Origin: Rhynochetos jubatus
Taxonomy: Eukaryota > Chordata > Aves > Eurypygiformes > Rhynochetidae
NCBI GenBank assembly: GCA_027574665.1
Contig: CM050668.1
Span: 7,340,001-7,404,000 of the forward strand
DNA: 64,000 nt
Reading direction: 5' to 3'
Positions 1-64,000 of this stretch are shown here, in pieces. The notes beneath the pieces were generated by a model. That model had not been told where the DNA came from and made no database searches. It was given only the letters and a program-made list of their open reading frames with translations. Both the position numbers and the translations under genes were made by a program. Positions within the stretch are counted from its first letter, which is position 1. Every line of letters starts with the position of its first letter.

Positions 1-2574
1 TCGCGGTGACTGCTGTTTGCTTGTAAGCCAGCAGGGAATATCGTCAGGAGCCAGGGAATTGAATTCTCTTGCTACTGAGGAAGTAATGCAGCCTTGCTTT
101 CCTGGAAGAACCCGTGTTGTTTGACTTTCTTAGTTTTGTTTCTTTCTTTGCCCCTTCCTCCCCCTCCTTGAAGCAAGGCAGACCCAAGGTCCTCGCGCTG
201 CAGGACTGGGCAACTTGATCTGGGTCTGGCCACGTTCTTTGTCACAGTCCAGGAAGTTACAGCGTGAAGCAGGGAGACAGGACGGACAGGCCTCTGGGTA
301 GGGGCATCTTTGTCCCGAGTTACCTGCAGTAGTAGGAAACGACAAGAGCAGCTGCCCTTGAGCACAGTCCCTCTGCTGTGGCCGGGTAAGGGGCTGCAGC
401 ATGGCAGTAGTTCTGGCTGTCTGTGTTTCCAGGCTGAGGTGGTGCCTTGGTCAGGCTGGCAGTTGTGCTGGTCCCTGCTGAGTGTTACCAGGGCCTCTGT
501 GGACTTTGTCTCAGGTGAAAGGGCTCGTTGCTGGGGAAAGTAGTAGCAGGAGACAGTAACTGTACTTTTCTGCTGTTTGCTGGAGACGGTAACTGTACGT
601 TTCTGCTGTTTGCTTTGTGCCTGCGAATGATCTACTGAGTTCCAGCCCCGCACATGTGTGCAGAATAGCCGAGGAAGAGCACGGGGCGTGCTGGAGTGCC
701 GCACAACTGCTCGTGAGGGAAGCATGGCCTTTTCTTGGTAGCATGGACCAGGGCTGTTGAGCCTGAGCTGAGCTTTCTCCTCTTATGGGGAGGGTCACAC
801 TGCCACGCAACCTCCTCGGTCCTTAACGAGCTTCTTGTGCAAAAGGCGAACACTCTGCAGGCAGCCACTGAGCTACTGCACCCGTCACCTGGTAATGTGA
901 ATGTACCTGTGGTTCTGGGAAAGGGTGGTACAGCTTTACTACATGTATTGTGATGTCACAGTTTAGTTCGTGATGAGGTCGTTCCCTTGCATGTACTACC
1001 CAGTGCACTGGAGGAAACGTCCCATTTGAGGTACTAGTACTGAACATCATCAGCTGCCTAGAAAGCCTTGGCTTTAACATAGGCATTCCACAAGGGCTGA
1101 AATGGGACAACAGGAATTCCCCTTGCCATGCAGGGTGTGAGATGCAGGTACTCACAGTTCAGATCCACCCCGGTAAGTTCCTGCAGATTCTCTTGGGAGT
1201 TAACTGTGACAGGAGTTGGGGGGCTGCAGCCAAGGCTGTTCAGAGCCAGCAGCAGTTGGTTGCTGCACTGAGACTCTTGTGTTCATTTTGAAAACATTGC
1301 AGCTGGACTGCAGGGGTATTTGAGAGCAAGTACGCTTTTGCAGTAGTAGAGTTATCTGAAGAGCACAGTGCTTTAAAAGCAACACACCCCACTTATGTAC
1401 GGCTCTCACCTTCCGTGTGCACTTAACCAATGTGGAAAAGTTATTTAAGGCGTTTTGCTTTAATTTCTGCTCAGTGAAAATGTAAACAGTAAGAGCTTTG
1501 CAGGAAGGCTGTTTTGGGGATATGGGTAACTGTTTAGCTTTGTGTTCCAGCTGTAGGCTTTTCGTAAGGAGGGGGAAAAGCACGTCAGCCCTGCCTCGTA
1601 CAGCTCGGGGGAAGCTTGTAAATGGGATGTGAGTCTTGGTGTCCAGTCAGGGAAGGGTTCGCACACTTCCCAGAGCAAAAAAAGACAGCTTTCAACTCTT
1701 GAAAGTCAGAGGAGTAGTAGCCATCAACATTGTAAATCCAGATGTAGAACAAACTTTGGAGTCTAAGTTCCTAAGTAGCAGTGTCTCTCTCCAGGCTGCT
1801 TTTGTTAGATACTGCTATTCTAAGGGTGTTACAGCATATTTGCTCCCTTCACTACTGTGAAATCTTGGAGAGGATCTTCTGGTTACTGGGGGACACTTGC
1901 TTCATCCATCAGGCTATAGGTACTCTTTGTTTAGGAGTTCCTAGGCTGTGGGTGTGAAAGTAAATGGAGAAGCTGCGTGTTGCTGGGTATCTCCTACCTC
2001 ACCGCAGACCTCAGTCGTGTGCCTGCACGCCAGCCTCTTGCAGTGCTGTGAGGACTTTGCAAAGCACTTTTACCTTCAGCGGGCTGTTTGTGGTTTAGGG
2101 GAGTGTGTGTTGTCAACCTGTGAAACGCTGGGGGCTGTGATGCTGTGTTTCACGCAGAGAGCTGGGGAGACCTGCAGCGTATCAAGCCCCTGTCTCCACA
2201 CGCTTGTGGTAGAGGTGTGTTGTGAACCCAGCCTGGTGCTGGAGAACCACGCGGTGCTGGATGCCGTCCTTGTGGGTAGTACTGAGCTGCAAAGGCGAGA
2301 CAGGAGGGAGAAGGTGAAACTGTTTTGAGTGTGAAAGTGAGGTGAAGTTGAGGAGTAGCATGGTGGGAAATGTCCAGATATCCCTAGTCAGAGGTCAGGC
2401 TAAGTCACAGGTAAGGTTCTGTGCTCTGCTGGTAGAGCAGACACGTGAATTTAGAGAGTCTGGAAAACAAGCCTGTTCATGCTAATAGAAATAACTTGAG
2501 GCATTTATGAAACTTTAGCCTTCCTGTTACCTTCCCTGTGACTATTTTAATGTTGTTTCTGTTTCTCCTTCTAG
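1..2574 (+). other. AKAP1 intron 1, 3' part (copy 1)
   Basis: Non-coding stretch ending in a good polypyrimidine tract and acceptor (gtttctccttctag). It holds the 33-bp minisatellite and nothing else I can name. A + strand open frame at 1948-2328 (126 codons) is preserved in all units but starts without an ATG and resembles no family I know. The full intron in later copies runs from the exon 1 donor, for example 15280-18537, 31257-34547 and 46238-49526. Confidence 0.8.
549..614 (+). repeat. 33-bp minisatellite, two copies (unit 1)
   Basis: Two adjacent 33-base copies starting ggagacagtaactgtac and ending ctgctgtttgct, differing at a couple of bases. It lies in intron 1. Confidence 0.9.
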
Positions 2575-2601
2575 ATAATAACTTAGCTGAGGCTCTGTAA
2601 A

Positions 2602-4323
2602 ATGGCGTTACACTTGCCCAGAGTCATCCGTTATGCCATACCTGGAGTGCTGGCATTACTTGGCTGGTGGGTCTATTGCCATAGAAAAAAGCGTGCAAGC
2701 TGTCACGACGAACAAGAAACAGCCATTGAAGAAGTGCCAGAGGATGGTGCATCACCCGAACCGGAAGCATGCGTTTCTCGAAGACAGCTTTTCTCGTCGG
2801 GAGAGGAATGCTCAGAGAACGAAACCTCGACCCCCCTGCTGTCAGCAGGGTTGCTGCCGCCCCATCTTTGTCAAGCTCAGGAGAGGCTAGATCTCTCGGA
2901 GGACCTTGCAGACCTATCAGTGATGACAGTTCCATACAGCGCCCTTGAGGACGACAGTGGAAAACTAGACTCAATAGGATCTGCAGAGGAAAGCAGTGTC
3001 CCTGCTAGTGTCTCTCTCCCTCTGATCTCAAAGACCGCAGAGTGTCCCAGCAGCACTGCCGTGAGCCTTAGGCAGGGTTCAAGCTGTGCTGCAAACCAAG
3101 AGCAGTGGCCGTCAGCGACACTGCCGCACGAGTCTTTGGGAATCACGGAGATCAGCCGTGCAGAGCAGTCAGACGGTTCTTCATTTAAGCTCCCCAAAGA
3201 AAGCCAGATGGCAGAAGTTGTGCTGCCGAATACCAGCTCTGTGACAGCTCTTTGCTTGGGATTGGAGAAGGAAGCCGATGCCCCACAAGCCTTTCTCAGT
3301 AACGAAGCAGAAGTTGTATCAAGTCACAAGGATTCTGCAGTGAACGCGCTACCGGATAGTTTGGAGCCTGGCTGCTTGGAGCAGTCCAGGGAAGAAGTGA
3401 CGTTTGACTCAACTGCCAGTACTGTACCTGTGTGTCAGGAGGACTCACAGCCAAAAGGAGATGAATCGGAAGGAGAGCAGATTGCAGGAGTGAGTTTGGA
3501 CAAGGAAGAAATGGAGAAAATCGAGCAGGTGGCAAAGCAGGCAGTTTCCGAGGTCATTTTGGCAGCAACTGAGGAAGTGCTGTCTGGTCCTGCGAGTGAT
3601 GTTTCCACTCAGAGCTGCCAGGCCGCTGCCAGCCGAGCTGAGAGACCTCGGGAGGTGGCAGGTGTTGTTTCCTCTGGTCAGATGCTTGCGGAGAAAGCTA
3701 CGGCAGCCGATGAGAACACTTCTGTGAGGAGTGGGGCTGTGGTACTGGCATCCCCACGGACAGAGGAACGGGATCAGAGTGTGACAGATCCCAGCCGTTT
3801 AATACATGACCGTTTATCCAGCCCTGTTCAGGGAAATCCGAAAGACTGTCAGAAAAGGAAGAGTGTGTGCAGCAAGTCCCAAGGAGTTGATCGTACCCCC
3901 GTGGAAAACCATGGAGGGTCACTGGAAAAGTTGCCTTGGGTTATGGAGGACTCTGGGTGCAGCACATCCGCATCGGAAGGTGGAGCAAGTGTGGAGGACC
4001 CATTGCAGAACACGATGCTGTCTGACGCATCGGGCCAGCATTCGGACTCACTGAGCCTGTCTACAAGCCGAGACACGTCTGCTGAAGATTGCTCAGTACC
4101 AAGTGGAAAACCTACCCTAAAGCTGCCGGACAACAGCCAAGTGCCGTACAGTAATGGGATACTGAGAGAGGATGGTCCGCACTTGCCTCATGAGTGTAGC
4201 AGGGCAGAAGGGGTGGATGGAGATAACTTAAAAGGTAAGGGATTTGAAAATCTTCCTGTAAAAATGTGGGGAACAAGCTTTTTATGTGCTGTAACCCTCC
4301 TGCTTCAGAACATGTTCAGATGA
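2602..4323 (+). CDS. AKAP1: AKAP1 copy 1 short form: exon 2 read-through ORF (573 aa)
   Basis: If the exon 2 donor at 4235 is not used, the frame runs 29 codons into intron 2 and stops at 4321-4323. The product keeps the mitochondrial anchor and the PKA-binding helix but loses KH and Tudor domains. The added tail (545-573) contains a hydrophobic run, [15 protein letters not shown], near the C terminus. Mammalian AKAP1 has a short form of similar size (S-AKAP84, about 593 residues) known from male germ cells. That the bird-like copy makes an equivalent by intron retention is inference. I see no canonical AATAAA close downstream of the stop. Confidence 0.6.
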   Translation: MALHLPRVIRYAIPGVLALLGWWVYCHRKKRASCHDEQETAIEEVPEDGASPEPEACVSRRQLFSSGEECSENETSTPLLSAGLLPPHLCQAQERLDLSEDLADLSVMTVPYSALEDDSGKLDSIGSAEESSVPASVSLPLISKTAECPSSTAVSLRQGSSCAANQEQWPSATLPHESLGITEISRAEQSDGSSFKLPKESQMAEVVLPNTSSVTALCLGLEKEADAPQAFLSNEAEVVSSHKDSAVNALPDSLEPGCLEQSREEVTFDSTASTVPVCQEDSQPKGDESEGEQIAGVSLDKEEMEKIEQVAKQAVSEVILAATEEVLSGPASDVSTQSCQAAASRAERPREVAGVVSSGQMLAEKATAADENTSVRSGAVVLASPRTEERDQSVTDPSRLIHDRLSSPVQGNPKDCQKRKSVCSKSQGVDRTPVENHGGSLEKLPWVMEDSGCSTSASEGGASVEDPLQNTMLSDASGQHSDSLSLSTSRDTSAEDCSVPSGKPTLKLPDNSQVPYSNGILREDGPHLPHECSRAEGVDGDNLKGKGFENLPVKMWGTSFLCAVTLLLQNMFR

Positions 4324-7300
4324 ATCCTCTTTGTGTTTCACTTCCCCAGCGGGTGAATATTTAGCCCGCATGCGCAGGTGGGCATGGATTTTCTCTTAGA
4401 ATTCCCATCCCTGTAGGGTCCAGGGTTAGCCGGGTGATCTTCAGAGTATACTGCAAAGGCGTGAGCAGGCTGGTCCCCTTTCAACACAAAGCTTGTTGTC
4501 CAAAGCCAAGCATCTGCTTGAGTAGCCCAGTGAAACGGATGTAGGCCAGACCTTGCTGGTTTGAGACCTGCTAATACGAAGGGCTGCTGCTTTGGCCCAG
4601 GCAGCCTCTGGGAAGCACTGGGTTCTTACCTGTGTTTATGGGCCGCTGCTGAACGGAAGCGGTAAGGCAGGTTTCTGAGGTGCTGCTGGATGAAGCAGGG
4701 AAGTGCTCTGATGAATTGTGATAAAATCAGTTGGTTGCAGACAAATTACCCTGAAGCCTTTTTGCTTGGATGGGTAGGTGCGTGCCGAGAAATCCCAGCA
4801 GGGAGCAATATTCGTGGAGCTCCCGCATCTGCCTGTGTTGCTTTTGCATTCTGGCTGCTGTGTGCCTGGTAGAATGCAAAGCTGTCTGAGCAATGTTAAC
4901 CTGTGTGACCTTGGGGATGGATGTTAAAATCCCTTTCTAGGACCCCACGGTGTCAACAGCCCTTAATGACAAAATGTCTTTTGTAATTGCTGCGGGGTAG
5001 TTGGAACGCTGCTTGTTGCAAGACCTGGGGATTGAGTTTGCCACAGAACGTTTTTCACTAGTGAGAGTAACCATAGGAAGAAAGTGATTTTGCCTTGTGA
5101 GTGCTGGTGTGACGAGGAGGTACAGGAGTGTTGTGGAGCCTGGTGATGGCAAGGGCTGAAAGCTCTGCACTGAGGAGAGGGGATGCTATAGCAGGTAAAG
5201 GTGAGAATCTCGGATAAGAGGTCCTACAGCTGACCTTCACACCCAGGCTGTGAGACTGAAATCCTTCTTGCCCAGGAAGTCCCTGGCAAATGCCTGCACC
5301 ATTTGCCTTTGAGTGTGTGAGCATCTGTGCTGTGTCACAAGTTAAGATGTGGCAAGTGTGAAGCTGTTGGGTTCGTTTTTCTCTTTGTTTCGGCACTGGG
5401 GGGTCTGAATAGTTGCAAGCAAGGATCTTCATAATCTGCTTGTTAATCTGGAGGAAGGATCAACCTTGTGTTACACCGACTGTACCTGGGATGTGACCAG
5501 GAAGAAGCCGTTTGAGTTTGTCTCCTTCCCAGCCAGAAATGTTCCTGGTATCCCCTGATGGTTTGGGAACAAAACATAGCTGAGCTCTGGCACCTTGTTT
5601 CTTCAAGCGTATGACAAATTTGGGCAAGAGGCAATCCCCCAGGACAGCTAGTAGTGCCCTTGGGTCAGTGTGCAAGACGTGTTGGGGCAGGAATGTGCAA
5701 AGAGCGGATGAATAGGTGGCATGTCCCTCCACGCTGAACTCCCCCTGAAGAGCGCTGTGTGAGCCATGAGGAAAACACAAAATACCTTGCTGCAGCAGAG
5801 GCTCGGTGTTGGTGTTAGCACAGTTCTCATGCAGCTGGTAGCTGTGACTTGGTGTCTTGTCTCTGCTGCTGTGTAAGGTGTCACCGTGTGTGAAGGACTC
5901 CTGCTGGACTCAGGCCTCCTTCTGTTGCGTGCCCAGCGGTGGGCAGGTTTTTCTGCAGGAATAAAAGGAGCCTTTCAGTAGGCTGTGTGTGATGGGACTC
6001 TACCCTTTCTGAAATACTGGAGAAACTGATACAGGGACATCCCAACTGAATGCGTAGGAAGAGCTGCATGTTTCTCTAGGAAGCGATGTATTTTCGTGGT
6101 CTTGTGACTGGCAGCTGGCCTGGGTGAGTTGTGAGTGGTCTGAATGCTGACACATGGACATGTCTTGTAGGTTTGGATGTAACTCGCATGGATTTCATGG
6201 ACAGTGGCTGTGCCATGAGGAAGACAGTGGCTCGCCGGAACTCTAAGCTAGAAGACAAATCCGGCAAGTTCGACCTCGTTATCTGGGAAATAGAGGTCCC
6301 AAAGGTAAGCTGTCTCTGTCTTCATAGCGAGCTTTCTCTTGAGCTGAGAGGTTGTGTTTTTTAGGACTGCGCTCATACCTTCTTCCCCCCTTTGAAGATG
6401 CAAAATCACCTGTGGCTGTCCTGCACGACATTGCTCTTGCAGTTCTGCTTCTGAGCAGACCCGAATACTGACGGCCAGAAACGTGAGACAGCAGCTCCCA
6501 GCAGGATGAGCGTGCTGCCTTGAGTGCTTGGGGGCTGTGATCCCAGTGAAGAAATGTAACGTGTGTTTTCATGGATCAGTAAAACACAGGCTAAGAGAAG
6601 TTCTACAGCAAAAAAAAAACCCCTTTCAGTGGTTAGCGAAGACAGGCTGTCAGTTCTCTTAAAGTAGCTAACTTGGCATTGTCTAGGATTATCCGTACTG
6701 ACTTGGGCCCAACACTTCTGCTCCGGTCTCTGGTCTCTGACAGCAAGTGGTGGCAGGTGCCTACGGAAGAGTGGAAGCGAGAGGGCTTGCACAGACATCG
6801 CAGCTTCATCGCCCTGCGCAGGACATCCCAGCTGTCCAGGGACTCTAGTCTAATGGGCATGATAGCCTGGCTTACTCTCCAATGAATTTGTCTACTCCCT
6901 TTCTAATTAGCTTATTTTAAAATTGCTGGGACTTAGTATTTCAAATCGGAATGAAAATTGCATGTAGCCTGCTGGGGAAAACAAAACAGGTGGAAGACTG
7001 GGAGAGGACTCGACCCGACTGTAGGAAGACAGCAGCGTTTATCAGGCCTGTTTTTGTCCCATCGTGCCTTTGTGTCATTTGACAAGGGATGAAGATGGAT
7101 CTGTCAAAATGAGCTCTACTTTCTGATCTGTATCTCCCGTGACTTAGCGCAGACCAGCTGAACGCTGCACTAGTTCATCATTGCCTTGTATTTATCCTGC
7201 CTGGCCCTACGCTACAGGAAATGGGAACGTAGGTGAAATAAGCCACAGAGAACACGTTTGATCTACATTTCTCTTCCTGACTGTTGCTTTCTTATCCCTT

Positions 7301-10300
7301 TCCTAAAGGACTTAGTTGGCCAATTGATTGGCAAACAAGGAAGATTCATGAACTTCTTGAGGCAATCCTCTGGTGCCAAGATTTATGTCTCGACACTACC
7401 TTATTTCCATGACTCCCAAGTCTGTCACATCGAAGGTAAGTGCAATGTCTCTTTATTCGTGGTCTAATATGTAGCCTGGGGACCTCAGTTAGGTAGGCAA
7501 GGAATTCTGACAGATTTAGTGGCGTCGTGAGTCCAGTGCTTTACAAAACATTTCCACTCAGTGCTGTTACAGTAGAGGTATATGCCAAGTCGCCTGTGCC
7601 TTGGCATGTGCGCCTTCTATTCTAGAGGTAGGGATGCATTTTAACGTCTTCAAGCTGCTGTAGTTTAACAAGCACCTCTTGCAGGATCGCTGCAGGCTTG
7701 AAGGAGGAGCTATGGGATGTGTATTAGCAAATATGGTTTTGAGTGTGAAGAATAGGAGATTAATTGTGGCTGAAAAATACCTGCCAGTGACTTGGGTTCA
7801 TACTGGAGGCTGAAGCTGTTGAAACTGGGGCCTGGCGGTCAGAGTTGCTCACGTTGGCCTGATATGGCCAATCTGTTAATACTTCAGTTATTGGCGTAGC
7901 ACAGAAGGCTTCTGGTAGCTATGTTGCTTCACATGGTGGGGCTGTCCTCAGCATACCTATGCTACAGACTTTCTGTGGGATTTTTGTCTTCCAGGCTCTG
8001 CGCATCAAGTAGAAACAGTACTGAGCCTGATTGGGAAGAAATTTAAGGAGCTGTGTCTCACCAACATCTACGGCCTACCTCCACCAACACTACTGACGCT
8101 CCATTCCATCCTTATGACCGCCTGGGTAAGTCCCAGCTTGCCGGCTGTGCTGATGTCAGGGTGGAAGGCCACGGTTGGTCACCGCCATCGTAGTATGCTG
8201 TGTCCATGTGGCTGGTTCACCGATGCCCTCAGAAAGAGTTTGGCTTTGTGTGGCTATCTGTTGTCCAGCTTGTGTAATTCTTACAGATGAGATTTATCTG
8301 GTGGTTTCTGACACCTCGATAACCCTTGTCCCTTTGCTGCCACATGGGTGTCTATCCCCTACCTCCACTGAGACGGTAGACCGACGGACCTTGCCAGCAC
8401 GCTGACCCTCAAACATTGAGGTGCTGCCCCCAGGCTTCTCTCTAGCAAGCCTGGTTTTACCCCTTTCTCCCTTCAAATCTAGTTTAAAACCATTTCAGTG
8501 AGCCCTGCTCACTCCTGCACAAAGATCCTTTTCTCCCTTTGAGACAGGGGACACCAGGCTTGGAGGCAGGTGTTGATCCGCTGTCTGCTCTTGTTCCTTT
8601 CCTCGTCCTTCCCTGCCAGTGGAAGGATAGAGGAGAACACTGCCCGTGCTCCTGATCCTTTAGCAGTCATCCCAAAGCCCTGAAGTCTCTCGATTGCCCT
8701 TGGACTGTGGCAGAATGTTGCACCAAACTGGGCACGCATCTGGCCCGGTAGGCTTTAACCTACAGGCTCAATGTTTGTCTAAGGAAGTAACACTTCGGTC
8801 TCCAGCCGAGTTGGTTGTCTGCTCCCTCCGCTTAAAGGCGTGTTGTGGTTTAATCTCGGCTAGCAACAGGCCGTGAAGCCACCCTCACCCCCCTCTCCAC
8901 TCCAACGGAGGGACAGAATTGGAGGAAAAAGGCAAAGAGGCTCATAAAATTGAGATAAGAACGATTTGCTAATTGAATATAAGTGAATTACATATATATG
9001 AGAATATATAAAAATACTACTACTAATAAGTAATTAAAATAATAGAAAATAAACGTGTGATACAATTGCTCACCACCCGCCGGGTAGTGACATAGCTCAC
9101 ACACAGCCAGGTCCTGGTAAGTGAAGAGTCAGAGCCAGCGAGCCCGAGAGCAATCACAGCAGAGTCCAAGCGAGCCCCACGAGCGACAGCAGGATGAGAA
9201 AGGGCTGACTGACCCACCAGCTCATGAACATGCAAGCAAAGGAATTAGCAAAGCAGCTAACGAAGGAGTTCAGGAGCTGACAGAAGAGTTGGCAAAGGAG
9301 CAAAAAGAGTTCCCGAATGAGTTACGGCCCCTGAGCCCACTCCCCGCTTCTGTACCGAGCCTGATGTGCTATGGAATGAAATCCTCCTCTGGTCAGTGTG
9401 GGTCAGCTGTCTGAACTGTGTGTGTCCCCACACTGCCTCTAGTGAGAAAGTTGGAAATGCAGCTGGGAAAGGCCTTGAATTTGGTGCAAGCACTCCCCAG
9501 CACCAGCTGAAAAGACACCTTATCAGTAGTTTTCTCAGGGTAAATCCAGAAACCCAGCTTCATAGCAGCCACTGTGAAGAGTTAACTCTTTGCTGACTAA
9601 AACCAGCACAGGGCTCTTTGCTGTGAGGCGGAAATGCCACTGATCCGTTGCCATTACTGGCATTGCCCCTAAATCCTGAAGCTGGTCTTCTCAAAATGTT
9701 TCAATTCCTTATGGTATTTAATTGCACTAAAAGGAGGTTTTCATGTCAGCGTTTCCCAGAAGAGTTTTCATGCTGCTTTTGCTATATGACACCTAGAAAC
9801 ACTGGACCTTTAGAATCTATAAAGTAACACTGCATGGAACTGTCTCCTTGGATGTGAAGACAGGCTTTGTTCTGGAGAACTGAATTTATGCTGGGAAATC
9901 CAAACCATGTTGGTTGTATTCCAAGCACAGTAGTGCTCGGAAGCTGCCCAACCCAATGGCTCCAGCGGCCAGGGTGCAGATGACTTGGAAAATGAGGCCT
10001 CTGTGACAAATCTTGGCCAATCCCTGCAAAGATTACCTTGATGTTTAAAAACCCGTGGGCAGGGAATCCTTGCGAGGTGCGCTGTGTGGAGAGCGCAGCA
10101 TGACTTGAGCTGCATCGTTTCTGACTCTGCTCGCTGATCTCTTGGGTAAATAAGGAGTTGCTGGTGGAACACGGGGTTGCTGGGAACGAAGCTTGTGTTG
10201 CGATGAACTCCGAGAGTTTCCTTTCTCCATGTGGCAGCTGTTGCTCCCGGATGGAGTCACCGTAGAGGTGGTTGTGGCGCACCAAGTCGACGCGGGACAC

Positions 10301-13300
10301 ATGTTTCTGCATCAGCACACCCACCCCACTTTCCATGTCCTGCGTAGCCTGGACCAGCAGATGTATGCCTGCTATTCTCATCCCGCGGTTCCGACCCTGC
10401 CGACTCCAGTAGAAGGCAAGTAACCTGGTTGCTCACAAATTGTTCCGCTGAGGAACTTCTAGGGTCACGCGAAAGCACGATGCCCCTGAGTTAGGCTTGG
10501 GAAGTTTCCCCGTAGATGGGAATGTGATAGTTCGCTTGTCATTTCATCTCTCTTTAAGCTGACGCCAGAGTACAGACGTTGCTCTCCTCTTCCTTACCTC
10601 ACACGTCCCTGGAGTACCTCCCCAGCCACCTAGTTCCATGTTGAAGTTCAGGATAAAATAGTCTGTCTCAGGTTATTTCTCATCAACTTGGCATCTGGTG
10701 TGCTTTTGCTGACAGTGTGGAGCTACTCCCAAATCTTCATAGTGTCACTCTCAGCACACGGTGTAAAGCGGCGGGTACACCCCGTGGAAAGGGGTTATTA
10801 GTGCTGAGCTTCCTTTTTGGAAGCAGATACCTCGCTGTTAATGACCCGAGGCTGGAAGGGAGCTGGATACTTGGGTAGAGCAGGACGGTAGTGACTGACA
10901 GACTGGAGAGTAAACTCCCCTCTCTGTGTCCCAGCTGCAGGCTTGGTGTGGTGGGGGTGTGGGTGGTGTTGAAAGGAGATGGGAGCAGCATAGGAAATGC
11001 TGTTGATTCTCCGTAGATGGCTGGGCAGCGGTAGTGATGTCTGAAGTTCTGATTCCTGGAAACCCACTCACGCCGAGCCTTTCTTCTCTGCACTCCTGTG
11101 TTTTGCAGTCGGTATTATCTGCGCAGCTCCAGGCCTGGATGGGGCATGGTTACGGGCTCAAGTCATTAGCTACTTTGAAGAGACGGATGAAGTGGAGCTC
11201 AGATACGTGGACTACGGAGGATACGACAAAGTGAAGATTGACACGCTCAGACAAATCAGGTCTTTAGCTGCTCTTCCGTGGCCTGAGGCCGTGTCTGGTT
11301 TGAACCTTCATCGGAGGCATCCGTATCGTTTGAATTGCTCATAGGTTTTTCCACAGCTGAAGCGGGAAGTGGCAGAAAGGTTTGTCTGGGCAGCGGGCGT
11401 GGGTTCCTTGGGAGCGGAGCACAGTAAGCTCTTGCGAGGCTTTTTGAAGGGGAGTGGAGAGGAAATTGCAGCTTCTGCCACTTCAGCGTGGAAGCTGAGC
11501 AAAAGGATGCCGACAGGAGGCCCCGAAGTGTAGTTCATTGATGAGCTAGGAATAAGATTCGCATTCCCTACGCCCCAGCCCCGTTGGCTGGGAGAGCTGT
11601 ATTGGATGAGGGGTTTCTTCCACGAGCCCATTAAATACGCGATTGTGCCCCAGAGGTGGGGGGAAAAAAGCAGTACAGCCACCCTTATGGGGGTGGGTTT
11701 TACGGGGAGCCCAGTCCAACCTGACACGCGAATCAGACAATTCACTGCTGTTGCTTACACTGTCATCAGTTTTAAACTGAATTCCTGCTAGAGCAACTGA
11801 TGAATCAACGTCACCTTCAAGAATACAGGAGTAACTGAAAGCCAGGTTCTTAATCTGATTGATTCTCTTTTCTTTAAGGTCTGATTTTTTATCACTACCT
11901 TTCCAAGGAGCGGAAGTTTTACTAGACAACGTGGTGCCACTTCCAGGTAATGGGGCTTTCGAGGTGTGCTGTTGGCACTCCTCTGGCAGGTTGCAGAGCA
12001 TGCCAGCTGTGTATAAGCAATGATTCTGTCTAAACCTTCCCCCTCCTTTTGCAAGTGCAGCCTCTGGTGGGACTAGAGCAAGAATTAGAAAGAACTGTAT
12101 GTGATTCTTTGACGTGTGCTGGCGTGGCATAACCGCTCAGACTGCAGGGGAAAGAGCGGAAATGTCTAGACTTTCTCGCACGGAGGAGAGAATGAATTAT
12201 TCTCCTAGGCACAAGTTGGCAGGACTGGCAGGTTATAGATGAAGTAGCTGTCCCTACTCTGCCACCTTCCGTGCTCTTTCTGCCACCCAGAGTAAATGCA
12301 AACCTAGTTTTTGGTCTCCTACACAATTACCTGGCGCTTTCCAAGTGATGTGTGTAGTGCTGTGTTCAAAACGCTGCCCTCCAAGCACTGGAAGAATGTC
12401 GGTCACTGCCTAGAAGTGCTTTCTGGTTTGCTTTTTTCTTTCTAGTGGCGCTGGAGATGTGTGCTGTACTGGTGTCAAAAGCTGCCCTTCTGGGTGCGGC
12501 AGGGAGGGGTGGCCGTAGGAGCCAGGGGTCAGGCCAGGTTTCCCCACAGGGCTTTGGGGCTGGCAGGACTCGGGGCACAGGCCCTGCCAAGGCTGTAGAT
12601 GTAGGGCGAGGTTTAAGCTGCTTCTAAGCAGAAGTTGGTGTTTTGCACGTTCCCCGAGATGATCGACCTCCTTCGGTATTTCTGGGGTTGTAAGGAGTCC
12701 CCTTGCTGCTGCAGGTGGCCCTCGGGGTGGGGAGCACAAAGGAGAAACTTTATTTTGCAGCAATTTGGTAGGAAATAAGCAACTGTCCTCCAAAATGAAG
12801 ACACTTCTGTCCGGTCTAGGGGGCAGGTTGTACCCGTACTGCCTGGGACGCAGGGGGTTCCGGCTGCGTCGCAGGCGTGGAGTTAGCAGCAGGACCCGTG
12901 TAAGCTGTGCAGGCTGAGACATGAGCTGCCAGTGCTGGCAAAGGGCATGTGCCACCGCTCAGGTGCCAGCCAGCCTGCGGTACAAATGCTTTTGAGTCCC
13001 TGTTTACGCTATTGCACTCCGCGCGGGGTCGGTAAAGTCCTGAGGTCCCCGAGCTTAGTTTATTAAGGATCAAAATACTAATGGCGGCTCAACGGAGCTG
13101 CACAAGTACACTTTTCTGTCTTTCAAGCCTCCTAATTCATCAGCCACGTATGTTCACGGTAACTTAGCTAGTGGCTTTGGAAAGCACTTCCCCCTTTCCC
13201 TTCAGCAGCCCAGTGGGCACAATACCTGTGTGACCTCCAGCTTAACAGACGGGTTTCGGCAGCTGCCTACAGCAACAGTAGGTGAGGATTCTCTGGCCTA

Positions 13301-14558
13301 AGTTCCGTAGGAGGTCAGACAAGATGAGCTTGGTAGTCCCTGCTGGCTTTTAGAGCCTGAGCATCTCTCATTTGGTTTCTCCTGCTCTTTCCTTTCCACA
13401 GGCGAGGATCACTTTTCCTCTGAAGCCGACGCCGCTGTTGCCGAGATGAGCAGAGGCGCAGTCCTAGCGGCACAGGTACGTGAGGGCTGTCTGGAACAGC
13501 CGATTCGACTGCTGCTGTTATCCTCTCTGCCCCTAGCACGCTCTGTATGTTGCAGTCAGAACCAAAGCCGGAGCCTGTAGGCCTGGCTGCCGGGCAGGGT
13601 TCTTGCGGAGAAATGTTGGTGCTGAGACCTCCCTTGTGCAGCGTCAGCACCGCTCGGGGCTGTGTGGCTGGGAAGGGCCGAGCAGTCCCTCTTGTTGCTG
13701 ATGCGGGCAGGGAGGAAGGGCACCGGAACGGCTTTACAGAGCACAAAGTGGCCTCTTGTCCAGTGGACCACGTATTCACCTGGGTGTGCGCTGCTTTGCC
13801 AGTCTCAGCTGTCTTTGCAACACCGGTGCCAGGGGTCTGGCCTCTGGCTGGCCAGAGGGAGAAGCGAGGCTTCTGGCAGTGTCCCAGAGGCTTCTGCGTG
13901 CAGTGCCTGACCTCGGGGAAGAGGCGCTGACCTCTCGTGCCGTGCTTCTAATGCTGGCTGTAGCTCTCCATGTCAGTCAGCTGGGACAAGCGGGAAACTG
14001 ATGGTGGTTGAGCCGCTCAATCTCAGTTTGCTTTGGTTTCCTGCAGCGCTCAAACGCATCACGAATCTTGCAAGGGTATGGATTTGAGTGGCTAGAGCAA
14101 ACCTGCCAGCAGGGTGTCCCGCTGCCTGGTGGCAGGAGCCACGTTTCCTCTTGCCTACACCGAAGTATTGACTCCGATAGGCAGTGCGTGATGCTCGCCT
14201 TGCATCCTCCGTGGCTCAGACCCGAATGGCTGCATGTTGATGTTTTTCTGTGTTTGCAGGTCACAAATTACGACGGTGCGACAGGTCTGCCGCTGATACA
14301 GCTGTGGAACTTGATGGGAGACGAGGTGCGCATGTTGCCATGTGTATTTTTTCAACACTTCACAAAGTGAACTGTTCGTGCTAATCACTGTTAGCGTTCG
14401 TGGTTACGCAGACTTTCTGTTGTTGGTCAGGAACTTGCTGATGTTACTTGCCGGAGGTTTGTTCACCTTTCTACTGTTTTCTTTCCACCTCTCTTTAGGT
14501 GGTGTCTATAAACCGAACTCTGGTGGAACGAGGATTTGCTCAGTGGCTCGACTACTAG
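2602..14558 (+). CDS. AKAP1: AKAP1 copy 1, A-kinase anchoring protein 1 (873 aa, 10 coding exons)
   Basis: Scaffold of the outer mitochondrial membrane that tethers protein kinase A and binds mRNA. Coding exons: 2602-4234, 6171-6304, 7309-7435, 7995-8125, 10238-10415, 11109-11259, 11879-11946, 13402-13475, 14260-14325, 14499-14558. All phases join to 2,622 bases with no stop. Residues 1-30 are a hydrophobic anchor followed by HRKKR. About 306-324 ([19 protein letters not shown]) is an amphipathic helix of the type that docks PKA regulatory subunits. The KH domain spans about 583-655, with GKQG at 597-600. The Tudor domain spans about 676-807, with the RYVDYGG core at 766-772. The protein ends FAQWLDY, slightly shorter than my recollection of the mammalian C terminus (the human protein is about 903 residues). 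The start is the first ATG of exon 2, 27 bases inside the exon. Intron 6 uses a GC donor and intron 7 a weak GT donor. The copy's promoter lies left of the window. Confidence 0.95.
4235..6170 (+). other. AKAP1 intron 2 (copy 1)
   Basis: Donor gtaagg, acceptor catgtcttgtag. The first 89 bases can be read as the short-form tail. The rest shows no gene, and about 1 kb of it is dispensable because copy 3 lacks it. Counterparts are 20198-22133, 36208-37115 and 51187-53122. Confidence 0.8.
6305..7308 (+). other. AKAP1 intron 3 (copy 1)
   Basis: Separates the basic pre-KH segment from the KH core. It contains a short poly-A tract (about 6610) that varies in length between units. No gene seen. Counterparts are 22268-23269, 37250-38252 and 53257-54259. 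Confidence 0.8.
7436..7994 (+). other. AKAP1 intron 4 (copy 1)
   Basis: Interrupts the KH domain. Donor gtaagtg, acceptor gtcttccag. Nothing recognised inside. The copy 4 counterpart (54387-54931) is slightly shorter near its donor. Confidence 0.8.
8126..10237 (+). other. AKAP1 intron 5 with LTR (copy 1)
   Basis: Separates the KH and Tudor parts of the protein and contains the solo LTR at 8841-9610. The remaining sequence on either side shows no gene. Counterparts are 24087-26212, 39070-41195 and 55063-57188. Confidence 0.8.
8841..9610 (+). mobile_element. Degenerate solo LTR of an avian endogenous retrovirus, intron 5 of copy 1
   Basis: The block begins tgttgtggtttaatctcggc and ends aaaaccagcaca, so it has TG...CA ends. 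It contains in order an AT-rich tract with gagataagaacgatt, the phrase caattgctcaccacccgccg, and atgtgctatggaatgaaatc followed by ctctggtcagtgtgggtcag. From memory this order matches a family of LTRs widespread in bird genomes. No internal retroviral gene is present and I could not identify a clean target-site duplication, so it is an old, eroded solo LTR. The element sits between AKAP1 exons 5 and 6. This copy lacks 14 bases that the other three units carry near 9150. Confidence 0.6.
10416..11108 (+). other. AKAP1 intron 6, GC-AG type (copy 1)
   Basis: The exon ends gtagaag and the intron begins gcaagt; the acceptor is tgttttgcag. The reading frame (E734 then V735) works only with this GC donor. 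Counterparts begin at 26391, 41374 and 57367 with the same GC. No gene seen inside. Confidence 0.88.
11260..11878 (+). other. AKAP1 intron 7, weak donor (copy 1)
   Basis: The donor is cag followed by gtcttt, a poor match beyond GT. The acceptor is ttcttttctttaag. The joined codon gives R785 and continues [10 protein letters not shown] as expected for AKAP1. Counterparts are 27235-27853, 42218-42836 and 58211-58829. Confidence 0.8.
11947..13401 (+). other. AKAP1 intron 8 (copy 1)
   Basis: Donor gtaatg, acceptor cctttccacag. It contains a 181-codon antisense open frame (12410-12955) with no recognisable domain, which I treat as chance. Counterparts are 27922-29376, 42905-44359 and 58898-60352. 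Confidence 0.8.
13476..14259 (+). other. AKAP1 intron 9 (copy 1)
   Basis: Donor gtacgt, acceptor ctgtgtttgcag. It includes a small imperfect hairpin (13995-14029). No gene recognised. Counterparts are 29451-30234, 44434-45216 and 60427-61209. Confidence 0.8.
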
Positions 14559-14672
14559 CAGTGTGCCAGATGCCTCGACAGCTCTCTCAGCGGAGAAAAA
14601 CAAAATCTTATTTTGCGCTATTACAATTTGGTTTGGCAACCTGTTTACACCTGAATGTAAGTTTTGTGGTCC

Positions 14673-14678
14673 ATTAAA
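14673..14678 (+). terminator. Poly(A) signal ATTAAA of AKAP1 copy 1
   Basis: ATTAAA lies 115 bases after the stop codon and is followed by a GU-rich stretch (tctgtgttgctg). It is the only recognisable signal before the next CpG island. The 3' UTR would be only about 130-150 bases. Confidence 0.6.
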
Positions 14679-14924
14679 ATCTGTGTTGCTGAACTGTTAC
14701 CATTTCACTAGAAACACATAGCTCGTCTCAGTGAAAGGCAGGGTGTTAAAAGCCATAATGACAGATACCGTAGCTTTAAAGCAAAAAAACCTCCTCCCTG
14801 GCCTCTACTCAAATGGAATGCAAAAACCCTTAAACCCTGGGGCTTGCTGGAAGGTAGCAAGTGTCCCTGAAAGGGGAACTGTGGTTGCGTTTTGGTTCAA
14901 GATGTAGAATGCCCCATGACCACC

Positions 14925-15610
14925 GCCGGAGCGGGAAAGCCCCTACGACAGCAGCTCCCGGGCTGGCTGAGGCCCGGCCTGACGCCGCCGAGGCGCTGGG
15001 CCGCTCCCTGCCGAGGATGAGGGGCCGCTCAGCGGCCCGCCCCGCCGCCGCCACCAGGGCTGGTCAGCCTCAGCGGCAGCGCAGAGCGGGGACTCCTTTG
15101 GGATGACTCCCCGCGTACCGAGGAAGGGAGGGCGGGAGGGGGCGGCCGCGGGTGAGGCGCAGCAGTGCGCAGGGTGTCTGTGGGGGTGCGCGGCGGCGGG
15201 GGGGCGGGGAAGACGGGCGGCGGGGGGGACCGGGACGCGCTCCCGCTCCGGGCACCGGCGGTGGCGGACCGGACCGTCCGTAAGTAAGTACTGCTGCGGG
15301 CTATCGGCCCACCCTGTCGGGTCTCGCATTGCCCGGGCGTGCCGCTGCGCCCAAGGTCAGCGCCACCGCGCCCGGCCCCCGGCCCGGCTGTCAGGCCTGG
15401 CCCGCGCTGCCGGTGGGCAGCACGGTGGAGGGAGCGGGGCTGCCCGCGGGCACGGCGGTGGCTCCGCCGACGTCGCCGCTGGGGCTCGATTGCAGCAGGC
15501 TGGGCTGGGCCGGTGCCCGCCGGGGAGCGGAGCTGCAGCGCCCGTGTGGCCCCGGGGCTGGGGAGGCCCTACAGCGGGTACCGGGCGGGGTGTCTTAGGG
15601 GAGGCTGCAG
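14925..15610 (+). promoter_or_regulatory. AKAP1: CpG island, promoter and non-coding exon 1 of AKAP1 copy 2
   Basis: An abrupt GC- and CpG-rich block with runs such as ggggcgggg (Sp1-type GC box, about 15201) and gcggccgc (about 15143). No TATA box is evident, as is usual for CpG-island promoters. A strong donor, gtaagtaagta, begins at 15280, so exon 1 probably ends at 15279 and joins the ctag acceptor before 18538. The exact start site is unknown. If transcription starts upstream of 15103, exon 1 contains an upstream ATG (15103) whose frame crosses the splice and stops in exon 2 (ata ata act tag). Confidence 0.75.
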
Positions 15611-16544
15611 GTAAAGGCTGCACGGGTCCCTCAGCCTGGCTGAGGGCTCTGAAGGCTCTCTGAGGCCTCAGCTAAAGATGGGGCTTTTGTGTGCCCATGT
15701 GCACGTTACTGCTTGTTTCCCAGCCAGGCGGGGGCAAAGTCAATTAGCACAGTCAGGAGAGAAGCAGCTGTGCCGGCCAGAGGAATGCTGGGAGCTGGAA
15801 TCAAACGTGATTCATTCCCGCTGCCAACCGTGCTGCAGCTACTTAGCAATGAAAGCGAGAGGTGACCCAGGTGTTGCAGGCTGGGCAGCAACGAGGAAGG
15901 TGCCTGGTGTTGTCCCTTGTGCTCTGGTATGGCAAGGCTTGCTGTGTTACGGAAACAGCCGCTCAAAACTGTGCTTAGCAAACTCTGTATGTCGCGGTGA
16001 CTGCTGTTTGCTTGTAAGCCAGCAGGGAATATCGTCAGGAGCCAGGGAATTGAATTCTCTTGCTACTGAGGAAGTAATGCAGCCTTGCTTTCCTGGAAGA
16101 ACCCGTGTTGTTTGACTTTCTTAGTTTTGTTTCTTTCTTTGCCCCTTCCTCCCCCTCCTTGAAGCAAGGCAGACCCAAGGTCCTCGCGCTGCAGGACTGG
16201 GCAACTTGATCTGGGTCTGGCCACGTTCTTTGTCACAGTCCAGGAAGTTACAGCGTGAAGCAAGGAGACAGGACGGACAGGCCTCTGGGTAGGGGCATCT
16301 TTGTCCCGAGTTACCTGCAGTAGTAGGAAACGACAAGAGCAGCTGCCCTTGAGCACAGTCCATCTGCTGTGGCCGGGTAAGGGGCTGCAGCATGGCAGTA
16401 GTTCTGGCTGGCTGTGTTTCCAGGGTGAGGTGGTGCCTTGGTCAGGCTGGCAGTTGTGCTGGTCCCTGCTGAGTGTTATCAGGGCCTCTGTGGACTTTGT
16501 GTCAGGTGAAAGGAAAGGGCTCGTTGCTGGGGAAAGTAGTAGCA

Positions 16545-16577
16545 GGAGACAGTAACTGTACGTTTCTGCTGTTTGCT
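16545..16577 (+). repeat. 33-bp minisatellite, single copy (unit 2)
   Basis: Only one 33-base copy is present here, against two in units 1, 3, 4 and 5. It is most simply a contraction in unit 2. Confidence 0.85.
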
Positions 16578-18564
16578 TTGTGCCTGCGAATGATCTACTG
16601 AGTTCCAGCCCCGCACATGTGTGCAGAATAGCCGAGGAAGAGCACGGGGCGTGCTGGAGTGCCGCACAACTGCTCGTGAGGGAAGCATGGCCTTTTCTTG
16701 GTAGCATGGACCAGGGCTGTTGAGCCTGAGCTGAGCTTTCTCCTCTTATGGGGAGGGTCACACTGCCACGCAACCTCCTCGGTCCTTAACGAGCTTCTTG
16801 TGCAAAAGGCGAACACTCTGCAGGCAGCCACTGAGCTACTGCACCCGTCACCTGGTAATGTGAATGTACCTGTGGTTCTGGGAAAGGGTGGTACAGCTTT
16901 ACTACATGTATTGTGATGTCACAGTTTAGTTCGTGATGAGGTCGTTCCCTTGCATGTACTACCCAGTGCACTGGAGGAAACATCCCATTTGAGGTACTAG
17001 TACTGAACATCATCAGCTGCCTAGAAAGCCTTGGCTTTAACATAGGCATTCCACAAGGGCTGAAATGGGACAACAGGAATTCCCCTTGCCATGCAGGGTG
17101 TGAGATGCAGGTACTCAGAGTTCAGATCCACCCCGGTAAGTTCCTGCAGATTCTCTTGGGAGTTAACTGTGACAGGAGTTGGGGGGCTGCAGCCAAGGCT
17201 GTTCAGAGCCAGCAGCAGTTGCTTGCTGCACTGAGACTCTTGTGTTCATTTTGAAAACATTGCAGCTGGACTGCAGGGGTATTTGAGAGCAAGTACGCTT
17301 TTGCAGTAGTAGAGTTATCTGAAGAGCACAGTGCTTTAAAAGCAACACACCCCACTTATGTACGGCTCTCACCTTCCGTGTGCACTTAACCAATGTGGAA
17401 AAGTTATTTAAGGCGTTTTGCTTTAATTTCTGCTCAGTGAAAATGTAAACAGTAAGAGCTTTGCAGGAAGGCTGTTTTGGGGATATGGGTAACTGTTTAG
17501 CTTTGTGTTCCAGCTGTAGGCTTTTCGTAAGGAGGGGGAAAAGCACGTCAGCCCTGCCTCGTACAGCTCGGGGGAAGCTTGTAAATGGGATGTGAGTCTT
17601 GGTGTCCAGTCAGGGAAGGGTTCGCACACTTCCCAGAGCAAAAAAAGACAGCTTTCAACTCTTGAAAGTCAGAGGAGTAGTAGCCATCAACATTGTAAAT
17701 CCAGATGTAGAACAAACTTTGGAGTCTAAGTTCCTAAGTAGCAGTGTCTCTCTCCAGGCTGCTTTTGTTAGATACTGCTATTCTAAGGGTGTTACAGCAT
17801 ATTTGCTCCCTTCACTACTGTGAAATCTTGGAGAGGATCTTCTGGTTACTGGGGGACACTTGCTTCATCCATCAGGCTATAGGTACTCTTTGTTTAGGAG
17901 TTCCTAGGCTGTGGGTGTGAAAGTAAATGGAGAAGCTGCGTGTTGCTGGGTATCTCCTACCTCACCGCAGACCTCAGTCGTGTGCCTGCACGCCAGCCTC
18001 TTGCAGTGCTGTGAGGACTTTGCAAAGCACTTTTACCTTCAGCGGGCTGTTTGTGGTTTAGGGGAGTGTGTGTTGTCAACCTGTGAAACGCTGGGGGCTG
18101 TGATGCTGTGTTTCACGCAGAGAGCTGGGGAGACCTGCAGCGTATCAAGCCCCTGTCTCCACACGCTTGTGGTACAGGTGTGTTGTGAACCCAGCCTGGT
18201 GCTGGAGAACCACGCGGTGCTGGATGCCGTCCTTGTGGGTAGTACTGAGCTGCAAAGGCGAGACAGGAGGGAGAAGGTGAAACTGTTTTAAGTGTGAAAG
18301 TGAGGTGAAGTTGAGGAGTAGCATGGTGGGAAATGTCCAGATATCCCTAGTCAGAGGTCAGGCTAAGTCACAGGTAAGGTTCTGTGCTCTGCTGCTAGAG
18401 CAGACACGTGAATTTAGAGAGTCTGGAAAACAAGCCTGTTCATGCTAATAGAAATAACTTGAGGCATTTATGAAACTTTAGCCTTCCTGTTACCTTCCCT
18501 GTGACTATTTTAATGTTGTTTCTGTTTCTCCTTCTAGATAATAACTTAGCTGAGGCTCTGTAAA

Positions 18565-20286
18565 ATGGCGTTACACTTGCCCAGAGTCATCCGTTATGCC
18601 ATACCTGGAGTGCTGGCATTACTTGGCTGGTGGGTCTATTGCCATAGAAAAAAGCGTGCAAGCTGTCACGACGAACAAGAAACAGCCATTGAAGAAGTGC
18701 CAGAGGATGGTGCATCACCCGAACCGGAAGCATGCGTTTCTCGAAGACAGCTTTTCTCATCGGGAGAGGAATGCTCAGAGAACGAAACCTCGACCCCCCT
18801 GCTGTCAGCAGGGTTGCTGCCGCCCCATCTTTGTCAAGCTCAGGAGAGGCTAGATCTCTCGGAGGACCCTGCAGACCTATCAGTGATGACAGTTCCATAC
18901 AGCGCCCTTGAGGACGACAGTGGAAAACTAGACTCAATAGGATCTGCAGAGGAAAGCAGTGTCCCTGCTAGTGTCTCTCTCCCTCTGATCTCAAAGACCG
19001 CAGAGTGTCACAGCAGCACTGCCGTGAGCCTTAGGCAGGGTTCAAGCTGTGCTGCAAACCAAGAGCAGTGGCCGTCAGCGACACTGCCGCACGAGTCTTT
19101 GGGAATCACGGAGATCAGCAGTGCAGAGCAGTCAGACGGTTCTTCATTTAAGCTCCCCAAAGAAAGCCAGATGGCAGAAGTTGTGCTGCCGAATACCGGC
19201 TCTGTGACAGCTCTTTGCTTGGGATTGGAGAAGGAAGCCGATGCCCCACAAGCCTTTCTCAGTAATGAAGCAGAAGTTGTATCAAGTCACAAGGATTCTG
19301 CAGTGAACGCGCTACCGGATAGTTTGGAGCCTGGCTGCTTGGAGCAGTCCAGGGAAGAAGTGACGTTTGACTCAACTGCCAGTACTGTACCTGTGTGTCA
19401 GGAGGACTCACAGCCAAAAGGAGATGAATCGGAAGGAGAGCAGATTGCAGGAGTGAGTTTGGACAAGGAAGAAATGGAGAAAATCGAGCAGGTGGCAAAG
19501 CAGGCAGTTTCCGAGGTCATTTTGGCAGCAACTGAGGAAGTGCTGTCTGGTCCTGCGAGTGATGTTTCCACTCAGAGCTGCCAGGCCGCTGCCAGCCGAG
19601 CTGAGAGACCTCGGGAGGTGGCAGGTGTTGTTTCCTCTGGTCAGATGCTTGCGGAGAAAGCTACGGCAGCCGATGAGAACACTTCTGTGAGGAGTGGGGC
19701 TGTGGTACTGGCATCCCCACGGACAGAGGAACGGGATCAGAGTGTGACAGATCCCAGCCGTTTAATACATGACCGTTTATCCAGCCCTGTTCAGGGAAAT
19801 CCGAAAGACTGTCAGAAAAGGAAGAGTGTGTGCAGCAAGTCCCAAGGAGTTGATCGTACCCCCGTGGAAAACCATGGAGGGTCACTGGAAAAGTTGCCTT
19901 GGGTTATGGAGGACTCTGGGTGCAGCACATCCGCATCGGAAGGTGGAGCAAGTGTGGAGGACCCATTGCAGAACACGATGCTGTCTGACGCATCGGGCCA
20001 GCATTCGGACTCACTGAGCCTGTCTACAAGCCGAGACACGTCTGCTGAAGATTGCTCAGTACCAAGTGGAAAACCTACCCTAAAGCTGCCGGACAACAGC
20101 CAAGTGCCGTACAGTAATGGGATACTGAGAGAGGATGGTCCGCACTTGCCTCATGAGTGTAGCAGGGCAGAAGGGGTGGATGGAGGTAACTTAAAAGGTA
20201 AGGGATTTGAAAATCTTCCTGTAAAAATGTGGGGAACAAGCTTTTTATGTGCTGTAACCCTCCTGCTTCAGAACATGTTCAGATGA
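18565..20286 (+). CDS. AKAP1: AKAP1 copy 2 short form: exon 2 read-through ORF (573 aa)
   Basis: Same read-through frame as in copy 1, ending at 20284-20286. The 29-residue intron-encoded tail is identical to that of the other three copies. Whether it is expressed cannot be seen from the DNA. Confidence 0.55.
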   Translation: MALHLPRVIRYAIPGVLALLGWWVYCHRKKRASCHDEQETAIEEVPEDGASPEPEACVSRRQLFSSGEECSENETSTPLLSAGLLPPHLCQAQERLDLSEDPADLSVMTVPYSALEDDSGKLDSIGSAEESSVPASVSLPLISKTAECHSSTAVSLRQGSSCAANQEQWPSATLPHESLGITEISSAEQSDGSSFKLPKESQMAEVVLPNTGSVTALCLGLEKEADAPQAFLSNEAEVVSSHKDSAVNALPDSLEPGCLEQSREEVTFDSTASTVPVCQEDSQPKGDESEGEQIAGVSLDKEEMEKIEQVAKQAVSEVILAATEEVLSGPASDVSTQSCQAAASRAERPREVAGVVSSGQMLAEKATAADENTSVRSGAVVLASPRTEERDQSVTDPSRLIHDRLSSPVQGNPKDCQKRKSVCSKSQGVDRTPVENHGGSLEKLPWVMEDSGCSTSASEGGASVEDPLQNTMLSDASGQHSDSLSLSTSRDTSAEDCSVPSGKPTLKLPDNSQVPYSNGILREDGPHLPHECSRAEGVDGGNLKGKGFENLPVKMWGTSFLCAVTLLLQNMFR

Positions 20287-23200
20287 ATCCTCTTTGTGTT
20301 TCACTTCCCCAGCGGGTGAATATTTAGCCCGCATGCGCAGGTGGGCATGGATTTTCTCTTAGCATTCCCATCCCTGTAGGGTCCAGGGTTAGCCGGGTGA
20401 TCTTCAGAGTATACTGCAAAGGCGTGAGCAGGCTGGTCCCCTTTCAACACAAAGCTTGTTGTCCAAAGCCAAGCATCTGCTTGAGTAGCCCAGTGAAACG
20501 GATGTAGGCCAGACCTTGCTGGTTTGAGACCTGCTAATACGAAGGGCTGCTGCTTTGGCCCAGGCAGCCTCTGGGAAGCACTGGGTTCTTACCTGTGTTT
20601 ATGGGCCGCTGCTGAACGGAAGCGGTAAGGCAGGTTTCTGAGGTGCTGCTGGATGAAGCAGGGAAGTGCTCTGATGAATTGTGATAAAATCAGTTGGTTG
20701 CAGACAAATTACCCTGAAGCCTTTTTGCTTGGATGGGTAGGTGCGTGCCGAGAAATCCCAGCAGGGAGCAATATTCGTGGAGCTCCCGCATCTGCCTGTG
20801 TTGCTTTTGCATTCTGGCTGCTGTGTGCCTGGTAGAATGCAAAGCTGTCTGAGCAATGTTAACCTGTGTGACCTTGGGGATGGATGTTAAAATCCCTTTC
20901 TAGGACCCCACGGTGTCAACAGCCCTTAATGACAAAATGTCTTTTGTAATTGCTGCGGGGTAGTTGGAACGCTGCTTGTTGCAAGACCTGGGGATTGAGT
21001 TTGCCACAGAACGTTTTTCACTAGTGAGAGTAACCATAGGAAGAAAGTGATTTTGCCTTGTGAGTGCTGGTGTGACGAGGAGGTACAGGAGTGTTGTGGA
21101 GCCTGGTGATGGCAAGGGCTGAAAGCTCTGCACTGAGGAGAGGGGATGCTATAGCAGGTAAAGGTGAGAATCTCGGATAAGAGGTCCTACAGCTGACCTT
21201 CACACCCAGGCTGTGAGACTGAAATCCTTCTTGCCCAGGAAGTCCCTGGCAAAAGCCTGCACCATTTGCCTTTGAGTGTGTGAGCATCTGTGCTGTGTCA
21301 CAAGTTAAGATGTGGCAAGTGTGAAGCTGTTGGGTTCATTTTTCTCTTTGTTTCGGCACTGGGGGGTCTGAATAGTTGCAAGCAAGGATCTTCATAATCT
21401 GCTTGTTAATCTGGAGGAAGGATCAACCTTGTGTTACACCGACTGTACCTGGGATGTGACCAGGAGGTAGCCGTTTGAGTTTGTCTCCTTCCCAGCCAGA
21501 AATGTTCCTGGTATCCCCTGATGGTTTGGGAACAAAACATAGCTGAGCTCTGGCACCTTGTTTCTTCAAGCGTATGACAAATTTGGGCAAGAGGCAATCC
21601 CCCAGGACAGCTAGTAGTGCCCTTGGGTCAGTGTGCAAGACGTGTTGGGGCAGGAATGTGCAAAGAGCGGATGAATAGGTGGCATGTCCCTCCACGCTGA
21701 ACTCCCCCTGAAGAGCGCTGTGTGAGCCATGAGGAAAACACAAAATACCTTGCTGCAGCAGAGGCTCGGTGTTGGTGTTAGCACAGTTCTCATGCAGCTG
21801 GTAGCTGTGACTTGGTGTCTTGTCTCTGCTGCTGTGTAAGGTGTCACCGTGTGTGAAGGACTCCTGCTGGACTCAGGCCTCCTTCTGTTGCGTGCCCAGC
21901 GGTGGGCAGGTTTTTCTGCAGGAATAAAAGGAGCCTTTCAGTAGGCTGTGTGTGATGGGACTCTACCCTTTCTGAAATACTGGAGAAACTGATACAGGGA
22001 CATCCCAACTGAATGCGTGGGAAGAGCTGCATGTTTCTCTAGGAAGCGATGTATTTTCGTGGTCTTGTGACTGGCAGCTGGCCTGGGTGAGTTGTGAGTG
22101 GTCTGAATGCTGACACATGGACATGTCTTGTAGGTTTGGATGTAACTCGCATGGATTTCACGGACAGTGGCTGTGCCATGAGGAAGACAGTGGCTCGCCG
22201 GAACTCTAAGCTAGAAGACAAATCCGGCAAGTTCGACCTCGTTATCTGGGAAATAGAGGTCCCAAAGGTAAGCTGTCTCTGTCTTTATAGCGAGCTTTCT
22301 CTTGAGCTGAGAGGTTGTGTTTTTTAGGACTGCGCTCATACCTTCTTCCCCCCTTTGAAGATGCAAAATCACCTGTGGCTGTCCTGCACGACATTGCTCT
22401 TGCAGTTCTGCTTCTGAGCAGACCCGAATACTGACGGCCAGAAACGTGAGACAGCAGCTCCCAGCAGGATGAGCGTGCTGCCTTGAGTGCTTGGGGGCTG
22501 TGATCCCAGTGAAGAAATGTAACGTGTGTTTTCATGGATCAGTAAAACACAGGCTAAGAGAAGTTCTACAGCAAAAAAAAACCCCTTTCAGTGGTTAGCG
22601 AAGACAGGCTGTCAGTTCTCTTAAAGTAGCTAACTTGGCATTGTCTAGGATTATCCGTACTGACTTGGGCCCAACACTTCTGCTCCGGTCTCTGGTCTCT
22701 GACAGCAAGTGGTGGCAGGTGCCTATGGAAGAGTGGAAGCGAGAGGGCTTGCACAGACATCGCAGCTTCATCGCCCTGCGCAGGACATCCCAGCTGTCCA
22801 GGGACTCTAGTCGAATGGGCATGATAGCCTGGCTTACTCTCCAATGAATTTGTCTACTCCCTTTCTAATTAGCTTATTTTAAAATTGCTGGGACTTAGTA
22901 TTTCAAATCAGAATGAAAATTGCATGTAGCCTGCTGGGGAAAAAAAACAGGTGGAAGACTGGGAGAGGACTCGACCCGACTGTAGGAAGACAGCAGCGTT
23001 TATCAGGCCTGTTTTTGTCCCATCGTGCCTTTGTGTCATTTGACAAGGGATGAAGATGGATCTGTCAAAATGAGCTCTACTTTCTGATCTGTATCTCCCG
23101 TGACTTAGCGCAGACCAGCTGAACGCTGCACTAGTTCATCATTGCCTTGTATTTATCCTGCCTGGCCCTACGCTACAGGAAATGGGAACGTAGGTGAAAT

Positions 23201-26200
23201 AAGCCACAGAGAACACGTTTGATCTACATTTCTCTTCCTGACTGTTGCTTTCTTATCCCTTTCCTAAAGGACTTAGTTGGCCAATTGATTGGCAAACAAG
23301 GAAGATTCATGAACTTCTTGAGGCAATCCTCTGGTGCCAAGATTTATGTCTCGACACTACCTTATTTCCATGACTCCCAAGTCTGTCACATCGAAGGTAA
23401 GTGCAATGTCTCTTTATTCGTGGTCTAATATGTAGCCTGGGGACCTCAGTTAGGTAGGCAAGGAATTCTGACAGATTTAGTGGCGTCGTGAGTCCAGTGC
23501 TTTACAAAACATTTCCACTCAGTGCTGTTACAGTAGAGGTATATGCCAAGTCGCCTGTGCCTTGGCATGTGCGCCTTCTGTTCTAGAGGTAGGGATGCAT
23601 TTTAACGTCTTCAAGCTGCTGTAGTTTAACAAGCACCTCTTGCAGGATCGCTGCAGGCTTGAAGGAGGAGCTATGGGATGTGTATTAGCAAATATGGTTT
23701 TGAGTGTGAAGAATAGGAGATTAATTGTGGCTGAAAAATACCTGCCAGTGACTTGGGTTCATACTGGGGGCTGAAGCTGTTGAAACTGGGGCCTGGCGGT
23801 CAGAGTTGCTCACGTTGGCCTGATATGGCCAATCTATTAATACTTCAGTTATTGGCGTAGCACAGAAGGCTTCTGGTAGCTATGTTGCTTCACATGGTGG
23901 GGCTGTCCTCAGCATACCTATGCTACAGACTTTCTGTGGGATTTTTGTCTTCCAGGCTCTGCGCATCAAGTAGAAACAGTACTGAGCCTGATTGGGAAGA
24001 AATTTAAGGAGCTGTGTCTCACCAACATCTACGGCCTACCTCCACCAACACTACTGACGCTCCATTCCATCCTTATGACCGCCTGGGTAAGTTCCAGCTT
24101 GCCGGCTGTGCTGATGTCAGGGCGGAAGGCCACGGTTGGTCACCGCCATCGTAGTATGCTGTGTCCACGTGGCTGGTTCACCGATGCCCTCAGAAAGAGT
24201 TTGGCTTTGTGTGGCTATCTGTTGTCCAGCTTGTGTAATTCTTACAGATGAGATTTATCTGGTGGTTTCTGACACCTCGATAACCCTTGTCCCTTTGCTG
24301 CCACATGGGTGTCTATCCCCTACCTCCACTGAGACGGTAGACCGACGGACCTTGCCAGCACGCTGCCCCTCAAACATTGAGGTGCTGCCCCCAGGCTTCT
24401 CTCTAGCAAGCCTGGTTTTACCCCTTTCTCCCTTCAAATCTAGTTTAAAACCATTTCAGTGAGCCCTGCTCACTCCTGCACAAAGATCCTTTTCTCCCTT
24501 TGAGACAGGGGACACCAGGCTTGGAGGCAGGTGTTGATCCGCTGTCTGCTCTTGTTCCTTTCCTCGTCCTTCCCTGCCAGTGGAAGGATAGAGGAGAACA
24601 CTGCCCGTGCTCCTGATCCTTTAGCAGTCATCCCAAAGCCCTGAAGTCTCTCGATTGCCCTTGGACTGTGGCAGAATGTTGCACCAAACTGGGCACGCAT
24701 CTGGCCCGGTAGGCTTTAACCTACAGGCTCAATGTTTGCCTAAGGAAGTAACACTTCAGTCTCCAGCCGAGTTGGTTGTCTGCTCCCTCCGCTTAAAGGC
24801 GTGTTGTGGTTTAATCTCGGCTAGCAACAGGCCGTGAAGCCACCCTCACCCCCCTCTCCACTCCAACGGAGGGACAGAATTGGAGGAAAAAGGCAAAGAG
24901 GCTCATAAAATTGAGATAAGAACGATTTGCTAATTGAATATAAGTGAATTACATATATATGAGAATATATAAAAATACTACTACTAATAAGTAATTAAAA
25001 TAATAGAAAATAAACGTGTGATACAATTGCTCACCACCCGCCGGGTAGTGACATAGCTCACACACAGCCAGGTCCTGACAAGTGAAGAGTCAGAGCCAGC
25101 GAGCCCGAGAGCCAGAGCCTGAGAGCAATCACAGCAGAGTCCAAGCGAGCCCCACGAGCGACAGCAGGATGAGAAAGGGCTGGCTGACCCACCAGCTCAT
25201 GAACATGCAAGCAAAGGAATTAGCAAAGCAGCTAACGAAGGAGTTCAGGAGCTGACAGAAGAGTTGGCAAAGGAGCAAAAAGAGTTCCCGAATGAGTTAC
25301 GGCCCCTGAGCCCACTCCCCGCTTCTGTACCGAGCCTGATGTGCTATGGAATGAAATCCTCCTCTGGTCAGTGTGGGTCAGCTGTCTGAACTGTGTGTGT
25401 CCCCACACTGCCTCTAGTGAGAAAGTTGGAAATGCAGCTGGGAAAGGCCTTGAATTTGGTGCAAGCACTCCCCAGCACCAGCTGAAAAGACACCTTATCA
25501 GTAGTTTTCTCAGGGTAAATCCAGAAACCCAGCTTCATAGCAGCCACTGTGAAGAGTTAACTCTTTGCTGACTAAAACCAGCACAGGGCTCTTTGCTGTG
25601 AGGCGGAAATGCCACTGATCCGTTGCCATTACTGGCATTGTCCCTAAATCCTGAAGCTGGTCTTCTCAAAATGTTTCAATTCCTTATGGTATTTAATTGC
25701 ACTAAAAGGAGGTTTTCATGTCAGCGTTTCCCAGAAGAGTTTTCATGCTGCTTTTGCTATATGACACCTAGAAACACTGGACCTTTAGAATCTATAAAGT
25801 AACACTGCATGGAACTGTCTCCTTGGATGTGAAGACAGGCTTTGTTCTGGAGAACTGAATTTATGCTGGGAAATCCAAACCATGTTGGTTGTATTCCAAG
25901 CACAGTAGTGCTCGGAAGCTGCCCAACCCAATGGCTCCAGCAGCCAGGGTGCAAATGACTTGGAAAATGAGGCCTCTGTGACAAATCTTGGCCAATCCCT
26001 GCAAAGATTACCTTGATGTTTAAAATCCCGTGGGCAGGGAATCCTTGCGAGGTGCGCTGTGTGGAGAGCGCAGCATGACTTGAGCTGCATCGTTTCTGAC
26101 TCTGCTCGCTGATCTCTTGGGTAAATAAGGAGTTGCTGGTGGAACACGGGGTTGCTGGGAACGAAGCTTGTGTTGCGATGAACTCCGAGAGTTTCCTTTC

Positions 26201-29200
26201 TCCATGTGGCAGCTGTTGCTCCCGGATGGAGTCACCGTAGAGGTGGTTGTGGCGCACCAAGTCGACGCGGGACACATGTTTCTGCATCAGCACACCCACC
26301 CCACTTTCCATGTCCTGCGTAGCCTGGACCAGCAGATGTATGCCTGCTATTCTCATCCCGCGGTTCCGACCCTGCCGACTCCAGTAGAAGGCAAGTAACC
26401 TGGTTGCTCACAAATTGTTCCGCTGAGGAACTTCTAGGGTCACGCGAAAGCACGATGCCCCTGAGTTAGGCTTGGGAAGTTTCCCCGTAGATGGGAATGT
26501 GATAGTTCGCTTGTCATTTCATCTCTCTTTAAGCTGACGCCGGAGTACAGACGTTGCTCTCCTCTTCCTTACCTCACACGTCCCTGGAGTACCTCCCCAG
26601 CCACCTAGTTCCATGTTGAAGTTCAGGATAAAATAGTCTGTCTCAGGTTATTTCTCATCAACTTGGCATCTGGTGTGCTTTTGCTGACAGTGTGGAGCTA
26701 CTCCCAAATCTTCATAGTGTCACTCTCAGCACACGGTGTAAAGCGGCGGGTACACCCCGTGGAAAGGGGTTATTAGTGCTGAGCTTCCTTTTTGGAAGCA
26801 GATACCTCGCTGTTAATGACCCGAGGCTGGAAGGGAGCTGGATACTTGGGTAGAGCAGGACGGTAGTGACTGACAGACTGGAGAGTAAACTCCCCTCTCT
26901 GTGTCCCAGCTGCAGGCTTGGTGTGGTGGGGGTGTGGGTGGTGTTGAAAGGAGATGGGAGCAGCATAGGAAATGCTGTTGATTCTCCGTAGATGGCTGGG
27001 CAGCGGTAGTGATGTCTGAAGTTCTGATTCCTGGAAACCCACTCACGCCGAGCCTTTCTTCTCTGCACTCCTGTGTTTTGCAGTCGGTATTATCTGCGCA
27101 GCTCCAGGCCTGGATGGGGCATGGTTACGGGCTCAAGTCATTAGCTACTTTGAAGAGACGGATGAAGTGGAGCTCAGATACGTGGACTACGGAGGATACG
27201 ACAAAGTGAAGATTGACACGCTCAGACAAATCAGGTCTTTAGCTGCTCTTCCGTGGCCTGAGGCCGTGTCTGGGTTGAACCTTCATCGGAGGCATCCGTA
27301 TCGTTTGAATTGCTCATAGGTTTTTCCACAGCTGAAGCGGGAAGTGGCAGAAAGGTTTGTCTGGGCAGCGGGCGTGGGTTCCTTGGGAGCGGAGCACAGT
27401 AAGCTCTTGCGAGGCTTTTTGAAGGGGAGTGGAGAGGAAATTGCAGCTTCTGCCACTTCAGCGTGGAAGCTGAGCAAAAGGATGCCGACAGGAGGCCCCG
27501 AAGTGTAGTTCATTGATGAGCTAGGAATAAGATTCGCATTCCCTACGCCCCAGCCCCGTTGGCTGGGAGAGCTGTGTTGGATGAGGGGTTTCTTCCACGA
27601 GCCCATTAAATACGCGATTGTGCCCCAGAGGTGGGGGGAAAAAAGCAGTACAGCCACCCTTATGGGGGTGGGTTTTACGGGGAGCCCAGTCCAACCTGAC
27701 ACGCGAATCAGACAATTCACTGCTGTTGCTTACACTGTCATCAGTTTTAAACTGAATTCCTGCTAGAGCAACTGATGAATCAACGTCACCTTCAAGAATA
27801 CAGGAGTAACTGAAAGCCAGGTTCTTAATCTGATTGATTCTCTTTTCTTTAAGGTCTGATTTTTTATCACTACCTTTCCAAGGAGCGGAAGTTTTACTAG
27901 ACAACGTGGTGCCACTTCCAGGTAATGGGGCTTTCGAGGTGTGCTGTTGGCACTCCTCTGGCAGGTTGCAGAGCATGCCAGCTGTGTATAAGCAATGATT
28001 CTGTCTAAACCTTCCCCCTCCTTTTGCAAGTGCAGCCTCTGGGGTGACTAGAGCAAGAATTAGAAAGAACTGTATGTGATTCTTTGACGTGTGCTGGCGT
28101 GGCATAACCGCTCAGACTGCAGGGGAAAGAGCGGAAATGTCTAGACTTTCTCGCACGGAGGAGAGAATGAATTATTCTCCTAGGCACAAGTTGGCAGGAC
28201 TGGCAGGTTATAGATGAAGTAGCTGTCCCTACTCTGCCACCTTCCGTGCTCTTTCTGCCACCCAGAGTAAATGCAAACCTAGTTTTTGGTCTCCTACACA
28301 ATTACCTGGCGCTTTCCAAGTGATGTGTGTAGTGCTGTGTTCAAAACGCTGCCCTCCAAGCACTGGAAGAATGTCGGTCACTGCCTAGAAGTACTTTCTG
28401 GTTTGCTTTTTTCTTTCTAGTGGCGCTGGAGATGTGTGCTGTACTGGTGTCAAAAGCTGCCCTTCTGGGGGCGGCAGGGAGGGGTGGCTGTAGGAGCCAG
28501 GGGTCAGGCCAGGTTTCCCCACAGGGCTTTGGGGCTGGCAGGACTCGGGGCACAGGCCCTGCCAAGGCTGGAGATGTAGGGCGAGGTTTAAGCTGCTTCT
28601 AAGCAGAAGTTGGTGTTTTGCACGTTCCCCGAGATGATCGACCTCCCTCGGTATTTCTGGGGTTGTAAGGAGTCCCCTTGCTGCTGCAGGTGGCCCTCGG
28701 GGTGGGGAGCACAAAGGAGAAACTTTATTTTGCAGCAATTTGGTAGGAAATAAGCAACTGTCCTCCAAAATGAAGACACTTCTGTCCGGTCTAGGGGGCA
28801 GGTTGTACCCGTACTGCCTGGGACGCAGGGGGTTCCGGCTGCGTCGCAGGCGTGGAGTTAGCAGCAGGACCCGTGTAAGCTGTGCAGGCTGAGACATGAG
28901 CTGCCAGTGCTGGCAAAGGGCATGTGCCACCGCTCAGGTGCCAGCCAGCCTGCGGTACAAATGCTTTTGAGTCCCTGTTTACGCTATTGCACTCCGCGCG
29001 GGGTCGGTAAAGTCCTGAGGTCCCCGAGCTTAGTTTATTAAGGATCAAAATACTAATGGCGGCTCAACGGAGCTGCACAAGTACACTTTTCTGTCTTTCA
29101 AGCCTCCTAATTCATCAGCCACGTATGTTCACGGTAACTTAGCTAGTGGCTTTGGAAAGCACTTCCCCCTTTCCCTTCAGCAGCCCAGTGGGCACAATAC

Positions 29201-30533
29201 CTGTGTGACCTCCAGCTTAACAGACGGGTTTCGGCAGCTGCCTACAGCAACAGTAGGTGAGGATTCTCTGGCCTAAGTTCCGTAGGAGGTCAGACAAGAT
29301 GAGCTTGGTAGTCCCTGCTGGCTTTTAGAGCCTGAGCATCTCTCATTTGGTTTCTCCTGCTCTTTCCTTTCCACAGGCGAGGATCACTTTTCCTCTGAAG
29401 CCGACGCCGCTGTTGCCGAGATGAGCAGAGGCGCAGTCCTAGCGGCACAGGTACGTGAGGGCTGTCTGGAACAGCCGATTCGACTGCTGCTGTTATCCTC
29501 TCTGCCCCTAGCACGCTCTGTATGTTGCAGTCAGAACCAAAGCCGGAGCCTGTAGGCCTGGCTGCCGGGCAGGGTTCTTGCGGAGAAATGTTGGTGCTGA
29601 GACCTTCCTTGTGCAGCGTCAGCACCGCTCGGGGCTGTGTGGCTGGGAAGGGCCGAGCAGTCCCTCTTGTTGCTGATGCGGGCAGGGAGGAAGGGCACCG
29701 GAACGGCTTTGCAGAGCACAAAGTGGCCTCTTGTCCAGTGGACCACGTATTCACCTGGGTGTGCGCTGCTTTGCCAGTCTCAGCTGTCTTTGCAACACCG
29801 GTGCCAGGGGTCTGGCCTCTGGCTGGCCAGAGGGAGAAGCGAGGCTTCTGGCAGTGTCCCAGAGGCTTCTGCGTGCAGTGCCTGACCTCGGGGAAGAGGC
29901 GCTGACCTCTCGTGCCGTGCTTCTAATGCTGGCTGTAGCTCTCCATGTCAGTCAGCTGGGACAAGCGGGAAACTGATGGTGGTTGAGCCGCTCAATCTCA
30001 GTTTGCTTTGGTTTCCTGCAGCGCTCAAACGCATCACGAATCTTGCAAGGGTATGGATTTGAGTGGCTAGAGCAAACCTGCCAGCAGGGTGTCCCGCTGC
30101 CTGGTGGCAGGAGCTGCGTTTCCTCTTGCCTACACCGAAGTATTGACTCCGATAGGCAGTGCGTGATGCTCGCCTTGCATCCTCCGTGGCTCAGACCCGA
30201 ATGGCTGCATGTTGATGTTTTTCTGTGTTTGCAGGCCACAAATTACGACGGTGCGACAGGTCTGCCGCTGATACAGCTGTGGAACTTGATGGGAGACGAG
30301 GTGCGCATGTTGCCATGTGTATTTTTTCAACACTTCACAAAGTGAACTGTTCGTGCTAATCACTGTTAGCGTTCGTGGTTACGCAGACTTTCTGTTGTTG
30401 GTCAGGAACTTGCTGATGTTACTTGCCGGAGGTTTGTTCACCTTTCTACTGTTTTCTTTCCACCTCTCTTTAGGTGGTGTCTATAAACCGAACTCTGGTG
30501 GAACGAGGATTTGCTCAGTGGCTCGACTACTAG
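18565..30533 (+). CDS. AKAP1: AKAP1 copy 2, A-kinase anchoring protein 1 (873 aa)
   Basis: Coding exons: 18565-20197, 22134-22267, 23270-23396, 23956-24086, 26213-26390, 27084-27234, 27854-27921, 29377-29450, 30235-30300, 30474-30533. Each exon has the same length as in copy 1 and every splice dinucleotide is kept. Differences from copy 1 in exon 2: L102P, P149H, R186S, S212G, D541G and two silent changes (codons 65 and 234). Further on: M554T in exon 3 and V833A at the first codon of exon 10. The membrane anchor, kinase-binding helix, KH GKQG loop and Tudor core are unchanged. D541G (base 20186) also creates a gaggtaac motif 12 bases upstream of the normal exon 2 donor. The promoter and exon 1 lie at about 14925-15610. 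Confidence 0.95.
24802..25585 (+). mobile_element. Degenerate solo LTR, intron 5 of copy 2
   Basis: Same element at the same intronic position as 8841-9610. It contains the 14-bp extra segment (cagagcctgagagc, near 25112-25125), which looks like a short duplication of the neighbouring gagcccgagagc. Confidence 0.6.
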
Positions 30534-30647
30534 CAGTGTGCCAGATGCCTCGACAGCTCTCTCAGCGGAGAAAAACAAAATCTTATTTTGCACTATTACA
30601 ATTTGGTTTGGCAACCTGTTTACACCTGAATGTAAGTTTTGTGGTCC

Positions 30648-30653
30648 ATTAAA
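30648..30653 (+). terminator. Poly(A) signal ATTAAA of AKAP1 copy 2
   Basis: Same hexamer and GU-rich context, 115 bases after the copy 2 stop codon. Confidence 0.6.
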
Positions 30654-30899
30654 ATCTGTGTTGCTGAACTGTTACCATTTCACTAGAAACACATAGCTCG
30701 TCTCAGTGAAAGGCAGGGTGTTAAAAGCCATAATGACAGATACCGTAGCTTTAAAGCAAAAAAACCTCCTCCCTGGCCTCTACTCAAATGGAATGCAAAA
30801 ACCCTTAAACCCTGGGGCTTGCTGGAAGGTAGCAAGTGTCCCTGAAAGGGGAACTGTGGTTGCGTTTTGGTTCAAGATGTAGAATGCCCCATGACCACC

Positions 30900-31590
30900 G
30901 CCGGAGCGGGAAAGCCCCTACGACAGCAGCTCCCGGGCTGGCTGAGGCCCGGCCTGACGCCGCCGAGGCGCTGGGCCGCTCCCTGCTGAGGATGAGGGGC
31001 CGCGCAGCGGCCCGCCCCGCCGCCGCCACCAGGGCTGGCCGGGCCTCAGCGGCAGCGCGGAGCGGGAACTCCTTTGGGATGACTCCCCGCGTACCGAGGA
31101 AGGGAGGGCGGGAGGAGGCGGCCGCGGGTGAGGCGCAGCAGTGTGCAGGGTGTCTGTGGGGGTGCGCGGCGGCGGGGGGGGCGGGGAAGACGGGCGGCGG
31201 GGGGGACCGGGACGCGCTCCCGCTCCGGGCACCGGCGGTGGCGGACCGGACCGTCCGTAAGTAAGTACTGCCGCGGGCTATCGGCCCACCCTGTCGGGTC
31301 TCGCACTGCCCGGGCGTGCCGCTGCGCCCAAGGTCAGCGCCACCGCGCCCGGCCCCCTGCCCGGCTGTCAGGCCCGGCCCGCGCTGCCGGTGGGGAGCAC
31401 GGTGGAGGGAGCGGGGCTGCCCGCGGGCACGGCGGTGGCTCCGCCGACGTCGCCGCTGGGGCTCGATTGCAGCAGGCCGGGCTGTGCCGGTGCCCGCCGG
31501 GGAGCGGAGCTGCAGCGCCCGTGTGGCCCCGGGGCTGGGGAGGCCCTACAGCGGGTACCGGGCGGGGTGTCTTAGGGGAGGCTGCAGGTA
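30900..31590 (+). promoter_or_regulatory. AKAP1: CpG island, promoter and non-coding exon 1 of AKAP1 copy 3
   Basis: Counterpart of the 14925-15610 island. Exon 1 would end at 31256, before gtaagtaagta, and join exon 2 at 34548. One poly-G tract (about 31173-31180) is one base longer than in unit 1. This shifts the upstream frame that opens at 31079, so after splicing it would end with the taa that lies one base before the AKAP1 ATG. Confidence 0.75.
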
Positions 31591-32521
31591 AAGGCTGCAC
31601 GGGTCCCTCAGCCTGGCTGAGGGCTCTGAAGGCTCTCTGAGGCCTCAGCTAAAGATGGGGCTTTTGTGTGTCCATGTGCACATTACTGCTTGTTTCCCAG
31701 CCAGGCGGGGGCAAAGTCAATTAGCACAGTCAGGAGAGAAGCAGCTGTGCCGGCCAGAGGAATGCTGGGAGCTGGAATCAAACGTGATTCATTCCCGCTG
31801 CCAACCGTGCTGCAGCTACTTAGCAATGAAAGCGAGAGGTGACCCAGGTGTTGCAGGCTGGGCAGCAACGAGGAAGGTGCCTGGTGTTGTCCCTTGTGCT
31901 CTGGTATGGCAAGGCTTGCTGTGTTACGGAAACAGCCGCTCAAAACTGTGCTTAGCAAACTCTGTATGTCGCGGTGACTGCTGTTTGCTTGTAAGCCAGC
32001 AGGGAATATCGTCAGGAGCCAGGGAATTGAATTCTCTTGCTACTGAGGAAGTAATGCAGCCTTGCTTTCCTGGAAGAACCCGTGTTGTTTGACTTTCTTA
32101 GTTTTGTTTCTTTCTTTGCCCCTTCCTCCCCCTCCTTGAAGCAAGGCAGACCCAAGGTCCTCGCGCTGCAGGACTGGGCAACTTGATCTGGGTCTGGCCA
32201 CGTTCTTTGTCACAGTCCAGGAAGTTACAGCGTGAAGCAAGGAGACAGGACGGACAGGCCTCTGGGTAGGGGCATCTTTGTCCCGAGTTACCTGCAGTAG
32301 TAGGAAACGACAAGAGCAGCTGCCCTTGAGCACAGTCCATCTGCTGTGGCCGGGTAAGGGGCTGCAGCATGGCAGTAGTTCTGGCTGGCTGTGTTTCCAG
32401 GGTGAGGTGGTGCCTTGGTCAGGCTGGCAGTTGTGCTGGTCCCTGCTGAGTGTTACCAGGGCCTCTGTGGACTTTGTGTCAGGTGAAAGGAAAGGGCTCG
32501 TTGCTGGGGAAAATAGTAGCA

Positions 32522-32587
32522 GGAGACAGTAACTGTACTTTTCTGCTGTTTGCTGGAGACAGTAACTGTACGTTTCTGCTGTTTGCT
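32522..32587 (+). repeat. 33-bp minisatellite, two copies (unit 3)
   Basis: Two adjacent copies at 32522-32554 and 32555-32587, as in unit 1. Confidence 0.9.
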
Positions 32588-34574
32588 TTGTGCCTGCGAA
32601 TGATCTACTGAGCTCCAGCCCCGCACATGTGTGCAGAATAGCCGAGGAAGAGCACGGGGCGTGCTGGAGTGCCGCACAACTGCTCGTGAGGGAAGCATGG
32701 CCTTTTCTTGGTAGCATGGACCAGGGCTGTTGAGCCTGAGCTGAGCTTTCTCCTCTTATGGGGAGGGTCACACTGCCACGCAACCTCCTCGGTCCTTAAC
32801 GAGCTTCTTGTGCAAAAGGCGAACACTCTGCAGGCAGCCACTGAGCTACTGCACCCGTCACCTGGTAATGTGAATGTACCTGTGGTTCTGGGAAAGGGTG
32901 GTACAGCTTTACTACATGTATTGTGATGTCACAGTTTAGTTCGTGATGAGGTCGTTCCCTTGCATGTACTACCCAGTGCACTGGAGGAAACATCCCATTT
33001 GAGGTACTAGTACTGAACATCATCAGCTGCCTAGAAAGCCTTGGCTTTAACATAGGCATTCCACAAGGGCTGAAATGGGACAACAGGAATTCCCCTTGCC
33101 ATGCAGGGTGTGAGATGCAGGTACTCACAGTTCAGATCCACCCCGGTAAGTTCCTGCAGATTCTCTTGGGAGTTAACTGTGACAGGAGTTGGGGGGCTGC
33201 AGCCAAGGCTGTTCAGAGCCAGCAGCAGTTGGTTGCTGCACTGAGACTCTTGTGTTCATTTTGAAAACATTGCAGCTGGACTGCAGGGGTATTTGAGAGC
33301 AAGTACGCTTTTGCAGTAGTAGAGTTATCTGAAGAGCACAGTGCTTTAAAAGCAACACACCCCACTTATGTACGGCTCTCACCTTCCGTGTGCACTTAAC
33401 CAATGTGGAAAAGTTATTTAAGGCGTTTTGCTTTAATTTCTGCTCAGTGAAAATGTAAACAGTAAGAGCTTTGCAGCAAGGCTGTTTTGGGGATATGGGT
33501 AACTGTTTAGCTTTGTGTCCCAGCTGTAGGCTTTTCGTAAGGAGGGGGAAAAGCACGTCAGCCCTGCCTCGTACAACTCAGGGGAAGCTTGTAAATGGGA
33601 TGTGCGTCTTGGTGTCCAGTCAGGGAAGGGTTCGCACACTTCCCAGAGCAAAAAAAGACAGCTTTCAACTCTTGAAAGTCAGAGGAGTAGTAGCCATCAA
33701 CATTGTAAATCCAGATGTAGAACAAACTTTGGAGTCTAAGTTCCTAAGTAGCAGTGTCTCTCTCCAGGCTGCTTTTGTTAGATACTGCTATTCTAAGGGT
33801 GTTACAGCATATTTGCTCCCTTCACTACTGTGAAATCTTGGAGAGGATCTTCTGGTTACTGGGGGACACTTGCTTCATCCATCAGGCTATAGGTACTCTT
33901 TGTTTAGGAGTTCCTAGGCTGTGGGTGTGAAAGTAAATGGAGAAGCTGCGTGTTGCTGGGTATCTCCTACCTCACCGCAGACCTCAGTCGTGTGCCTGCA
34001 CGCCAGCCTCTTGCAGTGCTGTGAGGACTTTGCAAAGCACTTTTACCTTCAGCGGGCTGTTTGTGGTTTAGGGGAGTGTGTGTTGTCAACCTGTGAAACG
34101 CTGGGGGCTGTGATGCTGTGTTTCACGCAGAGAGCTGGGGAGACCTGCAGCGTATCAAGCCCCTGTCTCCACACGCTTGTGGTAGAGGTGTGTTGTGAAC
34201 CCAGCCTGGTGCTGGAGAACCACGCGGTGCTGGATGCCGTCCTTGTGGGTAGTACTGAGCTGCAAAGGCGAGACAGGAGGGAGAAGGTGAAACTGTTTTA
34301 AGTGTGAAAGTGAGGTGAAGTTGAGGAGTAGCATGGTGGGAAATGTCCAGATATCCCTAGTCAGAGGTCAGGCTAAGTCACAGGTAAGGTTCTGTGCTCT
34401 GCTGGTAGAGCAGACACGTGAATTTAGAGAGTCTGGAAAACAAGCCTGTTCATGCTAATAGAAATAACTTGAGGCATTTATGAAACTTTAGCCTTCCTGT
34501 TACCTTCCCTGTGACTATTTTAATGTTGTTTCTGTTTCTCCTTCTAGATAATAACTTAGCTGAGGCTCTGTAAA

Positions 34575-36296
34575 ATGGCGTTACACTTGCCCAGAGTCAT
34601 CCGTTATGCCATACCTGGAGTGCTGGCATTACTTGGCTGGTGGGTCTATTGCCATAGAAAAAAGCGTGCAAGCTGTCACGACGAACAAGAAACAGCCATT
34701 GAAGAAGTGCCAGAGGATGGTGCATCACCCGAACCGGAAGCATGCGTTTCTCGAAGACAGCTTTTCTCATCGGGAGAGGAATGCTCAGAGAACGAAACCT
34801 CGACCCCCCTGCTGTCAGCAGGGTTGCTGCCGCCCCATCTTTGTCAAGCTCAGGAGAGGCTAGATCTCTCGGAGGACCTTGCAGACCTATCAGTGATGAC
34901 AGTTCCATACAGCGCCCTTGAGGACGACAGTGGAAAACTAGACTCAATAGGATCTGCAGAGGAAAGCAGTGTCCCTGCTAGTGTCTCTCTCCCTCTGATC
35001 TCAAAGACCGCAGAGTGTCACAGCAGCACTGCCGTGAGCCTTAGGCAGGGTTCAAGCTGTGCTGCAAAGCAAGAGCAGTGGCCGTCAGCGACACTGCCGC
35101 ACGAGTCTTTGGGAATCACGGAGATCAGCAGTGCAGAGCAGTCAGACGGTTCTTCATTTAAGCTCCCCAAAGAAAGCCAGATGGCAGAAGTTGTGCTGCC
35201 GAATACCGGCTCTGTGACAGCTCTTTGCTTGGGATTGGAGAAGGAAGCCGATGCCCCACAAGCCTTTCTCAGTAACGAAGCAGAAGTTGTATCAAGTCAC
35301 AAGGATTCTGCAGTGAACGCGCTACCGGATAGTTTGGAGCCTGGCTGCTTGGAGCAGTCCAGGGAAGAAGTGACGTTTGACTCAACTGCCAGTACTGTAC
35401 CTGTGTGTCAGGAGGACTCACAGCCAAAAGGAGATGAATCGGAAGGAGAGCAGATTGCAGGAGTGAGTTTGGACAAGGAAGAAATGGAGAAAATCGAGCA
35501 GGTGGCAAAGCAGGCAGTTTCCGAGGTCATTTTGGCAGCAACTGAGGAAGTGCTGTCTGGTCCTGCGAGTGATGTTTCCACTCAGAGCTGCCAGGCCGCT
35601 GCCAGCCGAGCTGAGAGACCTCGGGAGGTGGCAGGTGTTGTTTCCTCTGGTCAGATGCTTGCGGAGAAAGCTACGGCAGCCGATGAGAACACTTCTGTGA
35701 GGAGTGGGGCTGTGGTACTGGCATCCCCACGGACAGAGGAACGGGATCAGAGTGTGACAGATCCCAGCCGTTTAATACATGACCGTTTATCCAGCCCTGT
35801 TCAGGGAAATCCGAAAGACTGTCAGAAAAGGAAGAGTGTGTGCAGCAAGTCCCAAGGAGTTGATCGTACCCCCGTGGAAAACCATGGAGGGTCACTGGAA
35901 AAGTTGCCTTGGGTTATGGAGGACTCTGGGTGCAGCACATCCGCATCGGAAGGTGGAGCAAGTGTGGAGGACCCATTGCAGAACACGATGCTGTCTGACG
36001 CATCGGGCCAGCATTCGGACTCACTGAGCCTGTCTACAAGCCGAGACACGTCTGCTGAAGATTGCTCAGTACCAAGTGGAAAACCTACCCTAAAGCTGCC
36101 GGACAACAGCCAAGTGCCGTACAGTAATGGGATACTGAGAGAGGATGGTCCGCACTTGCCTCATGAGTGTAGCAGGGCAGAAGGGGTGGATGGAGGTAAC
36201 TTAAAAGGTAAGGGATTTGAAAATCTTCCTGTAAAAATGTGGGGAACAAGCTTTTTATGTGCTGTAACCCTCCTGCTTCAGAACATGTTCAGATGA
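34575..36296 (+). CDS. AKAP1: AKAP1 copy 3 short form: exon 2 read-through ORF (573 aa)
   Basis: Same read-through frame, ending at 36294-36296, with an unchanged tail. The 1-kb intron 2 deletion of this copy begins about 400 bases downstream of the stop, so the short-form frame is unaffected. Any retained 3' UTR or poly(A) signal beyond 36700 would differ from the other copies. Confidence 0.55.
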   Translation: MALHLPRVIRYAIPGVLALLGWWVYCHRKKRASCHDEQETAIEEVPEDGASPEPEACVSRRQLFSSGEECSENETSTPLLSAGLLPPHLCQAQERLDLSEDLADLSVMTVPYSALEDDSGKLDSIGSAEESSVPASVSLPLISKTAECHSSTAVSLRQGSSCAAKQEQWPSATLPHESLGITEISSAEQSDGSSFKLPKESQMAEVVLPNTGSVTALCLGLEKEADAPQAFLSNEAEVVSSHKDSAVNALPDSLEPGCLEQSREEVTFDSTASTVPVCQEDSQPKGDESEGEQIAGVSLDKEEMEKIEQVAKQAVSEVILAATEEVLSGPASDVSTQSCQAAASRAERPREVAGVVSSGQMLAEKATAADENTSVRSGAVVLASPRTEERDQSVTDPSRLIHDRLSSPVQGNPKDCQKRKSVCSKSQGVDRTPVENHGGSLEKLPWVMEDSGCSTSASEGGASVEDPLQNTMLSDASGQHSDSLSLSTSRDTSAEDCSVPSGKPTLKLPDNSQVPYSNGILREDGPHLPHECSRAEGVDGGNLKGKGFENLPVKMWGTSFLCAVTLLLQNMFR

Positions 36297-39200
36297 ATCC
36301 TCTTTGTGTTTCACTTCCCCAGCGGGTGAATATTTAGCCCGCATGTGCAGGTGGGCATGGATTTTCTCTTAGCATTCCCATCCCTGTAGGGTCCAGGGTT
36401 AGCCGGGTGATCTTCAGAGTATACTGCAAAGGCGTGAGCAGGCTGGTCCCCTTTCAACACAAAGCTTGTTGTCCAAAGCCAAGCATCTGCTTGAGTAGCC
36501 CAGTGAAACGGATGTAGGCCAGACCTTGCTGGTTTGAGACCTGCTAATACGAAGGGCTGCTGCTTTGGCCCAGGCAGCCTCTGGGAAGCACTGGGTTCTT
36601 ACCTGTGTTTATGGGCCGCTGCTGAACGGAAGCGGTAAGGCAGGTTTCTGAGGTGCTGCTGGATGAAGCAGGGAAGTGCTCTGATGAATTGTGATAAAAT
36701 TGTGTTTTCCATGAGGAAAACACAAAATACCTTGCTGCAGCAGAGGCTCGGTGTTGGTGTTAGCACAGTTCTCATGCAGCTGGTAGCTGTGACTTGGTGT
36801 CTTGTCTCTGCTGCTGTGTAAGGTGTCACCGTGTGTGAAGGACTCCTGCTGGACTCAGGCCTCCTTCTGTTGCGTGCCCAGCGGTGGGCAGGTTTTTCTG
36901 CAGGAATAAAAGGAGCCTTTCAGTAGGCTGTGTGTGATGGGACTCTACCCTTTCTGAAATACTGGAGAAACTGATACAGGGACATCCCAACTGAATGCGT
37001 AGGAAGAGCTGCATGTTTCTCTAGGAAGCGATGTATTTTCGTGGTCTTGTGACTGGCAGCTGGCCTGGGTGAGTTGTGAGTTGTCTGAATGCTGACACAT
37101 GGACATGTCTTGTAGGTTTGGATGTAACTCGCATGGATTTCACGGACAGTGGCTGTGCCATGAGGAAGACAGTGGCTCGCCGGAACTCTAAGCTAGAAGA
37201 CAAATCCGGCAAGTTCGACCTCGTTATCTGGGAAATAGAGGTCCCAAAGGTAAGCTGTCTCTGTCTTTATAGCGAGCTTTCTCTTGAGCTGAGAGGTTGT
37301 GTTTTTTAGGACTACGCTCATACCTCCTTCCCCCCTTTGAAGATGCAAAATCACCTGTGGCTGTCCTGCACGACATTGCTCTTGCAGTTCTGCTTCTGAG
37401 CAGACCCGAATACTGACGGCCAGAAACGTGAGACAGCAGCTCCCAGCAGGATGAGCGTGCTGCCTTGAGTGCTTGGGGGCTGTGATCCCAGTGAAGAAAT
37501 GTAACGTGTGTTTTCATGGATCAGTAAAACACAGGCTAAGAGAAGTTCTACAGCAAAAAAAAACCCCTTTCAGTGGTTAGCGAAGACAGGCTGTCAGTTC
37601 TCTTAAAGTAGCTAACTTGGCATTGTCTAGGATTATCCGTACTGACTTGGGCCCAACACTTCTGCTCCGGTCTCTGGTCTCTGACAGCAAGTGGTGGCAG
37701 GTGCCTATGGAAGAGTGGAAGCGAGAGGGCTTGCACAGACATCGCAGCTTCATCGCCCTGCGCAGGACATCCCAGCTGTCCAGGGACTCTAGTCGAATGG
37801 GCATGATAGCCTGGCTTACTCTCCAATGAATTTGTCTACTCCCTTTCTAATTAGCTTATTTTAAAATTGCTGGGACTTAGTATTTCAAATCGGAATGAAA
37901 ATTGCATGTAGCCTGCTGGGGAAAAAAAACCAGGTGGAAGACTGGGAGAGGACTCGACCCGACTGTAGGAAGACAGCAGCGTTTATCAGGCCTGTTTTTG
38001 TCCCATCGTGCCTTTGTGTCATTTGACAAGGGATGAAGATGGATCTGTCAAAATGAGCTCTACTTTCTGATCTGTATCTCCCGTGACTTAGCGCAGACCA
38101 GCTGAACGCTGCACTAGTTCATCATTGCCTTGTATTTATCCTGCCTGGCCCTACGCTACAGGAAATGGGAACGTAGGTGAAATAAGCCACAGAGAACACG
38201 TTTGATCTACATTTCTCTTCCTGACTGTTGCTTTCTTATCCCTTTCCTAAAGGACTTAGTTGGCCAATTGATTGGCAAACGAGGAAGATTCATGAACTTC
38301 TTGAGGCAATCCTCTGGTGCCAAGATTTATGTCTCGACACTACCTTATTTCCATGACTCCCAAGTCTGTCACATCGAAGGTAAGTGCAATGTCTCTTTAT
38401 TCGTGGTCTAATATGTAGCCTGGGGACCTCAGTTAGGTAGGCAAGGAATTCTGACAGATTTAGGGGCGTCATGAGTCCAGTGCTTTACAAAACATTTCCA
38501 CTCAGTGCTGTTACAGTAGAGGTATATGCCAAGTCGCCTGTGCCTTGGCATGTGCGCCTTCTGTTCTAGAGGTAGGGATGCATTTTAACGTCTTCAAGCT
38601 GCTGTAGTTTAACAAGCACCTCTTGCAGGATCGCTGCAGGCTTGAAGGAGGAGCTATGGGATGTGTATTAGCAAATATGGTTTTGAGTGTGAAGAATAGG
38701 AGATTAATTGTGGCTGGAAAATACCTGCCAGTGACTTGGGTTCATACTGGAGGCTGAAGCTGTTGAAACTGGGGCCTGGCGGTCAGAGTTGCTCACGTTG
38801 GCCTGATATGGCCAATCTATTAATACTTCAGTTATTGGCGTAGCACAGAAGGCTTCTGGTAGCTATGTTGCTTCACATGGTGGGGCTGTCCTCAGCATAC
38901 CTATGCTACAGACTTTCTGTGGGATTTTTGTCTTCCAGGCTCTGCGCATCAAGTAGAAACAGTACTGAGCCTGATTGGGAAGAAATTTAAGGAGCTGTGT
39001 CTCACCAACATCTACGGCCTACCTCCACCAACACTACTGACGCTCCATTCCATCCTTATGACCGCCTGGGTAAGTCCCAGCTTGCCGGCTGTGCTGATGT
39101 CAGGGCGGAAGGCCACGGTTGGTCACCGCCATCGTAGTATGCTGTGTCCACGTGGCTGGTTCACCGATGCCCTCAGAAAGAGTTTGGTTTTGTGTGGCTA

Positions 39201-42200
39201 TCTGTTGTCCAGCTTGTGTAATTCTTACAGATGAGATTTATCTGGTGGTTTCTGACACCTCGATAACCCTTGTCCCTTTGCTGCCACATGGGTGTCTATC
39301 CCCTACCTCCACTGAGACGGTAGACCGAAGGACCTTGCCAGCACGCTGACCCTCAAACATTGAGGTGCTGCCCCCAGGCTTCTCTCTAGCAAGCCTGGTT
39401 TTACCCCTTTCTCCCTTCAAATCTAGTTTAAAACCATTTCAGTGAGCCCTGCTCACTCCTGCACAAAGATCCTTTTCTCCCTTTGAGACAGGGGACACCA
39501 GGCTTGGAGGCAGGTGTTGATCCGCTGTCTGCTCTTGTTCCTTTCCTCGTCCTTCCCTGCCAGTGGAAGGATAGAGGAGAACACTGCCCGTGCTCCTGAT
39601 CCTTTAGCAGTCATCCCAAAGCCCTGAAGTCTCTCGATTGCCCTTGGACTGTGGCAGAATGTTGCACCAAACTGGGCACGCATCTGGCCCGGTAGGCTTT
39701 AACCTACAGGCTCAATGTTTGCCTAAGGAAGTAACACTTCGGTCTCCAGCCGAGTTGGTTGTCTGCTCCCTCCGCTTAAAGGCGTGTTGTGGTTTAATCT
39801 CGGCTAGCAACAGGCCGTGAAGCCACCCTCACCCCCCTCTCCACTCCAACGGAGGGACAGAATTGGAGGAAAAAGGCAAAGAGGCTCATAAAATTGAGAT
39901 AAGAACGATTTGCTAATTGAATATAAGTGAATTACATATATATGAGAATATATAAAAATACTACTACTAATAAGTAATTAAAATAATAGAAAATAAACGT
40001 GTGATACAATTGCTCACCACCCGCCGGGTAGTGACATAGCTCACACACAGCCAGGTCCTGGTAAGTGAAGAGTCAGAGCCAGCGAGCCCGAGAGCCAGAG
40101 CCTGAGAGCAATCACAGCAGAGTCCAAGCGAGCCCCACGAACGACAGCAGGATGAGAAAGGGCTGGCTGACCCACCAGCTCATGAACATGCAAGCAAAGG
40201 AATTAGCAAAGCAGCTAACGAAGGAGTTCAGGAGCTGACAGAAGAGTTGGCAAAGGAGCAAAAAGAGTTCCCGGATGAGTTACGGCCCCTGAGCCCACTC
40301 CCCGCTTCTGTACCGAGCCTGATGTGCTATGGAATGAAATCCTCCTCTGGTCAGTGTGGGTCAGCTGTCTGAACTGTGTGTGTCCCCACACTGCCTCTAG
40401 TGAGAAAGTTGGAAATGCAGCTGGGAAAGGCCTTGAATTTGGTGCAAGCACTCCCCAGCACCAGCTGAAAAGACACCTTATCAGTAGTTTTCTCAGGGTA
40501 AATCCAGAAACCCAGCTTCATAGCAGCCACTGTGAAGAGTTAACTCTTTGCTGACTAAAACCAGCACAGGGCTCTTTGCTGTGAGGTGGAAATGCCACTG
40601 ATCCGTTGCCATTACTGGCATTGTCCCTAAATCCTGAAGCTGGTCTTCTCAAAATGTTTCAATTCCTTATGGTATTTAATTGCACTAAAAGGAGGTTTTC
40701 ATGTCAGCGTTTCCCAGAAGAGTTTTCATGCTGCTTTTGCTATATGACACCTAGAAACACTGGACCTTTAGAATCTATAAAGTAACACTGCATGGAACTG
40801 TCTCCTTGGATGTGAAGACAGGCTTTGTTCTGGAGAACTGAATTTATGCTGGGAAATCCAAACCATGTTGGTTGTATTCCAAGCACAGTAGTGCTCGGAA
40901 GCTGCCCAACCCAATGGCTCCAGCAGCCAGGGTGCAAATGACTTGGAAAATGAGGCCTCTGTGACAAATCTTGGCCAATCCCTGCAAAGATTACCTTGAT
41001 GTTTAAAAACCCGTGGGCAGGGAATCCTTGCGAGGTGCGCTGTGTGGAGAGCGCAGCATGACTTGAGCTGCATCGTTTCTGACTCTGCTCGCTGATCTCT
41101 TGGGTAAATAAGGAGTTGCTGGTGGAACACGGGGTTGCTGGGAACGAAGCTTGTGTTGCGATGAACTCCGAGAGTTTCCTTTCTCCATGTGGCAGCTGTT
41201 GCTCCCGGATGGAGTCACCGTAGAGGTGGTTGTGGCGCACCAAGTCGACGCGGGACACATGTTTCTGCATCAGCACACCCACCCCACTTTCCATGTCCTG
41301 CGTAGCCTGGACCAGCAGATGTATGCCTGCTATTCTCATCCCGCGGTTCCGACCCTGCCGACTCCAGTAGAAGGCAAGTAACCTGGTTGCTCACAAATTG
41401 TTCCGCTGAGGAACTTCTAGGGTCACGCGAAAGCACGATGCCCCTGAGTTAGGCTTGGGAAGTTTCCCCGTAGATGGGAATGTGATAGTTCGCTTGTCAT
41501 TTCATCTCTCTTTAAGCTGACGCCAGAGTACAGACGTTGCTCTCCTCTTCCTTACCTCACACGTCCCTGGAGTACCTCCCCAGCCACCTAGTTCCATGTT
41601 GAAGTTCAGGATAAAATAGTCTGTCTCAGGTTATTTCTCATCAACTTGGCATCTGGTGTGCTTTTGCTGACAGTGTGGAGCTACTCCCAAATCTTCATAG
41701 TGTCACTCTCAGCACACGGTGTAAAGCGGCGGGTACACCCCGTGGAAAGGGGTTATTAGTGCTGAGCTTCCTTTTTGGAAGCAGATACCTCGCTGTTAAT
41801 GACCCGAGGCTGGAAGGGAGCTGGATACTTGGGTAGAGCAGGACGGTAGTGACTGACAGACTGGAGAGTAAACTCCCCTCTCTGTGTCCCAGCTGCAGGC
41901 TTGGTGTGGTGGGGGTGTGGGTGGTGTTGAAAGGAGATGGGAGCAGCATAGGAAATGCTGTTGATTCTCCGTAGATGGCTGGGCAGCGGTAGTGATGTCT
42001 GAAGTTCTGATTCCTGGAAACCCACTCACGCCGAGCCTTTCTTCTCTGCACTCCTGTGTTTTGCAGTCGGTATTATCTGCGCAGCTCCAGGCCTGGATGG
42101 GGCATGGTTACGGGCTCAAGTCATTAGCTACTTTGAAGAGACGGATGAAGTGGAGCTCAGATACGTGGACTACGGAGGATACGACAAAGTGAAGATTGAC

Positions 42201-45200
42201 ACGCTCAGACAAATCAGGTCTTTAGCTGCTCTTCCGTGGCCTGAGGCCGTGTCTGGGTTGAACCTTCATCGGAGGCATCCGTATCGTTTGAATTGCTCAT
42301 AGGTTTTTCCACAGCTGAAGCGGGAAGTGGCAGAAAGGTTTGTCTGGGCAGCGGGCGTGGGTTCCTTGGGAGCGGAGCACAGTAAGCTCTTGCGAGGCTT
42401 TTTGAAGGGGAGTGGAGAGGAAATTGCAGCTTCTGCCACTTCAGCGTGGAAGCTGAGCAAAAGGATGCCGACAGGAGGCCCCGAAGTGTAGTTCATTGAT
42501 GAGCTAGGAATAAGATTCGCATTCCCTACGCCCCAGCCCCGTTGGCTGGGAGAGCTGTGTTGGATGAGGGGTTTCTTCCACGAGCCCATTAAATACGCGA
42601 TTGTGCCCCAGAGGTGGGGGGAAAAAAGCAGTACAGCCACCCTTATGGGGGTGGGTTTTACGGGGAGCCCGGTCCAACCTGACACGCGAATCAGACAATT
42701 CACTGCTGTTGCTTACACTGTCATCAGTTTTAAACTGAATTCCTGCTAGAGCAACTGATGAATCAACGTCACCTTCAAGAATACAGGAGTAACTGAAAGC
42801 CAGGTTCTTAATCTGATTGATTCTCTTTTCTTTAAGGTCTGATTTTTTATCACTACCTTTCCAAGGAGCGGAAGTTTTACTAGACAACGTGGTGCCACTT
42901 CCAGGTAATGGGGCTTTCGAGGTGTGCTGTTGGCACTCCTCTGGCAGGTTGCAGAGCATGCCAGCTGTGTATAAGCAATGATTCTGTCTAAACCTTCCCC
43001 CTCCTTTTGCAAGTGCAGCCTCTGGTGGGACTAGAGCAAGAATTAGAAAGAACTGTATGTGATTCTTTGACATGTGCTGGCGTGGCATAACCGCTCAGAC
43101 TGCAGGGGAAAGAGCGGAAATGTCTAGACTTTCTCGCACGGAGGAGAGAATGAATTATTCTCCTAGGCACAAGTTGGCAGGACTGGCAGGTTATAGATGA
43201 AGTAGCTGTCCCTACTCTGCCACCTTCCGTGCTCTTTCTGCCACCCAGAGTAAATGCAAACCTAGTTTTTGGTCTCCTACACAATTACCTGGCGCTTTCC
43301 AAGTGATGTGTGTAGTGCTGTGTTCAAAACGCTGCCCTCCAAGCACTGGAAGAATGTCGGTCACTGCCTAGAAGTGCTTTCTGGTTTGCTTTTTTCTTTC
43401 TAGTGGCGCTGGAGATGTGTGCTGTACTGGTGTCAAAAGCTGCCCTTCTGGGGGCGGCAGGGAGGGGTGGCTGTAGGAGCCAGGGGTCAGGCCAGGTTTC
43501 CCCACAGGGCTTTGGGGCTGGCAGGACTCGGGGCACAGGCCCTGCCAAGGCTGTAGATGTAGGGCGAGGTTTAAGCTGCTTCTAAGCAGAAGTTGGTGTT
43601 TTGCACGTTCCCCGAGATGATCGACCTCCTTCGGTATTTCTGGGGTTGTAAGGAGTCCCCTTGCTGCTGCAGGTGGCCCTCGGGGTGGGGAGCACAAAGG
43701 AGAAACTTTATTTTGCAGCAATTTGGTAGGAAATAAGCAACTGTCCTCCAAAATGAAGACACTTCTGTCCGGTCTAGGGGGCAGGTTGTACCCGTACTGC
43801 CTGGGACGCAGGGGGTTCCGGCTGCGTCGCAGGCGTGGAGTTAGCAGCAGGACCCGTGTAAGCTGTGCAGGCTGAGACATGAGCTGCCAGTGCTGGCAAA
43901 GGGCATGTGCCACCGCTCAGGTGCCAGCCAGCCTGCGGTACAAATGCTTTTGAGTCCCTGTTTACGCTATTGCACTCCGCGCGGGGTCGGTAAAGTCCTG
44001 AGGTCCCCGAGCTTAGTTTATTAAGGATCAAAATACTAATGGCGGCTCAACGGAGCTGCACAAGTACACTTTTCTGTCTTTCAAGCCTCCTAATTCATCA
44101 GCCACGTATGTTCACGGTAACTTAGCTAGTGGCTTTGGAAAGCACTTCCCCCTTTCCCTTCAGCAGCCCAGTGGGCACAATACCTGTGTGACCTCCAGCT
44201 TAACAGACGGGTTTCGGCAGCTGCCTACAGCAACAGTAGGTGAGGATTCTCTGGCCTAAGTTCCGTAGGAGGTCAGACAAGATGAGCTTGGTAGTCCCTG
44301 CTGGCTTTTAGAGCCTGAGCATCTCTCATTTGGTTTCTCCTGCTCTTTCCTTTCCACAGGCGAGGATCACTTTTCCTCTGAAGCCGACGCCGCTGTTGCC
44401 GAGATGAGCAGAGGCGCAGTCCTAGCGGCACAGGTACGTGAGGGCTGTCTGGAACAGCCGATTCGACTGCTGCTGTTATCCTCTCTGCCCCTAGCACGCT
44501 CTGTATGTTGCAGTCAAAACCAAAGCCGGAGCCTGTAGGCCTGGCTGCCGGGCAGGGTTCTTGCGGAGAAATGTTGGTGCTGAGACCTTCCTTGTGCAGC
44601 GTCAGCACCGCTCGGGGCTGTGTGGCTGGGAAGGGCTGAGCAGTCCCTCTTGTTGCTGATGCGGGCAGGGAGGAAGGGCACCGAACGGCTTTACAGAGCA
44701 CAAAGTGGCCTCTTGTCCAGTGGACCACGTATTCACCTGGGTGTGCGCTGCTTTGCCAGTCTCAGCTGTCTTTGCAACACCGGTGCCAGGGGTCTGGCCT
44801 CTGGCTGGCCAGAGGGAGAAGCGAGGCTTCTGGCAGTGTCCCAGAGGCTTCTGCGTGCAGTGCCTGACCTCGGGGAAGAGGCGCTGACCTCTCGTGCCGT
44901 GCTTCTAATGCTGGCTGTAGCTCTCCATGTCAGTCAGCTGGGACAAGCGGGAAACTGATGGTGGTTGAGCCGCTCAATCTCAGTTTGCTTTGGTTTCCTG
45001 CAGCGCTCAAACGCATCACGAATCTTGCAAGGGTATGGATTTGAGTGGCTAGAGCAAACCTGCCAGCAGGGTGTCCCGCTGCCTGGTGGCAGGAGCCGCG
45101 TTTCCTCTTGCCTACACCGAAGTATTGACTCCGATAGGCAGTGCGTGATGCTCGCCTTGCATCCTCCGTGGCTCAGACCCGAATGGCTGCATGTTGATGT

Positions 45201-45515
45201 TTTTCTGTGTTTGCAGGTCACAAATTACGACGGTGCGACAGGTCTGCCGCTGATACAGCTGTGGAACTTGATGGGAGACGAGGTGCGCATGTTGCCATGT
45301 GTATTTTTTCAACACTTCACAAAGTGAACTGTTCGTGCTAATCACTGTTAGCGTTCGTGGTTACGCAGACTTTCTGTTGTTGGTCAGGAACTTGCTGATG
45401 TTACTTGCCGGAGGTTTGTTCACCTTTCTACTGTTTTCTTTCCACCTCTCTTTAGGTGGTGTCTATAAACCGAACTCTGGTGGAACGAGGATTTGCTCAG
45501 TGGCTCGACTACTAG
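34575..45515 (+). CDS. AKAP1: AKAP1 copy 3, A-kinase anchoring protein 1 (873 aa)
   Basis: Coding exons: 34575-36207, 37116-37249, 38253-38379, 38939-39069, 41196-41373, 42067-42217, 42837-42904, 44360-44433, 45217-45282, 45456-45515. The frame is open throughout. Relative to copy 1 it has P149H, N165K, R186S, S212G, D541G and M554T. Uniquely it has Q599R, which turns the KH-domain loop from GKQG into GKRG; this loop contacts the nucleic-acid backbone in KH domains. Intron 2 is about 1 kb shorter than in the other copies, with the exon 2 donor and exon 3 acceptor untouched. Copy 3 shares the extra gaggtaac motif near the exon 2 donor with copy 2. Promoter and exon 1 are at about 30900-31590. 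Confidence 0.95.
36700..36725. other. Deletion junction with fold-back palindrome, intron 2 of copy 3
   Basis: Compared with unit 1, bases matching 4728-5763 are absent. Between the flanks (gataaaat and ccatgagg) lie eight new bases, tgtgtttt. These are the reverse complement of aaaacaca just beyond the right flank. They produce 11-base inverted arms (36700-36710 and 36715-36725) around a 4-base loop, atga. The other units have tgtgag at the corresponding place and no palindrome. Confidence 0.9.
39785..40568 (+). mobile_element. Degenerate solo LTR, intron 5 of copy 3
   Basis: Same element and position, with the 14-bp extra segment; 784 bases, as in units 2 and 4. Confidence 0.6.
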
Positions 45516-45629
45516 CAGTGTGCCAGATGCCTCGACAGCTCTCTCAGCGGAGAAAAACAAAATCTTATTTTGCGCTATTACAATTTGGTTTGGCAACCTG
45601 TTTACACCTGAATGTAAGTTTTGTGGTCC

Positions 45630-45635
45630 ATTAAA
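45630..45635 (+). terminator. Poly(A) signal ATTAAA of AKAP1 copy 3
   Basis: Same hexamer and GU-rich context, 115 bases after the copy 3 stop codon. Confidence 0.6.
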
Positions 45636-45881
45636 ATCTGTGTTGCTGAACTGTTACCATTTCACTAGAAACACATAGCTCGTCTCAGTGAAAGGCAGGG
45701 TGTTAAAAGCCATAATGACAGATACCGTAGCTTTAAAGCAAAAAAACCTCCTCCCTGGCCTCTACTCAAATGGAATGCAAAAACCCTTAAACCCTGGGGC
45801 TTGCTGGAAGGTAGCAAGTGTCCCTGAAAGGGGAACTGTGGTTGCGTTTTGGTTCAAGATGTAGAATGCCCCATGACCACC

Positions 45882-46570
45882 GCCGGAGCGGGAAAGCCCC
45901 TACGACAGCAGCTCCCGGGCTGGCTGAGGCCCGGCCTGACGCCGCCGAGGCGCTGGGCCGCTCCCTGCCGAGGATGAGGGGCCGCGCAGCGGCCCGCCCC
46001 GCCGCCGCCACCAGGGCTGGCCGGGCCTCAGCGGCAGCGCGGAGCGGGGACTCCTTTGGGATGACTCCCCGCGTACCGAGGAAGGGAGGGCGGGAGGAGG
46101 CGGCCGCGGGTGAGGCGCAGCAGGGCGCAGGGTGTCTGTGAGGGGGCGCGGCGGCGGGGGGGCGGGGAAGACGGGCGGCGGGGGGGACCGGGACGCGCTC
46201 CCGCTCCGGGCACCGGCGGTGGCGGACCGGACCGTCCGTAAGTAAGTACTGCCGCGGGCTATCGGCCCACCCTGTCGGGTCTCGCACTGCCCGGGCGTGC
46301 CGCTGCGCCCAAGGTCAGCGCCACCGCGCCCGGCCCCCGGCCCGGCTGTCAGGCCCGGCCCGCGCTGCCGGTGGGGAGCACGGTGGAGGGAGCGGGGCTG
46401 CCCGCGGGCACGGCGGTGGCTCCGCCGACGTCGCCGCTGGGGCTCGATTGCAGCAGGCCGGGCTGTGCCGGTGCCCGCCGGGGAGCGGAGCTGCAGCGCC
46501 CGTGTGGCCCCGGGGCTGGGGAGGCCCTACAGCGGGTACCGGGCGGGGTGTCTTAGGGGAGGCTGCAGGT
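45882..46570 (+). promoter_or_regulatory. AKAP1: CpG island, promoter and non-coding exon 1 of AKAP1 copy 4
   Basis: Counterpart of the other islands. Exon 1 would end at 46237 and join exon 2 at 49527. A local change (tgtgagggggc at about 46137-46147) puts a TGA 26 codons after the upstream ATG at 46061, so the upstream frame is short in this copy. GC boxes are preserved. Confidence 0.75.
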
Positions 46571-47502
46571 AAAGGCTGCACAGGTCCCTCAGCCTGGCTG
46601 AGGGCTCTGAAGGCTCTCTGAGGCCTCAGCTAAAGATGGGGCTTTTGTGTGTCCATGTGCACGTTACTGCTTGTTTCCCAGCCAGGCGGGGGCAAAGTCA
46701 ATTAGCACAGTCAGGAGAGAAGCAGCTGTGCCAGCCAGAGGAATGCTGGGAGCTGGAATCAAACGTGATTCATTCCCGCTGCCAACCGTGCTGCAGCTAC
46801 TTAGCAATGAAAGCGAGAGGTGACCCAGGTGTTGCAGGCTGGGCAGTAACGAGGAAGGTGCCTGGTGTTGTCCCTTGTGCTCTGGTATGGCAAGGCTTGC
46901 TGTGTTACGGAAACAGCCGCTCAAAACTGTGCTTAGCAAACTCTGTACGTCGCGGTGACTGCTGTTTGCTTGTAAGCCAGCAGGGAATATCGTCAGGAGC
47001 CAGGGAATTGAATTCTCTTGCTACTGAGGAAGTAATGCAGCCTTGCTTTCCTGGAAGAACCCGTGTTGTTTGACTTTCTTAGTTTTGTTTCTTTCTTTGC
47101 CCCTTCCTCCCCCTCCTTGAAGCAAGGCAGACCCAAGGTCCTCGCGCTGCAGGACTGGGCAACTTGATCTGTGTCTGGCCACGTTCTTTGTCACAGTCCA
47201 GGAAGTTACAGCGTGAAGCAGGGAGACAGGACGGACAGGCCTCTGGGTAGGGGCATCTTTGTCCCGAGTTACCTGCAGTAGTAGGAAACGACAAGAGCAG
47301 CTGCCCTTGAGCACAGTCCATCTGCTGTGGCTGGGTAAGGGGCTGCAGCATGGCAGTAGTTCTGGCTGTCTGTGTTTCCAGGCTGAGGTGGTGCCTTGGT
47401 CAGGCTGGCAGTTGTGCTGGTCCCTGCTGAGTGTTACCAGGGCCTCTGTGGACTTTGTGTCAGGTGAAAGGAAAGGGCTCGTTGCTGGGGAAAGTAGTAG
47501 CA

Positions 47503-47568
47503 GGAGACAGTAACTGTACTTTTCTGCTGTTTGCTGGAGACGGTAACTGTACGTTTCTGCTGTTTGCT
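47503..47568 (+). repeat. 33-bp minisatellite, two copies (unit 4)
   Basis: Two adjacent copies at 47503-47535 and 47536-47568. Confidence 0.9.
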
Positions 47569-49553
47569 TTGTGCCTGCGAATGATCTACTGAGTTCCAGC
47601 CCCGCACATGTGTGCAGAATAGCCGAGGAAGAGCACGGGGCGTGCTGGAGTGCCGCACAACTGCTCGTGAGGGAAGCATGGCCTTTTCTTGGTAGCATGG
47701 ACCAGGGCTGTTGAGCCTGAGCTGAGCTTTCTCCTCTTATGGGGAGGGTCACACTGCCACGCAACCTCCTCGGTCCTTAACGAGCTTCTTGTGCAAAAGG
47801 CGAACACTCTGCAGGCAGCCACTGAGCTACTGCACCCGTCACCTGGTAATGTGAATGTACCTGTGGTTCTGGGAAAGGGTGGTACAGCTTTACTACATGT
47901 ATTGTGATGTCACAGTTTAGTTCGTGATGAGGTCGTTCCCTTGCATGTACTACCCAGTGCACTGGAGGAAACATCCCATTTGAGGTACTAGTACTGAACA
48001 TCATCAGCTGCCTAGAAAGCCTTGGCTTTAACATAGGCATTCCACAAGGGCTGAAATGGGACAACAGGAATTCCCCTTGCCATGCAGGGTGTGAGATGCA
48101 GGTACTCACAGTTCAGATCCACCCCGGTAAGTTCCTGCAGATTCTCTTGGGAGTTAACTGTGACAGGAGTTGGGGGGCTGCAGCCAAGGCTGTTCAGAGC
48201 CAGCAGCAGTTGGTTGCTGCACTGAGACTCTTGTGTTCATTTTGAAAACATTGCAGCTGGACTGCAGGGGTATTTGAGAGCAAGTACGCTTTTGCAGTAG
48301 TAGAGTTATCTGAAGAGCACAGTGCTTTAAAAGCAACACACCCCACTTATGTACGGCTCTCACCTTCCGTGTGCACTTAACCAATGTGGAAAAGTTATTT
48401 AAGGCGTTTTGCTTTAATTTCTGCTCAGTGAAAATGTAAACAGTAAGAGCTTTGCAGCAAGGCTGTTTTGGGGATATGGGTAACTGTTTAGCTTTGTGTC
48501 CCGGCTGTAGGCTTTTCGTAAGGAGGGGGAAAAGCACGTCAGCCCTGCCTCGTACAACTCAGGGGAAGCTTGTAAATGGGATGAGTCTTGGTGTCCAGTC
48601 AGGGAAGGGTTCGCACACTTCCCAGAGCAAAAAAAGACAGCTTTCAACTCCTGAAAGTCAGAGGAGTAGTAGCCATCAACATTGTAAATCCAGATGTAGA
48701 ACAAACTTTGGAGTCTAAGTTCCTAAGTAGCAGTGTCTCTCTCCAGGCTGCTTTTGTTAGATACTGCTATTCTAAGGGTGTTACAGCATATTTGCTCCCT
48801 TCACTACTGTGAAATCTTGGAGAGGATCTTCTGGTTATTGGGGGACACTTGCTTCATCCATCAGGCTATAGGTACTCTTTGTTTAGGAGTTCCTAGGCTG
48901 TGGGTGTGAAAGTAAATGGAGAAGCTGCGTGTTGCTGGGTATCTCCTACCTCACCGCAGACCTCAGTCGTGTGCCTGCACGCCAGCCTCTTGCAGTGCTG
49001 TGAGGACTTTGCAAAGCACTTTTACCTTCAGCGGGCTGTTTGTGGTTTAGGGGAGTGTGTGTTGTCAACCTGTGAAACGCTGGGGGCTGTGATGCTGTGT
49101 TTCACGCAGAGAGCTGGGGAGACCTGCAGCGTATCAAGCCCCTGTCTCCACACGCTTGTGGTAGAGGTGTGTTGTGAACCCAGCCTGGTGCTGGAGAACC
49201 ACGCGGTGCTGGATGCCGTCCTTGTGGGTAGTACTGAGCTGCAAAGGCGAGACAGGAGGGAGAAGGTGAAACTGTTTTAAGTGTGAAAGTGAGGTGAAGT
49301 TGAGGAGTAGCATGGTGGGAAATGTCCAGATATCCCTAGTCAGAGGTCAGGCTAAGTCACAGGTAAGGTTCTGTGCTCTGCTGGTAGAGCAGACACGTGA
49401 ATTTAGAGAGTCTGGAAAACAAGCCTGTTCATGCTAATAGAAATAACTTGAGGCATTTATGAAACTTTAGCCTTCCTGTTACCTTCCCTGTGACTATTTT
49501 AATGTTGTTTCTGTTTCTCCTTCTAGATAATAACTTAGCTGAGGCTCTGTAAA

Positions 49554-51275
49554 ATGGCGTTACACTTGCCCAGAGTCATCCGTTATGCCATACCTGGAGT
49601 GCTGGCATTACTTGGCTGGTGGGTCTATTCCCATAGAAAAAAGCGTGCAAGCTGTCACGACGAACAAGAAACAGCCATTGAAGAAGTGCCAGAGGATGGT
49701 GCATCACCCGAACCGGAAGCATGCGTTTCTCAAAGACAGCTTTTCTCATCGGGAGAGGAATGCTCAGAGAACGAAACCTCGACCCCCCTGCTGTCAGCAG
49801 GGTTGCTGCCGCCCCATCTTTGTCAAGCTCAGGAGAGGCTAGATCTCTCGGAGGACCTTGCAGACCTATCAGTGATGACAGTTCCATACAGCGCCCTTGA
49901 GGACGACAGTGGAAAACTAGACTCAATAGGATCTGCAGAGGAAAGCAGTGTCCCTGCTAGTGTCTCTCTCCCTCTGATCTCAAAGACCGCAGAGTGTCAC
50001 AGCAGCACTGCCGTGAGCCTTAGGCAGGGTTCAAGCTGTGCTGCAAAGCAAGAGCAGTGGCCGTCAGCGACACTGCCGCACGAGTCTTTGGGAATCACGG
50101 AGATCAGCAGTGCAGAGCAGTCAGACGGTTCTTCATTTAAGCTCCCCAAAGAAAGCCAGATGGCAGAAGTTGTGCTGCCGAATACCGGCTCTGTGACAGC
50201 TCTTTGCTTGGGATTGGAGAAGGAAGCCGATGCCCCACAAGCCTTTCTCAGTAATGAAGCAGAAGTTGTATCAAGTCACAAGGATTCTGCAGTGAACGCG
50301 CTACCGGATAGTTTGGAGCCTGGCTGCTTGGAGCAGTCCAGGGAAGAAGTGACGTTTGACTCAACTGCCAGTACTGTACCTGTGTGTCAGGAGGACTCAC
50401 AGCCAAAAGGAGATGAATCGGAAGGAGAGCAGATTGCAGGAGTGAGTTTGGACAAGGAAGAAATTGAGAAAATCGAGCAGGTGGCAAAGCAGGCAGTTTC
50501 CGAGGTCATTTTGGCAGCAACTGAGGAAGTGCTGTCTGGTCCTGCGAGTGATGTTTCCACTCAGAGCTGCCAGGCCGCTGCCAGCCGAGCTGAGAGACCT
50601 CGGGAGGTGGCAGGTGTTGTTTCCTCTGGTCAGATGCTTGCGGAGAAAGCTACGGCAGCCGATGAGAACACTTCTGTGAGGAGTGGGGCTGTGGTACTGG
50701 CATCCCCACGGACAGAGGAACGGGATCAGAGTGTGACAGATCCCAGCCGTTTAATACATGACCGTTTATCCAGCCCTGTTCAGGGAAATCCGAAAGACTG
50801 TCAGAAAAGGAAGAGTGTGTGCAGCAAGTCCCAAGGAGTTGATTGTACCCCCGTGGAAAACCATGGAGGGTCACTGGAAAAGTTGCCTTGGGTTATGGAG
50901 GACTCTGGGTGCAGCACATCCGCATCGGAAGGTGGAGCAAGTGTGGAGGACCCATTGCAGAACACGATGCTGTCTGACGCATCGGGCCAGCATTCGGACT
51001 CACTGAGCCTGTCTACAAGCCGAGACACGTCTGCTGAAGATTGCTCAGTACCAAGTGGAAAACCTACCCTAAAGCTGCCGGACAACAGCCAAGAGCCGTA
51101 CAGTAATGGGATACTGAGAGAGGATGGTCCGCACTTGCCTCATGAGTGTAGCAGGGCAGAAGGGGTGGATGGAGATAACTTAAAAGGTAAGGGATTTGAA
51201 AATCTTCCTGTAAAAATGTGGGGAACAAGCTTTTTATGTGCTGTAACCCTCCTGCTTCAGAACATGTTCAGATGA
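49554..51275 (+). CDS. AKAP1: AKAP1 copy 4 short form: exon 2 read-through ORF (573 aa)
   Basis: Same read-through frame, ending at 51273-51275. The tail is unchanged even though this copy has more amino-acid changes elsewhere in exon 2 than any other. Confidence 0.55.
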   Translation: MALHLPRVIRYAIPGVLALLGWWVYSHRKKRASCHDEQETAIEEVPEDGASPEPEACVSQRQLFSSGEECSENETSTPLLSAGLLPPHLCQAQERLDLSEDLADLSVMTVPYSALEDDSGKLDSIGSAEESSVPASVSLPLISKTAECHSSTAVSLRQGSSCAAKQEQWPSATLPHESLGITEISSAEQSDGSSFKLPKESQMAEVVLPNTGSVTALCLGLEKEADAPQAFLSNEAEVVSSHKDSAVNALPDSLEPGCLEQSREEVTFDSTASTVPVCQEDSQPKGDESEGEQIAGVSLDKEEIEKIEQVAKQAVSEVILAATEEVLSGPASDVSTQSCQAAASRAERPREVAGVVSSGQMLAEKATAADENTSVRSGAVVLASPRTEERDQSVTDPSRLIHDRLSSPVQGNPKDCQKRKSVCSKSQGVDCTPVENHGGSLEKLPWVMEDSGCSTSASEGGASVEDPLQNTMLSDASGQHSDSLSLSTSRDTSAEDCSVPSGKPTLKLPDNSQEPYSNGILREDGPHLPHECSRAEGVDGDNLKGKGFENLPVKMWGTSFLCAVTLLLQNMFR

Positions 51276-54200
51276 ATCCTCTTTGTGTTTCACTTCCCCA
51301 GCGGGTGAGTATTTAGCCCGCATGCGCAGGTGGGCATGGATTTTCTCTTAGCATTCCCATCCCTGTAGGGTCCAGGGTTAGCCGGGTGATCTTCAGAGTA
51401 TACTGCAAAGGCGTGAGCAGGCTGGTCCCCTTTCAACACAAAGCTTGTTGTCCAAAGCCAAGCATCTGCTTGAGTAGCCCAGTGAAACGGATGTAGGCCA
51501 GACCTTGCTGGTTTGAGACCTGCTAATACGAAGGGCTGCTGCTTTGGCCCAGGCAGCCTCTGGGAAGCACTGGGTTCTTACCTGTGTTTATGGGCCGCTG
51601 CTGAACGGAAGCGGTAAGGCAGGTTTCTGAGGTGCTGCTGGATGAAGCAGGAAAGTGCTCTGATGAATTGTGATAAAATCAGTTGGTTGCAGACAAATTA
51701 CCCTGAAGCCTTTTTGCTTGGATGGGTAGGTGCGTGCCGAGAAATCCCAGCAGGGAGCAATATTCGTGGAGCTCCCGCATCTGCCTGTGTTGCTTTTGCA
51801 TTCTGGCTGCTGTGTGCCTGGTAGAATGCAAAGCTGTCTGAGCAATGTTAACCTGTGTGACCTTGGGGATGGATGTTAAAATCCCTTTCTAGGACCCCAC
51901 GGTGTCAACAGCCCTTAATGACAAAATGTCTTTTGTAATTGCTGCGGGGTAGTTGGAACGCTGCTTGTTGCAAGACCTGGGGATTGAGTTTGCCACAGAA
52001 CGTTTTTCACTAGTGAGAGTAACCATAGGAAGAAAGTGATTTTGCCTTGTGAGTGCTGGTGTGACGAGGAGGTACAGGAGTGTTGTGGAGCCTGGTGATG
52101 GCAAGGGCTGAAAGCTCTGCACTGAGGAGAGGGGATGCTATAGCAGGTAAAGGTGAGAATCTCGGATAAGAGGTCCTACAGCTGACCTTCACACCCAGGC
52201 TGTGAGACTGAAATCCTTCTTGCCCAGGAAGTCCCTGGCAAATGCCTGCACCATTTGCCTTTGAGTGTGTGAGCATCTGTGCTGTGTCACAAGTTAAGAT
52301 GTGGCAAGTGTGAAGCTGTTGGGTTTATTTTTCTCTTTGTTTCGGCACTGGGGGGTCTGAATAGTTGCAAGCAAGGATCTTCATAATCTGCTTGTTAATC
52401 TGGAGGAAGGATCAACCTTGTGTTACACCGACTGTACCTGGGATGTGACCAGGAGGTAGCCGTTTGAGTTTGTCTCCTTCCCAGCCAGAAATGTTCCTGG
52501 TATCCCCTGATGGTTTGGGAACAAAACATAGCTGAGCTCTGGCACCTTGTTTCTTCAAGCGTATGACAAATTTGGGCAAGAGGCAATCCCCCAGGACAGC
52601 TAGTAGTGCCCTTGGGTCAGTGTGCAAGACGTGTTGGGGCAGGAATGTGCAAAGAGCGGATGAATAGGTGGCATGTCCCTCCACGCTGAACTCCCCCTGA
52701 AGAGCGCTGTGTGAGCCATGAGGAAAACACAAAATACCTTGCTGCAGCAGAGGCTCGGTGTTGGTGTTAGCACAGTTCTCATGCAGCTGGTAGCTGTGAC
52801 TTGGTGTCTTGTCTCTGCTGCTGTGTAAGGTGTCACCGTGTGTGAAGGACTCCTGCTGGACTCAGGCCTCCTTCTGTTGCGTGCCCAGCGGTGGGCAGGT
52901 TTTTCTGCAGGAATAAAAGGAGCCTTTCAGTAGGCTGTGTGTGATGGGACTCTACCCTTTCTGAAATACTGGAGAAACTGATACAGGGACATCCCAACTG
53001 AATGCGTAGGAAGAGCTGCATGTTTCTCTAGGAAGCGATGTATTTTCGTGGTCTTGTGACTGGCAGCTGGCCTGGGTGAGTTGTGAGTTGTCTGAATGCT
53101 GACACATGGACATGTCTTGTAGGTTTGGATGTAACTCGCATGGATTTCATGGACAGTGGCTGTGCCATGAGGAAGACAGTGGCTCGCCGGAACTCTAAGC
53201 TAGAAGACAAATCCGGCAAGTTCGACCTCGTTATCTGGGAAATAGAGGTCCCAAAGGTAAGCTGTCTCTGTCTTTATAGCGAGCTTTCTCTTGAGCTGAG
53301 AGGTTGTGTTTTTTAGGACTGCGCTCATACCTTCTTCCCCCCTTTGAAGATGCAAAATCACCTGTGGCTGTCCTGCACGACATTGCTCTTGCAGTTCTGC
53401 TTCTGAGCAGACCCGAATACTGACGGCCAGAAACGTGAGACAGCAGCTCCCAGCAGGATGAGCGTGCTGCCTTGAGTGCTTGGGGGCTGTGATCCCAGTG
53501 AAGAAATGTAACATGTGTTTTCATGGATCAGTAAAACACAGGCTAAGAGAAGTTCTACAGCAAAAAAAAAACCCCTTTCAGTGGTTAGCGAAGACAGGCT
53601 GTCAGTTCTCTTAAAGTAGCTAACTTGGCATTGTCTAGGATTATCCGTACTGACTTGGGCCCAACACTTCTGCTCCGGTCTCTGGTCTCTGACAGCAAGT
53701 GGTGGCAGGTGCCTACGGAAGAGTGGAAGCGAGAGGGCTTGCACAGGCATCGCAGCTTCATCGCCCTGCGCCGGACATCCCAGCTGTCCAGGGACTCTAG
53801 TCGAATGGGCATGATAGCCTGGCTTACTCTCCAATGAATTTGTCTACTCCCTTTCTAATTAGCTTATTTTAAAATTGCTGGGACTTAGTATTTCAAATCG
53901 GAATGAAAATTGCATGTAGCCTGCTGGGGAAAACAAAAAGGTGGAAGACTGGGAGAGGACTCAACCCGACTGTAGGAAGACAGCAGCGTTTATCAGGCCT
54001 GTTTTTGTCCCATCGTGCCTTTGTGTCATTTGACAAGGGATGAAGATGGATCTGTCAAAATGAGCTCTACTTTCTGATCTGTATCTCCCGTGACTTAGCG
54101 CAGACCAGCTGAACGCTGCACTAGTTCATCATTGCCTTGTATTTATCCTGCCTGGCCCTACGCTACAGGAAATGGGAACGTAGGTGAAATAAGCCACAGA

Positions 54201-57200
54201 GAACACGTTTGATCTACATTTCTCTTCCTGACTGTTGCTTTCTTATCCCTTTCCTAAAGGACTTAGTTGGCCAATTGATTGGCAAACAAGGAAGATTCAT
54301 GAACTTCTTGAGGCAATCCTCTGGTGCCAAGATTTATGTCTCGACACTACCTTATTTCCATGACTCCCAAGTCTGTCACATCGAAGGTAAGTGACAATGT
54401 CTCTTATGTAGCCTGGGGACCTCAGTTAGGTAGGCAAGGAATTCTGACAGATTTAGTGGCGTCGTGAGTCCAGTGCTTTACAAAACATTTCCACTCAGTG
54501 CTGTTACAGTAGAGGTATATGCCAAGTCGCCTGTGCCTTGGCATGTGCGCCTTCTATTCTAGAGGTAGGGATGCATTTTAACGTCTTCAAGCTGCTGTAG
54601 TTTAACAAGCACCTCTTGCAGGATCGCTGCAGGCTTGAAGGAGGAGCTATGGGATGTGTATTAGCAAATATGGTTTTGAGTGTGAAGAATAGGAGATTAA
54701 TTGTGGCTGGAAAATACCTGCCAGTGACTTGGGTTCATACTGGAGGCTGAAGCTGTTGAAACTGGGGCCTGGCGGTCAGAGTTGCTCACGTTGGCCTGAT
54801 ATGGCCAATCTATTAATACTTCAGTTATTGGCGTAGCACAGAAGGCTTCTGGTAGCTATGTTGCTTCACATGGTGGGGCTGTCCTCAGCATACCTATGCT
54901 ACAGACTTTCTGTGGGATTTTTGTCTTCCAGGCTCTGCGCATCAAGTAGAAACAGTACTGAGCCTGATTGGGAAGAAATTTAAGGAGCTGTGTCTCACCA
55001 ACATCTACGGCCTACCTCCACCAACACTACTGACGCTCCATTCCATCCTTATGACCGCCTGGGTAAGTCCCAGCTTGCCGGCTGTGCTGATGTCAGGGCG
55101 GAAGGCCACGGTTGGTCACTGCCATCGTAGTATGCTGTGTCCACGTGGCTGGTTCACCGATGCCCTCAGAAAGAGTTTGGTTTTGTGTGGCTATCTGTTG
55201 TCCAGCTTGTGTAATTCTTACAGATGAGATTTATCTGGTGGTTTCTGACACCTCGATAACCCTTGTCCCTTTGCTGCCACATGGGTGTCTATCCCCTACC
55301 TCCACTGAGACGGTAGACCGACGGACCTTGCCAGCACGCTGACCCTCAAACATTGAGGTGCTGCCCCCAGGCTTCTCTCTAGCAAGCCTGGTTTTACCCC
55401 TTTCTCCCTTCAAATCTAGTTTAAAACCATTTCAGTGAGCCCTGCTCACTCCTGCACAAAGATCCTTTTCTCCCTTTGAGACAGGTGACACCAGGCTTGG
55501 AGGCAGGTGTTGATCCGCTGTCTGCTCTTGTTCCTTTCCTCGTCCTTCCCTGCCAGTGGAAGGATAGAGGAGAACACTGCCCGTACTCCTGATCCTTTAG
55601 CAGTCATCCCAAAGCCCTGAAGTCTCTCGATTGCCCTTGGACTGTGGCAGAATGTTGCACCAAACTGGGCACGCATCTGGCCCGGTAGGCTTTAACCTAC
55701 AGGCTCAATGTTTGCCTAAGGAAGTAACACTTCAGTCTCCAGCCGAGTTGGTTGTCTGCTCCCTCCGCTTAAAGGCGTGTTGTGGTTTAATCTCGGCTAG
55801 CAACAGGCCGTGAAGCCACCCTCACCCCCCTCTCCACTCCAACGGAGGGACAGAATTGGAGGAAAAAGGCAAAGAGGCTCATAAAATTGAGATAAGAACG
55901 ATTTGCTAATTGAATATAAGTGAATTACATATATATGAGAATATATAAAAATACTACTACTAATAAGTAATTAAAATAATAGAAAATAAACGTGTGATAC
56001 AATTGCTCACCACCCGCCGGGTAGTGACATAGCTCACACACAGCCAGGTCCTGGTAAGTGAAGAGTCAGAGCCAGCGAGCCCGAGAGCCAGAGCCTGAGA
56101 GCAATCACAGCAGAGTCCAAGCGAGCCCCACGAGCGACAGCAGGATGAGAAAGGGCTGGCTGACCCACCAGCTCATGAACATGCAAGCAAAGGAATTAGC
56201 AAAGCAGCTAACGAAGGAGTTCAGGAGCTGACAGAAGAGTTGGCAAAGGAGCAAAAAGAGTTCCCGGATGAGTTACGGCCCCTGAGCCCACTCCCCGCTT
56301 CTGTACCGAGCCTGATGTGCTATGGAATGAAATCCTCCTCTGGTCAGTGTGGGTCAGCTGTCTGAACTGTGTGTGTCCCCACACTGCCTCTAGTGAGAAA
56401 GTTGGAAATGCAGCTGGGAAAGGCCTTGAATTTGGTGCAAGCACTCCCCAGCACCAGCTGAAAAGACACCTTATCAGTAGTTTTCTCAGGGTAAATCCAG
56501 AAACCCAGCTTCATAGCAGCCACTGTGAAGAGTTAACTCTTTGCTGACTAAAACCAGCACAGGGCTCTTTGCTGTGAGGTGGAAATGCCACTGATCCGTT
56601 GCCATTACTGGCATTGTCCCTAAATCCTGAAGCTGGTCTTCTCAAAATGTTTCAATTCCTTATGGTATTTAATTGCACTAAAAGGAGGTTTTCATGTCAG
56701 CGTTTCCCAGAAGAGTTTTCATGCTGCTTTTGCTATATGACACCTAGAAACACTGGACCTTTAGAATCTATAAAGTAACACTGCATGGAACTGTCTCCTT
56801 GGATGTGAAGACAGGCTTTGTTCTGGAGAACTGAATTTATGCTGGGAAATCCAAACCATGTTGGTTGTATTCCAAGCACAGTAGTGCTCGGAAGCTGCCC
56901 AACCCAATGGCTCCAGCAGCCAGGGTGCAAATGACTTGGAAAATGAGGCCTCTGTGACAAATCTTGGCCAATCCCTGCAAAGATTACCTTGATGTTTAAA
57001 AACCCGTGGGCAGGGAATCCTTGCGAGGTGCGCTGTGTGGAGAGCGCAGCATGACTTGAGCTGCATCGTTTCTGACTCTGCTCGCTGATCTCTTGGGTAA
57101 ATAAGGAGTTGCTGGTGGAACACGGGGTTGCTGGGAACGAAGCTTGTGTTGCGATGAACTCCGAGAGTTTCCTTTCTCCATGTGGCAGCTGTTGCTCCCG

Positions 57201-60200
57201 GATGGAGTCACCGTAGAGGTGGTTGTGGCGCACCAAGTCGACGCGGGACACATGTTTCTGCATCAGCACACCCACCCCACTTTCCATGTCCTGCGTAGCC
57301 TGGACCAGCAGATGTATGCCTGCTATTCTCATCCCGCGGTTCCGACCCTGCCGACTCCAGTAGAAGGCAAGTAACCTGGTTGCTCACAAATTGTTCCGCT
57401 GAGGAACTTCTAGGGTCACGCGAAAGCACGATGCCCCTGAGTTAGGCTTGGGAAGTTTCCCCGTAGATGGGAATGTGATAGTTCGCTTGTCATTTCATCT
57501 CTCTTTAAGCTGACGCCAGAGTACAGACGTTGCTCTCCTCTTCCTTACCTCACACGTCCCTGGAGTACCTCCCCAGCCACCTAGTTCCATGTTGAAGTTC
57601 AGGATAAAATAGTCTGTCTCAGGTTATTTCTCATCAACTTGGCATCTGGTGTGCTTTTGCTGACAGTGTGGAGCTACTCCCAAATCTTCATAGTGTCACT
57701 CTCAGCACACGGTGTAAAGCGGCGGGTACACCCCGTGGAAAGGGGTTATTAGTGCTGAGCTTCCTTTTTGGAAGCAGATACCTCGCTGTTAATGACCCGA
57801 GGCTGGAAGGGAGCTGGATACTTGGGTAGAGCAGGACGGTAGTGACTGACAGACTGGAGAGTAAACTCCCCTCTCTGTGTCCCAGCTGCAGGCTTGGTGT
57901 GGTGGGGGTGTGGGTGGTGTTGAAAGGAGATGGGAGCAGCATAGGAAATGCTGTTGATTCTCCGTAGATGGCTGGGCAGCGGTAGTGATGTCTGAAGTTC
58001 TGATTCCTGGAAACCCACTCACGCCGAGCCTTTCTTCTCTGCACTCCTGTGTTTTGCAGTCGGTATTATCTGCGCAGCTCCAGGCCTGGATGGGGCATGG
58101 TTACGGGCTCAAGTCATTAGCTACTTTGAAGAGACGGATGAAGTGGAGCTCAGATACGTGGACTACGGAGGATACGACAAAGTGAAGATTGACACGCTCA
58201 GACAAATCAGGTCTTTAGCTGCTCTTCCGTGGCCTGAGGCCGTGTCTGGTTTGAATCTTCATCGGAGGCATCCGTATCGTTTGAATTGCTCATAGGTTTT
58301 TCCACAGCTGAAGCGGGAAGTGGCAGAAAGGTTTGTCTGGGCAGCGGGCGTGGGTTCCTTGGGAGCGGAGCACAGTAAGCTCTTGCGAGGCTTTTTGAAG
58401 GGGAGTGGAGAGGAAATTGCAGCTTCTGCCACTTCAGCGTGGAAGCTGAGCAAAAGGATGCCGACAGGAGGCCCCGAAGTGTAGTTCATTGATGAGCTAG
58501 GAATAAGATTCGCATTCCCTACGCCCCAGCCCCGTTGGCTGGGAGAGCTGTATTGGATGAGGGGTTTCTTCCACGAGCCCATTAAATACGCGATTGTGCC
58601 CCAGAGGTGGGGGGAAAAAAGCAGTACAGCCACCCTTATGGGGGTGGGTTTTACGGGGAGCCCGGTCCAACCTGACACGCGAATCAGACAATTCACTGCT
58701 GTTGCTTACACTGTCATCAGTTTTAAACTGAATTCCTGCTAGAGCAACTGATGAATCAACGTCACCTTCAAGAATACAGGAGTAACTGAAAGCCAGGTTC
58801 TTAATCTGATTGATTCTCTTTTCTTTAAGGTCTGATTTTTTATCACTACCTTTCCAAGGAGCGGAAGTTTTACTAGACAACGTGGTGCCACTTCCAGGTA
58901 ATGGGGCTTTCGAGGTGTGCTGTTGGCACTCCTCTGGCAGGTTGCAGAGCATGCCAGCTGTGTATAAGCAATGATTCTGTCTAAACCTTCCCCCTCCTTT
59001 TGCAAGTGCAGCCTCTGGGGTGACTAGAGCAAGAATTAGAAAGAACTGTATGTGATTCTTTGACATGTGCTGGCGTGGCATAACCGCTCAGACTGCAGGG
59101 GAAAGAGCGGAAATGTCTAGACTTTCTCGCACGGAGGAGAGAATGAATTATTCTCCTAGGCACAAGTTGGCAGGACTGGCAGGTTATAGATGAAGTAGCT
59201 GTCCCTACTCTGCCACCTTCCGTGCTCTTTCTGCCACCCAGAGTAAATGCAAACCTAGTTTTTGGTCTCCTACACAATTACCTGGCGCTTTCCAAGTGAT
59301 GTGTGTAGTGCTGTGTTCAAAACGCTGCCCTCCAAGCACTGGAAGAATGTCGGTCACTGCCTAGAAGTGCTTTCTGGTTTGCTTTTTTCTTTCTAGTGGC
59401 GCTGGAGATGTGTGCTGTACTGGTGTCAAAAGCTGCCCTTCTGGGGGCAGCAGGGAGGGGTGGCTGTAGGAGCCAGGGGTCAGGCCAGGTTTCCCCACAG
59501 GGCTTTGGGGCTGGCAGGACTCGGGGCACAGGCCCTGCCAAGGCTGTAGATGTAGGGCGAGGTTTAAGCTGCTTCTAAGCAGAAGTTGGTGTTTTGCACG
59601 TTCCCCGAGATGATCGACCTCCTTCGGTATTTCTGGGGTTGTAAGGAGTCCCCTTGCTGCTGCAGGTGGCCCTCGGGGTGGGGAGCACAAAGGAGAAACT
59701 TTATTTTGCAGCAATTTGGTAGGAAATAAGCAACTGTCCTCCAAAATGAAGACACTTCTGTCCGGTCTAGGGGGCAGGTTGTACCCGTACTGCCTGGGAC
59801 GCAGGGGGTTCCGGCTGCGTCGCAGGCGTGGAGTTAGCAGCAGGACCCGTGTAAGCTGTGCAGGCTGAGACATGAGCTGCCAGTGCTGGCAAAGGGCATG
59901 TGCCACCGCTCAGGTGCCAGCCAGCCTGCGGTACAAATGCTTTTGAGTCCCTGTTTACGCTATTGCACTCCGCGCGGGGTCGGTAAAGTCCTGAGGTCCC
60001 CGAGCTTAGTTTATTAAGGATCAAAATACTAATGGCGGCTCAACGGAGCTGCACAAGTACACTTTTCTGTCTTTCAAGCCTCCTAATTCATCAGCCACGT
60101 ATGTTCACGGTAACTTAGCTAGTGGCTTTGGAAAGCACTTCCCCCTTTCCCTTCAGCAGCCCAGTGGGCACAATACCTGTGTGACCTCCAGCTTAACAGA

Positions 60201-61508
60201 CGGGTTTCGGCAGCTGCCTACAGCAACAGTAGGTGAGGATTCTCTGGCCTAAGTTCCGTAGGAGGTCAGACAAGATGAGCTTGGTAGTCCCTGCTGGCTT
60301 TTAGAGCCTGAGCATCTCTCATTTGGTTTCTCCTGCTCTTTCCTTTCCACAGGCGAGGATCACTTTTCCTCTGAAGCCGACGCCGCTGTTGCCGAGATGA
60401 GCAGAGGCGCAGTCCTAGCGGCACAGGTACGTGAGGGCTGTCTGGAACAGCCGATTCGACTGCTGCTGTTATCCTCTCTGCCCCTAGCACGCTCTGTATG
60501 TTGCAGTCAAAACCAAAGCCGGAGCCTGTAGGCCTGGCTGCCGGACAGGGTTCTTGCGGAGAAATGTTGGTGCTGAGACCTTCCTTGTGCAGCGTCAGCA
60601 CCGCTCGGGGCTGTGTGGCTGGGAAGGGCCGAGCAGTCCCTCTTGTTGCTGATGCGGGCAGGGAGGAAGGGCACCGAACGGCTTTACAGAGCACAAAGTG
60701 GCCTCTTGTCCAGTGGACCACGTATTCACCTGGGTGTGCGCTGCTTTGCCAGTCTCAGCTGTCTTTGCAACACCGGTGCCAGGGGTCTGGCCTCTGGCTG
60801 GCCAGAGGGAGAAGCGAGGCTTCTGGCAGTGTCCCAGAGGCTTCTGCGTGCAGTGCCTGACCTCGGGGAAGAGGCGCTGACCTCTCGTGCCGTGCTTCTA
60901 ATGCTGGCTGTAGCTCTCCATGTCAGTCAGCTGGGACAAGCGGGAAACTGATGGTGGTTGAGCCGCTCAATCTCAGTTTGCTTTGGTTTCCTGCAGCGCT
61001 CAAACGCATCACGAATCTTGCAAGGGTATGGATTTGAGTGGCTAGAGCAAACCTGCCAGCAGGGTGTCCCGCTGCCTGGTGGCAGGAGCCGCGTTTCCTC
61101 TTGCCTACACCGAAGTATTGACTCCGATAGGCAGTGCGTGATGCTCGCCTTGCATCCTCCGTGGCTCAGACCCGAATGGCTGCATGTTGATGTTTTTCTG
61201 TGTTTGCAGGTCACAAATTACGACGGTGCGACAGGTCTGCCGCTGATACAGCTGTGGAACTTGATGGGAGACGAGGTGCGCATGTTGCCATGTGTATTTT
61301 TTCAACACTTCACAAAGTGAATTGTTCGTGCTAATCACTGTTAGCGTTCGTGGTTACGCAGACTTTCTGTTGTTGGTCAGGAACTTGCTGATGTTACTTG
61401 CCGGAGGTTTGTTCACCTTTCTACTGTTTTCTTTCCACCTCTCTTTAGGTGGTGTCTATAAACCGAACTCTGGTGGAACGAGGATTTGCTCAGTGGCTCG
61501 ACTACTAG
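49554..61508 (+). CDS. AKAP1: AKAP1 copy 4, A-kinase anchoring protein 1 (873 aa)
   Basis: Coding exons: 49554-51186, 53123-53256, 54260-54386, 54932-55062, 57189-57366, 58060-58210, 58830-58897, 60353-60426, 61210-61275, 61449-61508. The frame is intact and exon lengths match the other copies. It is the most changed copy at its N-terminal half: C26S beside the membrane anchor, R60Q, M304I at the start of the kinase-binding helix, R431C and V514E, plus N165K shared with copy 3. At D541 and M554 it carries the same residues as copy 1. KH and Tudor domains match copy 1. A small deletion sits just inside intron 4 but leaves the donor (gtaagtga) usable. Promoter and exon 1 are at about 45882-46570. 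Confidence 0.95.
55778..56561 (+). mobile_element. Degenerate solo LTR, intron 5 of copy 4
   Basis: Same element and position, 784 bases, with the 14-bp extra segment. Confidence 0.6.
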
Positions 61509-61622
61509 CAGTGTGCCAGATGCCTCGACAGCTCTCTCAGCGGAGAAAAACAAAATCTTATTTTGCGCTATTACAATTTGGTTTGGCAACCTGTTTACAC
61601 CTGAATGTAAGTTTTGTGGTCC

Positions 61623-61628
61623 ATTAAA
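61623..61628 (+). terminator. Poly(A) signal ATTAAA of AKAP1 copy 4
   Basis: Same hexamer and GU-rich context, 115 bases after the copy 4 stop codon. Confidence 0.6.
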
Positions 61629-61874
61629 ATCTGTGTTGCTGAACTGTTACCATTTCACTAGAAACACATAGCTCGTCTCAGTGAAAGGCAGGGTGTTAAA
61701 AGCCATAATGACAGATACCGTAGCTTTAAAGCAAAAAAACCTCCTCCCTGGCCTCTACTCAAATGGAATGCAAAAACCCTTAAACCCTGGGGCTTGCTGG
61801 AAGGTAGCAAGTGTCCCTGAAAGGGGAACTGTGGTTGCGTTTTGGTTCAAGATGTAGAATGCCCCATGACCACC

Positions 61875-62560
61875 GCCGGAGCGGGAAAGCCCCTACGACA
61901 GCAGCTCCCGGGCTGGCTGAGGCCCGGCCTGACGCCGCCGAGGCGCTGGGCCGCTCCCTGCCGAGGATGAGGGGCCGCGCAGCGGCCCGCCCCGCCGCCG
62001 CCACCAGGGCTGGCCGGGCCTCAGCGGCAGCGCGGAGCGGGGACTCCTTTGGGATGACTCCCCGCGTACCGAGGAAGGGAGGGCGGGAGGAGGCGGCCGC
62101 GGGTGAGGCGCAGCAGGGCGCAGGGTGTCTGTGGGGGTGCGCGGCGGCGGGGGGGCGGGGAAGACGGGCGGCGGGGGGGACCGGGACGCGCTCCCGCTCC
62201 GGGCACCGGCGGTGGCGGACCGGACCGTCCGTAAGTAAGTACTGCCGCGTGCTATCGGCCCACCCTGTCGGGTCTCGCACTGCCCGGGCGTGCCGCTGCG
62301 CCCAAGGTCAGCGCCACCGCGCCCGGCCCCCGGCCCGGCTGTCAGGCCCGGCCCGCGCTGCCGGTGGGGAGCACGGTGGAGGGAGCGGGGCTGCCCGCGG
62401 GCACGGCGGTGGCTCCGCCGACGTCGCCGCTGGGGCTCGATTGCAGCAGGCCGGGCTGTGCCGGTGCCCGCCGGGGAGCGGAGCTGCAGCGCCCGTGTGG
62501 CCCCGGGGCTGGGGAGGCCCTACAGCGGGTACCGGGCGGGGTGTCTTAGGGGAGGCTGCA
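61875..62560 (+). promoter_or_regulatory. AKAP1: CpG island, promoter and non-coding exon 1 of AKAP1 copy 5
   Basis: Counterpart of the other islands. Exon 1 would end at 62230, before gtaagtaagt. The coding exons of copy 5 lie beyond the window, so only the promoter, exon 1 and the first 1.77 kb of intron 1 are visible. The upstream ATG is at 62054, and its frame stays open to the donor as in copy 2. Confidence 0.75.
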
Positions 62561-62942
62561 GGTAAAGGCTGCACGGGTCCCTCAGCCTGGCTGAGGGCTC
62601 TGAAGGCTCTCTGAGGCCTCAGCTAAAGATGGGGCTTTTGTGTGTCCATGTGCACGTTACTGCTTGTTTCCCAGCCAGGCGGGGGCAAAGTCAATTAGCA
62701 CAGTCAGGAGAGAAGCAGCTGTGCTGACCAGAGGAATGCTGGGAGCTGGAATCAAACGTGATTCATTCCCGCTGCCAACCGTGCTGCAGCTACTTAGCAA
62801 TGAAAGCGAGAGGTGACCCAGGTGTTGCAGGCTGGGCAGTAACGAGGAAGGTGCCTGGTGTTGTCCCTTGTGCTCTGGTATGGCAAGGCTTGCTGTGTTA
62901 CGGAAACAGCCGCTCAAAACTGTGCTTAGCAAACTCTGTACG

Positions 62943-64000
62943 TCGCGGTGACTGCTGTTTGCTTGTAAGCCAGCAGGGAATATCGTCAGGAGCCAGGGAA
63001 TTGAATTCTCTTGCTACTGAGGAAGTAATGCAGCCTTGCTTTCCTGGAAGAACCCGTGTTGTTTGACTTTCTTAGTTTTGTTTCTTTCTTTGCCCCTTCC
63101 TCCCCCTCCTTGAAGCAAGGCAGACCCAAGGTCCTCGCGCTGCAGGACTGGGCAACTTGATCTGTGTCTGGCCACGTTCTTTGTCACAGTCCAGGAAGTT
63201 ACAGCGTGAAGCAAGGAGACAGGACGGACAGGCCTCTGGGTAGGGGCATCTTTGTCCCGAGTTAACTGCAGTAGTAGGAAACGACAAGAGCAGCTGCCCT
63301 TGAGCACAGTCCATCTGCTGTGGCTGGGTAAGGGGCTGCAGCATGGCAGTAGTTCTGGCTGTCTGTGTTTCCAGGCTGAGGTGGTGCCTTGGTCAGGCTG
63401 GCAGTTGTGCTGGTCCCTGCTGAGTGTTACCAGGGCCTCTGTGGACTTTGTGTCAGGTGAAAGGAAAGGGCTCGTTGCTGGGGAAAGTAGTAGCAGGAGA
63501 CAGTAACTGTACTTTTCTGCTGTTTGCTGGAGACGGTAACTGTACGTTTCTGCTGTTTGCTTTGTGCCTGCGAATGATCTACTGAGTTCCAGCCCCGCAC
63601 ATGTGTGCAGAATAGCCGAGGAAGAGCACGGGGCGTGCTGGAGTGCCGCACAACTGCTCGTGAGGGAAGCATGGCCTTTTCTTGGTAGCATGGACCAGGG
63701 CTGTTGAGCCTGAGCTGAGCTTTCTCCTCTTATGGGGAGGGTCACACTGCCACGCAACCTCCTCGGTCCTTAACGAGCTTCTTGTGCAAAAGGCGAACAC
63801 TCTGCAGGCAGCCACTGAGCTACTGCACCCGTCACCTGGTAATGTGAATGTACCTGTGGTTCTGGGAAAGGGTGGTACAGCTTTACTACATGTATTGTGA
63901 TGTCACAGTTTAGTTCGTGATGAGGTCGTTCCCTTGCATGTACTACCCAGTGCACTGGAGGAAACATCCCATTTGAGGTACTAGTACTGAACATCATCAG
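62943..64000 (+). repeat. Tandem amplicon unit 5, truncated by the window end
   Basis: The first 1,058 bases of a fifth unit, all within intron 1 of AKAP1 copy 5. It aligns throughout with unit 4 (same cgtcgcgg start, same two-copy minisatellite). No coding exon is reached; by comparison with unit 4, exon 2 would begin about 1.5 kb beyond the window. Its presence shows the array continues to the right. Confidence 0.95.
63496..63561 (+). repeat. 33-bp minisatellite, two copies (unit 5)
   Basis: Two adjacent copies at 63496-63528 and 63529-63561. Confidence 0.9.

What the first reader, a model, noticed from the sequence alone, without database searches (positions are those of the whole stretch)
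1..64000. Head-to-tail array of at least five 16-kb units, each with a complete AKAP1 gene
AKAP1 is known as a single-copy gene in vertebrates such as human and mouse. Here the window is nothing but repeats of it, and both edges fall inside the array. All four full copies are intact across ten coding exons, with splice sites and promoter. This looks like functional gene amplification, as on sex-linked or germline-restricted bird chromosomes, or a dosage expansion. AKAP1 combines a mitochondrial anchor with KH and Tudor domains, the layout of the germline piRNA factor TDRKH, so a germline role is a reasonable idea. Chromosomal location and role are inference.
Basis: partly seen in the sequence, partly recalled or inferred. 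Interest (0 to 1): 0.88.

Follow-up and report, generated by a model that had tools for sequence, protein, structure and literature searches.

The report
Tandem AKAP1 gene array in kagu
In the kagu, a nearly flightless bird, the mitochondrial anchor gene AKAP1 has been copied along its chromosome and multiplied into about 25 copies while the original copy decayed, an unusual replacement of a normally single-copy gene by an array whose purpose is not yet known.

Summary
The window is C23:7,340,001-7,404,000 of a 1.33-Gb genome that matches the kagu, Rhynochetos jubatus. It carries four complete head-to-tail AKAP1 genes, each encoding an intact 873-aa protein over ten coding exons, plus 1,058 bp of a fifth unit. 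The genome holds 25 copies: 24 in a series about 379 kb long and one beside it. Exon 2, the KH exon and the Tudor-core exon are open in 25 of 25; whole coding sequences are intact in 13 of the 13 copies read in full.

A sex-linked or germline-restricted place is not supported: MSI2 and MRPS23 lie on the same contig. A broken AKAP1 (stops; exons 3-5 missing) sits beside MSI2, the ancestral place, 6.1 Mb away. So AKAP1 was copied, amplified, and the original lost. Coding variation is mildly depleted against introns (p 0.024) and Tudor exons are constrained (dN/dS 0.25), but the N-terminus is nearly neutral (0.88).

Best reading: a functional, homogenised AKAP1 array, probably a dosage expansion. 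Expression, tissue and benefit are unknown; neutral amplification remains a live rival.

The parts
2602..14558 (+). AKAP1 copy 1, coding exons 2-11: 2602-4234, 6171-6304, 7309-7435, 7995-8125, 10238-10415 (GC donor), 11109-11259, 11879-11946, 13402-13475, 14260-14325, 14499-14558; 873 aa
   Evidence: tblastn with ibis AKAP1, splice borders, translation
18565..30533 (+). AKAP1 copy 2, ten coding exons, intact 873 aa
34575..45515 (+). AKAP1 copy 3, ten coding exons, intact 873 aa; carries a 1,028-bp deletion in intron 2 at 36700|36701
49554..61508 (+). AKAP1 copy 4, ten coding exons, intact 873 aa
14801..15650 (+). CpG island, presumed promoter of copy 2; the non-coding exon 1 probably ends at a donor near 15281 (by eye)
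   Evidence: G+C up to 0.80 and CpG observed/expected up to 0.96 in 200-bp steps; alignment
30851..31600 (+). CpG island, presumed promoter of copy 3
45801..46600 (+). CpG island, presumed promoter of copy 4
61751..62600 (+). CpG island, presumed promoter of the next copy, whose coding exons lie beyond the window
30898..30899 (.). Duplication junction between copies 2 and 3 (unit coordinate 14907|14908), about 250 bp after the poly(A) signal at 30648 and at the edge of the CpG island; equivalent junctions at 14923|14924, 45880|45881, 61873|61874
   Evidence: Array edges in the genome start and stop at this unit coordinate; positions in the other units read from the alignment

Best explanation
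AKAP1 was copied about 6.1 Mb along its own chromosome in the lineage of the kagu. The new copy expanded by unequal exchange into about 25 genes, each unit being one whole gene from its CpG-island promoter to just past its poly(A) signal. The original copy beside MSI2 lost its KH exons and its reading frame. The array therefore supplies all intact AKAP1 that could be found in this species. It is homogenised by exchange and conversion and kept open by selection, chiefly on the mitochondrial-anchor plus KH/Tudor RNA-binding protein, so that the likely effect is a high or tissue-specific dose of a mitochondrial RNA-binding scaffold. Shown: copy number in the assembly, intact genes, the second place, decay of the original, depletion of coding variation. 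Inferred: unequal exchange, expression, dose, tissue and benefit.
For: 25 of 25 exon-2 copies open, 25 of 25 KH exons open, 25 of 25 Tudor-core exons open and identical in protein; 13 of 13 copies read in full (of 25) have an intact 873-aa coding sequence and splice sites. Across those 13, coding sites vary less than intron sites (25/2622 against 144/9348, Fisher p 0.024) and 0 of 12 indels are coding (3.4 expected, P(0) 0.035). A broken copy at C23:1,117,394-1,123,625 has stops and lacks exons 3-5; it lies next to MSI2 exons (1,149,837-1,365,116) and MRPS23 (1,456,154). Matches on C23 only (51 of 279 candidates scored; 34 of 34; 29 of 29). Array against broken copy: Tudor exons dN/dS 0.25. 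Unit of one whole gene. Three pairs of copies 31 kb, 31 kb and 140 kb apart differ by 0.07-0.10%, while next neighbours differ by 0.23-0.51%, which fits multi-unit exchange.
Against: No expression data. Among the 13 copies there are 21 amino-acid and 4 silent variable sites (17.6 amino-acid sites expected if neutral, P 0.097), so no sign of purifying selection on amino acids between copies. With the four window copies alone the coding depletion is not significant (p 0.071) and the ratio is 14 to 2 (P 0.105). Exon 2 against the broken copy has dN/dS 0.88. The public kagu models that hold exon 2 of the array stop before KH and Tudor. The p values are modest and the copies are not independent. 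Copy number rests on one assembly, and 12 of 25 copies were seen only exon by exon.
Confidence: 0.65

Rival explanations
1. Neutral amplicon: after relocation the locus expanded by chance and exchange, one or a few copies do the work of AKAP1, and the others are young passengers that have not yet had time to decay.
For: The 13 copies differ by 0.62% at most, so only about 0.9 stops would be expected among 25 coding changes. Amino-acid to silent sites 21 to 4. The N-terminus drifts and the PKA-docking helix is altered.
Against: Coding variation depleted against introns (p 0.024), no coding indel (P 0.035), Tudor-core exon invariant in protein in 25 of 25, only 3 of 21 amino-acid variants in the C-terminal third (P 0.053). 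Units keep promoter and whole gene.
Confidence: 0.23
2. Short-isoform array: the copies mainly make a protein with mitochondrial anchor and PKA helix but without KH and Tudor, like mammalian S-AKAP84 of male germ cells, and the KH/Tudor exons are carried along.
For: Public kagu models of 625-691 aa end in an extra exon about 155 bp after exon 3, present in all four window copies. S-AKAP84 was found in sperm development (passages of PMC7072574; that it lacks KH/Tudor is recalled). Exons 4 and 8 have AAG acceptors and exon 7 a weak-looking donor (by eye, not scored).
Against: Two kagu models do contain KH and Tudor (P0121, P0123). KH exon and Tudor core open in 25 of 25; Tudor dN/dS 0.25. No AATAAA or ATTAAA between the extra exon and exon 4 in any of the four copies.
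Confidence: 0.1
3. Sex-linked or germline-restricted amplicon.
For: Ampliconic genes are common on such chromosomes (recalled). Gannet and some takahe AKAP1-like copies lie on contigs of 1.4-3.9 Mb of unknown nature.
Against: Same contig as the broken ancestral AKAP1, MSI2 and MRPS23. Of the 120 proteins listed, 33 from birds other than kagu lie on contigs of 9.7-16.9 Mb and two on 57 and 127 Mb (my count), in line with an ordinary 14.7-Mb AKAP1 chromosome. No match on another contig.
Confidence: 0.03
4. Assembly artefact: haplotypes or reads of one gene falsely strung into an array.
For: Near-identical long repeats are hard to assemble and only one assembly was seen.
Against: Private variants in each window copy; 13 copies with a structured distance matrix and a 1,028-bp deletion allele in 5 of 13; array edges with insertions, duplicated flanks and inverted fragments. 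Two haplotypes of one gene cannot give this. The exact number could still be off.
Confidence: 0.03

Closest known systems
Single-copy vertebrate AKAP1 (D-AKAP1, AKAP121, AKAP149, S-AKAP84)
   Same: Anchor-bearing N-terminus on one large coding exon followed by KH and Tudor exons; 873 aa against 884 aa in ibis; Pfam KH_1 and TUDOR
   Different: About 25 copies instead of one; 6.1 Mb from the ancestral place; original copy broken; PKA-docking helix altered (I312K, I314A, I315V, K317E against most aligned proteins)
AKAP1-like duplicates of other birds (gannet, takahe, mousebird, Amazon parrot, buzzard)
   Same: Extra AKAP1 copies besides or instead of the usual one in single bird lineages
   Different: One to five annotated members per cluster, several of them truncated; gannet, takahe and parrot copies group with their own lineage with starred support, so these are separate events; buzzard placement is weak and mousebird had no ordinary AKAP1 in the tree
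Ampliconic gene arrays (for example HINTW on bird W chromosomes; recalled)
   Same: Tandem, homogenised, whole-gene units
   Different: On the chromosome of the ancestral AKAP1 neighbourhood, not on a sex chromosome as far as can be told, and the founding single copy is lost
TDRKH (TDRD2), mitochondrial piRNA factor
   Same: Mitochondrial anchor, KH and Tudor in layout (recalled); best solved structures for the C-terminus are TDRKH Tudor domains
   Different: One KH domain found instead of two; long AKAP1 N-terminus; collinear with AKAP1 from end to end

Membership tests
AKAP1 | Large N-terminal coding exon, collinear with bird AKAP1 from residue 1 (anchor segment included) | tested here: met
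   About 70% identity over residues 1-552 of ibis AKAP1 in copy 1; open in 25 of 25 copies. Targeting to mitochondria itself not tested
AKAP1 | One KH and one Tudor domain at the C-terminus | tested here: met
   Copy 1: KH_1 E 1.9e-8, TUDOR E 5.8e-19, both above the curated cut-off
AKAP1 | PKA-docking amphipathic helix, motif LxxxAxxIVxxAIxxA (introduction of PMC3682517, passage) | tested here: inconclusive
   Usual bird sequence fits (I,A,I,I,V,I,A); the array has I,A,A,V,V,I,A, and Lys stands at 312 where 107 of 117 aligned proteins have Ile. Binding not testable here
TDRKH | Two KH domains before the Tudor domain (recalled) | tested here: not met
   One KH match in the C-terminus and no family in exon 2 of copy 1
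Functional tandem gene array | Head-to-tail copies of whole genes with promoter | tested here: met
   24 exon-2 copies on one strand spaced 14,963-16,040 bp, the last gap 21,341 bp; array edges at C23:7,323,884 and 7,703,376; CpG island at each window junction. 7,514,001-7,703,000 was not read apart from small loci
Functional tandem gene array | Expression from the copies | not testable with these tools
   No RNA data held
Germline-restricted or sex-linked amplicon | Lies on such a chromosome | tested here: not met
   Shares its contig with MSI2, MRPS23 and the ancestral AKAP1 place; sex- or tissue-specific depth not tested

The most novel reading that the evidence does not exclude
The kagu lineage turned AKAP1 from a single-copy PKA anchor into a multicopy mitochondrial KH/Tudor factor: the relocated array replaced the original, its PKA docking is weakened, and a high germline dose (control of mitochondria, mtDNA or small-RNA pathways) drove the expansion, with AKAP1 duplicated again and again in other Neoaves for similar reasons.
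Probability: 0.15. Interest if true: 0.82.

Novelty: new member of a known kind. Interest (0 to 1): 0.6.

Why it matters
AKAP1 is usually treated as a single-copy anchor gene. A species in which about 25 open copies stand at a new place and the original is broken is a natural experiment on AKAP1 dosage and on which parts of the protein matter: Tudor and KH are kept, the N-terminus drifts and the PKA helix changes. Separate AKAP1 duplicates in several other bird lineages suggest that the gene is prone to, or rewarded for, duplication in Neoaves. Arrays that replace their own founder outside sex chromosomes are seldom described (recalled, not searched), and this one can be tested with existing kagu reads.

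Tried and rejected
Sex or germline-restricted location: rejected from linkage to MSI2 and MRPS23. COIL, a human neighbour of AKAP1 (recalled), is on C22; this suggested for a time that the array had changed chromosome, but MSI2 and MRPS23 show that C23 holds the ancestral place. Truncated gene: the first public models lacked KH/Tudor, but the DNA has all coding exons. Promoter silencing read from CpG decay: island CpG sites vary as often as other CpG sites (4.7% against 4.8%; non-CpG 1.7% against 0.6%), counts too small to decide. RNA genes: none at Rfam thresholds in 1-33000, the only part searched. One ancient paralogue behind all bird 'AKAP1-like' genes: not supported, since gannet, takahe and parrot copies group with their own lineage; buzzard (90/87, with an accipiter and a storm petrel) and mousebird (long branches, no ordinary mousebird gene in the tree) remain unsure. 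Order of kagu broken copy, sunbittern and array: 97/93 for array plus sunbittern, but the alternative is not rejected (AU p 0.087). A first script to extract coding sequences gave false stops because exon edges were trimmed or shifted; corrected. A PDB search with the docking-helix peptide gave only a designed protein at E 0.026; a paper search for the human helix sequence found 0 papers. No report of this array turned up in the listings (open-licence PubMed Central papers only), nor the words kagu, Rhynochetos or AKAP1 in the main text of PMC13320880. Of the six genome search families or queries that I wanted for neighbours, Noggin and serine carboxypeptidase did not complete.
Full report
Where it is. 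The whole genome behind the window is held: the window is G000:C23:7,340,001-7,404,000, in an assembly of 1,331,379,947 bases and 148 contigs. Contig C23 has 14,705,844 bases, the same length as the contig that carries the kagu (Rhynochetos jubatus) proteins P0001-P0003, which match the window's exon 2 at 98-99%. The source is therefore the kagu, order Eurypygiformes.

The observation. The window is a tandem array: 24-mers recur mostly at distances of 14,979-16,010 bases, and aligned stretches over 4 kb are 99.2-99.6% identical. Four complete sets of AKAP1 coding exons and 1,058 bp of a fifth unit are present. Each of the four copies gives a 2,622-nt reading frame with one terminal stop, eight GT-AG introns and one GC-AG intron. 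KH and Tudor are recognised by Pfam in copy 1 above the curated cut-offs. A CpG island lies between successive copies, and a poly(A) signal ATTAAA lies 115 bp after each stop. The repeat junction is about 250 bp after that signal, at the edge of the CpG island. The unit is thus one whole gene and little else.

The array in the genome. A search with ibis AKAP1 found 25 exon-2 copies, all on the + strand of C23 between 7,274,778 and 7,693,712 and all without stops, and pieces of one broken copy at 1,117,509-1,119,053; no other contig matched (51 of 279 candidates were scored and the tool calls its counts lower bounds). The KH exon was found open in 25 places, all in the array, 13 identical to the query and 12 with one or two differences by their 98% and 95% identity. 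The Tudor-core exon was found in 25 array places, open and identical in protein, and once in the broken copy with a stop. I fetched 7,250,001-7,340,000, 7,404,001-7,514,000 and 7,703,001-7,713,000, later 7,686,001-7,692,000. In the stretch that includes the window 13 copies are complete, and 13 of 13 have intact coding sequence and splice sites; the other 12 of 25 were seen only exon by exon. The main series starts at 7,323,884 and ends at 7,703,376, 379,493 bases, with 24 exon-2 copies spaced 14,963-16,040 bases and a last gap of 21,341. One further copy (7,266,524-7,287,110), with a 4.4-kb insertion, lies to the left, parted from the series by 13.1-kb spacer repeats that hold inverted pieces of the AKAP1 start region; a similar inverted piece follows the right end. 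The last copy has at least 5 kb of unrelated DNA upstream, without the insertion of the first copy in the 6 kb read.

The original gene is broken. The separate copy at C23:1,117,394-1,123,625 is 83-89% identical in DNA to the array, has stops in exon 2 and in the Tudor exons, and lacks exons 3, 4 and 5, hence the KH domain. Its exons 9-11 would lie beyond the 10 kb that I read. The array's start region was not found in the 3.4 kb read upstream of it. It probably corresponds to the public kagu protein P0057, labelled low quality, which has Tudor only and lies on a contig of the same length. MSI2 exons lie at 1,149,837-1,365,116, with a weaker set on C21 that is probably MSI1, and MRPS23 at 1,456,154, matched stretch with one in-frame TGA. 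The human order AKAP1-MSI2-MRPS23 is recalled, and the order here fits it. This is therefore the ancestral place, and the array is a relocated copy 6.1 Mb away. COIL, in human on the other side of AKAP1 (recalled), lies on C22, so that side of the neighbourhood is not kept on C23.

Age and kinship. In the KH-Tudor tree of 57 rows the array and the broken copy form one kagu clade, 100/100. In the exon-2 tree of 31 rows the array groups with sunbittern (Eurypyga helias) before the broken copy, 97/93, but a kagu-only grouping is not rejected (AU p 0.087). So relocation may predate the kagu-sunbittern split. The copies now seen are young: the 13 differ by 0.07-0.62%. Noncoding divergence between array and broken copy is 10.4%.

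Selection. Across 13 copies, coding sites vary less than intron sites (25/2622 against 144/9348, Fisher p 0.024) and 0 of 12 indels fall in coding sequence (3.4 expected, P 0.035). With the four window copies alone the contrast is 16/2622 against 122/12310, p 0.071. Against selection, 21 amino-acid and 4 silent variable sites among the 13 give no sign of purifying selection on amino acids between copies (17.6 amino-acid sites expected, P 0.097). Only 3 of the 21 fall in the KH-Tudor third (P 0.053). Against the broken copy, exons 6-8 have dN/dS 0.25 over 131 codons while exon 2 has 0.88 over 500 codons; since one of the two is broken, both ratios are pulled towards 1. Of positions conserved in at least 90% of the other aligned hits, 40 of 42 are kept in KH, 107 of 110 in the Tudor region and 159 of 181 in exon 2. 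AKAP1's first coding exon is poorly conserved among mammals as well (section 1.3 of PMC7072574).

The PKA helix. The motif for PKA RII docking is LxxxAxxIVxxAIxxA (passage of PMC3682517). The usual bird sequence fits it at residues 307-322. In the array I314 is Ala, I315 is Val, I312 is Lys and K317 is Glu; sunbittern shares the first three, and the broken copy has Ala at 314 and Thr at 312. Docking may be weakened; this is an inference.

How it works. The most likely account is a functional dosage array: each copy carries promoter and gene, exchange between copies homogenises them (copies 31 kb and 140 kb apart differ by 0.07-0.10%, next neighbours by 0.23-0.51%, and a 1,028-bp deletion allele is scattered through 5 of 13), and selection keeps the frames. 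What is dosed is a mitochondrial outer-membrane scaffold that binds RNA. AKAP1 was first found in sperm development, and the fly homologue is needed for mtDNA replication and local translation (passages of PMC7072574), so a germline or mitochondrial benefit is reasonable but not shown. Public gene models disagree on whether copies make the KH/Tudor part; RNA would decide.

Verdict. As a kind it is a tandem gene array; the gene, the size, the intactness and the loss of the founder are what make it notable.

Noticed in passing
C35:3178639-3344964 and C27:3099968-3100177, 3713585-3713794 of the same genome: Six open HSF-type DNA-binding frames (293 aa each) in one orientation on C35, 27-36 kb apart, and two in opposite orientation on C27: other amplified genes in the kagu.
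   Followed up: no
C23:7287111-7320095 (L012-L016) and L029:4525-5654: 13.1-kb spacer repeats (about 2.3 copies left of the main series, part of one at the right end) hold HSF-like pieces (HSF_DNA-bind E 0.08-0.18, below the cut-off, frame apparently broken) and inverted AKAP1 start fragments; DNA about 80% similar lies upstream of the broken AKAP1. Likeness to HSF5 is recalled.
   Followed up: partly
Proteins P0122, P0148, P0144, P0150, P0161, P0133, P0134, P0125, P0137: Extra AKAP1-like proteins in gannet (P0122: 5 members, 1.48-Mb contig), takahe, mousebird, Amazon parrot and buzzard. Seven of the nine were put in a tree: gannet, takahe and parrot ones group with their own lineage with starred support, the buzzard one weakly, the two mousebird ones with each other. 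Repeated AKAP1 duplication in Neoaves.
   Followed up: partly
KH-Tudor tree: A long stem (0.18 changes per column, support 100/100) separates Neoaves KH-Tudor from that of the two landfowl/waterfowl and three ratite rows: a burst of change, or an old paralogue swap, at the base of Neoaves.
   Followed up: no
window 15000-15990: The last kilobase of the unit, with the CpG island, is its most variable part (27 variable of 992 sites); 11 of the 20 variable island sites are private to the island before copy 2 (my count).
   Followed up: partly
window 16172-16577 and equivalent places: A 33-bp unit stands twice at 549-614, 32522-32587, 47503-47568 and 63496-63561 but lacks one copy in unit 2.
   Followed up: no
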